NCBI GenBank assembly: GCA_001709035.1
Contig: LVKA01000008.1
Span: 62,001 to 126,000 of the forward strand
DNA: 64,000 nucleotides
Direction of reading: 5' to 3'
Source of the DNA: Candidatus Thiodiazotropha endoloripes
Lineage (GTDB): Bacteria > Pseudomonadota > Gammaproteobacteria > Chromatiales > Chromatiaceae
Position numbers and translations under genes: made by a program. Shown piece by piece: positions 1 through 64,000 of the stretch (within the stretch, counting starts at the first letter, position 1; the number at the start of each line of letters is the position of its first letter). The notes below the pieces were generated by a model that worked only from the letters and a program-made list of their open reading frames with translations, ran no database searches and was not told where the DNA came from.

Positions 1-1483
1 CGGCAATAAAGTCGGCAAAGGAGAAGCTTTTGTCAAACCGTCCTGTCTCCTCCAGATAGTCCTGCAGTCTGTGCAGTTCCTCAAGATAAGGTACTTGGAG
101 AAAGGTACCCTGGGTACCGCTCAATACAATCGAGAGGGCCTGCATACCCGAGAGATTCTGTTGCAACAATTCGGCCTGTTCTGGTAATTCCGATGATTGA
201 TCGAAGTAGTCCATCACATTGTTGTTGATGTTGATCTGGGTTGCCCAGATCAGACAGAGTGACATCAGCAACAGAATCGAACCGATGATGGTTTTGGGGT
301 AGTGGGAGAGTTGTTGATAGAGGTGGGCGGAAAATTGTGCGTATGGGCGTTGAGTGGCTGACAGAATGGTGAAGCGATAGTGTCTTGCCAACTGCAGAGA
401 AGCGGGAACCAGGGTGCTGGTGATCAGAAAATTCATTGCCAGACCGATGGCGCAGATCAGGCCAAACTGTTGCAACAGGTCAATGCGATTGATCGAGATT
501 GAAAGAAATCCCAATGCGGTTGTTGCGAAGGTCAGGAGAATGGCCATACCCATGAACTTTGCCATCAGGCTGAGTGCCAGTTGGTTGCTTTTGCCTTTGC
601 GTACTGCAGCCTGATACTCGGAGAGTAGATGAATATCCTCTGTTGAACCCACGATGATCAGCAGAGCCGGTACGATCGAGGTCATCACGTTTACCGGTAT
701 ACCGATGGCTGCCATCAAGCCCAGCGTCCATAACACGCTCATACCTGCCGTGAGCAGTGGTATCAGTGGGGCTTTCCAGTTACCCAGGGTGATCGACAGG
801 GTGACAATCAGAACTGCCAGGGCAAGCGGTAGTATCAACAACTGATCGGTGCGGATCTGCTCTGATATGGCTGAACGAATCGAAGGGTCTCCCAGGTGAA
901 AAGCCCTGCGAAAACGTTTCTGTAGAGGCTCAATTGCCTCATCCAGGGCCAGTGAAACCTGCTCATCGAAGCCGCGATGGTAATTCTCCAGATCGAAAAA
1001 GAGATTGATCGCCATGACATGCCCGTTGTGCGAGAGCAGGTTTCTTTCGATCAGCGGGTTGAGTAGTGCAGCCTCAATCCGGGATTGCAGGACCTTTCGG
1101 CTTTCCGGTATGGGTTTTAAGTAGGGGGCGGTATGAATATAGCCATCGACGGTACGCAGATAGCGTACTGAGAACAGGCTGACCATACGCGACACCTGGG
1201 GAATCTTCTCAATCTCTGTCAAGGCCAGCTGGATCGCTTTGAGGTTTTCAGCTGCAAACAGCTTCGGATCTTCCAGGTAGACAATGGTGACGTTCTCACT
1301 ACCGAAGGTATCCATGGTGCGCTGATAGTCGGTGAGAGCAGGGGGATTGTTGATCATCATCCCTTCCGCCGTGATCTCCACGCGCAGCTCGGGCAGATGG
1401 CTGAGGGCAAGCAGCGTGATGCTGAAAAGTGCCGCCATCACCCAGGCTGGATAGCGTGCAGCAGACAAGATGACTTTCGTCAT
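1..1483 (-). CDS. RND/MMPL-superfamily exporter, partial (C-terminus beyond window)
   Basis: The reverse strand reads open from an ATG at 1483 to the window edge (about 494 codons). The N-terminus has a membrane segment (AALFSITLLALSHLPEL), followed by a long extracytoplasmic loop and then a block of membrane segments (LLILPLAVLILIVTLSITLG, PALLIIVGSTEDIHLLSEY, MAILLTFATTALGFLSISI). The GSTEDIHLLSEY stretch and the neighbouring helices are typical of the MMPL/SSD half of RND-superfamily proteins such as the HpnN-like lipid exporters. After a second membrane anchor (TIIGSILLLMSLCLIWATQI) the second periplasmic loop begins and is cut off. Proton-driven export of a lipid or hydrophobic substrate from the inner membrane is a family-based inference; the substrate is unknown. 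A GGAG precedes the start at about 9 bases. Confidence 0.8.
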   Translation of the reverse strand, partial: MTKVILSAARYPAWVMAALFSITLLALSHLPELRVEITAEGMMINNPPALTDYQRTMDTFGSENVTIVYLEDPKLFAAENLKAIQLALTEIEKIPQVSRMVSLFSVRYLRTVDGYIHTAPYLKPIPESRKVLQSRIEAALLNPLIERNLLSHNGHVMAINLFFDLENYHRGFDEQVSLALDEAIEPLQKRFRRAFHLGDPSIRSAISEQIRTDQLLILPLALAVLIVTLSITLGNWKAPLIPLLTAGMSVLWTLGLMAAIGIPVNVMTSIVPALLIIVGSTEDIHLLSEYQAAVRKGKSNQLALSLMAKFMGMAILLTFATTALGFLSISINRIDLLQQFGLICAIGLAMNFLITSTLVPASLQLARHYRFTILSATQRPYAQFSAHLYQQLSHYPKTIIGSILLLMSLCLIWATQININNNVMDYFDQSSELPEQAELLQQNLSGMQALSIVLSGTQGTFLQVPYLEELHRLQDYLEETGRFDKSFSFADFIA

Positions 1484-1807
1484 GAGGAGAGCTCCCGAGT
1501 CCGTCGGCAGGTCAATATCCACGGTCAAGCTGAGTGGATCGATTTACCTCATTAAGAAATACTCTTTTGGTTACGCCTCACTGCTTAGGAGTATGTTCAT
1601 GAACCTTTAAGTTAGTATAGTCCTGGGGATTTTTAATGACGCTTCAGTCCGGCATATACCACAATAAAAGTGCGGACAAGCAAGACAACAAAATCAGCTC
1701 CTCTGATGTGAATTCGATGCAGGTCATGAGGTTGTAACGATTGTAGAGGGTCCACTTCTGCAACCTAAACTGGCTTCATGTAGCTTCAGCGGCTGGGTGC
1801 TTTTCTA
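1484..1807. other. Intergenic region, no gene seen
   Basis: This 324-base gap lies between two genes on the reverse strand. No frame shows a convincing gene. It should contain the promoter of the exporter gene, but no clear -35/-10 pair was identified. Confidence 0.5.
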
Positions 1808-2518
1808 TCAGCCTTCGGGGGATACCCTTTTCAACAGTTCCCGAATATGTTTAATGCGTCCTTTCGATCCCTCGCCCCTTCGCTTGAGCTCCTGCTCATT
1901 GCAGCCATCGAGAAAATAGGTCACCAGCAGGCTGTCGATGCCACAGGTTTCGGCCCCCATGTGCTCCTCGCTGCTGCCGTCGCCGATGAACAGAGCCGCC
2001 CGGGGGGCGATGGCCAGTTCGTCCAGTGCCATTCGATAGATGGCCGGATCCGGTTTCTGTACACCACGTTGCCAGCTGAAGTGTACTGAGGTGAACAGAG
2101 GAGCAAGTGGTGAGTCAGGCCAGGCGTCGACCTCACCGGTGGAGGCGTTTGAGATCAGCCCCAGGATGAATCCCTGCTGCTTTAGGTACTGCAGAATCGT
2201 CAGGATGCCGGGTTCGATTTCGAGCAAGGCAGTATTGAAACGCAACTGTCGCGCATCGGCAGCCTGTCGGACTTTGTGGAACGGGATTGATGGATCGAGA
2301 CTGTGGGCAATGCGCCTGACGGTCTCCAGATGATCGGTTCGAGTGACAATGTCATGGTGCTTACCGAAACAGGCCTGATTCCAGGCTTTGCGATCCAACC
2401 CGAGTATGTCTGCGGTATATTGCCCTTGCCCCTTTGCCGCCTTGGAAACGCTCAGCAGTGTGCCGAACAGGTCAAACAGGATTGCTTTGTAGGTGGATTT
2501 CATTTTCAGGGCGCACAA
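1808..2518 (-). CDS. HAD-family hydrolase
   Basis: The protein has 236 residues and the ordered motifs of the haloacid dehalogenase superfamily: motif I AILFDLFGTLLS near the N-terminus (first Asp is the nucleophile), motif II GLISNAS, motif III Lys in QKPDPAIYR, and motif IV ALFIGDGSSEEHMGAE. The helical insertion between motifs I and II fits a C1-cap (YjjG-like) phosphatase. The likely activity is hydrolysis of a small phosphorylated metabolite in the cytoplasm; the substrate cannot be read from the sequence. An internal ATG (MKSTYKAILFD, five codons in) is an equally plausible start because motif I is then at the usual distance. The gene is transcribed divergently from sdaA. Confidence 0.85.
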   Translation of the reverse strand: MCALKMKSTYKAILFDLFGTLLSVSKAAKGQGQYTADILGLDRKAWNQACFGKHHDIVTRTDHLETVRRIAHSLDPSIPFHKVRQAADARQLRFNTALLEIEPGILTILQYLKQQGFILGLISNASTGEVDAWPDSPLAPLFTSVHFSWQRGVQKPDPAIYRMALDELAIAPRAALFIGDGSSEEHMGAETCGIDSLLVTYFLDGCNEQELKRRGEGSKGRIKHIRELLKRVSPEG

Positions 2519-2768
2519 TTGTGAAGGATCTTCGGCCAGTGGTCTATTTTACCTACAAGCGATGATGGAAAAAATGGATTGTGCCGAATCTGTCGGTGAT
2601 TGAATAGTCACTCCAAGACTTACTGATTGTCAGATTGAAGAGGTTTAAAAGCCTGTCGCTGGTAACTCATGGCTAGTGGGGGAGTGTGCCAAACTGCGTA
2701 CAGTGTAGGTATATTGTCGGTGCTGGTTGTGAGATCTTATCGACTCTGGAAGTGAAAGGAGAATGATC

Positions 2769-4145
2769 ATGTCGGTCAGTGTGTTCGATCTTTTCAAAAT
2801 CGGCATCGGACCATCGAGTTCCCATACGGTAGGACCGATGCTGGCCGCAAAACGCTTTATCGAGCAGCTCGATGAGGCCGGTCAGTTGGCCGGCACAAGC
2901 AGGCTGAAGATCGAGCTCTACGGTTCACTCGGTGCAACCGGTAAGGGGCATGGTACGGATAAGGCGGTGATCCTCGGGTTGCAGGGTGAGACACCGGAAG
3001 AGGTTGAAGTGGACGCGATTCCGCTGCGCATGGATCGGGTGCGGGTGGAGCGGCAGATCGAGCTCCATGGAGGACAGGTGATCGGGCTGGACCCCGATCG
3101 AGATCTGGTCTTCTATCGACGCAAACAGCTGGGTCTGCATCCCAACGGCATGTTGTTCACGGCATTGGATGAGGCGGGAGAGCCTGTAAAGCGTGGTGAG
3201 TTCTACTCGGTTGGGGGCGGATTTGTGGTGCAGACCGATGATCAGGGTGAGCCGCAGATTGTCGAGCAGCAGACTGAACTGAAATATCCATTCCACAGCG
3301 GTCGGGAGTTACTCGATCAGTGCGAGGCCAATGGTCTCTCTATTAGTCAATTGATGCTGGAAAACGAGCTGGCCTGGCGGGATAAAGCCGAGATCAGCCA
3401 GCAGCTGTTGGGAATCTGGCATGTGATGCAGCAGTGTGTCGAGAAGGGCTGTGAAACGGAGGGTCTATTACCGGGCGGTCTCAAGGTTAAGCGCAGAGCA
3501 CCAAGACTTTTCCGGCAACTGAGCAATGATGCCGAGCTGAGTACCGTACCCCTGGGGACCATGGACTGGGTCAACCTGTTTGCCCTGGCGGTGAATGAGG
3601 AGAATGCTGCCGGTGGCCGGGTTGTTACAGCGCCGACCAATGGGGCGGCGGGGATCATTCCGTCCGTACTTCACTACTACTGGCGATACTCCCCGGGCGC
3701 CAATGAAGAGGGCGTGGTGCGTTTTCTGTTGTGTGCCGGTGCGATCGGTATTCTCTACAAGGAGAATGCCTCCATATCCGGTGCCGAGGTGGGTTGCCAG
3801 GGGGAAGTCGGTTCGGCCTGTTCCATGGCGGCCGGAGCTCTGACCGAGGTACTGGGAGGCACGCCACAACAGGTTGAGAATGCGGCCGAGATCGGTATGG
3901 AGCACAATCTGGGCCTGACCTGTGACCCGGTGGGTGGATTGGTGCAGGTGCCGTGTATCGAACGCAATGCCATGGGGGCGGTGAAGGCGATCAATGCGGC
4001 CCGTATGGCCTTGAGAGGGGATGGTTCCCACTTCGTCTCTCTCGACAAGGTGATCAAGACCATGCAGGAGACGGGTGCCGATATGCAGACAAAATACAAA
4101 GAGACATCACGGGGCGGTCTGGCGGTGAACCTGGTAGAGTGTTAA
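2769..4145 (+). CDS. sdaA: L-serine ammonia-lyase (L-serine dehydratase), iron-sulfur type
   Basis: The enzyme deaminates L-serine to pyruvate and ammonia with a [4Fe-4S] cluster. The N-terminal beta domain begins [21 protein letters not shown], a signature of single-chain bacterial serine dehydratases. The alpha domain carries the conserved [18 protein letters not shown] stretch and the cluster cysteines in [25 protein letters not shown] and [12 protein letters not shown]. With the start used here, three of these fall at 343, 385 and 396, the positions I recall for the Legionella enzyme. This, and the AAAGGAG seven bases upstream, favours the ATG at 2769 over the in-frame ATG at 2763. The length of 458 residues is normal. 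The stop codon TAA lies inside a copy of the GTTAACAGGCCCTAA repeat. Confidence 0.95.
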
Positions 4146-4155
4146 CAGGCCCTAA
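4141..4155 (+). repeat. Interspersed 15-bp repeat, copy 1
   Basis: The sequence GTTAACAGGCCCTAA begins in the last sense codon of sdaA and supplies its TAA stop. The same word recurs at 15271, 23495, 28340, 38833 and 61773, and in inverted orientation at 61500. Confidence 0.85.
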
Positions 4156-4324
4156 GCGGACCGCTTTGAGAGTCTGGAGCTGTCTGTTGCAGCTAGGCTT
4201 GGTCCGGATGAAATGGACGATTGCCTCATCGGGCTACACAAATCTGATTTGCTTGCTTCTGATAAGCGATTAGAATCAGTGGCACTGCTGTCGGGCCTGC
4301 AGTTGGAGAGGAGAAGGATGCGCC

Positions 4325-5080
4325 ATGACCATTGCCAACGATGACGAGAGTTTTCTATCTTGGGATCATGCCTGCCGTTTTGTTGGCGACGAAAAGATTC
4401 TGCGTGAGATGGAGGAGCTCTATCTCCATTTTGCCGGGTTTGCTTCAGTCGAGGTGCAGGAGCGCTCCTACGAGCGGGTCTACGTGGATGGCTATCTCAG
4501 GCTCTATCCGGCGGATGTCAGTGAACTGAAACGGGGCCTATCGGTGACCTGTAACAGTGCACTGATCGATCACCACATGAGTATCAACGGCGTCGTCAGA
4601 GAAGAGCTGTTTCAGAAATTTTTGGTGTTCGACGATGAATTGCTCATCGGTCTCTCTGTCGAGAAAGGTAACAGTGCCTATAACTACCCCTCGGATATCA
4701 GTTTTTATCATGAAGATCTGTACCAGATGTGCGACAGGATCGGCATCAAACCAGGTGTTCCGGTCGATCCCTCCCCTGACAGTCAACTGACGACGCCAAC
4801 CCCTGACAGTCAATTGCTGGCGCCATCCTCTGACAGCCAGCCCCTGGATTCGTCTGAGAGTACGCTGGATGAGTTGAATCTGATCGGCGCACTGGCCTGT
4901 ATGCTGGCAATGAACAATGATCTTGAGGAGTCACTGCGTGATGGTCAGCATATCTCCGAAATCATCATTGACGATCTGTTTACCATGCTCGATGGGCTCG
5001 GGGTCGAAATGGACGGCAAAAAGAAGTTTCTCTATGAGCGTCTGATCTCAAAGGGTGTCAAGTCGATTCTTGACGATTAG
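4325..5080 (+). CDS. Hypothetical protein with three 9-residue repeats
   Basis: The 251-residue protein has no signal peptide or membrane segment and no family that I recognise. It is acidic. An N-terminal part of about 145 residues is followed by a flexible linker with three tandem 9-residue repeats (PDSQLTTPT, PDSQLLAPS, SDSQPLDSS; near residues 151-177) encoded by 27-base units. A C-terminal helical part follows (LIGALACMLAMNNDLEESL). A GGAGAAGG eight bases upstream supports the ATG at 4325. It stands alone between sdaA and the suf operon. Function is not assigned. Confidence 0.7.
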   Translation: MTIANDDESFLSWDHACRFVGDEKILREMEELYLHFAGFASVEVQERSYERVYVDGYLRLYPADVSELKRGLSVTCNSALIDHHMSINGVVREELFQKFLVFDDELLIGLSVEKGNSAYNYPSDISFYHEDLYQMCDRIGIKPGVPVDPSPDSQLTTPTPDSQLLAPSSDSQPLDSSESTLDELNLIGALACMLAMNNDLEESLRDGQHISEIIIDDLFTMLDGLGVEMDGKKKFLYERLISKGVKSILDD

Positions 5081-5349
5081 TCGTAAAAGACCTTCAGCCA
5101 ATCTACGGTTTGTGCCTGGGTTCGGTTCACTGCGTAACCCTTGTCCTATTAGGGTATAGGGACTGTTCCAGTTGTTTGTATTCTTTCTATCCTATTGATT
5201 ATTAAATAATTAAATAGGTTTGGAAAATGCCTCTCCCACTATTCCCCTTAAATTGGATTGTGTTTAGCTCTTGCAAACCATAATACCTGACTATATTACT
5301 AAGTTATTACTTGGTCGCCTTGATTTTTTAAAGGCTGGGATGTGTTTTG

Positions 5350-5577
5350 ATGGTTACACTTTTTCAACTCTTTTCGGTACGCTGTTGTGGTGGTCCCGTG
5401 GGCTTTTTAACCCTGATCAGTATCGCTGTTGGTCTGCTGTTTCTGGTGCTCTCCGCGACTGAGCTGGCTGTGGTTTTCATGATGGCCGGTAGCGTTGCAA
5501 TGCTCTCCTGTCTCTATCTCGGAAGCAGTCGTTGTGGCGCTGTGTGTAACAAGCGGTCACTTCCCGATCAGCATTAA
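5350..5577 (+). CDS. Possible small membrane protein upstream of sufB
   Basis: This open frame of 75 codons fills the gap before sufB and ends 13 bases before its start. It encodes two adjacent hydrophobic segments ([18 protein letters not shown] and [19 protein letters not shown]) and several cysteines. The ribosome-binding site is weak (GGGA at about 10 bases). It could be a real leader gene of the operon or chance coding in the 5' region. No family is recognised, and it is not a regulator of the IscR or SufR type. Confidence 0.35.
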
Positions 5578-5590
5578 ACGGAGTCACGAT

Positions 5591-7036
5591 ATGGGTCAGA
5601 CAAACAGTGAAATGGAGGCGTTGATTGCGGCTGAATATGCCCAGGGTTTCATCACCCGGATCGACTCCGATACCTTTCCTCCCGGTTTGGACGAAGCGGT
5701 GGTGCGCGCTATCTCGGAGCGCAAGGGAGAGCCGGAATGGATGCTGCAAAAACGTCTCGAAGCCTACCGCCACTGGTTGACAATGGATCAACCCGATTGG
5801 GCGGTAATCAACCATCCGCCTATCGATTTTCAGCAGATCTCCTACTACTCCTCGCCGAAGCAGTCACCGAAGCTTGAGAGTCTGGATCAGGTCGATCCGG
5901 AAATTCTTGCCACCTATGAAAAGCTCGGTATCTCCATCGAGGAGCAAAAGGCGCTGTCCGGGGTTGCGGTTGATGCGGTCTTCGACAGTGTCTCCGTGGC
6001 CACCACCTTTCGAGAGACGCTCGCTGAAGCTGGTGTGATCTTCTGCGCCATCTCTGAAGCGTTGCGGGATTATCCGGAGCTGGTGCGTCAATACATGGCC
6101 TCTGTGGTGCCCCATAAGGATAATTTTTTTGCCGCGCTCAACAGTGCCGTGTTCAGTGATGGAACCTTTGTCTATATACCAGAAGGTGTCAAATGCCCGA
6201 TGGAGCTCTCCACCTATTTTCGCATCAATGAAGCGAAAACCGGTCAGTTTGAACGTACCCTGATCATTGCAGAGGCGGGCAGTGAGGTGAGCTATCTGGA
6301 GGGCTGTACCGCGCCGATGCGGGATGAAAACCAACTCCATGCCGCGGTGGTTGAACTGGTGGCGATGGAGGATGCAAAGATCAAGTATTCAACCGTGCAG
6401 AACTGGTATCCGGGTGATCTTGAGGGCAAGGGGGGTATCTACAACTTTGTCACCAAGCGGGGTGACTGTCGAGGGGATCGCTCCCACATCTCATGGACTC
6501 AGGTGGAGACCGGATCCGCAGTCACCTGGAAATATCCCAGCTGTATTCTGCGCGGTAGGGACAGCGTCGGTGAGTTCTACTCGGTTGCTGTAACCAAGGG
6601 TTTTCAACAGGCCGATACCGGCACCAAGATGATCCATATCGGTGAAAACAGTCGCAGCACGATTGTCTCCAAGGGTATTTCCGCAATGCAGGGCAGTAAC
6701 GCCTATCGAGGCCTGGTGAGGATTGCCGGCAAGGCGGAAAACGCGCGTAACCACACCCGTTGCGATTCCCTGTTGATCGGTGACCGTTGTGCCGCCCACA
6801 CCTTTCCCTATATCGAGGTGAAGAATCCAACTGCCAAGGTGGAGCATGAAGCCACTACTTCGAAGGTCAGTGAGGATCAGCTCTTCTATTGTCGACAAAG
6901 AGGGCTGACGGAAGAGGATGCGGTGTCGATGATCATCAATGGGTTCTGTAAAGAGGTCTTCCAGGAGCTGCCGATGGAGTTTGCAGTCGAGGCTCAGAAA
7001 CTGCTCGCTGTGAGTCTCGAAGGGGCGGTCGGATAG
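5591..7036 (+). CDS. sufB: Fe-S cluster assembly scaffold SufB
   Basis: SufB forms the SufBC2D scaffold on which iron-sulfur clusters are built in the cytoplasm. The 481-residue product has the family's N-terminal helical region and the long beta-helix core, with typical stretches [62 protein letters not shown] and [18 protein letters not shown]. It ends with [22 protein letters not shown]. The open frame extends 32 codons upstream, but the ATG at 5591 has a CGGAGT at six bases and starts where SufB proteins normally start. It is the first gene of the SUF operon. Confidence 0.96.
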
Positions 7037-7101
7037 GTTTGTAACGGAGTCATCAGAGCTGTGGATGATGCGATTCTCTGCAGTATTAATGAGGTAAAGA
7101 G

Positions 7102-7854
7102 ATGTTAGCCATTAAGAATTTAACAGCCAGTGTGGATGGAAAAGAGATCCTGAAAGGCGTGGATCTTCAGGTTGAGGCTGGAGAGTTGCATGCCATCATG
7201 GGACCGAACGGTTCAGGCAAGAGTACTCTGGCACACATTCTGGCGGGTCGTGACGGTTATTCCGTAACCGGTGGTGAGGTTCGCTATCTGGGTGAAGACC
7301 TGTTGCAGCTGGAAGTGGAAGAGCGGGCCCGGCAGGGCCTGTTTCTGGCAATGCAATATCCGGTGGAGTTGCCCGGGGTGAATAATATGAGTTTCCTGCG
7401 CGAATCGATGAATGCATTGCGCAGAGCCCGGGGTGAACCTGAGATCGATACCCTCAGTTTCATGAAGCAAGTAAAAGAGAAGGCCAGACAGGTAAAACTC
7501 GATGAGAAGCTGTTGAAACGATCTGTCAATGCGGGCTTCTCCGGAGGGGAGAAGAAACGCAACGAAATTCTGCAGATGGCGATGCTTGAACCGAAACTGG
7601 CGATCCTCGACGAGACCGACTCAGGGCTCGATATCGATGCCTTACGGACAGTGGCGGACGGAGTCAATCGGTTGCGTACAGCGGAACGGGGCATGCTTGT
7701 GGTGACCCACTATCAACGGCTGCTCGACTATATTCAGCCGGACAAGGTGCATGTGTTGGCAGATGGTCGGATTGTACGCAGTGGTGGTAAGGAACTGGCA
7801 TTAGAGCTTGAAGCCAGAGGTTATGGCTGGTTGCTCGAGGAGGCAGCGGCATGA
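7102..7854 (+). CDS. sufC: Fe-S cluster assembly ATPase SufC
   Basis: This is a 250-residue ABC-type ATPase that binds SufB and SufD and drives conformational change in the scaffold. Walker A is GPNGSGKST (about residues 34-42), the signature is GFSGGEKKRNEILQM and Walker B is LAILDETDSGLD, with the SufC-specific EKKRNEI and DETDSGLD wording. It follows sufB by 65 bases and its stop overlaps the sufD start (ATGA). Confidence 0.96.
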   Translation: MLAIKNLTASVDGKEILKGVDLQVEAGELHAIMGPNGSGKSTLAHILAGRDGYSVTGGEVRYLGEDLLQLEVEERARQGLFLAMQYPVELPGVNNMSFLRESMNALRRARGEPEIDTLSFMKQVKEKARQVKLDEKLLKRSVNAGFSGGEKKRNEILQMAMLEPKLAILDETDSGLDIDALRTVADGVNRLRTAERGMLVVTHYQRLLDYIQPDKVHVLADGRIVRSGGKELALELEARGYGWLLEEAAA

Positions 7855-9188
7855 TCCTCTCCCCGAGTGACTACAAGCGTGGCACACTGCAGGGTATCGA
7901 ATCTCTGCCCATGAGTTCCGGTGATTGGATGATTGACCGGCGCCTGGCTGCTCTGGAAAGGTTTGAAACGCTGGGTTTTCCCGATCGACGTTCGGAAGCC
8001 TGGCGTTACACCAGTGTGGAGGGCTTGCTTAAGCAGGGCTTTACTGCTCCAGCCAAGAGTTCGCAAAGGGATCGGGATGACGGGATTCAGAACCATCTGT
8101 TGGAAATTGCCACGCTGGGACGCCTGGTGTTTATCGACGGTCAGTTCATCGAAGAGCACTCAGTTTATCCCTCGGAAGGCGTCAGGGTAACCAGTCTTAA
8201 AACGGCCATGGCAACAGGGGATCGCCAGGTTTTGGAGGCGGTGGGTAGTCTGTCAGGCTTGGGTGACGATGGATTTGCGGCGTTGAATCTGGCCGGTTTT
8301 CAAGATGGGGCAGTGATACGGATCGCCCCGGATGTCAGGCTGGATGGGCCAATGGAGTTGCTTCACTTGAGCACGGACAGGGTAGAAGGGCACAAACTGC
8401 CTACCCGTCACCTGATTCTGCTGGAGCGTGGCAGTCAGGCTGAATTGATTGAACGCTTCATCTCAGAGGATCAACAGAGTAGCTATTTCAACCATCAGGT
8501 GGTCGAGATCAGCCTGGCTGAGCAGGCCACTCTGAGTCACAAGCGCATTCAGATGGAGAGTCGTCAGGCCTATCATCTGAGCGATCTGCATATCGCACTG
8601 CAGAGCAAGGCAGCCTACTACGGGGTAATGGCAGCGATTGGAGGCTGCTGGTCACGCACCTTTATCTCAAATCGTTTTCAACAACCCGATGCCCATTGTG
8701 AACTGGATGGTCTCTATCTCGTGGATGATGGGCAGCTGACTGATTTTCATCTCGATATTGATCACCAGTTGGCCAATTGCAGTAGCCGGGAGAACTTCAA
8801 AGGGATCTTGCGTGGTGCCGGCAAAGCGGTTTTCGATGGCCTGATACAGGTTGGTAAGGGGGCGCAAAAAAGTGAGGCCCATCTGCATAATGCCAATCTG
8901 ATGTTGTCGAGACAGGCTGAAGTGGATACCAAACCCCAGTTGACGATTCTGGCCGATGATGTGATCTGCAGTCATGGCACATCGGTTGGGCAGCTGGATG
9001 ATCAGGCGATTTTCTATCTGCGCTCCCGGGGGCTTGATGAACAGCGGGCCCGGGCTTTGTTGTGTCAGGGATTCCTGGCGGAAATCATCGAGAAATTTGA
9101 ACACCAGGCCTTGATCGAGCTGCTTAACAGACGCATGAACTTTGTCGGTTTGACAGAACCGGAGACGAATCATGAGTCGCTTGGTTGA
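7851..9188 (+). CDS. sufD: Fe-S cluster assembly protein SufD
   Basis: This SufB paralogue completes the SufBC2D complex. The 445-residue protein has the N-terminal helical part (RRSEAWRYTSVEGLLKQGF), the beta-helix core, and the SufD C-terminus with DDVICSHGTSVGQLDDQAIF, LRSRGLDEQRARALLCQGF and the conserved SHG histidine. Its start overlaps the sufC stop by four bases, and its 3' end overlaps sufT by 17 bases, so the genes are translationally coupled. No cysteine desulfurase gene follows, although sufS usually lies here. Confidence 0.95.
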   Translation: MILSPSDYKRGTLQGIESLPMSSGDWMIDRRLAALERFETLGFPDRRSEAWRYTSVEGLLKQGFTAPAKSSQRDRDDGIQNHLLEIATLGRLVFIDGQFIEEHSVYPSEGVRVTSLKTAMATGDRQVLEAVGSLSGLGDDGFAALNLAGFQDGAVIRIAPDVRLDGPMELLHLSTDRVEGHKLPTRHLILLERGSQAELIERFISEDQQSSYFNHQVVEISLAEQATLSHKRIQMESRQAYHLSDLHIALQSKAAYYGVMAAIGGCWSRTFISNRFQQPDAHCELDGLYLVDDGQLTDFHLDIDHQLANCSSRENFKGILRGAGKAVFDGLIQVGKGAQKSEAHLHNANLMLSRQAEVDTKPQLTILADDVICSHGTSVGQLDDQAIFYLRSRGLDEQRARALLCQGFLAEIIEKFEHQALIELLNRRMNFVGLTEPETNHESLG

Positions 9189-9531
9189 AGCTGTAAAGTC
9201 ACTTCTGCCCGGTCAGGCGAAGAGCAGTGTACCGAGTCAGGATCAATTGATCGAAGCCCTGCGCACGGTTTATGACCCGGAGATTCCGGTCAACATTTAT
9301 GATCTGGGTTTGATCTATCGGCTGGAGGTTGATGATCAGGGGCAGGTGGAGATCGATATGACTTTGACCGCACCGGCCTGTCCTGTAGCGGGAACCCTGC
9401 CCCGAGAAGTGGGGCGTGTGATCGATGCGGTACCTGGTGTTGAGGATACGGTTGTTCATCTGGTCTGGAGTCCACCCTGGAGCAAGGAGCGGATGAGTGA
9501 AGAGGCGCAGATGAAGTTGGGATTGCTGTAG
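9172..9531 (+). CDS. sufT: SUF-associated MIP18/DUF59 protein SufT
   Basis: The 119-residue protein contains one DUF59 (MIP18-like) domain with the motifs VYDPEIPVNIYDLGLIY and TLTAPACPVAGTLP (conserved cysteine) and VVHLVWSPPWSKERMSEEAQ. Members in SUF operons are called SufT and help the maturation or delivery of Fe-S clusters. The family is shared with PaaD, but the operon makes SufT the better name. The start overlaps the end of sufD. Confidence 0.92.
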   Translation: MSRLVEAVKSLLPGQAKSSVPSQDQLIEALRTVYDPEIPVNIYDLGLIYRLEVDDQGQVEIDMTLTAPACPVAGTLPREVGRVIDAVPGVEDTVVHLVWSPPWSKERMSEEAQMKLGLL

Positions 9532-9607
9532 TGTTTGTAATGATGTGAGTCCTGGCGGGCATCATGGTTGTTCATGAGGCTCTTTTCAGGATAGTAGAGG
9601 TGTCGAG

Positions 9608-9934
9608 ATGTCCATACAGTTGACTGACAGAGCGGCTGAACATGTCAGCAGGATGTTATCCGGTCACGGCTCGGGTATCGGGCTGCGCCTGGCAACGAAA
9701 AAGAGTGGCTGTTCCGGTTTTGCCTATGTGGTGGATTATGCGGAGCAGGTCGATGCGGATGACCTTGTATTTGAAAGCCACGGGGTGAAGATTGTGGTGA
9801 ATCACCAGAGTCTGCCCATGCTGGATGGTATGACCATCGATTTTGTCAAAGAGAATATGCTCAACGAGGGATTTGAGTTTATCAATCCCAATGTGAAACA
9901 GAGTTGTGGCTGTGGTGAATCATTCAGCGTGTGA
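9608..9934 (+). CDS. A-type iron-sulfur carrier protein (SufA/IscA family)
   Basis: The 108-residue protein has the three cysteines that bind the cluster in A-type carriers: one in KKSGCSGFAY and two in the C-terminal CGCGESFSV. The fold region VVDYAEQVDADDLVFESHGVKIVV is typical. It accepts a cluster from the SufBCD scaffold and passes it to target proteins. It could be named sufA or iscA; the position between sufT and sufE favours a SUF role. Confidence 0.93.
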   Translation: MSIQLTDRAAEHVSRMLSGHGSGIGLRLATKKSGCSGFAYVVDYAEQVDADDLVFESHGVKIVVNHQSLPMLDGMTIDFVKENMLNEGFEFINPNVKQSCGCGESFSV

Positions 9935-10038
9935 AATCTTCAACTCTGGCAGCTCCGCCTTGATCAACAGTATGGTTGAAAATCTGCAGGTAACCGATTT
10001 GGGCGTCGGCTGGATATTGTGCATGGGAACAAGCTGAT

Positions 10039-10482
10039 ATGACCATCCTGTCTGAAGCTGAAAGCATTGAGCAGATCGTCGAAACTTTCGAGTTTCTTGA
10101 TGATTGGGATACCCGATATCAATATCTGATCGAGTTGGGTGAGAACCTCCCACCGATGCCGGATGCCCTTAAAACTGAGGCGAACTGGGTTAAGCCCTGT
10201 ATGAGTACTGTGCATGTGGCGGCTCAGCTGGATCCCCGTCAGTCAGGCTTGATCCGTTTTCAGGGAGACTGTGATACCGCCATCATCAAAGGTGTACTGG
10301 CTGTGCTGATCGATCTGCTCTCCTATCGCAGTCTGCAGGAGATCAGAAATATGGATGTGGACAGTCTGTTCAAACGTTTACGGCTGGAAGAGCATCTCAG
10401 TCCCAGCAGGCATGTGGGAATCTACGCCATCGTCGATAAAATGGTTGAACGCGCCACAGCTTTGGTTGATGGTCAGCACTGA
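10039..10482 (+). CDS. sufE: SufE-family sulfur acceptor
   Basis: The 147-residue protein shows the SufE fold: an N-terminal helix (EQIVETFEFLDDWDTRYQYLIELGENLPPMP), the active-site region, and GDCDTAIIKGVLAVLIDLLSYRS. SufE takes persulfide sulfur from the cysteine desulfurase SufS and hands it to SufB. The active-site stretch reads WVKPCMSTVH, so the catalytic Cys is present, but the usual Gly before it is Pro and the usual Trp after it is His. The gene closes the suf operon and is followed by a hairpin. Its usual partner SufS is absent from the window. Confidence 0.9.
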   Translation: MTILSEAESIEQIVETFEFLDDWDTRYQYLIELGENLPPMPDALKTEANWVKPCMSTVHVAAQLDPRQSGLIRFQGDCDTAIIKGVLAVLIDLLSYRSLQEIRNMDVDSLFKRLRLEEHLSPSRHVGIYAIVDKMVERATALVDGQH

Positions 10483-10502
10483 TCTGCTGCGATCGAGTTC
10501 GA

Positions 10503-10527
10503 CCCACTGACCTCTCAGGTCAGCGGG
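10503..10527. terminator. Hairpin between convergent sufE and receptor gene
   Basis: The arms CCCACTGACCT and AGGTCAGCGGG pair over 11 positions with one mismatch and a three-base loop. There is no strong T-run on either side, so it is a candidate bidirectional terminator only. Confidence 0.45.
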
Positions 10528-10577
10528 TTATCGTTTGTGCAGACGGTTCTGCTGAGAATCGTCAGTCGCTGAGGTGG

Positions 10578-11705
10578 TTAATGGTCGCTGCTACAGAGGA
10601 TGTCGGAATTGCTCTCACCGGCGCGGGCCAGATCTTCCAGACTTGAAAGTACCAGTAGGCTGGCCTCTTCCATCTTGGATATCGCGCTGATGCCGTTTTT
10701 GTGGTCACCGGCTTTGGCGCATTCCATCGCCAGTTTACCATTTTTGTGCACATCAAGGTGGGGCGCTTCGATCTCGTGGTAGCCGTTGAGCTGGGAGAAG
10801 CAATCCTGACCTTCCCCTGTGTAATACCAGTTACCCAGACGACAGTTTCTGTGGTCCGGTAGATTCGAGGGATCCGCTTCTGTGAGTCCCATGAAGGCCT
10901 TATAGATGCCGAACTTAAAGATCAGATGGTCGAGTTTGGCCAGCTCAACGAAGGTTCGCAGTGAAGTTGAGGCAATGGCGCTCTCCATCTCCTTGGATAG
11001 CTCAAACTGCTTTTTGATCATCTGTATGGATCCGCTAACCTGACTCTGGAAATTGTCCGTGACATCCATCACCGATGACATGGTCTCGACAGATTTTTTT
11101 GTCTCCTGGGTGATGGTATCTACCAGGGCGGCAATTTCTGTGGTCGCCTCACGGGTTCGGCCTGCCAGATTACGCACCTCATCGGCAACCACCGCAAAAC
11201 CCCGGCCCATCTCGCCGGCTCTGGCCGCTTCAATCGCAGCGTTGAGTGCCAACAGATTGGTCTGCTCAGAAATCCCCTGAATGATACTGACAAAGTTGCT
11301 GATGCTGTCTGCAATGGTGCTGAGTTTCACCACACTGTCGGAGCTTTCCCGGGAGATGGTGGTTACGTTATCGATCTCGCTGCTCATCACCTCAACCCCG
11401 GAGATGGCCTGCGAGGAGATCTCTGAGCCTTTAATGGCGCTCTGCTTCTCTTCCTTCATTGAGTTTGCCGTATGGCTCAGGGAGTGTTGCAGTTGGCTGA
11501 ACGACTCACCTAAGCTGGAAAAATTCGCAAACAGTTGTTGATAGAGTTGTTTTTCACTCTGCAGACTCTCCGTTTCCTGCCGGAGTGTGTCATTGTCCCC
11601 TTTTGCAGCAGCCAGTTCCTGTTCCAGTGCCTGAATCCTAGCATCCTGCTGAGTGATCTGTTCTGCTTGAAGGGTGAGGGTCTTTTTATTACTTAAGCCA
11701 AACAT
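10578..11705 (-). CDS. Soluble methyl-accepting receptor with CZB domain
   Basis: The 375-residue protein starts with a coiled coil (residues about 10-60) and has no membrane segment or signal peptide. It then has the highly conserved MCP signalling hairpin [21 protein letters not shown] with [18 protein letters not shown]. The C-terminal ~110 residues form a chemoreceptor zinc-binding (CZB) domain with [11 protein letters not shown], a Cys in [11 protein letters not shown], and [16 protein letters not shown]. Such receptors sense zinc or oxidants such as hypochlorous acid and signal to a CheA kinase or a diguanylate cyclase. It is a lone gene with no che genes in the window. Confidence 0.9.
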
Positions 11706-11888
11706 AGTTTGATCCTCGCAGAGATCTGCAGGAGTTATTGATTAAAGGTAAATAGAGTATCGGCGGGAGTTACTATTTTTTAAGCCATATGACGAAATAC
11801 TTATAAACCTGAGTTTTTACGGAGTCGAACACTTGGTTATGCAGGTAACCCTTGAATTAAGTCAGGTATTTCAGTGGTTGTTGATGGA

Positions 11889-14210
11889 CTAAGCGGCTTG
11901 ATTCAAAGGCAATTGAAGGCGGAAAGTCGTGCCGACACCGGCTTCTGTGTCGAAGTCTAACTTTCCACTGTGTTTTCGTACCAGGATATCGTGGCTTAGT
12001 GTGAGCCCCTGTCCAGTACCTTCTCCCACATCCCTGGTCGTAAAGAATGGGTTGAAGATCTGATCCTGGGCTGATTCCGGAATGCCGTCACCATTATCCG
12101 AGATGGCAAGTTGTACATACTGGCCGCGCTGTTGGCTGGTAATGGTGATCTTCCCAGTGTGCTGTTTTGAGCTCTCCTGCAATGCCTGGACCGCATTCAT
12201 CAGGATATTGATCAGGGCCTGATGCATTTCGCTGGGTGAACAGCTCACCAGCGGCAGGGTCTCATCCAGGTCTGTTTCGAGTTCGGCAATCTGTTCCCAC
12301 TGATAGCGGCTGATAGCCACGATATCCCTGATCAGCTTATTCAGGTCTGTAGGCTCATGGAGGGCGTTGTCGGAGGTGAAAATACGCATTGAGCGAACAA
12401 TTCTGGAGACCTGCTCGGTACCCTGGTGACACTGTCGGATGGTGGTTGTGACCTCATCTTTGAGGTAGTCGAGATCGATCTCATCCCGCTTCTCATTACA
12501 CGCCTCCAGCGTCGCCGAGAGATCGGAATTGCTTTCGATCGCCGCTGTCAGCGTCAGGTAGGTCGAAATCAGATCGTGGCTATCCTGATGAGCCTCCTCA
12601 ATGAAATTCAAATTGTTGTTGATGGTCTGTATGGGAGTGTTGATCTCATGGGCGATGCCATCCGCCAGTTGAGCCAATGCCGTCATTTTATGGTGCTGAG
12701 TGCGTTGCAGTGCCAGCTGCTCCCGCTCGGTTTCGATGATCTTTCTTTGGGTAATGTCCCGGATCAGACAGATCACATGCCAGCCCCGATCCAGGGTGAC
12801 CGATGAGATGGCGGCTTCGACCGGAAACCGCTCACCGGATTTTCGTATGGCTTCAAGCTCCAGCAGTGTGCCGCTGAGAGGGCTGTCGCAATTGCCGATA
12901 TAGTTGAGGATCGGGTTCTCCTGTCGGTCAGTTGGCAGCCATTGGTCGATGAGCAGATTTGCTGCCTGCTCGGATGTGTAACCAAATATCTTACTCGCTG
13001 CAGGGTTCCAGAATTCGATATTGCCCTGTGGGTCGAGCATGATGATTGCGTCCAATGCGGATTCAGCCAGCTGGGTAAACTTGTTTTCACTCTCTTGCAG
13101 CTGAGAAAGGTTGTCTTTCAGTTTCGATTCAGTGGACTTCAGCTTGCCAATCGCTTGCGACAATCTCTGTTGGGTGTTACGCAAGCGGCGATTGTTCTCG
13201 CTGAGGAGTATCAGTGAGATTATGATCAGCAGCATGGAGACAAGCGTCATGATTGTGGCGATGGGGTGGTGCTCGGTCCACTCAATCAAAGTGGGTGGAA
13301 GACGCTTATGCGGTGGAATGTTCAAGCTTCGGTAGAGCTCATGGACAGGTTCATAGTTTGCCGGTACCGTCCAGCCCAAAATCCGGCTGCTCACAGCTGC
13401 AGGATGATCTTGAGGCATTTTTAACAGGGCAATGGAGACCTTTTCACCAAGCGATTTGGGGGTGTGTGGTAGCGCAGCCAATGGCCACTCCGGGTAGAGT
13501 TGGGTACTGAGCAGATAGGGAAAGCCCTGATTGGTCTGTAAGTTGAGTACCTTGATCTCATGCAATTTAACCAGGCCGCTGGCGGACATCTGTTCCAACG
13601 TATCAGTTCGAACCGTTCCGGCGTCTACCTCACCGCTGATAACGGCATCAACCACAGCATCATGGGTGTTGAAGAAATGCAGCGTTGTCTCCCTTTCCAC
13701 GTCTATGTCATGGGAGTGCAGTTCCCGCCTGGCCATCAGGAAACCACCAAGCGAGGTCGGATTTACTGCGCCGAATCTTATGCCTTTCAGGTCACTCAAT
13801 CGCTGTAGAGCTGAGTTATCTTTGCGAGTGAAGATGACGCCACCAAAACGGTTTGCGCCGTGATCGCTGACCTTGTTGATCAGGGTGGCGATACGGAAGG
13901 CTCGGAAGTCATGCTCTGCCTTGATATAGATTCCGGAATTGGCGAGTAAAAAATCGATCTGCCTGGTATGGATTGCCGGTTCGATCGCTTCGAACGGCAA
14001 AGGAACGATGCGAAATTGGGCATCCATGATCTGTTGTGTCAGATAGTCTGCGGTTTCAGACCAGCGTTGCAGGGTGATCGACGCTCCCCGTTTCGCCAAT
14101 ACACCGATCGTGTAGCTTGGAACCTCGGCCGCAATCCCCGCAGTAGATTGACTGGTTAAGAACAAAGTCAGCAGTAATGACAGCATCCTTGCCTTGGATA
14201 GGCTACCCAT
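11889..14210 (-). CDS. Sensor histidine kinase with PhnD-like periplasmic domain and PAS domain
   Basis: The 773-residue protein has a signal peptide (SLLLTLFLTSQSTAGIAAE), a periplasmic binding-protein-like domain of PhnD/TtrS type (residues about 30-270; GVLAKRGASITLQRWSETADYL, DFLLANSGIYIKAEH, SGEVDAGTVRTDTLEQ), a membrane helix near 325, a short coiled coil and a PAS domain (about 375-490). The phosphoacceptor His lies in ADGIAHEINTPIQTINNN near 520. The C-terminal ATPase has an N box (ALINILMNAVQAL), DNGDGIP and GTGQGLTLS. TtrS-like sensors detect tetrathionate or related anions; the ligand here is unknown. No response-regulator gene is adjacent. Confidence 0.88.
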   Translation of the reverse strand: MGSLSKARMLSLLLTLFLTSQSTAGIAAEVPSYTIGVLAKRGASITLQRWSETADYLTQQIMDAQFRIVPLPFEAIEPAIHTRQIDFLLANSGIYIKAEHDFRAFRIATLINKVSDHGANRFGGVIFTRKDNSALQRLSDLKGIRFGAVNPTSLGGFLMARRELHSHDIDVERETTLHFFNTHDAVVDAVISGEVDAGTVRTDTLEQMSASGLVKLHEIKVLNLQTNQGFPYLLSTQLYPEWPLAALPHTPKSLGEKVSIALLKMPQDHPAAVSSRILGWTVPANYEPVHELYRSLNIPPHKRLPPTLIEWTEHHPIATIMTLVSMLLIIISLILLSENNRRLRNTQQRLSQAIGKLKSTESKLKDNLSQLQESENKFTQLAESALDAIIMLDPQGNIEFWNPAASKIFGYTSEQAANLLIDQWLPTDRQENPILNYIGNCDSPLSGTLLELEAIRKSGERFPVEAAISSVTLDRGWHVICLIRDITQRKIIETEREQLALQRTQHHKMTALAQLADGIAHEINTPIQTINNNLNFIEEAHQDSHDLISTYLTLTAAIESNSDLSATLEACNEKRDEIDLDYLKDEVTTTIRQCHQGTEQVSRIVRSMRIFTSDNALHEPTDLNKLIRDIVAISRYQWEQIAELETDLDETLPLVSCSPSEMHQALINILMNAVQALQESSKQHTGKITITSQQRGQYVQLAISDNGDGIPESAQDQIFNPFFTTRDVGEGTGQGLTLSHDILVRKHSGKLDFDTEAGVGTTFRLQLPLNQAA

Positions 14211-14526
14211 AAGCTTTTCAACAGCTCAATGCTGTGGTTGTCTCACTCAGTTTGTGTCTGTCATTCAAATGCAGCCGGCAAATGGTTCAAGGAGACCCCT
14301 TATTGACAGGAACGAGCCTTATCTTACGCTCACCACTGCTGATAAGGCAGGTTGAACATATCTTTGCTGTGCCGCTAAACAGTCTATCGACTTGAGGGTG
14401 AGATTTTTTACCGGACCGGCTGTTGTCTGTGATTGTCGTTCCTAATTGTTTAGGTAAGTGGGGTTGAAACTGCCTGGCGCAAGGCGTAAAAGTCCGTACA
14501 CCTCTTGTCTTCTGCTCAATTGACAA
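14211..14526. other. Intergenic region, no convincing gene
   Basis: This stretch separates the histidine kinase start from the SIMPL gene stop, both on the reverse strand. A 79-codon reverse frame is present but has no recognisable family, no good ribosome-binding site and a composition unlike its neighbours. The kinase promoter should be here. Confidence 0.45.
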
Positions 14527-15237
14527 CTATTCAAGCTGCAACTCGATCTTTCCGTTCGCATCCACTCTCAAGGTCTGGCTGCCAGCCTCAAGGGTGGGGG
14601 CTGAAGCCCGCCCCTCAATGGCCATCATGTTGGCGCGCATCGGGTAGGGCGCCGGGGAGTGATCAATGGTCTGCAGATGCATTTCAACCAGACGATAATG
14701 GCTGCGTCCCATCTGTTCAGTGACTTGCTCGGCTCGTTTGCGAAAAGCGCTGATCGCCTGGGTGGTAAGAGACTCCTCGGCAGTCTGGCGTTTTTTCGTT
14801 GAGATCGTGTAGCTCAGGGAGTCCAATGCCAATTTGGATTGCAAACTACCCAGCAAGCTACTCATGGCGGGGCTTGTTTTGCTCTCCAGTCGAATCGATT
14901 GCCGAACCCTCCAGCCAATAAGCTGTTGTTGATGATAACGTGGGGAGGTTCGGTAGCCCAGTGTGCTGACCTTGATATCACTCCTTTGTTTCGCCGTTTT
15001 CACCGCTTCTGCGATCAGGCTGTTGACCTGATCGGTCAGCAGCTTGAGGTCGGTACCCTCCCGCTGAGCGTACAGGGTGGCAATTTGGGTGTCGTTATCC
15101 ACCTCCATTGTGGCGTAGGCATTGAGCTGCACCAGATCATATTGACGAGCTGGCTCCTCAGCGTGGAGGGGGGTAACTGAGATCACTGTAGCGATCAGGG
15201 TCAGACACGAATTTAGATAAAGACCTGTATGGCGCAT
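14527..15237 (-). CDS. SIMPL (DUF541) domain periplasmic protein
   Basis: The 236-residue protein has a signal peptide (LTLIATVISVTPLHAEE) and the SIMPL/DUF541 core: an N-terminal strand region, YRTSPRYHQQQLIGWRVRQSIRLES, then TTQAISAFRKRAEQVTEQMG and the C-terminal MRANMMA. The family includes E. coli YggE, linked to lowering oxidative stress, but the biochemical role is unclear. The repeat copy at 15271 lies about 35 bases before the start. Confidence 0.85.
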   Translation of the reverse strand: MRHTGLYLNSCLTLIATVISVTPLHAEEPARQYDLVQLNAYATMEVDNDTQIATLYAQREGTDLKLLTDQVNSLIAEAVKTAKQRSDIKVSTLGYRTSPRYHQQQLIGWRVRQSIRLESKTSPAMSSLLGSLQSKLALDSLSYTISTKKRQTAEESLTTQAISAFRKRAEQVTEQMGRSHYRLVEMHLQTIDHSPAPYPMRANMMAIEGRASAPTLEAGSQTLRVDANGKIELQLE

Positions 15238-15270
15238 GGCTCCTCCGGGGGATGTCTATTCTTGAGCTCT

Positions 15271-15285
15271 GTTAACAGGCCCTAA
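15271..15285 (+). repeat. Interspersed 15-bp repeat, copy 2
   Basis: An exact GTTAACAGGCCCTAA lies between the 3' end of the ThiF-family gene and the 5' end of the SIMPL gene. Confidence 0.85.
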
Positions 15286-15386
15286 TATCGCGGCAGGCCG
15301 GATAACAGATCTATAGTTGATCGCCAAACAGTGTACGGGTTCCTGTGATCTGCCGTTGCCGGGTCTGGAGAGGGTTGGCGATGCCT

Positions 15387-16259
15387 CTAGACTGTTTCTG
15401 CGGAAGCAGCCAACTGGCGGCTGCCGAACCAGATTGCCAGACGCTGCAAAGGATGACGATTTCCGCCAGGTCTCCAGGTTTTGGCGAGTCGGTTTTCATA
15501 GGCATCGAATTGCAACCCCCAAGGGGCCGCTGTAACTGCTCCTCGTCCGAGCAGCAGTTTCAAAACCTGACTGGCGGCGAACCCAGCGCAGATCTCGCAG
15601 CCCATGGCGGTTGAGGGGCCGCGCTTCGCCAGCAGATCGATCCGCTGCGGTTCTACCAGATAAGCCTGGTGCAGTCTCGCTGGGGCCAGGCCGACCAGGA
15701 ATCTCAGATATTGCTGATACTCGTCGACACCCTGAAGCTGAAAGTAGGATTCGAAACTCATCTCGCCCGGCAAGAAGCAGAGCAGTGCCGAACCCATTCC
15801 CAATGGCGCTGCCGTTACCGCAGGCAGTCCCATCTCATAACAGGCGGCAAACACTGCCCGCCTTGCCGTCATGGCAAAGAAATCGAGGCCATCCAGGTAG
15901 ATGTCACAATCCTGTAAAAACGCTTCTGCCTGATCCGCTTTCACCCCCTGGGGAAAAGGCTTGATATCCAGCTGCGGATTGATTGCCAGGGCCGCATCAA
16001 TCATGGTGTCGAGCTTAGGCTTGCCGACCGTGTCGAGATTTGCACCTGATTGACGATTGAAGTTTTCGACCGCAAAACTGTCGAAATCGGCCAGATTGAA
16101 TTGACCTATTCCAAGTCGGGTCAGGGTAAGCAGGTGGCTGCCGCCCACACCCCCCAGGCCTGCAATGGCGACTCGGGCTTTACCCAGTTGTTGCTGCTCT
16201 GATTCGGTAACCCAGCCGATGTTCCTTGAAAACGCCAGCTGATAATCAAAATTTTTCAT
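15387..16259 (-). CDS. ThiF/MoeB-family E1-like adenylyltransferase
   Basis: From the ATG at 16259 the product has 290 residues. It shows the Rossmann nucleotide-binding motif VAIAGLGGVGGSHLLTLTRLGIG, then FNLADFDSFAVENFNRQ (E1 adenylation signature) and GKPKLDTMIDAALAINP. A single CxxC is seen in MGCEICAGFAASQVLKLL. E1-like enzymes adenylate the C-terminus of small ubiquitin-like or peptide substrates; neither a ThiS/MoaD partner nor thiamine or molybdopterin genes are nearby. A longer frame starts with TTG at 16310, but the ATG matches the start of the conserved region and overlaps the acyltransferase gene by 14 bases, implying coupling with it. The physiological substrate is unknown. Confidence 0.85.
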   Translation of the reverse strand: MKNFDYQLAFSRNIGWVTESEQQQLGKARVAIAGLGGVGGSHLLTLTRLGIGQFNLADFDSFAVENFNRQSGANLDTVGKPKLDTMIDAALAINPQLDIKPFPQGVKADQAEAFLQDCDIYLDGLDFFAMTARRAVFAACYEMGLPAVTAAPLGMGSALLCFLPGEMSFESYFQLQGVDEYQQYLRFLVGLAPARLHQAYLVEPQRIDLLAKRGPSTAMGCEICAGFAASQVLKLLLGRGAVTAAPWGLQFDAYENRLAKTWRPGGNRHPLQRLAIWFGSRQLAASAETV

Positions 16260-17028
16260 TCGAGTGCAATTGCAGATTGTTGCCGGGGATTTGCCAGGGT
16301 TGTTGTGCAAGATTCTGTTTGATCAGATCGTAGAGCCGCCTGATGTCGTCAGGCATGTTGCTGGTTAGCTCACTGCTCGGCAGCTCAAACAGCGCACGTT
16401 TGCCATGCAGTTCAAAATCGTCACTGATTTTGTGGAACTGGAGTCCGAATCGGCTCAAGTGGCGTTGCAGTCTGGGTTCCATGACCACCAACACCAATTT
16501 TAGCCGGCACAGATCGACCAGAGCGATGGATGATAAATAGAGACCGATGGCAATGTTGGGAAAATTGCGACGCTCCTCTTCGGTATACATTGTATTTGTG
16601 TTGTGACTGTCCAGGATAAACGGTTTGCCGGTTTCGTTGGCCCTGCGCCGAAAATGGAGTGGTACAGCCAGCCGGGATATTTCGCCGATATCCGTGGGTG
16701 GGATTTGCAACAGGCGTTCGCTCTTTACATTGGGAATCTGGTGTAACTGATAGGGCAGGTAATTATCAGGTCTGCCCGCAGACGGGACCACCAACCTGAC
16801 GCAACCTGCAATATCGCCACTACGGATATGTTCAAGCAGACAGTGGTGGGAATACGCATCGCAGTGATCTGTTTCAAGTCGGCTGCTGCTGGATGGCTCC
16901 CAGCCTAACTCTTCTGCATAGACTTTGTAGCGAATACTGTAACTGAAACGCTTTTGGTGTCGGGATGCGGCGTAGCGCGGATTGAAAAATTGAAAGAAAT
17001 TTTGCGCCAGCCTCTCCATGTCTCTCTC
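16246..17028 (-). CDS. PEP-CTERM/exosortase system-associated acyltransferase
   Basis: The product resembles the acyl-homoserine-lactone-synthase-like acyltransferases found with exosortase/PEP-CTERM systems. Matching stretches are FFQFFNPRYAASRHQKRFSYSIRYKVYAEELGWEP, DAYSHHCLLEHIRSGDIAGCVRLVVP, LPPTDIGEISRLAV-like QIPPTDIGEISRLAVP, and FPNIAIGLYLSSIALVDLCRLKLVLVVMEPRLQRHLSRFG. The family is thought to transfer or synthesise an acyl product in protein sorting or surface polysaccharide systems, but this is not proven. Candidate starts are the ATG at 17028 and one at 17016 (GGAGAG five bases upstream); the longer frame to 17106 is less likely. It is coupled to the downstream ThiF-family gene. 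No exosortase gene is in the window. Confidence 0.8.
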   Translation of the reverse strand, partial: ERDMERLAQNFFQFFNPRYAASRHQKRFSYSIRYKVYAEELGWEPSSSSRLETDHCDAYSHHCLLEHIRSGDIAGCVRLVVPSAGRPDNYLPYQLHQIPNVKSERLLQIPPTDIGEISRLAVPLHFRRRANETGKPFILDSHNTNTMYTEEERRNFPNIAIGLYLSSIALVDLCRLKLVLVVMEPRLQRHLSRFGLQFHKISDDFELHGKRALFELPSSELTSNMPDDIRRLYDLIKQNLAQQPWQIPGNNLQLHSNEKF

Positions 17029-17522
17029 CATAGCTTTCCTGGTCTGTGCTCTGTCGCTCAATCTACCGACGACCGATCCTGTTGGTCGTTGACCCCTGAT
17101 CGGCATGGGATCAATGGGGTAGGGATGTGGCGTTTAAGAGTCTGCTGATACATCAACCTGATGCATAATCAATTATTCTTTCATTCTAATATTCTATTGC
17201 CGCTTTGAGCATTTGACTTAAACGAACATCCGATGAAACGACTCAGTCAATCGATTTAACTGATCTAGCACAATAAATATAGAACAATTTACGGAATTCT
17301 TCGCTGAAGTAGAGGTAAAACCATGTAGAATAGCTGGCTTAATTTGTCGTGGTTCTGCGGTTAATGATCGAGTACTCCCGGTCGGTGGAACCTATCGACC
17401 GTGTTTGTGTGGATACTATGGATGGGGCTGTTGATCTGGATCACTGATTGCTTGTTTAACGATCAAGTAGTTCAGGTGACAGGCGCTATAGTGACGGCCA
17501 CGATGTTGTGGGATCGAACGGA
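17029..17522. other. Divergent intergenic region, no gene seen
   Basis: This region separates the acyltransferase (reverse) from the GGDEF protein (forward). The part 17150-17340 is A+T-rich and probably carries divergent promoters, but no reliable promoter or operator was identified. Confidence 0.45.
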
Positions 17523-18719
17523 ATGATCAGTTTTGAGAAAATGTATATTACGATCAGTGAATCATTAGGGATCTATACCAAAGATCAACTCTACGAGTTG
17601 TTCACTACCAAGGAACATGGTCTGCCAATCTCCGGACACCGGGCTACGATTATCCAGAGCCGGGTGTTTTTCTTTTGTTTTGTTTTCGCGGTACTGGTGC
17701 CGGCCTGGTCGATCATCGACCTGCTCTTTCTGCCCAGTGCCCTGTGGGGCGGTCTGCTGACGATCAGAGCCGTATCCGGTATTGTTTTCGCCATCCTGGC
17801 CTGGTTGTCCCGTCGGCAACCGACCATGAAGCTGGCGCGCCTGCTATTGGCCGGTATGCTCGCGGTTACCCCGCTTTTCTATCTCGCTTCAGGTTATTGG
17901 ATTGAGGGTTATCCGCTTACCAGTCAGGAGCAGATCATTGCCGGGCTTTACGGCTTGCTGCCGTTTGTGATGGTGGCTGGATTAACGCTCTTTCCATTGA
18001 CACTGATTGAGTTCCTCGCCTATGCCGTACCCTTGTTTCTGGTTACATTGGTTTCTGCGTTTCCGGGTAGTGAAGCTGAAATACCCCAGGCGGTATCCAC
18101 CCTGTGGCTGCTGATCCTGATCCTCGGGGTGGCGCTCTTCTCCTCCTTGACCCAGCTGCGTTACATGCTCTCACAGGTCAGTCGTGCCAGTTACGATGTG
18201 CTCACCGGTATGCTTACCCGGCGTGCCGGCATAGAAGTTCTTGATCTGCAGTTTCGACTGGCTTCCATGGGGGGCGGGTCGATGTCGATTCTCTACTTCG
18301 ATCTGGATAACTTCAAAGCGGTAAACGATACCTATGGACATGATACCGGTGACAAGGTGCTTAAGACCGCATCAGAACAGATCTGTAACTGTGTGCGTAA
18401 AGGGGACAGTGTGATTCGCTGGGGTGGTGAGGAGTTTGTTGTGGTATTGCCTACCGCTGATCCCAGGGAAGCGAATGAGGTTGTGAGTCGAATCATGACG
18501 GCAGGTGTTGGGGAACGTCCTGAAGGAGGGCCGGTGACGGCCAGTATCGGTGTGGCTGAAGTTCAGGAAGACAACGTCAGTGATTGGAAGGCGCAGATTG
18601 AACTGGCCGATCATCGTATGTATTCCGCCAAGACGAGTGGCCGTGCCCGATCCATCGGTGTCGATGGCAAAGCCATGCTTTGGGCTGACGGGATTCAGCC
18701 CCACGCAGTCAATGAATGA
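17523..18719 (+). CDS. Membrane diguanylate cyclase (GGDEF)
   Basis: The N-terminal ~220 residues contain about six hydrophobic helices (VFFFCFVFAVLVPAWSIIDLLFL, LLTIRAVSGIVFAILAWL, LLPFVMVAGLTLFPLTLIEFLAYAV, LWLLILILGVALFSSL) and no known sensory domain. The C-terminal domain is a complete GGDEF domain: YDVLTGMLTRRAGIEVL, ILYFDLDNFKAVNDTYGHDTGD, and the active signature RWGGEEF. It should make cyclic di-GMP from two GTP at the inner membrane. The ATG at 17523 is preferred to the GTG at 17508. The gene ends two bases from the convergent HlyD-family gene, with the palindrome GAGACTAGTCTC at the junction. Confidence 0.9.
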   Translation: MISFEKMYITISESLGIYTKDQLYELFTTKEHGLPISGHRATIIQSRVFFFCFVFAVLVPAWSIIDLLFLPSALWGGLLTIRAVSGIVFAILAWLSRRQPTMKLARLLLAGMLAVTPLFYLASGYWIEGYPLTSQEQIIAGLYGLLPFVMVAGLTLFPLTLIEFLAYAVPLFLVTLVSAFPGSEAEIPQAVSTLWLLILILGVALFSSLTQLRYMLSQVSRASYDVLTGMLTRRAGIEVLDLQFRLASMGGGSMSILYFDLDNFKAVNDTYGHDTGDKVLKTASEQICNCVRKGDSVIRWGGEEFVVVLPTADPREANEVVSRIMTAGVGERPEGGPVTASIGVAEVQEDNVSDWKAQIELADHRMYSAKTSGRARSIGVDGKAMLWADGIQPHAVNE

Positions 18720-18721
18720 GA

Positions 18722-19936
18722 CTAGTCTCTGCCTTCAAGCAGTATACCTTGTTTGATTTTATCGCTCGGGTGGACAATGATCCGTTCACCCGGGCTTAGC
18801 CCTTCAGTCACCTCCGCTTCAAATCCGGTACGATAGCCGGTGGTGATCCGGCGCTGTACTGCCGTACCCTGTTGTTCGATGAAGACTGCCCAATGCTTGC
18901 CGTCACGAAACAGTGCGGTGAGCGGCAATTTCAGTACCTGCTTGTCACGCCATAGCACTATCCTTACATCCACCTGATAGCCGTGAGCGATACGATTCCA
19001 CTGTGCATGCGGTGAGGTGAAATCGATGATCACATTGACCCGCTGCTCTTCAATGCCAAGGGCCGAAACCTTTGTGAAGCCGAAAGGTTCAACCCGCCTT
19101 ACCACACCGTTGAGGGTTTGATCACCCCCCCAGTTTTCGATATAGACCTGTTGCCCCGGTTCCACCTTGATTGCATCGGAGGAGAGTAGATCAGCCACAA
19201 TCTCCAGTTTGTCCGGGTCGCCAATCTCCAACAGGGGCTCACCGGCACTGACCACTCCTTCGCTCTTATGCTGAATTTTCAGGATCCGGCCGTTGACGGG
19301 GGCACGAATCGGTACACATTGGCACGCCTCTGCATTGCTACGAGGTGCCGTGGGAGAGATCAGTTGGGCATTGGCGCGGTCAAGTTCCGCCTGTCTCGCC
19401 TGACGATTGGCGACGGCAGTCTCCAGCGCTGCCTGGCGGGTTTGATAGGTCCGTTGCACGGATTCCAGCTCTCTCGCTGAGATCACCGCTTCCTTATGCA
19501 GTCGACGGGATCGGTTGCGTTCACTGAGTGCGAAATCGAGCTCAACCCGAGCCTCCTTTACCGCCGCTTCCGCCAGAATACGGTTGGCTTCCGCAGCGCG
19601 GATGTCGGCCCTGGCCTGGGCCTCACTGCGTGGATCGAGCAGGGTTGGATCGATGGGTTCGATCTCGGCCAGCAGGGTCTCATTGGCAATCACCTTATCG
19701 CCGACTTCGGCCTCGATGCGCATCGCCCGGCCGCTGATCGGTGCGGAGAGGGTAAACACATCCCTGACCCGGGTCTCTCCCTCCTCATCGATCGTCACGA
19801 CAAGCTCCCCCGGTTGCAGGGTCATCAGGTCAACCGCAATCGGTTTCGGTTGGAAGGCCCAGACCAGTGATGCCAGAACAACCAGACTCACTACGCCCCA
19901 AATCAAGATACGTTTCCAGTGTGCGCTCATAATCAC
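18722..19936 (-). CDS. HlyD/MacA-family periplasmic adaptor subunit
   Basis: The 404-residue protein has one N-terminal membrane anchor (ILIWGVVSLVVLASLVWAF), a biotinyl-lipoyl-like domain split around a helical hairpin (residues about 90-190; AQARADIRAAEANRILAEAAVKEARVELDFALSERN), a beta-barrel part (KLEIVADLLSSDAIKVEPGQQVYI) and a C-terminal membrane-proximal domain (FRDGKHWAVFIEQQGTAVQRRITTGYRTG). It would link the ABC permease to an outer-membrane channel, which is not encoded here. The start (GTG at 19936, or ATG at 19930) overlaps the stop of the permease gene. Confidence 0.88.
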   Translation of the reverse strand: MIMSAHWKRILIWGVVSLVVLASLVWAFQPKPIAVDLMTLQPGELVVTIDEEGETRVRDVFTLSAPISGRAMRIEAEVGDKVIANETLLAEIEPIDPTLLDPRSEAQARADIRAAEANRILAEAAVKEARVELDFALSERNRSRRLHKEAVISARELESVQRTYQTRQAALETAVANRQARQAELDRANAQLISPTAPRSNAEACQCVPIRAPVNGRILKIQHKSEGVVSAGEPLLEIGDPDKLEIVADLLSSDAIKVEPGQQVYIENWGGDQTLNGVVRRVEPFGFTKVSALGIEEQRVNVIIDFTSPHAQWNRIAHGYQVDVRIVLWRDKQVLKLPLTALFRDGKHWAVFIEQQGTAVQRRITTGYRTGFEAEVTEGLSPGERIIVHPSDKIKQGILLEGRD

Positions 19937-22296
19937 TCACGAGTTTTTAATACGGCAATCAAATCGAGATGGTCAAGTCGCCTTCTGACCACAGCTGCGG
20001 AGAAAGCGGTTGCACCCAGTGTAACCAGCACGGCGGTCGCATCCGTTGCGGCCTTGATGACCAGTGGTATTCGAAACAGTTCAGTATTCATCGCGTTGGT
20101 CATCAGCCATCCGAGACCATGACCCATCAGGCAGCCCAGTGGCAGTCCGACCAGAATCAGCAACGCCGCCTCACCCAACAGAATGTAGGAGATTTCACCG
20201 GAGTGGAATCCCAACACCCGCAGGGTGGCCAGTTCCCTGCCCCGTTCCGATAGGGCAATCCGGGTGCTGTTGTAAACCACGCCGAATCCCAGTGCGCAGG
20301 CAAAGGCGGCGAAAAAGGAGATATAGACCATCAGCATTTCTGCCATGGTGTCGTTGAACTCCTCAACCGCTGCATCCTTGAGGGTCACCGCGGAGACTTT
20401 GGGTAGCGATTTCAAACTGCGGTAGAGCTGGGTCAGTTGGTTCTTATCCACCAGCAGGTTGATCGCCTCGAGACTGGCACGCTCTCCCATCAGTCTGTTG
20501 AAGGCGTGGATATGCATGTAGGCAGGCATCCCCATATAGGTCTCGAACAGACTGACCACCGGTATCAATGCCTTGGGCTGTTTCCCTTCCAGCACTTCAA
20601 CCCAGACGGAATCGCCGATCTGAACGTCCAGCTTCTCGGCCAGCCTGGTAGAGAGGATCAAGCCTTCCGGAGGTATGCTGACAACTTCTCCCCGAGCATC
20701 ATAGATCCGCTGCAGTTGTGGGTTGTCGGTGACCCCCTCGATACCGCCCCGGTGGCTGAGGTGTCCCGCCTTCAGATCGGCGCTCTTGCTTCTCATCGGT
20801 TCGGCTGCCAATACCCCGGGCAGGCGGCGGATCTCACGCAGTGTTTGATCCGACTGGCTTTCGACCAGTCCGACAGTCATGTCCTGACGCTGTGTCTGGT
20901 GAAACTGAACCTCGATGATCTGTTCGATGGCATCGATCCATTGCAGTGCCATCACCATCACGGAGACTGACAGGGCGATGCCGATACTGGTTAGCAGCGA
21001 CCTCCACGGGGAGCGCATGATCTGCCTCAGTATGATCCGGGTCGGTTGATCGAGCCATAAACCGAAACGGCTTTGATAGAAGCGGCTGCTGCGATACATG
21101 GGGGGCGCCGGTGGGCTCATCGCCTCGGCCGGTGGCAGAGTTGCCGCATGTCTGACGGCACCAAGTGAGCCTGCCAGGGCGGCAATCAGACTGACCGCCG
21201 CGCCGATGGCGAAGACCCCCGGGTCGGGACGGAAGATCAGTAATGGGAAGCGAAACAGGTCGGCATAGATTTCGGTGTTGACCCGACCCAGCCAAGCGCC
21301 CAGCAGCCACCCCAGAACAATACCGACGCCACACATCGCCATCACCATCTTGGTGTAGTGCCAGGCGACCTGCCAGTTGCTGTAACCGAAGGCCTTCATC
21401 AGACCGATTTCGCTCCGGTCGGTAGCGATCAGTCGGCTCATCACCATATTGCCGAGAAACGCGGCAACCGCCAGGAAGATGGTGGGTAGAATGGTCGACA
21501 TGGTTTTCAGCTGTTCAATCTCATTCATCAGAAACCAGTTTGAAATCTGGTTTTTGCGGGCGATCGCACCATGGCTTCCGTATGTCTCTAGGAGTCGGTC
21601 AAGTTTGACGATGATCTGCTCCGGACTGCTGTCATGCAGCAATCCCAGACTGACTTCGTTGAAAGCCCCCTCCAGATCATAAGCGGCAGCCAGGGCTTCC
21701 CGACCCATCCACATCACACCGAATCGTTTGTCGTCCGGCATCAAGGCGCCTGGGCCCATGGTATAGATGAATTCAGGGGAGAGGGCGATGCCCACCACGG
21801 TGAGGCTGCGCTGGTGGCCGTTCATCAGGGCTTTGAGCTGATCGCCTGGCTGCAGATCGTGGGCCTCGGCAAACGGTTCGTTCAGCACCACTTCATCCGG
21901 ATGATCCAGGCTGACCAGCCGGCCCGATCTCAGTACCAGATTGTTGAGCAGCGGCTCCCCCTGTTCGGGAATGGAGACCAGTTGACCGATCACCGGCTCC
22001 TCAAATCCATCGATAGAGAGGGTGGCCATCTGTTTGATTCTGTCTTCCACCGAGCGGACCCCGGGGAGTGTGCTGATCTGATTGACCAGTCGGCGCGGGG
22101 CGCGCTTAACCGTGGCAAAGACATCGGCAAAACGCTGCCTCTCGTAGTAGGCGGTGGCGGTCTGTTGGAGTGCCTGCAATGATGACAGGGACATTACCAG
22201 AACCGCCACACCGGAAGCGATCACCACCGCAATTGCCAATACCTGTCCCTTCAGCTTCCACAGGTTGCGTATCAGTTTTAGATTCAGAGCACGCAT
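19933..22296 (-). CDS. ABC transporter permease with two FtsX-like domains
   Basis: The 787-residue protein starts with an N-terminal membrane helix (GQVLAIAVVIASGVAVLVMSL) followed by a MacB-type periplasmic domain. Two FtsX-like helical domains occur near residues 265-390 (ILPTIFLAVAAFLGNMVMSRLIATDRSEIGLMKAFGYS) and in the C-terminal 130 residues (YISFFAAFACALGFGVVYNSTRIALSERGRELATLRVLG). This is the long-form permease seen in MacAB/LolCE-type systems. It overlaps the adaptor gene by four bases and follows the ATPase gene by seven bases, so all three form one operon. Substrate unknown; lipid, peptide or drug export is possible. Confidence 0.9.
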   Translation of the reverse strand: MRALNLKLIRNLWKLKGQVLAIAVVIASGVAVLVMSLSSLQALQQTATAYYERQRFADVFATVKRAPRRLVNQISTLPGVRSVEDRIKQMATLSIDGFEEPVIGQLVSIPEQGEPLLNNLVLRSGRLVSLDHPDEVVLNEPFAEAHDLQPGDQLKALMNGHQRSLTVVGIALSPEFIYTMGPGALMPDDKRFGVMWMGREALAAAYDLEGAFNEVSLGLLHDSSPEQIIVKLDRLLETYGSHGAIARKNQISNWFLMNEIEQLKTMSTILPTIFLAVAAFLGNMVMSRLIATDRSEIGLMKAFGYSNWQVAWHYTKMVMAMCGVGIVLGWLLGAWLGRVNTEIYADLFRFPLLIFRPDPGVFAIGAAVSLIAALAGSLGAVRHAATLPPAEAMSPPAPPMYRSSRFYQSRFGLWLDQPTRIILRQIMRSPWRSLLTSIGIALSVSVMVMALQWIDAIEQIIEVQFHQTQRQDMTVGLVESQSDQTLREIRRLPGVLAAEPMRSKSADLKAGHLSHRGGIEGVTDNPQLQRIYDARGEVVSIPPEGLILSTRLAEKLDVQIGDSVWVEVLEGKQPKALIPVVSLFETYMGMPAYMHIHAFNRLMGERASLEAINLLVDKNQLTQLYRSLKSLPKVSAVTLKDAAVEEFNDTMAEMLMVYISFFAAFACALGFGVVYNSTRIALSERGRELATLRVLGFHSGEISYILLGEAALLILVGLPLGCLMGHGLGWLMTNAMNTELFRIPLVIKAATDATAVLVTLGATAFSAAVVRRRLDHLDLIAVLKTRE

Positions 22297-22303
22297 GATT
22301 CTG

Positions 22304-23035
<732 letters not shown>

Positions 23036-23145
23036 GACTTACTCCATGTCATGGAAGTATAGCTCAGCAAAGGATTTGCCGATGACGTGATGGACCCCCT
23101 TCAGCCTCAGTTCGTCTGGCTACAGCAAGAGATCAAGCGCTGCGC

Positions 23146-23436
23146 TCAGTGACTGCTTTTGTCCTCGATGGCGTTTTGTTCCTGCTTCGGTTTACGCCAG
23201 GCGGCAAACAGCAGGGTGAGCAGGCCGAGTATCAGTTCATCGGCAAAAGGGATCATATCGGGGATCACAAGATCGAGTAGAAACAGTGAGCCGGTCAGCA
23301 GAAACAGCTGGCGGAAACGCAGCCGGTCCGCAAACTTGAGAATGGCAGCAATGATTGGCACCGAGTGCATAGGCGTTACCCGAAATTGTTTGGCGAGTTT
23401 GACTTTAAGGCAGTCTGTTCCACATCCAGCTTCCAT
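23146..23436 (-). CDS. Small membrane protein, DUF6116-like
   Basis: The 96-residue frame encodes one or two hydrophobic segments (FRQLFLLTGSLFLLDLVIPDMIPFADELILGLLTLLFAAW). The RFRQLFLLT...LDLVIPDMIPFADE pattern resembles small uncharacterised proteins that I associate with DUF6116. An internal ATG at 23370 (MHSVPIIAAILKFADRLRF) fits the usual length of that family better than the first start. Function unknown. It lies upstream of the export operon on the same strand, separated by 110 bases. Confidence 0.6.
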   Translation of the reverse strand: MEAGCGTDCLKVKLAKQFRVTPMHSVPIIAAILKFADRLRFRQLFLLTGSLFLLDLVIPDMIPFADELILGLLTLLFAAWRKPKQEQNAIEDKSSH

Positions 23437-23476
23437 ACTCTAACGGATGAGTGGAAGTGTCGAGTTCTCCTTTCTT

Positions 23477-23509
23477 AGGGCCTATTGGATCAGTGTTAAC
23501 AGGCCCTGA
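23477..23509 (+). repeat. Interspersed repeat, copy 3, with partial inverted partner
   Basis: GTTAACAGGCCCTGA lies at 23495-23509, with one change from the common form. Eleven bases upstream is AGGGCCT (23477-23483), the inverted form of AGGCCCT, so the pair could form a small hairpin or be a collapsed two-ended element. Confidence 0.75.
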
Positions 23510-23772
23510 TTCACGCTCTATAGGCCGAGGTCGTTTGTTATTTGCGGTTTGTGTGTAGGGGTATTACTACCCTCTAAAAGTAGGGTATCACCCCATAATA
23601 AAAAAACATGAGCCTTGTTAGGGTTTTGTTACTGTTTCACAGAAAGTAACAATGTCGCTTTGGGGTCCGATGGGTAGTGAATTGCTCGCTGGGATTCCGG
23701 GGGAAAGCGGTGAGACAAGTGAGGATGGATGGGGTGATCTGTGTCGTACAGACAACAATAAGAAGGGATTGG

Positions 23773-23813
23773 CGTGATCGACATACTCTTAGGCAGTCTG
23801 TATGTCGATCACG
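23773..23813. repeat. Perfect 14-bp inverted repeat with 13-base spacer
   Basis: The arms CGTGATCGACATAC (23773-23786) and GTATGTCGATCACG (23800-23813) are exact reverse complements. No T-run follows on either strand. It could be a binding site for a dimeric regulator or an RNA hairpin in a long leader. It lies about 300 bases before the cytochrome-porin start. Confidence 0.6.
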
Positions 23814-24114
23814 GATAATTCCCCTGGCATCTCCTGCAGCATGAACTGTTTGGTACAACCTCAACGTACCCGACCAAATTGACCTGGCTGCAATCTTAAT
23901 ACCAGGCATGTTTATGCCGTGTTTGTCTTTGCCAGAAGACACCCACCTCCCCATCCGATACAGACCGCAGCGATTACCTCTGCACCAGGTATTTCGTCGC
24001 TGGTGAATTCCGGGTTGTTTTTGGCGTGTTGCTGATCTTTGTTACCTGAAGGGTATTTTCAATGGTACTCAACAGATCAGGCCTGGTCGTTTAGCCTTCT
24101 AATGGGAGAATTCA

Positions 24115-25377
24115 ATGAGTCAGAATCTTGTGAACCTGCATCGTTATGCGATGTGCCTGTTGCTGCTGATGGGGGGATTTTCAGTCAGCAATCAAGCCGA
24201 GGCGGTACCGGCCTTTGCCCGTCAGACGAGTATGCCATGCACAGCCTGCCATTTTCAGCAATTTCCAGCGCTTAACTCGTTCGGTCGTTCATTCAGATCC
24301 GGAGGTTATACCCTGACCGGTGGGCAGGGGATGATTGAAGGGGACGATATCTCCCTGCCTTTGATGCTCAATGCCTCTGTGATCACCAAGCTCAGATATC
24401 AGAAGACCAACGGCAACACGGATGAGGGAACCGATCATGGTCAGATCGAATGGCCGGATGAGGCGGCACTGCTGGTCGGTGGTAAGCTGGCCAAGGATGC
24501 GGGCTTCCTGATGGAACTCGGGTTGACAGACGCCAACTCATTCCTCTCCACCAAGGTTCATTTCAATGTGGCCAAAGCCGGTGCGACCCAGTTGAGTGTG
24601 ATTCCTTTCTCTACTGACGGACTGGGCTCGGGTTACGGTTTCGAGCTGCTCAATACAGGCGCACAACGTTCGCAGCGTCCAATCGAGGAGCGTAAAGGCT
24701 TCAGCGCCGCTCAGGCTCTGGGATTGGGAAGCGGTGAAGCGACCGGTATCGCCCTGGTCGCATCCGGACACAACTATTTCGTCAACTACACTCCCTGGAC
24801 ACCGGGTTGGGAAGAGAACAACACCACCGTGAAACCTTCCGGTCTGGCCCACTATATCCGGGCGGCCTATACGCCGTTCATCGGTAGCTGGGATACCGGT
24901 TTCGGTGTTCAGATCTGGACCGGGGATGCGGAAACCAGGAATCACGGTGAGGATACCGTCATCCCGACCGATGGCTGGGTCATCGATGCGCAGATGCAGG
25001 GCAATCTGGGGAATATGCCTCTGGGTGTTTATGGCAGCTATGGTCAATGTGAGGGCACCGATGCCGCCAATAGCGGCTTGACTCATTTTGCTGACAGCGG
25101 ATTTTGTAATGGTGCGGATGATGCGGATTCATTTGCCATCCTTGGACAATTGGGACTGCTGCCGAACAAGGCCAATGTGTTTCTCGCCTATCGGACTTTG
25201 GATGACGGCTCGGATAACGACAACAAGTTCAACGCCACAACCGTTGGCGGCAACTATATGTTTTCGCAAAACATCCGCTTCGAGCTCTACTATGTCAAAG
25301 AGAGTGGCAGCGGTATCGATTCGCGTCCCGATGAGCGTGACAGCAAGTGGATGTTTCAACTGTTTGCCGGTTATTAA
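24115..25377 (+). CDS. Outer-membrane fused monoheme cytochrome c-porin, Cyc2-like
   Basis: The 420-residue product has a signal peptide (YAMCLLLLMGGFSVSNQAEA). A single c-heme motif CTACH follows directly in FARQTSMPCTACHFQQFPALNSFGR and FRSGGYTLTGG. The remaining ~350 residues are rich in alternating polar/hydrophobic strands, Gly and aromatics, and end in FQLFAGY, a beta-barrel C-terminus with a terminal aromatic. One short N-terminal heme domain plugged into a porin, and the CxxCHF...P.LN.FGR wording, match what I know of Cyc2 proteins of iron oxidisers. The role would be electron transfer across the outer membrane, from Fe(II) or another extracellular donor; the donor is inferred only. 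A diheme cytochrome gene follows. No other gene of a known iron-oxidation pathway is in view. Confidence 0.78.
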   Translation: MSQNLVNLHRYAMCLLLLMGGFSVSNQAEAVPAFARQTSMPCTACHFQQFPALNSFGRSFRSGGYTLTGGQGMIEGDDISLPLMLNASVITKLRYQKTNGNTDEGTDHGQIEWPDEAALLVGGKLAKDAGFLMELGLTDANSFLSTKVHFNVAKAGATQLSVIPFSTDGLGSGYGFELLNTGAQRSQRPIEERKGFSAAQALGLGSGEATGIALVASGHNYFVNYTPWTPGWEENNTTVKPSGLAHYIRAAYTPFIGSWDTGFGVQIWTGDAETRNHGEDTVIPTDGWVIDAQMQGNLGNMPLGVYGSYGQCEGTDAANSGLTHFADSGFCNGADDADSFAILGQLGLLPNKANVFLAYRTLDDGSDNDNKFNATTVGGNYMFSQNIRFELYYVKESGSGIDSRPDERDSKWMFQLFAGY

Positions 25378-25418
25378 TCGGCTGACGCTGTATCGGTCGC
25401 AGAATCCATACCCAGACA

Positions 25419-25439
25419 ACGCCACCATACAGGTGGCGT
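25419..25439 (+). promoter_or_regulatory. Intercistronic hairpin between the two cytochrome genes
   Basis: ACGCCACC and GGTGGCGT form a perfect 8-bp stem with a five-base loop, 42 bases after the cytochrome-porin stop and 26 before the next start. Without a T-run it is more likely an RNA-stability or attenuation element than a terminator. Confidence 0.45.
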
Positions 25440-25464
25440 GAGAGAACCAATTGAGGAAAGACTC

Positions 25465-26112
25465 ATGAGTAGAATTGTTACCAGAGTGGTCAAGATTGCC
25501 GCAGTGTTCAGCCTGTTTTGTCTGACCCTGCCCGCGGCTTACGCAGGGAGTGCCTATGAAGGATATTCCCTGTTCAATCAAACCTGTTTCCTGTGCCATG
25601 GCACCAGCGGCAAAGGGGATGGCCCGCTGGCCGGCAAACTGGATATGTCACCATCGGATCTCACCAGCGATGGCAAGACAGACGATGAACGCTTGTTCGG
25701 TCTGATCAAAGGCACCATCGCACATGGCTCAGAGAAAAGTGCGATGCCCAAGTGGGGTCTGGCGATGCCGGAGAATCAGATCCGTTCACTGATGACCTAC
25801 ATCCGTTTTCTGCAGAACAGCAAGCACACTCTGCCAGGGGATCCGCAATTGGGTCGCGATGTCTATATGTCGCGCTGTGTTGCCTGCCACGGTCGTGGTG
25901 GCATGGGAGATGGTCCGTTGACAGAACTGCTGACCATGAATGCTCAGAATCTCACCGATGCCAGTGAGCTGAACAAGCATCCGAACAGTGAGCTAATAAA
26001 TGTGATTACCAATGGAAGCCCAGGCGACTCCCTGATGCCTGGTTGGAAAGGCATACTTTCAGAAGAGGAGATAGCTGGTGTGCTCAGCTACGTCCGCCTG
26101 CTGGCCAAGTAA
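25465..26112 (+). CDS. Periplasmic diheme cytochrome c
   Basis: The 215-residue product has a signal peptide (VFSLFCLTLPAAYAG) and two similar cytochrome c domains, each with a heme motif: CFLCH in NQTCFLCHGTSGKGDGPL and CVACH in RCVACHGRGGMGDGPL. Downstream methionines in SAMPKWG and DSLMPGWKG are likely axial ligands. The arrangement resembles c4-like diheme carriers. The ATG at 25465 has GAGGAAAG at an ideal distance, and the frame upstream of it is not signal-like. Placed directly after the cytochrome-porin and before a strong terminator, it probably carries electrons from the outer membrane through the periplasm. Confidence 0.9.
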   Translation: MSRIVTRVVKIAAVFSLFCLTLPAAYAGSAYEGYSLFNQTCFLCHGTSGKGDGPLAGKLDMSPSDLTSDGKTDDERLFGLIKGTIAHGSEKSAMPKWGLAMPENQIRSLMTYIRFLQNSKHTLPGDPQLGRDVYMSRCVACHGRGGMGDGPLTELLTMNAQNLTDASELNKHPNSELINVITNGSPGDSLMPGWKGILSEEEIAGVLSYVRLLAK

Positions 26113-26132
26113 TCCGCATTAATCTGAACTCA

Positions 26133-26175
26133 CCGGCAACCTGCATCGGTATGCAGGTTGCCGGTTTTCTTCCTT
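26133..26175 (+). terminator. Rho-independent terminator of the cytochrome operon
   Basis: CCGGCAACCTGCAT and ATGCAGGTTGCCGG form a perfect 14-bp stem with loop CGGT, followed by TTTTCTTCCTT. It lies 20 bases after the diheme cytochrome stop. Confidence 0.93.
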
Positions 26176-26217
26176 CAATTCCAAATTCCAGCCAATCGAG
26201 GCGAGAATCTAACGCGC

Positions 26218-26799
26218 TCAGAGCTCGTTGAGTATCCTTTTTCTTGCCGCCCGATACTCCTCTTCACTGATTACGGCTTCGTTTCGCAGATTGTCCAGTC
26301 TCTGCAGGCGTGCCTTGATGCTGGAATTGGCTGGCTGGGTTACAACAGCAGTGGATTCCACCGGTTTGAGCCGCTGTTCAGGCGGTTGTGCAGCAACGGG
26401 CTGCCTGTTTTTCTGTGGCGCCGGGGCGGTTTCAGCTGTTGCTGAGCTTTGGCTCTGCTCCGCACTATCACTACAGTTCAGTGTGACCTGCAAGCCTTTG
26501 GGGAAATCCTGGTATTTGACCCGCTGGCTGAATGCCTCGCAGGCCGGTTTGCGGATCACGATTTTGCCGTACAGTTCGGCTTTACCCGCATCGTAGGCGG
26601 CGGGATAGAGTTGATTCTGGGTGATTTCCAGAGGGGTGACGCCCAGGGCTTCGTCCATGATGTAGACCGTTGCACCACTCGGTTGAGTTTCGATGCGCAA
26701 CGGCATCTCTCCGGATACCCCACCAATTCCGGTGCAGGCCGAAAGTTGTGTGATCAGCAGCATCGGTGCTGCCAAGCGGGTCAATGTTTGCTTCGGCAT
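26218..26799 (-). CDS. Lipoprotein with PEGA-like and SHOCT-like parts
   Basis: From the ATG at 26799 the product has 193 residues. A lipoprotein signal ends in LITQLSACTG (lipobox LSAC). A PEGA-like carbohydrate-binding-type segment follows (LRIETQPSGATVYIMDEALGVTPLEI), then a low-complexity Ser/Ala/Pro/Gln linker, then a C-terminal SHOCT-like helix pair (IKARLQRLDNLRNEAVISEEEYRAARKRILNEL). The first in-frame start is a TTG four codons upstream. It is probably an envelope protein anchored in the outer membrane; its function is unknown. It is convergent with the cytochrome operon. Confidence 0.75.
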   Translation of the reverse strand: MPKQTLTRLAAPMLLITQLSACTGIGGVSGEMPLRIETQPSGATVYIMDEALGVTPLEITQNQLYPAAYDAGKAELYGKIVIRKPACEAFSQRVKYQDFPKGLQVTLNCSDSAEQSQSSATAETAPAPQKNRQPVAAQPPEQRLKPVESTAVVTQPANSSIKARLQRLDNLRNEAVISEEEYRAARKRILNEL

Positions 26800-27142
26800 A
26801 GGGAAATCCAATCGGTCTCTGTGTCTCTGTTCTGGTTATTGTTGGTGACTGTTTGTTGCGTATGGCGGTGGTTTCTCACTTGCCGCAACTCCCTCCGGTC
26901 ACCGCGATGAGTATATAGCATGTCTGTCCGCTTGGCAGTCCATGCTTCCTTTCTGGGTTGGTTTCTTAACCCTTAATTAACACTTAAGTTACTGTTCACA
27001 CTTTGAAAAAAGAGTGCTTGGGATTAAGTTTCGTTTAAGTTTCAGGGGCTAGCTTAAGGTTAAAGGATGAAAACGACCTGGTGCACAAACGCCATTCTGG
27101 CAATTAATGTTGAGCCCGTTGATGCGGTCTCAGGAGGTAATT
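26800..27142. other. Divergent intergenic region, no gene seen
   Basis: This region separates a reverse-strand lipoprotein gene from a forward exported-protein gene. The part 26965-27060 is A+T-rich with several TTAA/CTTAA words and probably holds promoter elements. No known operator is recognised. Confidence 0.4.
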
Positions 27143-27610
27143 ATGAAACATTTCATGACTATGATTCAGAGCATTTTGGTTCTGGTATTCGGCATGACTC
27201 AAGTCTCTTTTCTCTCTGCGGAGACTCTGGATTCCCAACAGACTGCAGGTGTCTCCCATGCGCCTGATACCCTGGTTATGGTTGAAAAAGTGATCGCTAT
27301 CGATGCTGATGGGCAGGCTCATACGCTTTATCAGGAAGAGGAAGGTCGAATCTATCGACTGGATAATGTCAATCAGGTGGTGCATGACCTGAATGCTCGT
27401 GGAATCAAATCGAAAGGCAACTTTCACTCCCTGCAGGCCGTGTTGGCTCAGCGGGTCTTCGTGATGGGTAAGAACAATCAGCCCTATCCGGCCGAGCGTT
27501 CTGAGGTGGGTATCCCCGAAACCTATCGGTTGGCGGTAGAAAATCTCCGGGTTACCAAGGACCGGATAACCGCGATCTACACCACCAACTGTAACGGCTT
27601 ATCGATCTGA
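27143..27610 (+). CDS. Hypothetical exported protein
   Basis: The product of 155 residues from the ATG at 27143 starts with a signal peptide (MTMIQSILVLVFGMTQVSFLSAE). The mature part has no family that I recognise. It contains YQEEEGRIYRLDNVNQVVHDLNARGI and ends ITAIYTTNCNGLSI. A perfect AGGAGGT lies six bases upstream of the start, so the gene is very likely real, and a longer frame from 27107 is not needed. A hairpin follows the gene. Confidence 0.7.
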   Translation: MKHFMTMIQSILVLVFGMTQVSFLSAETLDSQQTAGVSHAPDTLVMVEKVIAIDADGQAHTLYQEEEGRIYRLDNVNQVVHDLNARGIKSKGNFHSLQAVLAQRVFVMGKNNQPYPAERSEVGIPETYRLAVENLRVTKDRITAIYTTNCNGLSI

Positions 27611-27648
27611 TCAATCCTGAGCTGGACATACGCCGTAGAGCCATGCTT

Positions 27649-27677
27649 CCGGTAGTCGACCGTTGATCGACTACCGG
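27649..27677 (+). terminator. Probable terminator after exported-protein gene
   Basis: CCGGTAGTCGA and TCGACTACCGG form a perfect 11-bp stem with a seven-base loop, 38 bases after the stop. A short TTTT follows seven bases later. Confidence 0.55.
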
Positions 27678-27688
27678 ATGCGATTTTC

Positions 27689-27850
27689 GGTGGACTGATC
27701 TACGATACAGTGCTGGATATTAGCTGGTTACAGGTTGCTTCCTCGAACAAGCTCACTTATCAAACGATTGTGACTGAGGCTGGGCAGGGTCCTGCCGAGT
27801 CCAATCCGACCTCCAACAATTACAACCCCTTCCACAATCTGCAATCCTGA
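27689..27850 (+). pseudogene. Remnant resembling secreted PEP-CTERM-type proteins
   Basis: A frame of about 53 codons without a proper start reads GGLIYDTVLDISWLQ and then drifts to a stop at 27848. Secreted proteins sorted by PEP-CTERM signals often contain a stretch like GLIYDT.LD.TWLQDANYA near the N-terminus, and the match is close in order and spacing. The usual continuation is lost, so this looks like a gene relic. The evidence is one motif only. Confidence 0.4.
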
Positions 27851-28127
27851 GGTTACTGGCCAGAAACCACTGTTGCCGGAAACGGTCAGATGGTCTGCTT
27901 GCTGCAATTTCATCCGGGTATTCAGGGTGCACAACCAGAGTTGATGCAGATGAGTTGCCTGTTTCGGCGGTCAGTGATGGCAATGTCACTGCAGTACCAG
28001 TTCTTCCCCCATTGCAGGTTTTTTAATAGATTATCGATGGAGACGGCTGGCCATGGTCAGTACAGCGACCGGCTCTCATATGGCCCACGCCTGATGTGGC
28101 GTGTTGCGGGTACATACCGGAATGAGA
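27851..28127. other. Gene-free region before the tRNA
   Basis: No gene is seen on either strand. A frame running through this part and into the tRNA complement is spurious. Confidence 0.45.
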
Positions 28128-28204
28128 TGGCGCGCCCGACAGGATTTGAACCTGTGACCCCCGCCTTCGGAGGGCGGTACTCTATCCAGCTGAGCTACGG
28201 GCGC
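28128..28204 (-). tRNA. tRNA-Arg (anticodon CCG)
   Basis: Read on the reverse strand, the 77-base gene starts GCGCCCGTAGCTCAGCTGG and folds into a full cloverleaf. The acceptor pairs GCGCCCG with CGGGCGC. The anticodon stem CCGCC/GGCGG encloses the loop CTCCGAA, giving anticodon CCG for the Arg codon CGG. The T-arm reads ACAGGTTCAAATCCTGT. The 3' CCA is encoded after a discriminator G. Confidence 0.97.
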
Positions 28205-28339
28205 TGAGGTGCTGCAACTCTCCGCAGCGCGGTGATTACAGCGATGCGTAGTTTAGCCCTCCCGGGGGGTGCCGTCCAACCCTGTTCGCTCTTTTTTTCA
28301 TCCACGGGTATAATCGCCGGGTTTTTCGGAATGCCTGTT

Positions 28340-28354
28340 GTTAACAGGCCCTAA
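28340..28354 (+). repeat. Interspersed 15-bp repeat, copy 4
   Basis: An exact GTTAACAGGCCCTAA lies about 75 bases upstream of the monoheme cytochrome gene, between it and the tRNA gene. Confidence 0.85.
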
Positions 28355-28427
28355 TAGGCCATGCTCAGGGCTTGAAGTCAGCCCATGAACAAGGCGTGGG
28401 GCGCAATCGATTGAAATACGGAGGATT

Positions 28428-28961
28428 ATGCCCGTGAGTATCCATGTTGTAACTAAGTCTGGTGTGTTGACAGGTGTGGCTGTCGCATCTCTGCTGGTTT
28501 CTACCCAGCTTTTCGCAGAAGAGCGTCCAGAGGTTCTGGAACGAATTGCCCCGATCGGCAAGGTGGCTGTTGAAGGCGCCGCAAAGCCTGCTGAGGCTGC
28601 GCCTGCAGCGGCTGCCGAGAGTGCGCCTGCCGCCACTGAAACAGCGGCCGCGCCGGCCGCCGAGGCTGCCCCGGCTGAAGCGGCACCGGCTGCTGCTCCA
28701 GCTGCACCGACTGGTGATGCGCTGGCAGTCGCCACCACATCCGGTTGCATGGCCTGTCACCAGGTCGAGACCAAGGTGGTCGGTCCAGCCTATAAAGAGG
28801 TAGCCGCTAAATACAAAGGTGACGCTGGAGCGGTTGATACGCTGGTCGCGAAAGTCAAGGCCGGTGGTGTCGGTACCTGGGGACAGATTCCCATGCCGCC
28901 CAACGCCCATGTCTCGGATGAGAACATCCGCGTCGTTGTGGAGTGGATCCTGAGTATGTAA
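28428..28961 (+). CDS. Monoheme cytochrome c (class I, c5/c551-like) with Ala/Pro linker
   Basis: The 177-residue product has an N-terminal hydrophobic signal or anchor (GVLTGVAVASLLVSTQLFAEE), an Ala/Pro/Glu-rich linker (residues about 50-97), and a C-terminal cytochrome c domain of about 80 residues. The heme motif is CMACH in TSGCMACHQVETKVVGPAYKEVAAKY, and the axial Met is in QIPMPPN. The linker may tether the heme domain to the membrane or let it swing between partners. Signal cleavage after LFA-E is also possible. It is a single gene preceded by a repeat copy and followed by a hairpin. Confidence 0.9.
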   Translation: MPVSIHVVTKSGVLTGVAVASLLVSTQLFAEERPEVLERIAPIGKVAVEGAAKPAEAAPAAAAESAPAATETAAAPAAEAAPAEAAPAAAPAAPTGDALAVATTSGCMACHQVETKVVGPAYKEVAAKYKGDAGAVDTLVAKVKAGGVGTWGQIPMPPNAHVSDENIRVVVEWILSM

Positions 28962-28968
28962 TGAAAGC

Positions 28969-28999
28969 GTCCGGCAACCCTTTTGTGTGGTTGTCGGGC
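28969..28999. terminator. Hairpin between convergent cytochrome and rep genes
   Basis: GTCCGGCAACC pairs with GGTTGTCGGGC over 11 positions, two of them G-U type in one direction. A CTTTT lies in the loop and there is no T-run after it. It may act as a weak bidirectional terminator. Confidence 0.4.
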
Positions 29000-29002
29000 G
29001 GT

Positions 29003-31006
29003 TCAGCTGAGCATCGATTTCAAATTGGCCAGATGGGCCGATCCCCGCGCCTGCTGCTCCTCCTTGCTGAGCTTGTTGCCTCGGCCCTCCCAAATCAGAT
29101 CCTCTTCCGGTAGCTCCTGCAGAAAGCGGCTTGGCTCTCCGGGAACCATTTCACCGAAACGTTTGCGTTTACTGGCATAGCTCATGGTCAGGGTGCGCTG
29201 CGCCCGGGTGATGCCCACGTAGGCCAGCCTGCGCTCCTCTTCGATGTTGTCCTCTTCAATGCTGCTGCGATGGGGCAACAGCTCCTCCTCCATACCGACC
29301 AGGAAAACATGGGGGAACTCCAGTCCTTTGGCTGCGTGCAGGGTCATCAGGTGGACCTGGTCCTGTTCGGCTTCATCCTCCTGACGCTGCAGCATGTCCA
29401 TCAGGGTCAGATGGTTGACCATCTCCGCCAGGGTCTTCTCTTGAAGCTCACCATGCTGTAGGGCTTTCAACCAGTCAATCAGGTCGGTGACATTCTCCAT
29501 CCGCGCCTCGGCGATGCCGTCGCTGCTGGCGTTCTCTTTCAGCCAGCCCAGGTAGTCGATCTCTTCCATCAGGGCGCGGAAGGCTGCCGCCGGATCCGAG
29601 TCGGCCTTTTGCGCATGGTGTTGGATCAGTCTGGAAAAGTGCTGCAGGCGCTCATAAGGGCGACTGCTGAGCAGGTTCTTCAGGCCCATCTCTTCGCAAG
29701 CGGGCAGCAGGGCGCTGCCACGCTGCTGGGCATAGTCGGCGAGTTTCTCCAGGGTGGTCGGACCGATCTCACGGCGCGGGGTGTTGACGATACGCAAAAA
29801 GGCGCTGTCGTCGGTGGGATTGGCCAGCAGTCGCAGATAGGCCATGCCGTCTTTGACTTCGGTGCGGGAGAAAAAAGAGGTGCCGCCACTGAGAAAATAG
29901 GCAATGTTATGGCTGCGCAGGGCCTTCTCAAACAGTTTCGCCTGGTGATTGCCCCGGTAGAGGATGGCGCAATCCCGGTTGTTGGCCTTGGCGGTGAACT
30001 TCAGGTGGATGATTTCCGATACCACCCGTTCCGCCTCCTGGACCTCATTGGGGCAGACCAGGACACGTAACTCCGGGCCAAGGCCCAGTTCACTCCAGAG
30101 CTTCTTTTCAAACACATGGGGGTTCTTGCTGATCAGGTGGTTGGCGGATCTGAGGATACGGCCGCTGGAGCGATAGTTCTGCTCCAGCTTGATCAGCTTC
30201 AGGGTTGGGAAATCGGCCTGCAGACGGGCCAGGTTTTCCGGCCGGGCGCCTCGCCAGGCATAGATCGACTGATCGTCATCCCCCACCACGGTGAATGCGG
30301 CCCTTACCCCGGCCAGTTGTTTGACCAGCTCATACTGGGCCTGATTGGTGTCCTGGTACTCATCCACCAGCAGATAGCGGATCCTGTCCTGCCACTGATC
30401 GAGTATCTGGGGGTGGTTGCGAAACAGGCTTACCGGCAATAGGATCAGATCGTCGAAATCGACCGCGTTAAAGGCCTTCAGGCTGCGCTGATAGGCCGCA
30501 TAGAGCAGTGCCTGCCCTTGTTGCAGATCGTTCTCCGCCTGCTGCAGGGCCTGTTCCGGGGTGATCAGGTCATTTTTCCAGGCGGATATGGTCCACTGGG
30601 CGGCGTTCACCACCGAGTCGTCCCCCAGATTCTGCTTGCGCAGCAGATCCTTAAGCAATCCGGCACTGTCCTGCTGATCAAAGATCGAAAAGCCCGATCG
30701 ATAGCCCAGTGTCTTCAGCTCCTGGCGGACGATGTTCAATCCCAGATTGTGAAAGGTGGAGATTCGTGGAAGCTGCTGCTGTTGATCGCCCAGGGTTTTG
30801 CCAACCCGCTCTTTCATCTCCCGCGCCGCCTTGTTGGTGAAGGTGACTGCGGTGATCTGCTGGGGGTTGAGTCCGCAGCGCTTGATCAGGTAGCTGATCT
30901 TTGCGGTGATGACCCGGGTTTTTCCGCTCCCGGCCCCCGCCAGCACCAGGAGCGGTGTGTCGATGTAGTTGACCGCTTGCTGTTGTCTAGGGTTGAGGTC
31001 GGACAT
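29003..31006 (-). CDS. rep: ATP-dependent DNA helicase Rep
   Basis: This superfamily 1A 3'-5' helicase helps replication forks past obstacles. From the ATG at 31006 it has 667 residues, close to E. coli Rep. It begins MSDLNPRQQQAVNYIDTPLLV with Walker A LAGAGSGKTRVITAKI, then VTFTNKAAREMKERVG (motif Ia), VDEYQDTNQAQYELV (motif II), VVGDDDQSIYAWRGA (motif III), LEQNYRSS (motif IV), LMTLHAAKGLEFPHVFLVGMEE (motif V) and EEERRLAYVGITRAQ (motif VI). The frame continues 39 codons upstream, but that extension does not look like Rep. Confidence 0.94.
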   Translation of the reverse strand: MSDLNPRQQQAVNYIDTPLLVLAGAGSGKTRVITAKISYLIKRCGLNPQQITAVTFTNKAAREMKERVGKTLGDQQQQLPRISTFHNLGLNIVRQELKTLGYRSGFSIFDQQDSAGLLKDLLRKQNLGDDSVVNAAQWTISAWKNDLITPEQALQQAENDLQQGQALLYAAYQRSLKAFNAVDFDDLILLPVSLFRNHPQILDQWQDRIRYLLVDEYQDTNQAQYELVKQLAGVRAAFTVVGDDDQSIYAWRGARPENLARLQADFPTLKLIKLEQNYRSSGRILRSANHLISKNPHVFEKKLWSELGLGPELRVLVCPNEVQEAERVVSEIIHLKFTAKANNRDCAILYRGNHQAKLFEKALRSHNIAYFLSGGTSFFSRTEVKDGMAYLRLLANPTDDSAFLRIVNTPRREIGPTTLEKLADYAQQRGSALLPACEEMGLKNLLSSRPYERLQHFSRLIQHHAQKADSDPAAAFRALMEEIDYLGWLKENASSDGIAEARMENVTDLIDWLKALQHGELQEKTLAEMVNHLTLMDMLQRQEDEAEQDQVHLMTLHAAKGLEFPHVFLVGMEEELLPHRSSIEEDNIEEERRLAYVGITRAQRTLTMSYASKRKRFGEMVPGEPSRFLQELPEEDLIWEGRGNKLSKEEQQARGSAHLANLKSMLS

Positions 31007-31170
31007 TGAGGGGTGGTCTTTACGGCTGCTGGACAGAGGCGCAAGGGTACGCAGTGGCGTTATCGATTTCAACACTGGCGTCAATGCCTGATATGATGGG
31101 TAGGGTAGGGTAGGTTTCGGCAAGCAGCATTGAGCGGCCCTGTAAGCGTCCAGAAAAAAGAAGAGATTTC

Positions 31171-31893
31171 ATGGCAATAACACAAGACAGACGCCGCAGT
31201 CCCCGGGGTGGCGCAGAGGGTCAGCTGACCCGTGAATCCTGGCGTGTATTTCAGATCATGGCCGAATTTGTCGAGGGTTTCGAGCAGTTGGCTCAGATCA
31301 GCCCTTCGGTGAGTTTTTTCGGCTCGGCAAGAACACCACGGGATCATCCCCATTATGCCCTGGCGGAAGAGATCGCCCGGCTGCTCTCCGACAGCGGATT
31401 CTCAGTGGTCAGCGGTGGTGGGCCCGGCATTATGGAGGCCGCCAACAAAGGGGCCTTTGAGGGCAAGTCCACCAGTATCGGGTTGAACATACAGCTGCCG
31501 ATGGAGCAGTCCGGTAACGCCTATCAGGATATCTCGCTCAATTTCCGCCACTTTTTTGCCCGTAAGGTGATGTTCGTCAAGCACGCCTCCGCCTATGTGG
31601 TGCTGCCGGGTGGGTTTGGAACCCTGGATGAGATGGCTGAGATCCTGACCCTTGTGCAGACCGGCAAAACCCGTAAGATCCCGATCATCCTGGTGGATGG
31701 CAAGTTCTGGGGTGGGCTGCTGGATTGGTTTCGCAATACGCTCTGCCCCGCCGGGACCATCGATCAGGAAGACCTGGATCTGGTGCAGGTCTGCGAACAG
31801 CCGCAACAGGTTGTGGACGCCATCTTCAACCACTACGAAACACGACGCTTCGAGCCCTCTCCTGCGGAGCAGGAGATACTGCTTGAGCTGTAA
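31171..31893 (+). CDS. LOG-family protein (TIGR00730 type, nucleotide 5'-monophosphate nucleosidase-like)
   Basis: The 240-residue protein has the Rossmann-type LOG fold with VSFFGSARTPRDHPHY, VVSGGGPGIMEAANKGAFEG, and the hallmark PGGFGTLDEMAEILTLVQTGK. Enzymes of this family cleave nucleoside monophosphates to base and ribose 5-phosphate, including in cytokinin-like activation. The N-terminal extension suggests the longer PpnN-related group, but 240 residues is shorter than PpnN. It is followed after 22 bases by the DUF2782 gene. Confidence 0.88.
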   Translation: MAITQDRRRSPRGGAEGQLTRESWRVFQIMAEFVEGFEQLAQISPSVSFFGSARTPRDHPHYALAEEIARLLSDSGFSVVSGGGPGIMEAANKGAFEGKSTSIGLNIQLPMEQSGNAYQDISLNFRHFFARKVMFVKHASAYVVLPGGFGTLDEMAEILTLVQTGKTRKIPIILVDGKFWGGLLDWFRNTLCPAGTIDQEDLDLVQVCEQPQQVVDAIFNHYETRRFEPSPAEQEILLEL

Positions 31894-31915
31894 ACATCTC
31901 CCATGGAGGGAGGAC

Positions 31916-32263
31916 ATGATGAACAAGCTGAATCTCCTGGCCAAAGCCCTGCTGAGTGTCGCTCTGCTCAGCGGTCTGCCGCTCCTCGCTGAGGATCAGG
32001 CTGTACCTGAGCCGCCGGAGCTGCCCCTGCCCGAGGTGATTGTCGACGGTGAGGTGATCGAACCCGATATCACCATCATCAAGCGGGATGAGGGTACGAT
32101 TACCGAATACCGGGTCAACGGCCAGCTCTATATGGTGAAGATTCAGCCGGACAACGGGCCGGCTTACTACATGAGCGACCGGGATGGGGATGGGGAGTTC
32201 GATTCCCGCTCCAACGACCCAACCAATATTTCCGTACCCCAATGGATACTGTTGCGCTGGTGA
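31916..32263 (+). CDS. DUF2782 exported protein
   Basis: The 115-residue product starts with a signal peptide (LLAKALLSVALLSGLPLLAED), then a Pro/Glu segment (PEPPELPLPEVIV), and the DUF2782 core EPDITIIKRDEGTITEYRVNGQLYMVKIQPDNGPAYYMSDRDGDGEF with ISVPQWILLRW at the end. GGAGGGAGGAC immediately upstream fixes the start at 31916; the longer open frame to 31652 lies within the LOG gene and is not real. The family is common in gammaproteobacteria and has no known function. Confidence 0.85.
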   Translation: MMNKLNLLAKALLSVALLSGLPLLAEDQAVPEPPELPLPEVIVDGEVIEPDITIIKRDEGTITEYRVNGQLYMVKIQPDNGPAYYMSDRDGDGEFDSRSNDPTNISVPQWILLRW

Positions 32264-32273
32264 TCGGGGTTTG

Positions 32274-32819
32274 ATGAGTCATTTTCTAGCAACTATCGAA
32301 AAATTTGCCCGGGGGTTCGACCAGATCAATGAACGACTGGGGCAGGCGATTTCCTGGTTGAGCCTGTTGATGGTGCTGGTCACGGTGGCCGTGGTGGTGC
32401 TGCGCTACGTTTTTCAGCTCGGCTGGATCTGGCTGCAGGAGTCGGTCACTTTCATGCATGCGGCCCTGTTTCTGGTAGGGGCCGCCTACACCCTTAAGCA
32501 CGAAGGTCATGTGCGGGTCGATATCATCTATCGCAAGTTCTCCGAGCGAGGCCGGGCCTGGGTCGATCTGATCGGTACCCTGACCCTGCTGCTGCCGGTC
32601 TGTCTGTTCATCTTCTTCATCAGCTGGGACTACGTGGCCAAATCCTGGGCGCTCTATGAAGGCTCCAGGGAAGTCGGCGGGCTGGATGGCGTGTTTCTGC
32701 TGAAGAGTCTGATTCTGGTGATGGCGGTGTTGCTGGTGCTGCAGGGGATCTCCCTGGCGATACGCAGTCTGAGTCAGCTCCTGGGTCAGGGGGAAGTGTC
32801 TGCCGAAGGTGATGGGTGA
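32274..32819 (+). CDS. TRAP transporter small permease (DctQ family)
   Basis: The 181-residue membrane protein has four helices: ISWLSLLMVLVTVAVVVLRYVF, WLQESVTFMHAALFLVGAAYTL, VDLIGTLTLLLPVCLFIFFISW and SLILVMAVLLVLQGISLAI. The DctQ signature WLQESVTFMHAALFLVGAAYTLKHEGHVRVDI is clear. It pairs with DctM, and the two genes overlap (TGATG). The ATG at 32274 is the likely start; the upstream extension overlaps the DUF2782 gene. A substrate-binding protein gene is missing from the window. Confidence 0.92.
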   Translation: MSHFLATIEKFARGFDQINERLGQAISWLSLLMVLVTVAVVVLRYVFQLGWIWLQESVTFMHAALFLVGAAYTLKHEGHVRVDIIYRKFSERGRAWVDLIGTLTLLLPVCLFIFFISWDYVAKSWALYEGSREVGGLDGVFLLKSLILVMAVLLVLQGISLAIRSLSQLLGQGEVSAEGDG

Positions 32820-34198
32820 TGGCTGAGTATCTTCCCCTGGTTCTGTTCCTGCTGGTCTGTCTGGTTTTGCTGTTCGGCTACCCGGTAGCTTTTTCTCTCG
32901 GCGGCACCTCGCTGGCGTTTGCCTGGTTGGGGACCTATACCGGTCACTTCGATGATGCCTTTCTGCAGGCGCTTCCCAACAGGCTCTACGGCATCATGAC
33001 CAATGAGACTTTGATCGCGGTGCCCCTGTTCGTCTTCATGGGGGTGATGCTGGAGCGTTCCAGGGTGGCGGAAAATCTTCTCGATACCATGGCCAGTCTG
33101 TTCGGTAAACTGCGTGGTGGTCTCGGTATCTCGGTAACCATCGTCGGTATGCTGCTGGCCGCCAGTACCGGTATCGTCGGCGCAACGGTGGTGACCATGG
33201 GATTGCTGTCACTGCCGACCATGCTTAAGCGCAACTATGATCCGGCCATCTCCTGTGGGGTGATTTGCGCCGCCGGCACCCTCGGTCAGATCATTCCCCC
33301 TTCGATCATTCTGGTGCTGCTTGGGGATGTGCTCTCGGCGGCTTATCAGCAGGCCCAGCTCGACATGGGGATCTTTTCACCGGACACGGTCTCTGTCGGC
33401 GATCTGTTTGTCGGCGCACTGTTGCCAGGGCTGATGCTGGTGCTGCTCTACCTGCTCTACATTGTTTTCGTCGCCGTGGTGAAACCGGCATCGGTGCCGG
33501 CGATGCCGGTCGATGAGAAGCTGGAGAAGGGCGCCCTGCTGGCCAAGACATTGAAAGTCCTGCTGCCGCCGTTGCTGTTGATCGTTGCCGTGCTCGGTTC
33601 GATTCTTGGCGGTCTGGCGACGCCAACCGAAGCCGCTTCAGTGGGTGCGATCGGCGCCATGCTGCTGGCCTTCAGTCAAAAGCAGCTGAATCTGAAAACC
33701 CTCAAAGAGGTGGTTACCGGTACAACCAAAGTCACCAGCATGGTGTTCATGATCTTCATCGGTGCCTCTCTCTTCTCATTGGTGTTCCGCGGCTTCGGTG
33801 GCGATGAAGTGGTAACCGAGTTGCTGACCGATCTGCCGGGTGGGGTGGTCGGTGCGATGGTCGTGGTGATGCTGGTGATGTTTCTGCTGGGCTTTATTCT
33901 CGACTTCATCGAGATCACCTTTGTGGTGGTGCCGATCGTCGGGCCGATCCTGTTGGCGATGGGGCTGGATCCGGTCTGGCTTGGGGTGATGATTGCGATC
34001 AATCTGCAGACCTCGTTTCTCACCCCGCCTTTCGGTTTCGCCCTGTTCTATCTGCGTGGTGTGGCGCCGAAACAGATCTCCACCGCGGCCATCTATCGCG
34101 GCGTTGCGCCGTTCATTGTTATTCAACTTCTGATGCTCGGCCTACTGGCCTACTGGCCGCAACTGGCCACCTGGCTGCCGGACGTAGTCTACGGCTGA
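32819..34198 (+). CDS. TRAP transporter large permease (DctM family)
   Basis: The product of 459 residues has about 12 hydrophobic helices and the DctM motifs GYPVAFSLGGTSLAFA, ETLIAVPLFVFMGVMLERS, STGIVGATVVTMGLLSLPTMLKRNYDP, CAAGTLGQIIPPSIILVLLG and DFIEITFVVVPIVGPILLAMGLDPVWLGVMIAINLQTSFLTPPFGFALFYLRG. It is the sodium- or proton-coupled channel subunit for uptake of a carboxylate or related solute. A GTG lies one codon upstream of the ATG at 32819. The substrate cannot be read because the binding protein is elsewhere. Confidence 0.94.
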   Translation: MAEYLPLVLFLLVCLVLLFGYPVAFSLGGTSLAFAWLGTYTGHFDDAFLQALPNRLYGIMTNETLIAVPLFVFMGVMLERSRVAENLLDTMASLFGKLRGGLGISVTIVGMLLAASTGIVGATVVTMGLLSLPTMLKRNYDPAISCGVICAAGTLGQIIPPSIILVLLGDVLSAAYQQAQLDMGIFSPDTVSVGDLFVGALLPGLMLVLLYLLYIVFVAVVKPASVPAMPVDEKLEKGALLAKTLKVLLPPLLLIVAVLGSILGGLATPTEAASVGAIGAMLLAFSQKQLNLKTLKEVVTGTTKVTSMVFMIFIGASLFSLVFRGFGGDEVVTELLTDLPGGVVGAMVVVMLVMFLLGFILDFIEITFVVVPIVGPILLAMGLDPVWLGVMIAINLQTSFLTPPFGFALFYLRGVAPKQISTAAIYRGVAPFIVIQLLMLGLLAYWPQLATWLPDVVYG

Positions 34199-34261
34199 GG
34201 TAGAACAGATCATCAAAGTATCGTGTTGAATTGCTGAATTAAAAACTTGTGAGGCGTGATT

Positions 34262-34567
34262 ATGGGTTTTGAAAGAATCATGGGACTTAACGTCACGGAT
34301 GATGAAGCGTATCAAAAATATCGTGAGGAAATGGAGCCGATATTGAACTCGACCGGTGCTGCCTTCGGTTATGATTTCAAGATTGCTGAAGTGTTACGAT
34401 CAAAAACCGATCAACCGATCAATCGGGTCTTCACCATCGATTTTCCGAATCGAGAGGCGATGGAAGCGTTCTTTGAGCGGCCCGACTACCTGGCAATCAA
34501 GCAGCGTCATCTGGATGGTGCGATCAACAGTAAAACGGTGATTGCCCTGCATGAGACGGATGCGTGA
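34262..34567 (+). CDS. DUF1330-family small protein
   Basis: The 101-residue product looks like the dimeric alpha-beta barrel proteins of DUF1330. It has LNVTDDEAYQKYREEMEPILNSTGAAFGYDFKIAEVL, then RVFTIDFPNREAMEAFFERPDYLAIKQRHLDGA and KTVIALHE. No catalytic role is established for the family. The ATG at 34262 is preferred over a GTG two codons upstream. It is a single gene after the TRAP pair. Confidence 0.75.
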   Translation: MGFERIMGLNVTDDEAYQKYREEMEPILNSTGAAFGYDFKIAEVLRSKTDQPINRVFTIDFPNREAMEAFFERPDYLAIKQRHLDGAINSKTVIALHETDA

Positions 34568-35024
34568 ACCGATCGTCCGGTCCGCTGCGTATTTATTGAT
34601 CACTGTGTGATAAATAATCAGAGTTTCCTTAAGAATCACGTTAGACTCATGCACTGAATGGATGCTTGGTGAATCACTCTGAGGATTATATGGATTCCTT
34701 GTTTCGTGCTTCTGATCCAGCCTGTGCTGGAATGACGGTGAGCAGTCGTTACTGGATTTTATTATCCGCTAATAAACGCGAATGTTCGTCAATAATAATG
34801 GGTACAAAATAGCATCGATACCAATTGAATTGTCTTCCCTGCGAAGGCTGGGATCCATGGATCAATCAGATGGGATTCGCTGCATGCCGGATTGACGGTA
34901 ATCTCATAAACCGATGTTACAATTATCTCTCTAGATCCTGAGACTACTGATTGACTCCCATCATGGGCTCCTGATTCAAACGTCAGGGGATCCTTCTTCT
35001 TAATGCAAAGAGGCCAGTTCAAAA
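34568..35024. other. Intergenic region with decayed dispersed repeats
   Basis: No gene is seen. Segments such as ATCCAGCCTGTGCTGGAATG and CCTGCGAAGGCTGGGATCC resemble the short imperfect palindromes often found between genes in bacteria (CCTGC...GCAGGAATGACG type). Their origin here is not determined. The promoter of the Met-rich protein gene should lie at the right end. Confidence 0.4.
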
Positions 35025-35459
35025 ATGAATATCAAGGACAAAAAGATCAACTGGGGTGTGGTCAGTGTGGTGATCGGTTCCTGGCTCGGTGCAATGATCA
35101 TGTTGTTGGTGATGTATGACATGATGCTATCCATGCGGGCCATGCGTGGTCACATGGGGGATATGTCTCATGATATGCGAGAAATGAAGGTCAGTATGAA
35201 TGGCATGGGGGAGAAGATATCCCTGATGTCCAAGGATATGAAAATCATGAGTCATGAGTTTGTCGAAGTGGATCAGCATATGTCGGATATGTACAAACTG
35301 ATGGCGGATGATCTGGACGCCATGCGCCAGAGTATGCAGCTGATGACGCCATCGGTTGCCACCATGGGGCCAACCATGAATCGCATGGGCAGCGATATGA
35401 ACCGGGGTGTCGACTCCTTTACCAGCCCCGGAAACTATATGTGGAATATGATGCGTTGA
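35025..35459 (+). CDS. Methionine-rich membrane-anchored protein
   Basis: The 144-residue product has one N-terminal membrane helix (WGVVSVVIGSWLGAMIMLLVMY). The rest is a long polar, probably coiled-coil helix with Met at frequent intervals (MRAMRGHMGDMSHDMREM, MSKDMKIMSHEF, MNRMGSDMNRG). I count 30 Met in 144 residues, plus several His and Asp. The orientation that puts the tail in the periplasm is likely. Met/His-rich tails can bind Cu(I) or scavenge oxidants, but no known family is recognised. The 3' end of the gene is copied in the downstream tandem repeats. Confidence 0.7.
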   Translation: MNIKDKKINWGVVSVVIGSWLGAMIMLLVMYDMMLSMRAMRGHMGDMSHDMREMKVSMNGMGEKISLMSKDMKIMSHEFVEVDQHMSDMYKLMADDLDAMRQSMQLMTPSVATMGPTMNRMGSDMNRGVDSFTSPGNYMWNMMR

Positions 35460-36422
35460 TTGTTTGATTAAGTCCGCAAATAAACACAAATGGGTGGGTA
35501 TATTAACTCCCCTCTCCCCTTGCGGGAGAGGGGCCGGGGGAGAGGGGGAGAATAAGCTCCTTAATCTTCATAAGAACTCAACAGGATAAAGACGAGGGAT
35601 CAACGCGTTTTTACCCCTACATCTGAAACCAGGGATTCAGGTTTTAGCCAGGTGAAACGCTTCGCGTACACCCTCTCCCCAACCCCTCTCCCATCAAGGG
35701 AGAGGGGCTTATCTTCGCGATTGGCGTCCAAGCGTTATATCAAAAACCTGAAGCTCAGGAAGTTACACGATTACCAGTCCCGGAATCTATTTGTGGAATA
35801 TGATGCGTTGTTTGTTTTGATTGAGCCCATAAATAAGCGCAAATAGATGGGGACATGAACTCCCCTCTCCCCTTGCGGGAGAGGGGGAGAATCGGCACCT
35901 TAACCTTCATAAGAACTCAATGCATTTTTTTACCTGAATCCACGGATTCATTTTGTTAGCCAGGTGAAACGCTTCGCGTACACCCTCTCCCCAACCCCTC
36001 TCCCATCAAGGGAGAGGGGCTTATCTTCGCGATTGGCGTCCAAGCGTTATATCAAAAACCTGAAGCTCAGGAAGTTACACGATTACCAGTCCCGGAATCT
36101 ATTTGTGGAATATGATGCGTTGTTTGTTTTGATTGAGCCCATAAATAAGCGCAAATAGATGGGGACATGAACTCCCCTCTCCCCTTGCGGGAGAGGGGGA
36201 GAATCGGCACCTTAACCTTCATAAGAACTCAACAGGATAAAGACGAGGGATCAACGCGTTTTTATCTTTACATCTGAAACCAGGGATTCAGGTTTTAGCC
36301 AGGTGAAACGCTTCGCGTACACCCTCTCCCCAACCCCTCTCCCATCAAGGGAGAGGGGCTTATCTTCGCGATTGGCATCCATTCGCGCTCAATCAAAAAC
36401 CTGATGCTCAAGAAGTTACGCG
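35420..36422. repeat. Tandem repeat array, three units of about 352, 312 and 339 bases
   Basis: Units begin at 35420 (inside the end of the Met-rich gene), 35772 and 36084. Each starts with TACCAG(C/T)CCCGGAA, continues through a diverged copy of the end of that gene, then CCCCTCTCCCCTTGCGGGAG-type palindromes, GGTGAAACGCTTCGCGTACA, a second palindrome and AAGTTAC(A/G)CGATT. Bases 35640-35890 and 35952-36202 look identical over about 250 bases, 312 bases apart. Unit 2 has a different short segment (TTTTTTTACCTGAATCCACG) from units 1 and 3. A last scrap, ATTTGTGGA, follows at 36438. Frames in the repeats are not genes. Confidence 0.9.
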
Positions 36423-36457
36423 ATTGATATTCGCATTCATTTGTGGACTTAAGATAA

Positions 36458-37066
36458 TTAAACCGAGAGTGCCTGCAACAGGGCCTTCAGTGCCTGCCCG
36501 CGATGGCTCAGGCTGTTCTTGGTCAGCGGCTCCAGTTGTGCCGAACTGCAGTCATGGGTGGGGACATAAAATATGGGGTCGTAGCCAAATCCGTTCTCGC
36601 CTTGCGGTTCAAAAAGAATTCGGCCCTCCCAGCTGCCCTGGCAGATGATAGGGGTCGGATCCTCTGCGTGACGCATGTAGACCATCAGGCATTGGAAGCG
36701 GGCTGTACGTTTCTCTTCCGGTATATCTTCGATACAGCTCAGCAGTTTCTGCAGATTCTCTTCATCAGAGGCCCCCGCCCCTGCAAAGCGGGCTGAGTAG
36801 ATGCCGGGTGCGCCACTCAGTGCGTCGACCTCGATACCCGAGTCGTCTGCGATGGCCGGCAGGCCACTCAGGCTCGATGCATGGCGGGCCTTCTTGATGG
36901 CGTTTTCAACAAAACTGAGACCATCTTCTATGGCGTCGGGAATATTGAAATCCTTTTGTGGCACAACGGTGATCTGTTCGCTGGCCAACAGCTGATTGAT
37001 CTCTCTGACCTTGCCCGCATTGTTACTGGCCAGTACGATCCGTTCACCTGAATGATGTCCTGTCAT
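36458..37066 (-). CDS. rdgB: Non-canonical purine NTP pyrophosphatase (RdgB/HAM1)
   Basis: The enzyme removes dITP, ITP and XTP from the nucleotide pool. The 202-residue product has the family motifs ERIVLASNNAGKVREINQLL, ENAIKKARHASSLSGLPAIADDSGIEVDAL, GAPGIYSARFAG, and ENGFGYDPIFYVPTH with SHRGQALKALL near the end. It follows rph on the same strand, a common pairing. The end of the gene lies close to the tandem repeat array. Confidence 0.95.
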   Translation of the reverse strand: MTGHHSGERIVLASNNAGKVREINQLLASEQITVVPQKDFNIPDAIEDGLSFVENAIKKARHASSLSGLPAIADDSGIEVDALSGAPGIYSARFAGAGASDEENLQKLLSCIEDIPEEKRTARFQCLMVYMRHAEDPTPIICQGSWEGRILFEPQGENGFGYDPIFYVPTHDCSSAQLEPLTKNSLSHRGQALKALLQALSV

Positions 37067-37243
37067 TTCACTCTACCTGTTTCTCTGGTTTGACTGAGCT
37101 CTGAGTGTTGTAGCGTTGGGAGTGTTTTGAGTCACTCTGGTAAACGCCATCCATGAGTCCTGAATCTTAGCTCACAACTTTTAATGACAACTTAACAGCA
37201 AGAGGCATTACAGACTCAGGGAAGCGTTGCTCATCCGCAAGCT

Positions 37244-37960
37244 TTAACCACCCAACGCTTGCTTCTGTATCTGGCAGATCTGTTGAATGCCCTGGTCTGC
37301 CAGATCCAGCATGGCGTTCAGTTCATCGCGGCTGTAGGTATCGCCTTCTGCAGTTCCCTGCACCTCGATGAATCCCTGCTTTTCATTCATCACAACATTC
37401 ATGTCGGTCTCGGCGTTGGAGTCTTCCGCGTAGTCCAGATCCAGTACGGGGGTGCCCTGGTATATGCCCACCGAGACTGAGGCCACCATGTTCAGCAGCG
37501 GGCTCTGCTCCAGCAGTCCGGCAGCACGGGTATGCTCAATGGCATCGACCAGCGCGACACAGGCTCCGGTGATGGAGGCGGTTCGGGTGCCGCCATCGGC
37601 CTGGATGACATCGCAGTCCAGGGTGATGGTTCTTTCACCCAACGCTTTCAGGTCCACGGCGGCACGCAGCGAGCGTCCGATCAGTCGCTGTATCTCCTGG
37701 GTTCTGCCGCTCTGCTTGCCCCGGGCAGCTTCACGACCCATGCGATCGGTGGTCGACCTGGGCAGCATGCCATACTCGGCGGTGATCCAGCCTTGACCGG
37801 CGCCTTTGAGAAACCTGGGTACGGATTCATCGACACTGGCGGTACAGAGTACCTGGGTGTCGCCAAAGCAGACCAGAACGGATCCTTCAGCATGCTTGGT
37901 GAAGTTACGGGTAATGCTGATCTCTCTCAGCTGATCGGGTTGGCGTCCGGAAGGTCTCAT
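37244..37960 (-). CDS. rph: Ribonuclease PH
   Basis: This phosphate-dependent 3'-5' exoribonuclease trims tRNA 3' ends. The 238-residue product starts [43 protein letters not shown], with [40 protein letters not shown] (phosphate-binding Arg region), [19 protein letters not shown] and [19 protein letters not shown]. It is the first gene of the rph-rdgB pair; the 177-base gap between them includes A+T-rich DNA. Confidence 0.97.
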
Positions 37961-38120
37961 GTCGCTCCTTAAGGAATTGAAGGCAATTGTGATTGTCGGG
38001 TGCGCTATTATGGTTGAATGGTTTGGAGATGTCAGCCTAGTTGCTATTGGTCAGGCAATCAAATGGTTTACTCTATGTGAATGGTTTTAGTCGAAGCCCG
38101 GAGATGAGGAAGATTAAGTT

Positions 38121-38813
38121 TTAAGTCAGTCTGAATTGATCCGAGTTTGAAATATTCTTGATCAGGTCAGCGTGATCGTTGCCCGGGCTGTTCACGGCAC
38201 GGCTGACCGGGTAGTGATCAACCTCACCGGGCGGTGCCGGTCTCAGCAGGGGCAGCAGTTGCTCCTTGGTCTGTACCTGGGGATCCAGCCAGCAGTCGAA
38301 ATCCTCAGGTTTGAGAATGATCGGCATGCGGTCGTGAATCGGCGCCACATCCTGATTGGCTTCGCCGACCAGGATGGTGCAGGAGTCGATCTCCCGGCCG
38401 GATTTATCCTGCCAGTGTTCATAAAGACCGGCCAGGGCAAACAGGGGTTGGCTGGTCGGGCGGAAGCAGTAGGGCTGCTTGATGTTGTTCTCCTTTTTCC
38501 ACTCGAAAAAGCCGCTGCAGGGAATCAGGCAGCGTCGGTATTTGAAGGCGGCCCGGTAGGCCGGTTTGTTGTCCACCGTCTCGGCCCGGGCGTTGATCGT
38601 TTTGTAGCCGATCTTTTCATCCTTGGCCCAGAAGGGGATCAGCCCCCAATGAAAACCGCCCAGCACTCGCTCTCCGTTCGGTGCCGCCACCGCGAGGATA
38701 TCCTGGGAAGGTGCGATATTGTATCTGGGCTTGAGCTCGATGGCTGTGGCTTCCAGGGAGAAGTAGCCTTCAAGCTCATCCATCTTTACATCGAGGTAGA
38801 ATCTGCCGCACAC
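38121..38813 (-). CDS. SRAP-domain protein (HMCES/YedK family)
   Basis: The 230-residue protein has the catalytic Cys directly after Met (MCGRFYLDV), then PRYNIAPSQDILAV, WGLIPFWAKDEKIGYKTINARAETV, CLIPCSGFFEWKK and the conserved His in APIHDRMPIIL. YedK/HMCES proteins form a stable thiazolidine crosslink to abasic sites in single-stranded DNA and protect them. It is complete. The stop of the next upstream gene and a repeat copy lie just before the start. Confidence 0.93.
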   Translation of the reverse strand: MCGRFYLDVKMDELEGYFSLEATAIELKPRYNIAPSQDILAVAAPNGERVLGGFHWGLIPFWAKDEKIGYKTINARAETVDNKPAYRAAFKYRRCLIPCSGFFEWKKENNIKQPYCFRPTSQPLFALAGLYEHWQDKSGREIDSCTILVGEANQDVAPIHDRMPIILKPEDFDCWLDPQVQTKEQLLPLLRPAPPGEVDHYPVSRAVNSPGNDHADLIKNISNSDQFRLT

Positions 38814-38832
38814 AGTGAAATCCTGGATTAGG

Positions 38833-38846
38833 GTTAACAGGCCCTA
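38833..38846 (+). repeat. Interspersed repeat, copy 5
   Basis: GTTAACAGGCCCTA is followed by G rather than A. Its CTA (38844-38846) is, on the reverse strand, the TAG stop of the HerA-like ATPase gene. TAGGG just upstream can pair with CCCTA across eight bases. Confidence 0.85.
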
Positions 38847-40325
38847 GCCTTTCCCCATGATCGATCCGAGTATGCCGCGAATGATCTGCTTGCCCAGCCT
38901 GGAACCGATCGCCCGGGCGATCGATTTGGCAAACGCCTCACCAACTCCTTGTTTTCTTGAACCGCCGCTGCGACGCTTGCTGCTTTTGGCCTGCTTCTCC
39001 TGCTCCTCGGATCTGGCCTGCTCCTCGCGACGCTTGATCAGCTCCTCTTCCCGTTTTTTCAGCAGTTCATAGGCGGACTCCCGATCGACCGTCTCGCCAT
39101 ATTTGGATTTCACCGGCGAGCGACCGATGATCTTTTTACGTTCCGCTTCACTGACCGGACCGAACTGGGAGCAGGGTGGGGACATCAGGGTCTTCTCCAC
39201 TATGCTCGGCACACCCTTTTCGTCCAAGGTGGAGATCAACGCTTCACCGACCCCCAGGTTACTGATCATCTCCTCGGTGTCGAAGGCCGGGTTCTCACGG
39301 AAGGTCTCGGCCGCCGCTTTGACCGCTTTTCTGTCCTTCGGGGTGAAGGCCCGCAGGGCGTGCTGAATGCGGTTACCCAACTGACCGATGACCTGATCCG
39401 GCACATCGTTGGGATACTGGGTGACAAAAAACACCCCGACCCCCTTGGAGCGAATCAGTCGCACCACCTGGGTGATCTTCTCCAGCAGCGCCTTCGGCGC
39501 ATGGCTGAACAGCAGGTGGGCTTCGTCGAAAAAGAACACCAGTTTCGGCAGGTCCGCATCACCCCGTTCCGGCAGCTCTTCCATCAGTTCGGAGAGCAGC
39601 CAAAGCAGAAAGGTGGCGTAGATGCGGGGTGAATGATAGAGGGTGGTTGCATCGAGAATACTCACCACTCCCCGGCCGGAGAAGTCGTTCTGCATCAGAT
39701 CCTCGATGTGCAGTGCCGGTTCGCCAAAGAAGATCTCACCGCCCGCCTCCTCCAGGGTCAGCAAGCGTCGCAGAATGGCCGTGACGCTCTGCCGGGAGAC
39801 CCGGCCATATTCCCGTTCGAGATCCTTGGCGTTGTCCGCAACCCAGTTGAGCATGGCACGCAGATCCTTCAGATCGAGCAGCAGCAGCCCTTCATCGTCC
39901 GCCAGGCTGAATGCGATCTGCAGTACGCCCTCCTGGGTCTCGTTGAGTTCCAGCAGATTGGCCAGCAGAGTCGGGCCCATTTCCGAGACCGTCGTCCGAA
40001 CCGAATGTCCCTGTTTGCCGAACACATCCCAGAAGAGCACCGGGCAGGGCTCGAAGTTGTGCGCTTCAATCTTGATATAGTCGAGCCGTTCAGTGATCTT
40101 TGGGTGAGCCTTGCCGGCGCCGGCAAGACCGGAGAGATCGCCTTTTACATCCGCGGTAAATACCGGTACGCCGAGGCGGGAGAAGGATTCCGCCAAGACC
40201 TGCAGGGTTACGGTTTTACCGGTTCCAGTGGCCCCGGTGATCAGACCGTGACGGTTCGCCATCCCGGCGTTGAGCAGTATCTGTCGATCACCATTACCAC
40301 CGAGCAGAATGTTATTGTTGGTCAT
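38844..40325 (-). CDS. HerA-like/DUF853 AAA ATPase
   Basis: The 493-residue protein has Walker A ITGATGTGKTVTLQVLAESF, VFTADVKGDLSGLAGAG after it, and Walker B LPKLVFFFDEAHLLFSHAP followed by VRLIRSKGVGVFFVTQYPNDVPDQV. These match DUF853 (HerA C-terminal helicase-like) proteins. A charged helical segment (residues about 415-455) precedes a C-terminal tail SIARAIGSRLGKQIIRGILGSIMGKG. A NurA nuclease is not encoded nearby. The biological role is uncertain. The stop lies in a repeat copy. Confidence 0.9.
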   Translation of the reverse strand: MTNNNILLGGNGDRQILLNAGMANRHGLITGATGTGKTVTLQVLAESFSRLGVPVFTADVKGDLSGLAGAGKAHPKITERLDYIKIEAHNFEPCPVLFWDVFGKQGHSVRTTVSEMGPTLLANLLELNETQEGVLQIAFSLADDEGLLLLDLKDLRAMLNWVADNAKDLEREYGRVSRQSVTAILRRLLTLEEAGGEIFFGEPALHIEDLMQNDFSGRGVVSILDATTLYHSPRIYATFLLWLLSELMEELPERGDADLPKLVFFFDEAHLLFSHAPKALLEKITQVVRLIRSKGVGVFFVTQYPNDVPDQVIGQLGNRIQHALRAFTPKDRKAVKAAAETFRENPAFDTEEMISNLGVGEALISTLDEKGVPSIVEKTLMSPPCSQFGPVSEAERKKIIGRSPVKSKYGETVDRESAYELLKKREEELIKRREEQARSEEQEKQAKSSKRRSGGSRKQGVGEAFAKSIARAIGSRLGKQIIRGILGSIMGKG

Positions 40326-40523
40326 GTTGCTGGTCCTGAGATAGTTGACAAAGATTTACCTTCAGTACTGGTCTATCTTCGGGTTTGGGGTAGACTCTGT
40401 GAAGCATACCGCCTTTGATAATCGCTATACTTATACGCTGATGACAATTCATTGATCAAGCGGGATTGTGATTTCTTTTATGGCTCAACAACGACAACCT
40501 TGTGGTTCGCGGGGGATATAACA

Positions 40524-40916
40524 ATGATGGAATTGGTTCAACAATTGATTTCGGGCGCCGGTGTCAGTCAAGAGCAGGCTGAGGGTGGCGCCGGACTGCT
40601 GTTCGGTCTGGTGAAAGATCAGCTCTCTTCCGGAGACTTCAGTCAGGTCACGAATGCGGTCCCCGGGATCGAGTCTCTGATCGATGCTGCCCCCAGTGAA
40701 GACTCCGGTGGTCTGGGTGGCTTGCTTGGTGGCGTGGCCTCTGCAATCGGTGGTGAGCAGCTGGGTAATATGGCATCGCTGGCGAGCGGTTTTTCCAAAC
40801 TCGACCTGGATGCGGGGATGATCGGCAAGTTCGTTCCCATCGTACTCTCATTTCTGCAATCACAAGGTGGCGACGGGCTATCCGGTCTGGTAGCCAAGGT
40901 TCTGCAAGGGGATTGA
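40524..40916 (+). CDS. DUF2780-like protein
   Basis: The 130-residue product has VQQLISGAGVSQEQAEGGAGLLFGLVKDQLSSGDFSQV, a Gly-rich middle (GGLGGLLGGVASAIGGEQLG) and GMIGKFVPIVLSFLQSQGGDGLSGLVAKVLQG, as in DUF2780. No signal peptide is clear. The ATG at 40524 has GGGGGA at about eight bases, and the longer frame from 40452 is not supported. It is followed by ypfJ after 10 bases, likely an operon. Function unknown. Confidence 0.8.
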   Translation: MMELVQQLISGAGVSQEQAEGGAGLLFGLVKDQLSSGDFSQVTNAVPGIESLIDAAPSEDSGGLGGLLGGVASAIGGEQLGNMASLASGFSKLDLDAGMIGKFVPIVLSFLQSQGGDGLSGLVAKVLQGD

Positions 40917-40926
40917 GGGACAGCTC

Positions 40927-41847
40927 ATGCGCTGGCGCGGACAACGACAAAGCAGCAATGTGGAAGATCGCCGGGGAATGCGTTCCTCTTCACCCCTGGG
41001 CTTGGGGGGCGGCGGTGGCGGACTGCTCAATCTGCTGCCAATGGTATTCAAACTGTTTGGTGTTAAAGGCGGTATCGTCGCGGTTCTGGCAATCGGCGCC
41101 TATGGTCTGCTGAGCGGTAATCTGGGCAGCATGCTGGGTGGCGGCTCCGGTGGTGAGAATCTCTCCACCGGTGGTGGTCAGCCGGTCAAGCAGAGTGCGC
41201 AAGAGCAGGAGCTGGTGCAGTTCGTCTCTGTGGTGCTGGCCGACACGGAGGATACCTGGCATCAGCTGTTCCGCAAGATGGGCTCCACATACAAGGAGCC
41301 CGATCTGGTACTGTTCCGTGGCGCCACCAAGACAGCCTGTGGCTTCGGCCAGGCGGCGATGGGTCCTTTCTACTGTCCGGGTGACCAGAAAGTCTATATC
41401 GACCTCAGCTTCTTTGATGATCTGAAAAAACGTTTCAAGGCACCGGGTGATTTTGCCCAGGCCTATGTGATTGCCCATGAAGTGGGTCACCATGTGCAAA
41501 CCCTGTTGGGGATCTCGCAAAAGGTGCATAAGGCCAAGGCGTCACTGAGTGAAGTGGCGGGCAACAAGCTGTCGGTTCGTCAGGAGTTGCAGGCGGACTG
41601 TTTTGCCGGGATCTGGGCCTTCAATGCCGATCGATCCCGTCAGTTACTTGAGTCCGGGGATATCGAAGAGGGGCTGACCGCCGCCAGTGCCATCGGTGAT
41701 GATCGATTGCAGAAACAGTCTAAGGGGTATGTCAGCCCGGACTCCTTTACCCATGGGAGTTCAGCCCAACGTGTGAAGTGGTTTCAGGTGGGCTTTAAGA
41801 ACGGTGACCTGAAAAAGTGCGACACCTTTGCCGCAAACCAGTTGTGA
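40927..41847 (+). CDS. ypfJ: Neutral zinc metallopeptidase, YpfJ family
   Basis: The 306-residue product starts MRWRGQRQSSNVEDRRG, with a Gly-rich stretch and one membrane helix (GGIVAVLAIGAYGLLSGNLG). A putative zinc peptidase domain follows: FRGATKTACGFGQAAMGPFYCPGDQKVYIDLSFFDDL, HExxH in YVIAHEVGHHVQTLLGI, and RQELQADCFAGIWAF as the third ligand region. The family (PF04228) is an inner-membrane-anchored protease of unknown substrate. Confidence 0.93.
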   Translation: MRWRGQRQSSNVEDRRGMRSSSPLGLGGGGGGLLNLLPMVFKLFGVKGGIVAVLAIGAYGLLSGNLGSMLGGGSGGENLSTGGGQPVKQSAQEQELVQFVSVVLADTEDTWHQLFRKMGSTYKEPDLVLFRGATKTACGFGQAAMGPFYCPGDQKVYIDLSFFDDLKKRFKAPGDFAQAYVIAHEVGHHVQTLLGISQKVHKAKASLSEVAGNKLSVRQELQADCFAGIWAFNADRSRQLLESGDIEEGLTAASAIGDDRLQKQSKGYVSPDSFTHGSSAQRVKWFQVGFKNGDLKKCDTFAANQL

Positions 41848-41881
41848 CTGAATGCTCGCGAGTCGATGAGGAGTAGATGAA

Positions 41882-42169
41882 ATGGGGATAATTTCTTGGG
41901 TGATTCTGGGGCTGATTGCCGGTGCACTGGCCAAGTGGCTGATGCCGGGCAAGGATGGCGGTGGCATTTTCGTTACCATGCTGCTGGGTATCGCCGGCGC
42001 TCTGGTAGGCGGTTACATCGGTGAATTTCTGGGGATTGGCAACCCAGGTGGATTGAGTCTCAGCAATATCCTCAGCGCGACGGCAGGCGCCTTCCTGATT
42101 CTTTTTGCTTATCGGCTGGTCAAGCAGTCGGGGGGTGAGTCGGCTGAGGGATCGACCGGGGAAGAGTGA
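41882..42169 (+). CDS. GlsB/YeaQ/YmgE-family stress-response membrane protein
   Basis: The 95-residue protein has three hydrophobic segments with Gly repeats: IISWVILGLIAGALAKWLMPGKDGGG, TMLLGIAGALVGGYIGEFLG and ILSATAGAFLILFAYRLV. This is the transglycosylase-associated protein family. It was probably co-transcribed with ypfJ. The role is in envelope stress; the mechanism is unknown. Confidence 0.88.
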   Translation: MGIISWVILGLIAGALAKWLMPGKDGGGIFVTMLLGIAGALVGGYIGEFLGIGNPGGLSLSNILSATAGAFLILFAYRLVKQSGGESAEGSTGEE

Positions 42170-42201
42170 TCCGACGACCGGCTTGAGCTGAAGATTTCAG
42201 C

Positions 42202-43089
42202 TCACTCCTCATCCAGGTCGTCGACCATCTTGCGCAGATCCTGGATCGCCTGACTGACATCGACACTCTCTTCGGGGTGATCCAGGATGCCCCGGTTCTT
42301 TTTCGCCAGTGACATACTGAAATCGGCAGGCGTCAGCTTGGCCTCACTCGCCCGCCAGCGCAGAGCAACCACTGTGACGTTATCGCTCTCTGGGTTGCTT
42401 TTTGTCTCGGCCTGTTTGGCAAGATCACTGATATTGTTCAGCAGTGGCGCGCTGTTTTTATAGAGGTTGTCCACCATCGGCCGTTCCGGCAGGGGGCCCC
42501 AGAAACCATCGCTGCAGAGCAACACCACATCACCCTGTTTCAGATCATGGGGGCCGCTGAGTTCGGCAACCGGCCGGTTGCTGTTACCACCCAGGCAGCG
42601 GGTGACGTAGTTGCGAAATTTGTGGGTATGCACCTGAGCTGCGGAGATCAATCCCTGCTGGCGCAGATGTTCCACATAGGAGTGGTCATCGGTGCGCAGA
42701 TGGATCACGCCGTCACGCATGATGTAGAGACGGCTGTCGCCGATGTGCGCCCAGTAGGCGGTGTCTTCCTGTACCAGGCAGAGCACGCCGGTTGTGCGGG
42801 GTTCGATGGGGGGCTCCTGGCGATCGCCGAAGGCGGTGATCTGCTGGTGGCTCATCTCCATCAATCCGGAGAGAAAAAAGCGTGGATTGGAGATCGGTTT
42901 GCGGCTGGTGAGGAAGGCCTTGCGGGCGTTATCCATGAGGATTTGCGCCGCCATCTCCCCTTTGGGATGGCCGCCCATACCGTCGGCCAGGGCCAGCAGA
43001 ATGGCATCCGGGGCCTCCATGATCAGACAGCGGTCCTGGTTCATGGAGCGATTGCCGATCAGGCTGCATTGAGCGGTTTCATACTTCAC
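42202..43089 (-). CDS. PP2C-family Ser/Thr protein phosphatase
   Basis: The 295-residue protein has the PP2C metal-binding motifs: RSMNQDRCLI, LLALADGMGGHPKGEMAAQI, YWAHIGDSRLYIMRDGVIHLRTDDHS, VVLLCSDGFWGPLPE and SDNVTVVALRW. It would remove phosphate from Ser/Thr in proteins with Mn or Mg ions. The start overlaps the kinase stop by four bases, so the two opposed activities are made together. A C-terminal 40-residue extension is acidic. Confidence 0.93.
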   Translation of the reverse strand: MKYETAQCSLIGNRSMNQDRCLIMEAPDAILLALADGMGGHPKGEMAAQILMDNARKAFLTSRKPISNPRFFLSGLMEMSHQQITAFGDRQEPPIEPRTTGVLCLVQEDTAYWAHIGDSRLYIMRDGVIHLRTDDHSYVEHLRQQGLISAAQVHTHKFRNYVTRCLGGNSNRPVAELSGPHDLKQGDVVLLCSDGFWGPLPERPMVDNLYKNSAPLLNNISDLAKQAETKSNPESDNVTVVALRWRASEAKLTPADFSMSLAKKNRGILDHPEESVDVSQAIQDLRKMVDDLDEE

Positions 43090-44015
43090 GAGATCGCCCT
43101 CTTCTCATCGAACAGCTCGGAGAGCGAACTTTCCGATTCGATCGGATTATTGCTCTGCAGTGCCTCCAGCAGTTCCTTGGCATTTTGCGGGCGCTTCTCG
43201 TAACCGATCTCCATCGCCCAGTCGATCGCTTCCAGCATCGCGGCCGGGTAGCGTCGGCGATAGATACGTGCGGCGGGCTTCAATTTCTCTTTGGCGTGTC
43301 GTTCGATGGCCGAGGGTGGCGCCTTGCCGTCGAGACAGGCGCGCATGCTGGCTCCGATGGCATAGACATCACTCCAGGGGCCGACATTGCCGGATTGGTA
43401 ATACTGCTCGACTGGTGAGAAGCCGGTGGTCACCACCCGGCCTGTACGGGTACCCTCATTGCGCACTTCATGGACCGCGCCGAAATCGAGCAGCAGCGGG
43501 TTGCCCCCGGTGCGCAGATGGATATTGCTCGGCTTGATGTCGAGGTGCAGCAGATTGCGTGAATGGATCTGACTCAGCGCATCGAGGATCGGCGGAAACA
43601 CCGTCATGATAAAGCGGGTACTCAGACTGCCGCTGCGCTTTTTGATGTAGCTGGCCAGGTTTTTACCCCGTTCGTGGTCCATTACCAGGTAGCCGGTGTT
43701 GTTGGCCAGGAAGAAGCCTCTCACCTGGACGATATTGGGATGACGCAGCGAGGCCAGTACCTTCGCCTCCTGATAGAACAGGCGCAGACTGCGGTTGAAG
43801 TTGTCGACCTGTTTCTCTTCAAGGGGCACCACCTTGCCGTTGCTGGCGCGGCGGGCAAGCTTTTTCGGCAGGAACTCCTTGATGATCACCTCATCCTGGG
43901 TATCTTCATCCTCAGCAAGATAGATCAGACTGAAGCCACCGCTGGCGACCACTTTCATGATCACATAACAGTCAATTTCAGTGCCTTCCGGCATGCTGTC
44001 TCGAAGCTTATCCAT
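43086..44015 (-). CDS. Eukaryotic-like Ser/Thr protein kinase
   Basis: The 309-residue kinase has a Gly loop (VASGGFSLIYLAEDEDTQDEVIIKEFLP, Lys in IIKE), a catalytic loop LLHLDIKPSNIHL (Asp), a DFG motif LLDFGAVHEV and the activation region TTGFSPVEQYYQSGNVGPWSDVYAIGA. The HRD arginine is replaced (HLD), as in several bacterial kinases. No membrane helix or sensor domain follows the catalytic domain. The gene is coupled to the downstream phosphatase. It may regulate a cellular process by reversible phosphorylation; the targets are unknown, and no type VI secretion or FHA-domain genes are in the window. Confidence 0.92.
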   Translation of the reverse strand: MDKLRDSMPEGTEIDCYVIMKVVASGGFSLIYLAEDEDTQDEVIIKEFLPKKLARRASNGKVVPLEEKQVDNFNRSLRLFYQEAKVLASLRHPNIVQVRGFFLANNTGYLVMDHERGKNLASYIKKRSGSLSTRFIMTVFPPILDALSQIHSRNLLHLDIKPSNIHLRTGGNPLLLDFGAVHEVRNEGTRTGRVVTTGFSPVEQYYQSGNVGPWSDVYAIGASMRACLDGKAPPSAIERHAKEKLKPAARIYRRRYPAAMLEAIDWAMEIGYEKRPQNAKELLEALQSNNPIESESSLSELFDEKRAIS

Positions 44016-44397
44016 TCAGGTTTGTCTCGGCTGGTTTGCTATCCGTCATCTCACTGATTATAAGGCCTTTTAATAGAATTACTCCCATTCTCACCGGATT
44101 TGTGCCCTGCCGGTCGGTGAAAAAGTGATTTTCATCAAAAAATTCTTATGCCGGGGGAGACAGACAGCACCAGCAATAGTGTCCAGTTCCAGATAGCGGC
44201 CCAATCGCTGAAATCTGAAATCTTTTGCCGTCGAAAGGCGATTTTTTTAACCCAAATCACAGCAGATCGCTTATGATAGATGAGTTACAACCACTTGGCC
44301 GGGTGCCAATTAAAGCCACTGGATCCATCCAATCCGATCCGGCAGGATCCGGGCCAGGCCACCAGCCGTATCAACCAGAAAGATCAGGCAGACCAAT
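44016..44397. other. Divergent intergenic region between kinase and yicC
   Basis: No gene is seen. The region should hold the two divergent promoters. A bulged stem TCACCGG/CCGGTCGGTGA near 44092-44120 is present, with AAAAAG after it. Confidence 0.4.
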
Positions 44398-45264
44398 ATG
44401 ATCAGCAGTATGACCGCCTTCGCAAGGGAAGAGTATCGAGGTGAACTGGGCAATATGAGCTGGGAGATCCGCTCAGTCAATCACCGCTACCTGGAGGCTT
44501 TTCTGCGTTTGCCTGAAGAGCTCAGGGCCCTGGAGCCGAACATCAGGGAGCGTCTCAACCATCGCCTCGGGCGGGGAAAACTCGATGTCAGTCTGAAATA
44601 TAAGGCGGGCACGAGTGACGATGCCTCACTGTGCATCAACCAGCGCCTGGTCGCGCAGCTGATCGATGCGGATCAACAGCTGGCCGATCTGATCGAATTG
44701 GATCCCAGCATGCGCTCCGGCGATCTGCTGCGCTGGCCTGGTGTGCTGGAAGAAGAAGAGCGGGACTTCACGCCGGTTAAGACCCAGGCGATGCAACTTT
44801 TGGAGACCGCCCTCGACAGCCTGATCGACAACCGGTTGCGGGAAGGGCAGCGGTTGGGTGAGATCATCGGCTTGCGCTGCGATGCCCTGGCCTCGGAAGT
44901 GGGTCGGGTGAGGGGCTTGATGCCGGATGTGCTGGAGTCGGTACGCAACCGGATCAAAGACCGCCTCAATGAAGTGATGGAAGAGCTGGATGAAGCCCGG
45001 GTCGAGCAGGAGATGGTGCTGTTGGCCCAACGCCTCGATGTGGATGAAGAGCTGGATCGCCTCGAAACCCATATCGAAGAGGTGAGAAGGGTGCTGGAAT
45101 CCGATGAGCCGATCGGACGACGTCTCGATTTTCTGATGCAGGAACTCAACCGGGAAGCCAACACCCTTACCTCCAAATCGAATAGTGTCGAGGTGACCCG
45201 TTCGGCGGTGGAGATGAAGGTGCTGATCGAACAGATGCGCGAGCAGGTGCAGAATTTAGAGTAA
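44398..45264 (+). CDS. yicC: YicC-family endoribonuclease
   Basis: The 288-residue protein begins MISSMTAFAREEYRGELGNMSWEIRSVNHRYLEAFLRLPEELR, the typical YicC N-terminus, and has GRGKLDVSLKY, LLRWPGVLEEEE, LREGQRLGEIIGLRCDAL and a C-terminal DUF1732 part with IGRRLDFLMQELNREANTLTSKSNSVEVTRSAVEMKVLIEQMREQVQNLE. The family has been shown in E. coli to be an endoribonuclease that acts on small RNAs. gmk, which often follows yicC, is 12 kb away here. Confidence 0.94.
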   Translation: MISSMTAFAREEYRGELGNMSWEIRSVNHRYLEAFLRLPEELRALEPNIRERLNHRLGRGKLDVSLKYKAGTSDDASLCINQRLVAQLIDADQQLADLIELDPSMRSGDLLRWPGVLEEEERDFTPVKTQAMQLLETALDSLIDNRLREGQRLGEIIGLRCDALASEVGRVRGLMPDVLESVRNRIKDRLNEVMEELDEARVEQEMVLLAQRLDVDEELDRLETHIEEVRRVLESDEPIGRRLDFLMQELNREANTLTSKSNSVEVTRSAVEMKVLIEQMREQVQNLE

Positions 45265-45265
45265 C

Positions 45266-45287
45266 CCGGTTTGTAACCGGCTTTTTT
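45266..45287 (+). terminator. Rho-independent terminator of yicC
   Basis: CCGGTT and AACCGG form a 6-bp stem with loop TGT, followed by CTTTTTT, starting two bases after the yicC stop. Confidence 0.85.
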
Positions 45288-45751
45288 CTGTGCCTGGTTT
45301 GCCAGCATGAACGTGCTATTTGCTTCAGTTGCTCACAGCTACAAAGCCCTTGGAAGGTTAACCTAAGATCTATCTGGACGGTTTTTTCAATGGATCCCAG
45401 CTCCTAACAGAGGTCAATTGGTTGGCAGAGCGTGCGGAGTTGTCAGCCACATCCGCTTATGCCAAGCCAGTGTGAAAAGGGATTGGCTGGGAGCGAGATA
45501 TTTCCTTTAGGAATTGCGTGTTTTCTTTGTTACATCAACTGCCTATTATCTTTCTAACAGTTAAGTTTTAATCGATTTGTTATCTGGCGTCGGTGTGTGA
45601 ATCGAAGTTCACATCAGCTTGATTGATGAACTGACCAGATCGCATTCAATCCCACCAGCAGACCAATTTGTACAAACGGTTATGTTTACTCTTGGGTTGG
45701 ACTCCATTGACCGATTAACTCAGAGATCATGCCGACGGAGTGACCACAGCC
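45288..45751. other. Intergenic region before folE, no gene seen
   Basis: No gene is visible. The right part (45530-45680) is A+T-rich and probably carries the folE promoter. An AGGTTAACCTAA at 45356 is only a distant likeness to the interspersed repeat. Confidence 0.4.
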
Positions 45752-46426
45752 ATGCTCAACAAACCTGTACGTCTTACCAAACAACCAAAAATAAGTGACG
45801 AAGCAGCCTTGGTGCGTGATGCATTGATCGAGCATGGCCTCGAAACCCCAATGTTCGATAATGGCCTGAGCCAGGATCAGAAGTATGATCGAATCCGTGA
45901 TCTGATGAGTGATGTGATGCAGACACTCGGTCTCGATCTGTCAGACGACAGCCTGAACGAGACACCCCACAGAATTGCCAAAATGTATATCCACGAGATC
46001 TTTTCCGGTCTCGACTACAGTCACTTCCCAAAGATCACCCTGATCGATAACAAGATGGGTTCGGATGAGATGATCTCGGTCGAGGAGATCGACCTGACCA
46101 GTACCTGCGAACATCACTTCATCACCATCGACGGCAAAGTGAAGGTGGCCTATCTACCCTCAGCAAGCCTGATCGGTCTGTCGAAGATCAACCGGATCGT
46201 GCGCTTTTTTGCCCAGCGGCCCCAGGTGCAGGAGCGCCTCACCCGGCAGATACTGGTTGCCCTGCAGACGTTGCTGGATACCGAGGATGTGGCTGTCTCC
46301 ATCGAAGCTACCCATTACTGTGTAAAGGCCAGAGGAGTGATGGACAGCAGTTCACACACCAGAACCAAAGCGCTTGGCGGCAGTTTCAAGCGAGACCCCT
46401 ACCTGCGGTCAGAGTTTCTGGCATAA
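45752..46426 (+). CDS. folE: GTP cyclohydrolase I
   Basis: The enzyme converts GTP to dihydroneopterin triphosphate, the first step of folate synthesis. The product of 224 residues has [24 protein letters not shown], the zinc-site motif [49 protein letters not shown], the second zinc Cys in [18 protein letters not shown] and the end [18 protein letters not shown] stands eleven bases before the ATG at 45752; a GTG four codons upstream overlaps that site and is less likely. Confidence 0.95.
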
Positions 46427-46576
46427 ACTGAGATTGCAACCGAGAAAGCCGGTTGGCGGTTAGCTAAAAGATTTGTAATAAAAAAAGCAGTTGGGGAAGA
46501 CGCATTTCAGCGAAAATGGTGTGGGCCGGAATCCCCGGATTCCATTCCCGGGAGTGTCAGAATCGACAGTCAGGAA

Positions 46577-46813
46577 TCAATTGTCAGCCATTTTGGCCAT
46601 CGCACTCTCAACGGTCTTGTTGAGTTTGGCGATCGATTTCGTCATCACTTTTGCAACCTTGGGTTCCAGCATGGTGCTCATCATCTCAAAGTTCATGCGT
46701 GAGATAACAACCGTACCATCCTGCTTGCCATAGACGGAGAGACCACAAGGCATCATGGCAGAGACGTAACGGGTCTCATCGGCAGCCAGCAGTAATCTGT
46801 GCTTACCCTCTCT
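46577..46813 (-). pseudogene. 5'-truncated DUF302 remnant
   Basis: On the reverse strand a frame of 78 codons, with a stop directly upstream and no proper start, reads KHRLLLAADETRYVSAMMPC, GLSVYGKQDGTVVISRMNFE, MMSTMLEPKVAKVMTKSIAKL and ends MAKMADN. This resembles the C-terminal part of DUF302 proteins, with the PC.L.VY and TVVISRMN stretches. The N-terminal half is absent. It borders the A+T-rich cassette region, so loss of its 5' end may be linked to insertion there. Confidence 0.6.
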
Positions 46814-46969
46814 TCAAACGATTCAGAATTCAGTTGATCGATCAAAGTCTCGTCTGAGAATCTTTTTCCCGTAGGGTGTTAGCAGCACTTCATCCTCTCG
46901 TTCGCCATTCCCTAGAAGCAACCTCTTATAAAAAATGCTTACTTCCTGTGCCTAATACTGAATAGTGTA

Positions 46970-47167
46970 ATGTTTGACGCTAAGGGGAATGTACAAGAAC
47001 GATTAAAAATGTTCTTTAATAAAAACAGATGGTTAGTGAGGGGCTTGAGTAAGATTGATCTTGAAGTATTAATTAGGCAGTCAAATGAGAACATTTGTAG
47101 TACTGTTGACGTCATAACGTATTATATATGCCATCTGCATAATACATTTTATGAGCCGTCCACATAA
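46970..47167 (+). CDS. Small hypothetical protein in cassette region
   Basis: The 65-residue frame MFDAKGNVQERLKMFFNKNRW... is A+T-rich and has no ribosome-binding site or recognised family. It could be the first cassette gene or a chance frame. Confidence 0.25.
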   Translation: MFDAKGNVQERLKMFFNKNRWLVRGLSKIDLEVLIRQSNENICSTVDVITYYICHLHNTFYEPST

Positions 47168-47211
47168 TCAACAGTTATAAGAAATCTCAGCATCACGAAT
47201 AGGAATTAGAT

Positions 47212-47775
47212 ATGAAATGCTCCGTCTATATTGCAACTAGCGTGGATGGTTATATCGCTACTCCGGAAGGTGCGGTCGATTGGCTACATAGCGCTGGCAA
47301 CCTGGAAACTGATATGGGAGATGATCTGGATATGGGTTTCGGCTCATTTATTGAATCTGTTGATTGCATGGTCATGGGGCGTAAATGCATGGATATGATT
47401 TCTAGTATGAATCTATCTCTTGAGCAATGGCCTTATGGTGATATTCACATCGCTGTTTTGAGTAACACGGTGAGAACACCACCCGAAAATCTAAAAGGCA
47501 AGGTGGAAATGTTCTCTGGTAAAATTACCGATTTGGTAAAGACGCTAGAAAGCAAAGGATTTAAGCACGCCTATATAGATGGCGGCTCCACAATTACCTC
47601 ATTTCTTAATCATAGACTTATTGATGAAATGATAATAACTAGAGCGCCAGTGCTGTTAGGTGAAGGCATCCCTCTTTTTGGCAAGCTCGACAACCAAATT
47701 AGACTAGTGAATTCCGAGGCAAAAGCTTTTGCAAATGATTTCATTCAAATTAAGTACAGAGTAAATTACTTATAA
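47212..47775 (+). CDS. Dihydrofolate reductase-like protein (RibD C-terminal family)
   Basis: The 187-residue product shows the RibD C-terminal/DHFR-like fold: SVYIATSVDGYIATPEGAVDWL at the N-terminus, VDCMVMGRKCMDMI, HIAVLSNT and LESKGFKHAYIDGGSTITSFLNHRLIDEMIITRAPVLLGEGIPLFG. The pattern DGGSTI...LIDE...LGEG.PLF is typical of small bacterial reductases of this family. Its natural reaction is unknown. AGGAATTAG precedes the start. Its stop codon lies in the attC-like site that follows. Cassettes often carry such genes. Confidence 0.85.
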   Translation: MKCSVYIATSVDGYIATPEGAVDWLHSAGNLETDMGDDLDMGFGSFIESVDCMVMGRKCMDMISSMNLSLEQWPYGDIHIAVLSNTVRTPPENLKGKVEMFSGKITDLVKTLESKGFKHAYIDGGSTITSFLNHRLIDEMIITRAPVLLGEGIPLFGKLDNQIRLVNSEAKAFANDFIQIKYRVNYL

Positions 47776-47837
47776 CAAGCAGCTGTAGCGGATCAATTTA
47801 CGCTACGCTCCAATTGCCCGCTGAGCTGGACGTTAAG
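47770..47837 (+). repeat. attC-like site 1
   Basis: TTATAACAAGCAGCTG begins at the stop of the DHFR-like gene, and GAGCTGGACGTTAAGC ends about 68 bases later. The two ends are imperfect inverted repeats (AAC..CAGCT..AGCGG against CCGCT.AGCTG..GTT), with the core site GTTAAGC at the right, as in short attC sites. Confidence 0.6.
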
Positions 47838-47869
47838 CATTGAAAAATTTGACGAAAATATTGATTGGA

Positions 47870-48505
47870 ATGAGTTTAAAATTCAAAGGATCTAAAAAAA
47901 TAGGATTAGTTTTTGTGGTCATGTTCCTTACCTGCGTAACTAGTGCATGTTCAACTAGGTTCGTGCTGCCTCCAATGGAGCAAAAAATGGAGAAAGTATA
48001 TTTGTTAAAGTACTCTACTTGGGGGCACCATTCATTGGCTTTCTACAGAGACGGCATATTGACTGAATATACTTATGGTGATTGGGAATTATTCGCCTTG
48101 AATAAGCGCGATGGTTGGACTGCGTGGAAAAATATGACTATCTCTTCACAAGGAGCTCTTGGTCGAAAGTCCGTACGGCTAAACCCTGGCGACTCAATTT
48201 GCGACAAATTTGCAGGTTGTGAAGTCGTTGTTATGTTTGATGCCCCACAGGACAAGGCGGAAAATTTAGGTGAATTTCTAAAAAATAGCTATGAGTCCAA
48301 TTCTATAACGGAGGTGTATAACTCGAAAGAAGATGTGCATTTCGTAAAATATGCTAAGCCTTATTGGGGGTTTCATAACTGTAATCATGAGTTAGTAGAC
48401 TGGTTAGAACTGCTTGGTGGTAAAGTCACAGGATTAGTATTTTATAAGCCTCAGCTCATAGAAGGAATGGAGCCTAAGGTATTGCCAATAGTGAATATTC
48501 AATGA
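47870..48505 (+). CDS. Hypothetical lipoprotein with DUF2459-like character unconfirmed
   Basis: The product has an N-terminal signal with lipobox (LVFVVMFLTCVTSACST). The mature part contains YLLKYSTWGHHSLAFYRDGILTEYTYGDWELFALNKRDGW and YWGFHNCNHELVDWLELLGGKVTG. The two His stretches (TWGHHSLAFY, FHNCNHELVDWL) and Cys give the look of a small NlpC-like or DUF-type papain fold with Cys/His, but I do not recognise the family with confidence. The frame can start with TTG at 47840, just inside the attC core, or ATG at 47870. The next attC site follows within 45 bases. Confidence 0.65.
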   Translation: MSLKFKGSKKIGLVFVVMFLTCVTSACSTRFVLPPMEQKMEKVYLLKYSTWGHHSLAFYRDGILTEYTYGDWELFALNKRDGWTAWKNMTISSQGALGRKSVRLNPGDSICDKFAGCEVVVMFDAPQDKAENLGEFLKNSYESNSITEVYNSKEDVHFVKYAKPYWGFHNCNHELVDWLELLGGKVTGLVFYKPQLIEGMEPKVLPIVNIQ

Positions 48506-48555
48506 GCGTAGGCAGACAAATGCCTAACAAGCGTAGGCAGACAAATGCCTAACAA
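48506..48555 (+). repeat. 25-bp tandem duplication at attC entrance
   Basis: GCGTAGGCAGACAAATGCCT followed by AACAA occurs twice in tandem (48506-48530 and 48531-48555). Each copy carries GCCTAAC, the left core of an attC site. The duplication probably comes from slippage or an extra recombination event. Confidence 0.85.
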
Positions 48556-48661
48556 TGGCAATCAACACGGAGATTTTTCCGCAGTGTTTGAGCTGTGCTA
48601 AAAAGAGCCTAGCACAGCTCAAACACCGCTACAAAATGCCGGTTATTGCTGGCGTTAGAAG
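48547..48661 (+). repeat. attC site 2
   Basis: The site starts GCCTAACAATGGCAATCAAC and ends GCCGGTTATTGCTGGCGTTAG, with left core GCCTAAC and right core GTTAGAA. The middle contains GTGTTTGAGCTGTGCTA and its exact reverse complement TAGCACAGCTCAAACAC. Cores at both ends and strong folding potential are the hallmarks of attC. It lies between the lipoprotein and dioxygenase genes. Confidence 0.8.
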
Positions 48662-48676
48662 CAAAAGAGAAGAAGT

Positions 48677-49357
48677 ATGAAGCAAGAATATAGTAGAGAC
48701 GGATACTATTTAATTCAGGGTGCTTTTAGTGATGAAAACGTAACTACCCTGCGGAATGAACTGTCTAATTTTGGAGGAAAGCCAAATAACTTTGGGATAA
48801 GAGATTTGATGAATAAGGCACCATACATAAAAAGGATGGCATCATCTTCTCCATTAATTGATATTGCAAGAGAAATATTAGGAAATAATGTGCGTCCAGT
48901 AAGGTCGGTGTTCTTTGATAAAAATGAATTAGCTAACTGGAATGTAGCTTGGCATCAAGATACATCCATAGCACTAAAAACCAAACATGAAATCAATGGT
49001 TTTGGCCCTTGGAGCGAAAAACAAGGTGTGGTCCATGCTGAGCCGCCAGCTGAATATTTAGCCAGTACTTTAACATTAAGAATTCATCTTGATAAAGCAA
49101 ATACTGAAACAGGGGCACTGCGTGTAGTACCAGGGACACACAGAGATGGAAGAGTCAAATCTAGTGAAATATTAAAAATAGTTGAGAACTCCACTGTGGT
49201 TGAGTGTTGCGCTGATCCTGGTGATGTTTTGCTAGTGAACCCACTACTATTCCATTCATCTAGAAAGGCAAGCCACCCATACCACAGAAGGATCATTCAC
49301 ATAGAATATTCTGCCATGGTATTGCCGGCTCCATTGGAGTGGTTTGAATGTGCGTAG
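48677..49357 (+). CDS. Phytanoyl-CoA dioxygenase (PhyH)-family protein
   Basis: The 226-residue product has the non-heme Fe(II)/2-oxoglutarate dioxygenase features of PhyH: an N-terminal RDGYYLIQGAFSDENVTTLRNEL, the iron ligands H and D in NVAWHQDTSI, TLRIHLDKANTETGALRVVPGTHRDGRV, the distal His in NPLLFHSSRKA, and Arg in HPYHRRIIHIEYS. Substrate unknown. GAGAAGAAGT precedes the start, and an attC site ends 16 bases upstream. It is A+T-rich compared with the core genome. Confidence 0.85.
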   Translation: MKQEYSRDGYYLIQGAFSDENVTTLRNELSNFGGKPNNFGIRDLMNKAPYIKRMASSSPLIDIAREILGNNVRPVRSVFFDKNELANWNVAWHQDTSIALKTKHEINGFGPWSEKQGVVHAEPPAEYLASTLTLRIHLDKANTETGALRVVPGTHRDGRVKSSEILKIVENSTVVECCADPGDVLLVNPLLFHSSRKASHPYHRRIIHIEYSAMVLPAPLEWFECA

Positions 49358-49590
49358 CCACTTCTAACAAAACAATACAGCGGGAACTCCAATCATAGCT
49401 CGGAAGTGTCTACCGTACCGTGGGAACTCCAATTTTACTAACCTGAACCAAGTAAATACATAACAATTCGCTCCACAAGGGTTGTCAGCACTAACAATCT
49501 ATCAAACTGTAAACTAAAAAATATTATCTACTTTATTCCAGTAAGTTATTAAAATACTTTATATTTTCACGCATCTAATAACGGTGACCA

Positions 49591-49962
49591 ATGATAAAGC
49601 AAGTTTTGTTATTACGAATGAGTTATTGGTTAGCTGCAATTGCGGACTTTGCAGTCGCGATATTAGTGTGGATGCCTGAAAGGATGGGGGTAACTGAAAC
49701 AGTCTATCCAATGGGGCTCGCATCTGCAGTAATCTTCTCATGGGCCGTACTCTTATTGTTGGCCGATAGAAAACCTTTGGAAAGAAGGTGGATATTGTTG
49801 CCAACGATTCTTGTCGTTGCATTGTTAGCTATCACACGAACTCTATTTTCGCAGGATGGAGCTATTGAGTTTAGTATTGTTCTGCTTCTTTTTGCAATTG
49901 CACTGATCATCTTTATGGCTTATAGCTACTACTACGCTGGTAAATATCATCCAAGCAAATAG
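49591..49962 (+). CDS. Hypothetical four-helix membrane protein
   Basis: The 123-residue product has four hydrophobic segments: YWLAAIADFAVAILVWM, AVIFSWAVLLLLA, WILLPTILVVALLAITRTLF and IEFSIVLLLFAIALIIFMAY. No family is recognised with confidence. It sits in the cassette region on the forward strand, with ATAACAA-like fragments on both sides. Confidence 0.65.
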   Translation: MIKQVLLLRMSYWLAAIADFAVAILVWMPERMGVTETVYPMGLASAVIFSWAVLLLLADRKPLERRWILLPTILVVALLAITRTLFSQDGAIEFSIVLLLFAIALIIFMAYSYYYAGKYHPSK

Positions 49963-50071
49963 CCTTAAATCAAAATACACATAACAACTCTCTCGCCTGG
50001 ACGCGTATTACGCTGCGTTTCATTTGTTTAGCACAGCTTTAACCTTGTTTTCTCTAGAAAAGGAGGCACCA

Positions 50072-50509
50072 ATGATTTTTACGATAGGTATAATAACAAT
50101 CATCTTAGGTCTCATTGGCTGGGTAGGGCAAACATTGGCAGTCTTTAATAATGAATTGGCCACTAAGCTCGGGCTTTCCGAAACTGAAGAAGTAATGGAC
50201 CCTACGATGCTTGCTTTCGAAAGATTCAGCATGGGTATCATGGATTTTTTGCTCATGTGGATTCTTCCGCTATCAGGATATTTGATGATTATTGGCAATG
50301 AGTGGTGGCCTGTGCTTGCACTCGTTGGGGGAGCCGTTTATTTGTACATACCTGGCTGTTTCAGCATAACCAGAATTGTGCTGGGAAAGCGTGGGTTAAA
50401 GATTGGAACTCGTTCGGCGCTGATTACCGCCTATGTTCTCGCGGTACTTTGGACTGTAGACGCCTTGGTAATGATGAGTTTGGCTGTCAAAGAGTTGAAC
50501 TTGTTATAA
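50072..50509 (+). CDS. Hypothetical membrane protein
   Basis: The product of 145 residues from the ATG at 50072 has an N-terminal helix (IFTIGIITIILGLIGWVGQTLAV), then IMDFLLMWILPLSGYLMIIG, VLALVGGAVYLYIPGCFSI and ALITAYVLAVLWTVDALVMM. AAAAGGAGG lies seven bases upstream, a strong site that fixes the start. No family is recognised. It is the last gene of the probable cassette region. Confidence 0.7.
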   Translation: MIFTIGIITIILGLIGWVGQTLAVFNNELATKLGLSETEEVMDPTMLAFERFSMGIMDFLLMWILPLSGYLMIIGNEWWPVLALVGGAVYLYIPGCFSITRIVLGKRGLKIGTRSALITAYVLAVLWTVDALVMMSLAVKELNLL

Positions 50510-50581
50510 ACACCAAAAAAAACTTTCAAGGCGCTCCAGCGGTCGAATCATTACTGTGCCAATAAGTATTAGGGTGTTAGC
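50503..50581 (+). repeat. attC-like site 3 (weak)
   Basis: TTATAAACACC at the stop of the membrane protein and GGGTGTTAGC 70 bases later form inverted ends, and GTTAGC resembles a right core. The left core differs from consensus. A like-worded AGGGTGTTAGC stands at the other border of the island (46873). Confidence 0.35.
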
Positions 50582-50801
50582 GAAGTAAGCTGGAAGTTTA
50601 TAGTTGGTAGACTTTTCGCTCGTGCTCTTATTGTTGCTATAGAAGCAAATACTAATTGTTGTAGATCAAAGCAAAAATCCAGTTTAGTAACAATATAGAG
50701 ATCTGAGTCATAATTGACCTATCCAGCGGCATATTAGGCCATTTCTATCGCGACCCTGCAGTAGATACGCGATATCTAATTTTACACCAGGGAGCGAATC
50801 C

Positions 50802-51329
50802 ATGAGAAAACTTAACTGTACTAATATCATCTGTTTAGTCATTTTAACAGTCTCTATGTTCTGGGTCTCACAGGTCATGGCCTGGACCGATAACATCACT
50901 GAAACCGCTTATGTTAATTCGATCTGCAAACTGGAGCCGGAAGCCCAATGTTCCTGGGCTATCCTGATTGATACCAAGGCACCGGGTGTTGATATGCATG
51001 AATCCTCTCTGGCCTCCGCCCGTCTCGATCGCTCCAACTTCGAACGCGCAAACTTTTCCCGCTCAATCTTTCAGTTGGCGAATCTCAAGGATACCAATCT
51101 GATGTTAAGCAATCTGGAATATGCTCATATGCATGGTGTCAATCTGCAGAATGCCAATCTGATGCTGGCCAATCTGACCGGTGCCAGTCTGTTCGATGCG
51201 GACCTCAGTGGCGCCGATCTGCGTGGAGCGAATCTGCAGGGGGCTATTCTGATCAAGGCGAAATTTGATCATGCCATCTGGACGGATGGAAGGATTTGTG
51301 CCGAAGGTTCTATTGGTCAATGCAATTAG
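50802..51329 (+). CDS. Exported pentapeptide-repeat protein
   Basis: The 175-residue product has a signal peptide (IICLVILTVSMFWVSQVMA) and a C-terminal two-thirds of A(D/N)LXX-type repeats (SNFERANFSRSIFQLANLKD, TNLMLSNLEYAHMHGVNLQN, ANLMLANLTGASLFDADLSG, ADLRGANLQGAILIKAKFD). These form a right-handed beta-helix that usually binds proteins. Two Cys pairs frame the repeats (SICKLEPEAQC and RICAEGSIGQC). GGGAGCG precedes the ATG. Function unknown. Confidence 0.88.
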   Translation: MRKLNCTNIICLVILTVSMFWVSQVMAWTDNITETAYVNSICKLEPEAQCSWAILIDTKAPGVDMHESSLASARLDRSNFERANFSRSIFQLANLKDTNLMLSNLEYAHMHGVNLQNANLMLANLTGASLFDADLSGADLRGANLQGAILIKAKFDHAIWTDGRICAEGSIGQCN

Positions 51330-51513
51330 ATCCGAACTGTCTGCATGGTCAGCGCTAGCCCGACTGGTTTCGGATAAGGTATCGATTCTTTTTAAATAGG
51401 TAGCGCTGATTGCCGATGAGTATCTCAACAACCGAATAACCCCAGGCTCTCCAGCGTTGAAAACAGGCGCCGATTGATCAATATAATGGATTATAACAAG
51501 CTTGGAGAGAGCC

Positions 51514-51816
51514 ATGAGTTTCATCACACCGGTCGCCCTGTTGTCAGCATTGGTCTCCTGGGGTTTTCTGATCATGACATTTGTGAATCTGCTCTCAGGG
51601 CATTTAGACACCCGAACCTGTCAAACAGATTGTGTCAGTAACTACTACTTTATCTCTGCAGCGTTTGGCCTGGCGGCCGGTGCTCTGGCAACCCTCTCTG
51701 TCTTCCGATCAGGCGTTACCTTCGGGCAGGTCGTCAGCTGGCTGTTTGCCGTTTCACCGATAACCATTGTGTTCGCTATTTTCCTGATTGGCTATCTGGG
51801 TACGGCTGCCCACTAG
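51514..51816 (+). CDS. Small hypothetical membrane protein
   Basis: The 100-residue product has three hydrophobic segments: PVALLSALVSWGFLIMTFVNLLSG, YYFISAAFGLAAGALATLSVF and VVSWLFAVSPITIVFAIFLIGYL, with two Cys in the first loop (RTCQTDCVSN). GGAGAGAG lies five bases before the ATG. No family is recognised. Confidence 0.65.
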   Translation: MSFITPVALLSALVSWGFLIMTFVNLLSGHLDTRTCQTDCVSNYYFISAAFGLAAGALATLSVFRSGVTFGQVVSWLFAVSPITIVFAIFLIGYLGTAAH

Positions 51817-51893
51817 GCAGAATACGGAGATGACTCGCTGTGAACCTGTGCAGCTAACAGAGAAACGCCAATACAGTTAAACACCGATAGCAA

Positions 51894-52352
51894 CTACTTC
51901 AGTTTGAACGCTTCTGTGATTGCTTCACTGCACGCATCTTCCGGCGCCGTCATTTTCAACGGGATACCGCTCGGTGATATGCAGTTGATGCTAACCATCT
52001 GGTCGGCTTCGATGCCGACGACCCGCATCACCCGCATTGGGTTGTGGCTGTAGCTGAGGTCGATAACCGCCAGTTGCCTATCACCAATCCACTCATAGCG
52101 TCCCACTGCCTGGGGTTTGCTGATACGTTCCGCCGGCGGGATGTTGTTACGCTCGTACGCTTGGCTGAGGCTCTGCTCGGCACCCTCAATGACTTCATCC
52201 ACCATTTGTTGCAGAAAGCCCTGGCCGAAGGAGTTTTGAGTCAATCCTTCCGCAGGCTGTTTACTGACCTTGACGTTTGATGGGGCCGGGACAAAATCAC
52301 ATCCGCTTAAGGTCAGGCTGAGGGTCAGGATGGCGAGTGGAATACGGGGCAT
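51894..52352 (-). CDS. Hypothetical lipoprotein
   Basis: The 152-residue product from the ATG at 52352 has a lipoprotein signal (PLAILTLSLTLSGCDF, lipobox LSGC). The mature part has FGQGFLQQMVDEVIEGAEQSLSQAYERN and a strand-rich half with YEWIGDRQLAVIDLSYSHNPMRVMRVVGIEADQMVSINCISPSG. The family is not recognised. It is a single gene, convergent with the small membrane protein. Confidence 0.75.
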   Translation of the reverse strand: MPRIPLAILTLSLTLSGCDFVPAPSNVKVSKQPAEGLTQNSFGQGFLQQMVDEVIEGAEQSLSQAYERNNIPPAERISKPQAVGRYEWIGDRQLAVIDLSYSHNPMRVMRVVGIEADQMVSINCISPSGIPLKMTAPEDACSEAITEAFKLK

Positions 52353-52488
52353 GGTGTGTCCTTTGTACAAACTACTGACACTATTCTAACTTGGAATTGG
52401 GGCTGACAATAAGTTGATTCGGTTTTCGATGTGAACACGGATTCAGTTTGCAATGCGCGACCTGTGGAATGAGGCTGGCGGATCCGGA

Positions 52489-55400
52489 TCAGTGAACGGC
52501 TGATGTGTCAGGTTTGATGATTTCACTCAGGACGTCCACCAATGGCGTAGGTTTACCGAAGTGGTAACCCTGCCCGTAATCCACACCCATATGTTTCAGC
52601 GCCATGGCGGTCGTCTCATCCGAGACAAATTCGGCGATTACCCGTTTTTCCATGAAATGGGCGATTTCGGTGATCGAGCTGATCATCGCATAATCCGCCG
52701 GTTTGTTGAGAATCTCGCGCACAAAGATGCCATCGATTTTGACGTAATCCACCGGGAAATCCTTCAGGTAGGAGAAGGAGGCGTATCCGGAACCGAAGTC
52801 GTCCAGGGAGAAAGCGCAGCCGAGTTCGCGGATCTCATTGATGGTGGCTGCTGTATCACTGATATCCCCCACCAGGGCGGTTTCGGTGATCTCAAAACCA
52901 AAATGTTTGGTCTCAAGAGAGGTGCCTTTGATGCGCTCGATCAGCATTCGCTTGAAGTCCATGTCCCCAAGGGATTTGCCGGAGAGGTTGATGGAGAAAC
53001 TCTGTCCATCGGGGAGCTGGTGGGCATAGGGTTCCAGCTGTTTGAAGAAGGCTTCCACTACCCAGCGGTCCACATCCCGCATCAGATCATAGGTTTCCGC
53101 GGCCTCGATGAAAGCCTGAGGCGACTCAAGTTCACCATTCTCATTGCGCACCCGCAGCAGGATCTCATGGTGGTGAGACGTCAGCTGGTTCGATTGCAGG
53201 GGGACGATGGGCTGGACAAACAGTTCCATGCGCCCTTTGGCCAACGCCTCTTTGATGCCGGGTAGCGATTCCACCAGCTGTTGACGTTGCTGATAGACCG
53301 AATCGCTCTTCAGATAGATGCGGGTGCAGTTACCGCCGCCCTGCTTGGCCATGTTGCAGGCAGCTAATGCAGCTTGCATCAGCTTATCCGCTTTTTCGTC
53401 GCTGCTATCGATTTCGACGATACCGACACTGGCGGTGGTCGGAATCATACGCCCTTGCCACTCAAACGTGGTCTCATCAATCGTCTGACGCAGCATCTCA
53501 GCGGCCTGATACCCGGCCTCCAGATTCTCTTGTGCCAATAGCAGGGAGAATTCATCGTCACCAATTCGGCCCAAAGCGCCACCTTCCGGCAGATAGCTGA
53601 GCAGGATGTCAGTGACGATCTGTAACAGCTTGTCGCCACCTTCGAATCCGCACAGGTCATTCACCACCTGAAATCTGTCCAGGTCGATCTGCAGCAGGAT
53701 GCCGCTATCTTTCTCTGTCTGATTGAGGTATTTGCTTAGTTCGGCTTCGAATGCCCGACGGTTGTAGAGTCCGGTCAGCGAATCGATCTCGGATTCCTGC
53801 TTGAAGTCACTGTAACTGTTGGCAAGCATGGTTTCGATGGTGCGCTCGACGATCGGTTTGGCGGAAGACTCCATCACGCTGATCTGCTGATCGGCGAAGC
53901 GGTTTGCCAGATTGTCCAGGGTTTCATCGAGTGCCTTGAAGCCATCCCCGTCGACCAGCAGATAGCGGTCTGTCTGCGGGTTTTTCCAGGCCAGACTGAG
54001 GACATTGAGCTGGCCTTTCTCATCCTGCTTGACCAGCCAGGTATCCAGCTCGATCTTGTTAACCGTGTGGCGCCACTGATCGCCTGCTGTAGTATCGCCA
54101 TTGCCGGCATGGTCAATGTCCATGCCTTGAAAATAGTGATGAAGGTAGGCTTCGTTCACTTCGATCCGCAGGTCGGGGAACTGGTCACCTTCCGCGCCGA
54201 TCTCGAGAATTCGTTGTAATTCCTGTTCAAATGACTTGGCTTGTTCGGCGTAGATTGGATAGTCCGTGAAGCCTTTATGAATCATCGTCATCATCGCCTG
54301 TTGCTGCTTGGCGGTCAGCTGATGTTTTCCTGGTGGATCTGAAAAGATTCGGTGTAGCAGCTCAACGATCTGTAGATAACCTTGCCAACCTGTCTCGTCC
54401 GCTTTTTCCAGGACTGCGGTCTGTACCATCAGATTGACCCAGCCGAAGCGAAACAGCTTGTCGACGATTGGTGAGATGGTCTGGTTGAGGAGGGTCTTTG
54501 AGAGCGCCTGGTAAGTGGTCAACTGCGCCCGCCGGAGCTTTTCATCCTTGAGGCAGCGTGAGATGGAGAGTTTTCGGTTGGCCTCGAAACGGCTGCGTTG
54601 CTCGCTCAACAGCTGCTCCAGTTCACTATTGACTTCATCCACATGATTGAACTTGCCGCTCTCCACCGCTTCGGTAATCTGCGTCAGCTGCTGCGTATCC
54701 CTGTCACGCAGTAGCGAACGTTGGTTTTCACGATTGACATAGGGTTTCAGGCATTCGATTGTATCGAGTAGCCGTCTTACCGGGTGGTCGCTGTTCTCCA
54801 GCAGACTGGTATCCTGCAGCACCGCTTCGATGATGAGAAATTTAAGACTGCCCATCAGCTCCCGTATCTGCTCGGTGATCAATGGGTCTTCGCTCAGGGT
54901 GGCGACCAGCTCCTCACCGGCGCCGATTGCCGCCCGGGCTTCAGCGGAAAGTTGGACCGGCTTTGAACTCTCCTCCTGAATCAGGTTTTCGATCTGCTGC
55001 TGCAGGGTGGCGGCCTGGAGTCTGGAGAGAGAGGCCAGGCTGGTCATAACCTCCTTGCGTTCATCGTCCGACATGCCTTGGGTCGGTTCCTGGGCGTCAC
55101 TGTCCGGGTGGAGGTTACTGAGTTTGCTCAGATGGCCGATCGGGGTGTCGTGGATCGTATGCGCGTCACTGCTTTTGATGATTGTCCACGCAGATTGGGA
55201 TGGACTTTCAAGGCCATCGATGTGGGCTTTGTTTATCTGTTTTAACAGATTTTCGTAGAAGCGATTCAATCCATTTAGCAGGGTGCTGCGAAAGGCAATC
55301 AGTAAAATGCGTATGATTTTGGCATCGAACTGATAGCTATCCAGCAGGTTTTTAAAGATGGTCAGCAGGCTAATCGGGGCGATTGGATTGAGTTCGTTGT

Positions 55401-56205
55401 GTACGTTGCTGTGACAGAGGTGACTGAGGGCTGTCTCAATATGGTAAAGCGGACGGGAGACCTCAGATTCAGCCCGACGGGCTACATCATTGACCAGGAT
55501 CCAGGTTTCTATCTCCTGGGTTTCTACCAGGGACAATTCAAGGTCGTTGTCCGAGCTTGGGGCGGTTTCGCTTGTCTTGCCTTCTATCAGGTCGCTAAAC
55601 CCGTGCTCAAATTGCTCTATGAATTGCTGATTGAGTTTGTGCTGGTCTTTTTCCAGGCTGTTAAGTGCGAAAAAGAGACTGGACTGCTCCTGGGGATCGA
55701 CGGAATCAACGATGACCTTTTGCAGCTCCTTTTGAGCAACCGTGAAAAAATCGCTTAAACCGTGCTCCAGATAAGGTTTTGTGAGTGCCTGAATCTGATT
55801 CAGCAGATCCTGCTGCTGTTTTGGGTCGTGATGATTGTCGGCAACCCGGCTCTCCGAGTCAGCGCTGGATGCCTGGTGGTGAGGATAGAGTGACTCAAAC
55901 AGCCTGGTGCCGCTGCCGTTGGCGAAAGAGAGCCCCATGCCGCCATGGTCGAAGTAGACAACCCGTGCAGGTACCTGTTGTGATTCCTGCGGGACTATGA
56001 GAAGAATCTCTTCTCGATCGACTTCCGAGATGTAGCCGTGGGGTAGGGCTTCATTGAGACGGGTATCACTGCAGCACAGATAGACGCCGCCACGGGAAAA
56101 GTTGAGCATCCGGCAGTCATCAAAGCTCTCGGATTGATATTCGATTACCACCGGAATATCAATTTTCAAGCGTGGGTGGCGTCTGCGATTCCTTTGGTCT
56201 TTCAA
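52489..56205 (-). CDS. PilZ-DUF1631-GGDEF-EAL cyclic di-GMP protein
   Basis: The 1238-residue protein begins with a PilZ domain ([17 protein letters not shown], with the RxxxR motif and NFSRGGVYL). A long helical DUF1631-like region (about 135-780; [20 protein letters not shown]) follows. The GGDEF domain near 800-960 ([20 protein letters not shown]) has its signature as GRIGDDEF, so the second Gly is Asp and cyclase activity is doubtful. The EAL domain (about 985-1230) has EILLR for EALLR, [21 protein letters not shown] and [25 protein letters not shown]; the key metal-binding acids are kept, so it may hydrolyse c-di-GMP. No membrane segments are seen. Confidence 0.9.
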   Translation of the reverse strand: [1238 protein letters not shown]

Positions 56206-56545
56206 AGTTGTTGTCCTATCTGGTTAAGTCCATTTAATCCTTAGTGAATCTAGGGGTTATGGATTGGCTGTTGTTGATCCCTAAATAAGCTATAGGGTTA
56301 TCGGCAGAGTGTGTGTTTGGCTTTAGTCAATGGACCAATTAGTGACTGGGTGAATTGTTAAATAATGTTCTTTATGAGCCATTTGTCTGGATCCATAACA
56401 ACCACACCCCGGTTTTTTCAAAGTTGGCAATGGAGGGATCTAAAGCGCAGAATAGTGGTCAGTTTTAATGTCAGAAACCTGGGGCCTGTGAATGGGCCTC
56501 ATCAACGAAACTCAACCTGGCGAGCTGTGGATCTGTCTCAATAAC
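56206..56545. other. Divergent intergenic region, no gene seen
   Basis: The region separates the PilZ-GGDEF-EAL gene from the M48 peptidase gene and should hold both promoters. No clear regulatory site is identified. Confidence 0.4.
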
Positions 56546-58025
<1,480 letters not shown>

Positions 58026-58096
58026 CAGCTTCAAGGATTGGATCTCGACCCCACAAGCTATACTATAGCGACCCTTATTTTGAACCGGGACTGACA

Positions 58097-59446
58097 ATGG
58101 CCGGAAAACTCTACATCAAAACCTTCGGTTGCCAGATGAATGAATACGATTCATCGCGCATGGCGGATGGCCTGCGCGTGGCTGCCGGACTGGAGCTGAC
58201 GGAGGATCCGGAAGCGGCGGATGTGTTGCTGCTGAATACGTGTTCGATCCGGGAAAAGGCGCAGGAGAAGGTCTTCTCCCAGCTCGGGCGCTGGCGCCCG
58301 TGGAAGGAGCGCAATCCCGCACTGATCATCGGGGTGGGTGGTTGCGTGGCCAGCCAGGAGGGTGATGCGATTCGTCAGCGTGCGCCCTATGTGGATCTGG
58401 TTTTCGGGCCCCAAACTCTGCATAGACTGCCGGATATGGTGCAGCAGGTACGCCGAGAGCATGCCCCGCTTGTGGATGTCAGCTTCCCGGAGATCGAGAA
58501 ATTTGATCGCCTGCCGGAGCCCAGGGCCGAGGGTCCGACTGCCTATGTCTCGGTGATGGAGGGGTGTTCCAAATACTGCACCTACTGCGTGGTGCCCTTT
58601 ACCCGCGGTGAGGAGATCAGTCGTCCGTTCGACGATGTGATCACCGAGGTGGCCGGTCTGGCCGAGCAGGGGGTGAGGGAGATCCATTTGCTCGGGCAGA
58701 ATGTGAATGCCTATCGGGGGGAGATGCATGAGGGGGGCGAGGCCGACCTGGCGCTGCTGATCGAATACGTGGCTGCCATCGAGGGTGTCGAGCGTATTCG
58801 CTTCACCACCTCCCACCCGGTTGAGTTTTCCGACAGTCTGATCGATGTCTATGGTCAGGTCCCTGAGCTGGTGAGCTTTCTCCATCTGCCGGTGCAGTCC
58901 GGTTCCGATCGGGTGCTGGCGATGATGAAGCGGGGCCATATGGCGGTGGAGTACAAGGCCAAGATTGCCCGGTTGCGCAAAGTGCGTCCCGATATCACCA
59001 TCTCATCCGATTTCATTGTCGGTTTTCCCGGCGAGACCGAGGCAGACTTCGAGCAGACTCTGAAGCTGATCGAGGAGGTCGGCTTCGATCACTCCTACAG
59101 CTTCATCTACAGTCGTCGGCCGGGCACCCCGGCAGCGGATCTGCCCGATGACGTGTCGTTGGAGATCAAGCAACAGCGGCTGGAGCGTCTGCAGCAGCTG
59201 ATCAATACTCAGGCACAAAGCATCAGCCGCCAGATGGTGGGTACCACCCAGAGGATTCTGGTGGAGCGCCCGGCGAAAAAGGATCCAGCGCAACTGGCGG
59301 GTCGTACTGAGAACAACCGGGTGGTCAACTTCACTGCACCCGCTGAACTGATCGGCCAGTTTGTCGAGGTGCGGATTACCGAGGCACTGCCCAACTCCCT
59401 GCGTGGGGAGTGGCTGGGACAGCTCAAGGAAAGCGCTGTTGGCTGA
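58097..59446 (+). CDS. miaB: tRNA-2-methylthio-N6-dimethylallyladenosine synthase MiaB
   Basis: This radical-SAM methylthiotransferase modifies A37 of tRNAs that read UNN codons. The 449-residue product has the N-terminal UPF0004 domain with cysteines in [24 protein letters not shown] and [11 protein letters not shown], the radical SAM motif [53 protein letters not shown], and a C-terminal TRAM domain ([27 protein letters not shown]). It heads a miaB-phoH-ybeY-ybeX cluster. Confidence 0.96.
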
Positions 59447-60413
59447 ACACCCTGAATCCCTGGATCTGGCTCTGGAGCCGGCCGACAACACCCGATTGGC
59501 CAATGTCTGTGGTCAACTGGATGAGCATCTGCGGCTGATCGAACGGCGCCTCGGTATCGAGATCAATAATCGTGGCAATCAGTTTCGTCTGATCGGTGAG
59601 AAGCACGCCATTCAGGCCGCTGAGCAGGTGCTGAATGATCTCTATCGCGCCGCCTCAAGTGAGCAGCTCGAACCGCAGCGGGTCCATCTCTTCCTGCAGG
59701 AGGCGGGGGTGGATGAGCTGCTGGATCAGAATCGGGGCAACGATCTGCCGGAGACGGTGATCAAGACCCGTCGGGGTTTGGTGCGTCCCCGGGGAGCGAA
59801 TCAGAAAGAGTACCTGCACAAGGTGCTGACCCACGATATCAATTTCGGTGTCGGCCCGGCCGGTACCGGTAAAACCTATCTGGCGGTAGCCAGTGCGGTG
59901 GATGCCCTGGAGCGGGATCAGGTGAGACGTATCCTGCTGGTCAGGCCGGCGGTGGAGGCTGGAGAGCGGTTGGGCTTTCTGCCGGGCGATCTGTCACAGA
60001 AAATCGATCCCTATCTGCGTCCGCTCTACGATGCGCTCTACGAAATGCTCGGTTTTGAAAAGGTCGCCAAGCTGGTGGAGCGTAACATCATCGAGATTGC
60101 CCCATTAGCCTACATGCGGGGGCGTACCCTCAATGAGTCCTTTGTGATTCTGGATGAGGCGCAAAACACTACCCCCGAACAGATGAAAATGTTTCTGACC
60201 CGGATCGGTTTCGGCTCCACCGCTGTGATCACCGGGGATGTGACCCAGATCGATCTGCCCAGAGGTCAGCAGTCGGGATTACGCCAGGTGACCGAGGTTC
60301 TGGCCCATGTCGAGGGGATCAGCTTTACCTTTTTCAATGCACGTGATGTGGTGCGCCATCCGGTGGTGCAGCGGGTCGTGCGCGCCTACGACGAGTTCGA
60401 TCAGCGTAACTGA
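59439..60413 (+). CDS. ybeZ: PhoH-family ATPase YbeZ
   Basis: The product of 324 residues has the KH-like N-terminal region and the PhoH ATPase domain: [22 protein letters not shown] (Walker A), [58 protein letters not shown] (Walker B), and [12 protein letters not shown]. It works with YbeY in RNA metabolism. The start is a TTG at 59439 (or CTG at 59436), chosen because CAAGGAAAG lies five bases upstream and it overlaps the end of miaB; the ATG at 59361 is deep inside miaB. Confidence 0.93.
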
Positions 60414-60421
60414 CAACCCCC

Positions 60422-60886
60422 ATGAGCAACTTGAAGTTGGAGATACAACGGATTGCCGAGGCATCCGAGGGTAGCCCCTCGGATCGGCAGCTGACGGCCT
60501 GGGCCGAGGCCGCCTTGGCAGATTCCGGAGAGCAGGTTGAGATGGTGATCCGGATCGTCGATGAGCCGGAGAGCCGGCAGCTGAACCGGGACTACCGGGG
60601 CAAGGACAAGCCGACCAATGTCCTCTCATTTCCATTTGAATCGCCGCCGGAAGTCGCGCTTCCACTGCTTGGCGATCTGGTGATTTGTGCCCCTGTGGTC
60701 TCGACAGAGGCGCGTCAGCAGAACAAAACCCTTGAAGCCCACTGGGCGCATATGGTGGTCCACGGCACCCTTCACCTGCAGGGTTATGACCACCAGGATG
60801 ATCAACAGGCGCAGCTGATGGAAGATAAGGAACGGCAGATCCTTCAGGCGCTCAATTTTTCCGATCCATACACAGACGAGAAGTAA
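60422..60886 (+). CDS. ybeY: Endoribonuclease YbeY
   Basis: This zinc-dependent ribonuclease matures 16S rRNA 3' ends and aids ribosome quality control. The 154-residue product has [32 protein letters not shown] and the metal motif [26 protein letters not shown] (HGxLHLxGYDH). It lies eight bases after phoH and overlaps ybeX (TAATG). Confidence 0.96.
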
Positions 60887-61590
60887 TGAACAGCGAAGAC
60901 CGATCAAGTAACGGTTCCTCCAACCGTTGGCTGGAACGCATCAGCCGAATGTTTGGCAGCGAACCGCAGGACAAGGAAGAGATCTACAATCTGCTGAAGG
61001 AGGCGAGTGAGCGGGAGTTGCTCGATAATGACGCCCTGAGCATGATGGAAGGGGCGATGCTGGTTTCCGAGCGACGGGCCAGGGATGTGATGACCCCAAG
61101 GGCCAAGTTGGAAGTGGTGCGGGCTGTCGATGACCTGGACGAGGTACTGAGGGTAGCTATCGATTCGGCCCACTCGCGGATGCCGGTGGTCGGTGAGGAC
61201 GTGGATGAGGTGCTGGGAATGCTATTGTCCAAGGATCTGTTGCCGTTCTTTCAGAAACAGCAGCGGGATCGCTTCGATATCCATGATGTGATGCGTGAAG
61301 CGTTGTTCGTGCCTGAAGCGATGCGTCTCAATCAACTTTTAAAGAACCTGAAAAAGAGCCGTAATCACATGGCCGTGGTTGTCGACGAATATGGTTCCAC
61401 GGCCGGTGTGGTGACCCTGGAGGATCTGCTTGAACAGATCGTTGGTGAGATCGAGGATGAGCACGATATTCCAGAGGAAGAGATGGATGGCGTTGTACAA
61501 GGGCCTGTTAACCCTAAAACAATACGTCCTGTTGTGCCTGAAAAAGCGCCAATCAAGGCGCGAGGAGAGAAGTTTGATTGTTCCAAATGA
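60886..61590 (+). CDS. ybeX: CorC/YbeX-type CBS-domain protein, C-terminally truncated
   Basis: The first ~204 residues match YbeX/CorC well: an N-terminal ERISRMFGSEPQDKEEIYNLLKEA, the CBS pair with RARDVMTPRAKLEVVRA, DSAHSRMPVVGEDVDEVLGMLLSKDLLPF and MAVVVDEYGSTAGVVTLEDLLEQIVGEIEDEHD. In relatives this is followed by a transporter-associated (CorC_HlyC) domain of about 80 residues. Here the homology stops at the exact point where an inverted copy of the interspersed repeat begins (61500), and 30 foreign codons follow, ending FDCSK. The loss of the C-terminal domain is due to a MITE-like insertion, probably with deletion. The protein may still be made. A role in magnesium/cobalt handling and ribosome biogenesis is known for intact homologues. 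Confidence 0.88.
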   Translation: MNSEDRSSNGSSNRWLERISRMFGSEPQDKEEIYNLLKEASERELLDNDALSMMEGAMLVSERRARDVMTPRAKLEVVRAVDDLDEVLRVAIDSAHSRMPVVGEDVDEVLGMLLSKDLLPFFQKQQRDRFDIHDVMREALFVPEAMRLNQLLKNLKKSRNHMAVVVDEYGSTAGVVTLEDLLEQIVGEIEDEHDIPEEEMDGVVQGPVNPKTIRPVVPEKAPIKARGEKFDCSK

Positions 61591-61786
61591 GCGACGAGCA
61601 ACGCCGAGTGGCGCTTTTTCGGGCACAACCCCCCCATATTGAAATAAAAAGAGGGGCTGGGACTGTTTTTGCGCCCAGCGGCGTTATCATTCGCTCATGT
61701 AGCCGAGCTACACTACACTCATTCTGCCTTGCAGGGCATAAAAACAGTCGCAGCAGGACGTATTGGATTCGTGTTAACAGGCCCTA
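61500..61786. mobile_element. MITE-like element with inverted terminal repeats inserted in ybeX
   Basis: The left end AGGGCCTGTTAAC (61500) and right end GTTAACAGGCCCT (61773) are inverted copies of the interspersed repeat. After a 7-base gap both ends continue with CAATACGTCCTG (as read inward), giving about 40-base inverted terminal repeats. Two long internal hairpins are nested inside: 61531-61551 pairs with 61609-61629 (20 of 21 bases match), and 61656-61676 pairs with 61734-61754 (18 of 21). No transposase is encoded. A clear target-site duplication is not visible. Confidence 0.8.
61773..61786 (+). repeat. Interspersed repeat, copy 7 (right end of element)
   Basis: GTTAACAGGCCCTA, followed by G, is the right terminus of the MITE-like element. 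Copy 6 is its left terminus, in inverted orientation, at 61500-61512. Confidence 0.85.
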
Positions 61787-61924
61787 GCCAAAGAGGTGGC
61801 TGAATAAGGCTATGATATAAAATATCCGCTGAATGAGTATGCCGATCAATCCGCCGCGAATGAAGGCTTTGATTGCGCGTGACTGAGTGCATTGGCGGCG
61901 TTCCGCAAGCTTGATGATCGGCAC
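61784..61924 (-). CDS. Possible 46-residue membrane protein ending in the repeat
   Basis: A reverse frame with GTG start reads MPIIKLAERRQCTQSRAIK and then AFIRGGLIGILIQRIFYIIA, LFSHLFG, with one hydrophobic segment, and stops with TAG formed by the repeat (rc of CTA at 61784). The start is weak and no family is recognised. It may be a small protein, a remnant or chance. It lies between ybeX and the hemerythrin gene. Confidence 0.3.
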   Translation of the reverse strand: MPIIKLAERRQCTQSRAIKAFIRGGLIGILIQRIFYIIALFSHLFG

Positions 61925-61994
61925 TTCGGTGTCTTGATGCCGTTGCGTGGCTTGTTCAGGGATTACAATGGATTTCTACTCAGAGGGACTTACC

Positions 61995-62462
61995 ATGATC
62001 AAGGTTGAGTGGCGCCAGGAGTTTGAAGTTGGCTATGAGCGAATCGATTTCGAACACAGGATCTTTTTGGGTTTGATCTGCGATGCCTCAGTGGCGTTGG
62101 AGCTTGGTTTGGATCACCAGCGAATCCTTCGACACCTTGAGGAGATCAAGCATTACGCGCTGTTTCACTTTATCAGTGAAGAGAACATCATGCTCGATAT
62201 CGACTATCCAGGCTTGGAAAGTCAAAAAAATGAGCACCAGATACTGCTTGCGCAACTGGACGATAAAATACACCAGTATCGAAATGAGGTGATGGATTTG
62301 GCCACCATAGTCGAGTTTCTTTTTGAATGGTTTGCGTTGCACACCACCCAGGCCGATACCCGATTGGGGCGTTATATCAGATCGTCTCAGAGTCGAGCTG
62401 CTTTTCCGTTTCCCCCTGAGACGCTTGGGCTGCCGCTCAATGAGTCCGTGAACACGGGATGA
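61995..62462 (+). CDS. Bacteriohemerythrin
   Basis: The 155-residue product contains the hemerythrin four-helix diiron site: H21 (DFEHRIF), H58xxxE62 (LFHFISEENIM), H81 (NEHQILL) and H116xxxxD121 (FALHTTQADTR), the usual five-His/Glu/Asp set or close to it. A preceding frame start at 61947 is not needed. Bacterial hemerythrins bind O2 for storage, delivery or sensing and are common in microaerobes. Its position between truncated ybeX and lnt is not the usual gene order. Confidence 0.88.
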   Translation: MIKVEWRQEFEVGYERIDFEHRIFLGLICDASVALELGLDHQRILRHLEEIKHYALFHFISEENIMLDIDYPGLESQKNEHQILLAQLDDKIHQYRNEVMDLATIVEFLFEWFALHTTQADTRLGRYIRSSQSRAAFPFPPETLGLPLNESVNTG

Positions 62463-62586
62463 GTCCACCGCTTGCTGCTACAATAGTGCGCCTTTACGCC
62501 TTCCGTCGGAGCCATGTTGATTCTGGGTCCTTACAGGAATTGCTTGGATAAATGATAAATAGATAGGACCAGTCAGCAGGTAGAGC

Positions 62587-64000
62587 ATGAATGATCGTGG
62601 TATGACTCGTTTGCTGTTACGCGCACCTGCTGTTTTTGCGGCCCTAGCCGGTGCATTGACCACCCTGGCGTTTGCACCGTTCGATCTCTGGATCATGGCG
62701 GTACTGGGTCCGATGCTGCTGTTTCTGATCTGGCAGAAGACGCCTGGCCCCTCCTTCAAGAGCGGTTTTTTCTACGGCTTCGGATTGCTTGGTACCGGGG
62801 TCTCCTGGCTCTATGTCAGCATTGCCCAGTTCGGTGATCTGGGGTGGCTGTTTCCACTCATCATTACCCTCGGATTCATTCTTTTAATCTCCCTCTACTA
62901 CGGTCTGCTCGGCTGGCTGGCCGGGCGATTCGACGGTTTCGGCGCAGGCCAGAAGCTGGCTCTGATCTATCCGGCTCTGTGGGTGTTGATGGAGTGGTTC
63001 CGGGGCTGGTTTTTAACCGGCTTTCCCTGGTTGCAGCCCGGCTACTCGCAACTCGATTCGCCGCTGGCCGGATATGCCCCGCTGCTGGGTGTGTTGGGGG
63101 TGAGCTGGATGGTCATGCTCAGCGCGGGACTGCTCAGCTGTCTGCTGATCGGTAAAAGCGGTCGGCTGTGGCGGGTTACTGCGCTGGCGCTGATCTGGCT
63201 GGGTGGCTGGTGGTCCACGAATATCGAGTGGAGCCGGCCTGCCGGTGACCCCCTGTCGGTGGCGCTGATCCAGGGCAACATCCCACAAGCGCAAAAGTGG
63301 CTGCCGGAGCAGTTGTCGCCAAGTCTGGTGCTGTATGCCAACCTGACCAAGGAGAATCTGGACAGGGATCTGATCATCTGGCCGGAGACGGCGGTTTCAG
63401 CCTTTCAGTTTCAGGTGGAAGAGGCTTTTATCGTACCGCTGGAGAGGCTTATCAGGGAGTCCGGTACCAACCTGGTGTTCGGTGTGGTGCAGATGGACCG
63501 GCAGCGGGATAACTACTACAACGCGCTGGTCTCCCTGGGTAATGAGGAGCGTGACCACTACTACAAAGGTCACCTGGTGCCATTTACCGAGTATCTGCCA
63601 TTCAAAGTCCTGCTCTGGCCACTGGTGGATCTGTTCACCATTCCGATGTCGGATTTCTCAGCGCGGCAGGCACCGAAGCCGTTGATGCAGGTAGGTGATC
63701 ATACCGTGGGTATGTCGATCTGTTACGAGGATGCCTTCGGTAGCGAAATGATCCTGGCACTGCCTGAGGCGGACTATCTGATCAATGTCAGCAATGATGC
63801 CTGGTTCGGTAACTCCCTGGCCCCCCATCAGCATCTGCAGATCGCCCGCATGCGCGCCCTGGAGAGCAGCCGCTACTTGTTGCGATCGACCAATACCGGT
63901 GTCTCGGCGATCATTGCGCCGAATGGCAAGCTTGCCGCAGTCTCGCCGCTGCTCGAAGAGGATGTTCTGCAGGGGGAGATTGTGCCGTTGAGCGGCCAAA
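62587..64000 (+). CDS. lnt: Apolipoprotein N-acyltransferase, partial (C-terminus beyond window)
   Basis: The enzyme adds the third acyl chain to the N-terminal Cys of lipoproteins in the inner membrane. The visible 471 residues show several N-terminal membrane helices (LAGALTTLAFAPFDLWIMAVLG, FFYGFGLLGTGVSWLYVSIAQFG, LFPLIITLGFILLISLYYG) and the nitrilase-type domain with the catalytic Glu in IIWPETAVS, Lys in YYKGHLVPFTEYLPF and Cys in GMSICYEDAFG. GVVQMDRQ and RYLLRSTNTGVSAIIAPNGKL follow. The usual neighbour ybeX (corC) lies upstream, separated by an inserted element and the hemerythrin gene. Confidence 0.95.
   Translation, partial: MNDRGMTRLLLRAPAVFAALAGALTTLAFAPFDLWIMAVLGPMLLFLIWQKTPGPSFKSGFFYGFGLLGTGVSWLYVSIAQFGDLGWLFPLIITLGFILLISLYYGLLGWLAGRFDGFGAGQKLALIYPALWVLMEWFRGWFLTGFPWLQPGYSQLDSPLAGYAPLLGVLGVSWMVMLSAGLLSCLLIGKSGRLWRVTALALIWLGGWWSTNIEWSRPAGDPLSVALIQGNIPQAQKWLPEQLSPSLVLYANLTKENLDRDLIIWPETAVSAFQFQVEEAFIVPLERLIRESGTNLVFGVVQMDRQRDNYYNALVSLGNEERDHYYKGHLVPFTEYLPFKVLLWPLVDLFTIPMSDFSARQAPKPLMQVGDHTVGMSICYEDAFGSEMILALPEADYLINVSNDAWFGNSLAPHQHLQIARMRALESSRYLLRSTNTGVSAIIAPNGKLAAVSPLLEEDVLQGEIVPLSGQ

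Follow-up and report, generated by a model that had tools for sequence, protein, structure and literature searches.

The stretch of DNA analysed here (64 kb, referred to below as the window) belongs to Candidatus Thiodiazotropha, a group of symbionts of lucinid clams, and contains five exact copies of the word GTTAACAGGCCCTA, at positions 4141, 15271, 28340, 38833 and 61773, all on the forward strand, along with two copies that differ by one mismatch, at 23495 (forward, ending CTG) and 61499-61512 (reverse, ending CTT). The sequence-only reading of this DNA had counted at least seven copies; all seven named sites are present, but they are not independent, because 61499 and 61773 are the two ends of a single 288-bp element. 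The claim that the word is repeated beyond chance was confirmed: at up to three mismatches, the window contains 12 matches, compared to a mean of 2.9 and a maximum of 7 in 100 shuffles, and the 13-mer GTTAACAGGCCCT occurs in 163 exact copies genome-wide (95 forward and 68 reverse), against 0 copies of the reversed word used as a control. The proposed extension of the count to relatives detected the word in 18 of the 18 same-genus genomes compared, with 10 to 193 exact copies each, and 0 copies in the 11 compared genomes from other families.

The repeated word corresponds to the outermost 13 bp of the terminal inverted repeat (TAGGGCCTGTTAACACTAATCCAAT onward) that bounds a gene-less MITE, so that among the options offered by the sequence-only reading, the footprint of a mobile element end was the correct one. 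The single whole element of the window (61499..61786, no strand assigned; 288 bp including both TA copies, the left of which reads AA) is bounded by the inverted ends 61499-61512 (-) and 61773-61786 (+), has an interior that fits the family, and is inserted into the terminal part of a CBS-domain gene (60886-61590), to which it contributes approximately the last 30 codons and the stop; the matching locus of the related genome G002 lacks the MITE. Members of the family, usually 267 bp long, are recognized as recurrent outward-facing pairs of ends with fixed lengths, conserved interiors and many copies. Comparison of empty and occupied sites, most clearly in the pairs L127/L326 and L176/L365, shows that the TA is duplicated and that the insertion target is Y-TA-R. 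The MITE is predicted to fold as a cloverleaf of hairpins, with a predicted DNA folding energy of -76.5 kcal/mol for the copy in the window. A search for known RNA families in seven loci yielded five matches, all in L106 and none at the element of that locus.

The remaining copies in the window are one 34-bp short form and four single ends, all on the forward strand. The canonical short form, TTAGGGCCTATTGGATCAGTGTTAACAGGCCCTG, occupies 23475..23508 and is absent from the G002 ortholog. The ragged lone end at 4141..4154 provides the TAA stop of an sdaA-like gene (2763-4145, ending TGT TAA within the word), and the G002 ortholog reads GAGTGTTGAT at this site, without the word. The ragged end at 15271..15284 lies between two reverse-strand ORFs (14527-15237 and 15387-16310) and is missing in the G002 ortholog, the flank of which is diverged there, and the one at 28340..28353, with no further repeat sequence in its flank, is identical in G002 in all letters. 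The lone end at 38833..38846 is preceded by TGGATTAGG, and its TA yields the TAG stop of a HerA-like ATPase gene (38844-40325, reverse strand); the G002 counterpart is a decayed version, GTTAGCAGGTCCTAG. The earlier statement that the repeat supplies stop codons holds for the two named genes but need not reflect a function: stop codons at gene ends follow from the sequence, because TTAA is part of the repeat and TAG is read on one strand at each outer end. None of the 36 canonical short forms of G002 is located inside an ORF, and 13 of the 34 with a classified context are found between convergent genes, a context that makes up 18.5% of the intergenic sequence (one-sided p 0.006). Inspection of the sequences yielded no evidence in support of the suggestion that the word might be a regulator or terminator site.

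The main result of this analysis is a strand bias relative to replication, which the sequence-only reading had proposed to examine. In G002, 35 of the 36 canonical 34-bp short forms and 19 of the 23 other lone ends are oriented with the leading strand; the same orientation is seen for the short forms of G004 (11/12 at 0-1 mismatch and 28/33 at up to three) and G016 (8/8), and the bias is weak among the non-canonical lone ends outside G002 (7/12 in G016, 6/9 in G004 and 6/7 in G000). On C6 of G002, the orientation switch coincides with dnaA. Gene direction was rejected as the cause of the bias given that the orientation holds alike in head-on tandem (6/6), divergent (7/7) and convergent (13/13) gaps, and only 726 of the 1300 genes in the G002 analysis are co-directional with the fork. 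The loss of ends is polar, as a bias: the end kept in short forms is almost always the origin-distal one and the origin-proximal end is lost, so that nearly every short form reads GTTAACAGGCCCT when followed along the leading strand.

Most lone copies look like the scars of half-deleted elements, and we infer that short direct repeats located at or within the ends of the MITE mediate most of its decay, through deletion of the DNA between them. On balance, we favor the interpretation that the short forms are products of polar slipped-strand deletion of the hairpin MITE during replication. Among 76 distinct MITEs, direct repeats of at least 5 nt between the two terminal 36-nt stretches include TGTTAACA in 63, AGGGC(C)(T) in 42 and the mirror of the latter in 39, and these main repeats correspond to the short classes, namely the palindrome and the short form in either orientation. 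Under the deletion model, loss of the DNA between two TGTTAACA repeats would produce a 20-24 bp palindrome; deletion between the outer TAGGGC(C) of one end and the inner AGGGC(C) of the other would leave the 34-bp form, with one whole repeat; and deletion joining flanking DNA to the element would generate ragged single ends. The strand involved is probably the lagging one: the polymerase would come in at the origin-distal end, copy that repeat and stall in the hairpins, after which the nascent end could anneal again at the origin-proximal border, to the matching repeat there. Alternatively, during leading-strand synthesis, a stall at the hairpin base and then a jump onto the far arm's inner repeat would give the same product.

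Repeat-mediated length changes are observed between close relatives, in G016 and G032 (~145 bp between ~30-nt repeats) and in G004 and G031 as compared with G010 (between 17-nt repeats, in a direction that is not polarised), and in one ragged end of G002, a host TGG is joined to the TGG of the repeat, with ~20 bp of host DNA missing compared to L117. Across 139 locus comparisons (22 of them aligned) and the comparisons of close relatives, there was no case of a full MITE facing a derived canonical short form. Two apparent cases of such conversion actually represent MITE insertion into, or next to, a lone end that was already present; the alignment of a T. endolucinida MITE with a G004 lone end reads as insertion into an older lone end. 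The flanks of a G016 palindrome and a RUGA MITE at one gene end fail to align to one point. Furthermore, AGGGCC is present in 23 of the 36 short forms of G002, whereas the parental repeat reaches at least 6 nt in only 8 of the 76 MITEs, an excess that the deletion model would accommodate only if deletion depended strongly on repeat length or the parents had been lost.

The main rival to deletion is fork-oriented insertion, whereby the 34-bp short form itself would be mobile and enter the chromosome at the fork in a single orientation. It could do so as single-stranded DNA through a Y1 transposase, in the style of IS200/IS605, or through a clamp-guided double-strand transposase. We regard this scenario as possible but distinctly the weaker candidate. 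An orientation bias this close to deterministic is a known hallmark of IS200/IS605 and of Tn7 with TnsE, in which orientation tracks replication direction via insertion bias (PMC5371812). It is also consistent with this scenario that G002 contains more short forms (36 canonical) than full MITEs, that six short forms in G016 carry the same TATCGG variant, that the empty sites are clean, and that a small hairpin is retained in the short form. Nevertheless, the short forms share with the MITEs the two-sided Y-TA-R target, the 20-bp palindromes are left unexplained, and a one-ended 34-bp unit would lack the second site needed by a two-ended transposase. Remnants that contain interior sequence but have lost one end bear directly on the choice, because a short unit could not have brought in interior sequence, and these lean the same way: 8/9, 10/11 and 12/15 at 0, up to one and up to two mismatches, respectively, when counted with an interior score of at least 4, adjacent stretches joined and only the partner's side required to lie inside the stretch. 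The sample is small, with p from 0.01 to 0.13 across twelve threshold choices; a stricter edge rule that drops sites near stretch ends gives 10/10 at up to one mismatch but omits the contrary site G002 C3:468446, and allowing the partner 4 mismatches gives 6/6, a threshold judged too loose. Two of these remnants are also tallied as canonical elsewhere. The stronger proposal that the 34-bp form constitutes a minute mobile unit in its own right, inserting at Y-TA-R in one fixed fork orientation and now more active than the parent MITE, appears rather unlikely.

Two other scenarios attribute the lone word to different causes. The word is very unlikely to be a functional site under selection (a terminator, a regulator or a KOPS-like polar chromosome-organising motif) from which the MITE ends derive: the strong polarity along the replichores, the enrichment between convergent genes and the preservation of some copies between G000 and G002, such as the one at 28340, fit such a role, but genomes of the genus carry anywhere from 10 to 193 copies, most canonical forms compared between G000 and G002 occur in only one of the two, the left borders are ragged, and orthologs have often decayed. 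A REP/REPIN family mobilised by a RAYT seems hardly credible. The hairpin ends, present as inverted pairs plus singlets, are REPIN-like, and PMC3116915 also mentions singlets made by deletion between two REPs; against this, the ends read YTAG, and TA occurs on either side, in place of the GTAG tag (the first base is only rarely A or G), and at both Y1 loci in G000 the word is missing at up to three mismatches. The one full-length REP-type Y1 gene in G000 is bordered by its own, different GTAGGGTGGGGC repeats, the second is truncated, and the word is absent from ~1.5 kb around both, which leaves a RAYT unsupported as the mobiliser in G000 and also counts against a mobile short form.

Other candidate mobilisers fared no better. 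No transposase with the same ends was detected in the loci examined, and a partner may exist elsewhere; 29 wider pairs of terminal inverted repeats were listed as potential autonomous elements, and the ORFs of the 10 that were scanned all belong to ordinary gene families. The duplicated TA is as expected for the IS630/Tc1 group, although TA target duplication is not exclusive to it, and no DDE_3 (PF13358) transposase tied to the ends was found, with 0 in G000 and the domain present in 3 of 22 genus genomes. Among the four DDE_3 loci read, L379 has an exact lone word ~0.7 kb past the transposase ORF, with its mate absent, and the others lack the word at up to three mismatches. An IS630 DDE_3 enzyme is therefore unsupported as the resident mobiliser, given its absence from G000 and the lack of paired ends at the four loci read.

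If the deletion model is true, these genomes have naturally recorded how polar slippage acts on a folded element, each scar telling which end was lost relative to the fork, and the one-way pointing of one-sided relics of a symmetric element is explained. Palindrome-linked deletion has been known mainly from plasmid assays, and its strand and direction would then become testable across species by sequence alone. If insertion is true, the short form is an unusually small fork-targeted mobile unit. Under either reading, lone MITE ends in other bacteria are worth comparing with replication direction. Among the matches listed from the open-licence literature, no title concerned a Thiodiazotropha MITE or fork-polarised MITE relics.

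The family resembles the TA-duplicating IS630/Tc1-like MITEs of bacteria, exemplified by the Correia/NEMIS elements, in being short, gene-less and intergenic, with terminal inverted repeats, TA duplication and hairpins; it differs in sequence, in the absence of DDE_3 from G000 and in the fork polarity of its lone ends. Palindrome-linked slippage in E. coli likewise produces hairpin-associated deletions between short direct repeats and favors one strand, whereas the pattern described here is natural and genome-wide, in an uncultured symbiont. REPINs and REP singlets, as described in PMC3116915 and PMC3733652, similarly combine inverted pairs of hairpin-like ends with single ends; here, in contrast, there is no GTAG, no cognate RAYT in G000, a two-sided Y-TA-R and a much longer interior. 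Finally, replication-linked orientation is shared with IS200/IS605 and Tn7-TnsE (PMC5371812), but in the present family, where the full element is symmetric, the bias concerns which end survives.

The repeated word that the sequence-only reading had described in the window, as a possible footprint of a mobile-element end, is present there as reported and is far more abundant genome-wide than expected by chance, with 163 exact 13-mer copies in the 4.87-Mb genome compared to 0 for a reversed-word control. Among the 30 genomes compared, including this one, the word was detected here and in 18/18 other genomes of the genus, and in 0/11 genomes of other families. The word and its reverse complement form recurring outward-facing pairs of fixed total length, most commonly 267 bp but also 20, 229, 294, 321 bp and others, with conserved interiors built of hairpin-forming halves; longer copies contain an extra unit of ~27 bp, and the predicted fold of one copy from the relative G002 is about -100 kcal/mol (DNA parameters). 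Judged by these sequence features, the element is a MITE and the word is its end, as had been suspected. A whole MITE at 61499-61786 of the window lies inside the end of a CBS-domain gene and provides the last ~30 codons of that gene. In longer copies, a hairpin-forming repeat (~30 nt) is present more than once (L377, G016:C1:2092300-2093000), and ~145 bp between two ~30-nt repeats are absent from G032 (L376) compared to G016 (L377).

A GTDB contig scan with a 24-base version of the word matched at least 113 stretches; among the matches listed, Ca. Thiodiazotropha and MAGs of clam symbionts make up the majority of titles, and Sedimenticola HyVt-446, Thiohalobacter thiocyanaticus Hrh1 and additional MAGs of Gammaproteobacteria are represented as well. 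Given that the 267-bp element is found at two loci of the Hrh1 strain (L106 and L171), a named isolate outside the genus, horizontal spread is suggested.

Many copies of the word stand alone, in a 34-bp canonical short form, YTAGGGCCnATTGGATTAGTGTTAACAGGCCCTA, in which one repeat is complete and the other is represented by TAGGGCC alone; the remaining lone copies, located by their constant right end, are ragged, with a variable left border. Pairs of empty and occupied loci fit duplication of TA upon insertion at TA, most clearly L127 versus L326 of G002 for a MITE and L176 versus L365 of G002 for a short form; for 20-mer palindrome pairs (L330 versus L187, L337 versus L150) and others, the fit requires a mutation in one TA. 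The base outside the TA is C/T in 97% of 164 MITE ends (82 MITEs) and, in 80 short forms, in 92% on the left and 96% on the right. Older copies have themselves been insertion sites: a T. endolucinida MITE interrupts the GTTAAC of a lone end that predates it, and a G010 MITE is located where an earlier short form ends. No mobiliser was found among the Y1/RAYT loci of the genome under study, which has no DDE_3 match, the DDE_3 loci read in the genus or the ORFs scanned within wider TIR pairs. A REP-associated tyrosine transposase gene (L231, G000:C7:720551-723922; NF047646 above cut-off) has inverted GTAGGGTGGGGC repeats of its own on both sides; these form a second repeat family that bears no relation to the word. 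One of only four DDE_3 matches in 22 genus genomes, an IS630-type gene (L379, G009:C291, ORF ~975-2019), has a lone, mateless word copy ~0.7 kb away.

Strand bias relative to replication, the check proposed in that reading, is pronounced for lone copies. In G002, where fork direction was taken from local GC skew in 20-kb stretches and 99/102 exact sites were read, 35/36 canonical forms, 19/23 other lone ends and 5/6 remnants (one end with MITE interior) follow the leading strand; ends with a partner are close to even (20/34), in line with the symmetry of full elements. With dnaA plus GC skew, and terminus points (0.68 Mb in G004, 2.25 Mb in G016) estimated between sampled stretches, short forms agree in 11/12 cases at 0-1 mismatch and 28/33 at up to 3 in G004, and in 8/8 in G016; of the five G004 sites that disagree, two map close to 3.6 Mb, and the skew of the stretch sampled there is 0.004. 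In a second sample of partly read genomes, classed as in G002, the counts are 11/15, 4/4 and 3/3 for canonical forms and 6/9, 7/12 and 6/7 for other lone ends in G004, G016 and the genome under study, respectively; in the window, 5/5 lone copies are on the plus strand in a region of positive skew. Gene direction is ruled out as the cause, since canonical forms run with the fork in head-on tandem (6/6), divergent (7/7) and convergent (13/13) gaps as well as in tandem-with-fork ones (7/8), and only 726/1300 genes (ORF-based calls) are co-directional with the fork.

Polar slipped-strand deletion of the hairpin element during replication is, with modest confidence, the probable origin of the lone copies. 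Remnants, which are MITE derivatives by content, lean the same way as short forms (8/9 with the exact word, 10/11 at up to 1 mismatch and 12/15 at up to 2, at an interior score of 4 or more; p 0.01 to 0.13 over twelve threshold combinations), and MITE orientation is not the cause because both interior halves (L and R) occur among them. When the two terminal 36-nt stretches are compared within each of 76 distinct MITEs, the predominant shared repeats of at least 5 nt are TGTTAACA (exact in 63/76), its product with flanks being a 24-nt palindrome, and AGGGC(C)(T) (42/76) and its mirror (39/76), with products corresponding to the two short-form orientations, and other repeats occur in few. Some length differences between close relatives are repeat-mediated, and at a ragged G002 end the host TGG is joined to the repeat TGG, with ~20 bp of host sequence absent compared to L117. 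The retained end is origin-distal; given that the lagging-strand polymerase would reach this end first, slippage during lagging-strand synthesis appears to be the favored mechanism, the strand itself being inferred.

A less probable alternative, for which the following points leave room, is that the short form itself inserts in an orientation set by the fork, a behavior that PMC5371812 describes for IS200/IS605 and Tn7-TnsE (further literature: PMC3116915, PMC3733652, PMC10969869, PMC7999016, PMC12708500). None of the compared loci pairs a full element in one genome with a canonical short form derived from it in another, AGGGCC junctions are commoner in G002 short forms (23/36) than the matching long repeat is in the MITEs compared (8/76), the short form retains a small hairpin, and six G016 short forms share one variant. 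Insertion of a ready-made short form is, however, at odds with the shared lean of remnants that carry MITE interior. For the deletion reading, palindrome deletion as studied in E. coli is a natural reference, and Correia elements and KOPS are further systems for comparison.
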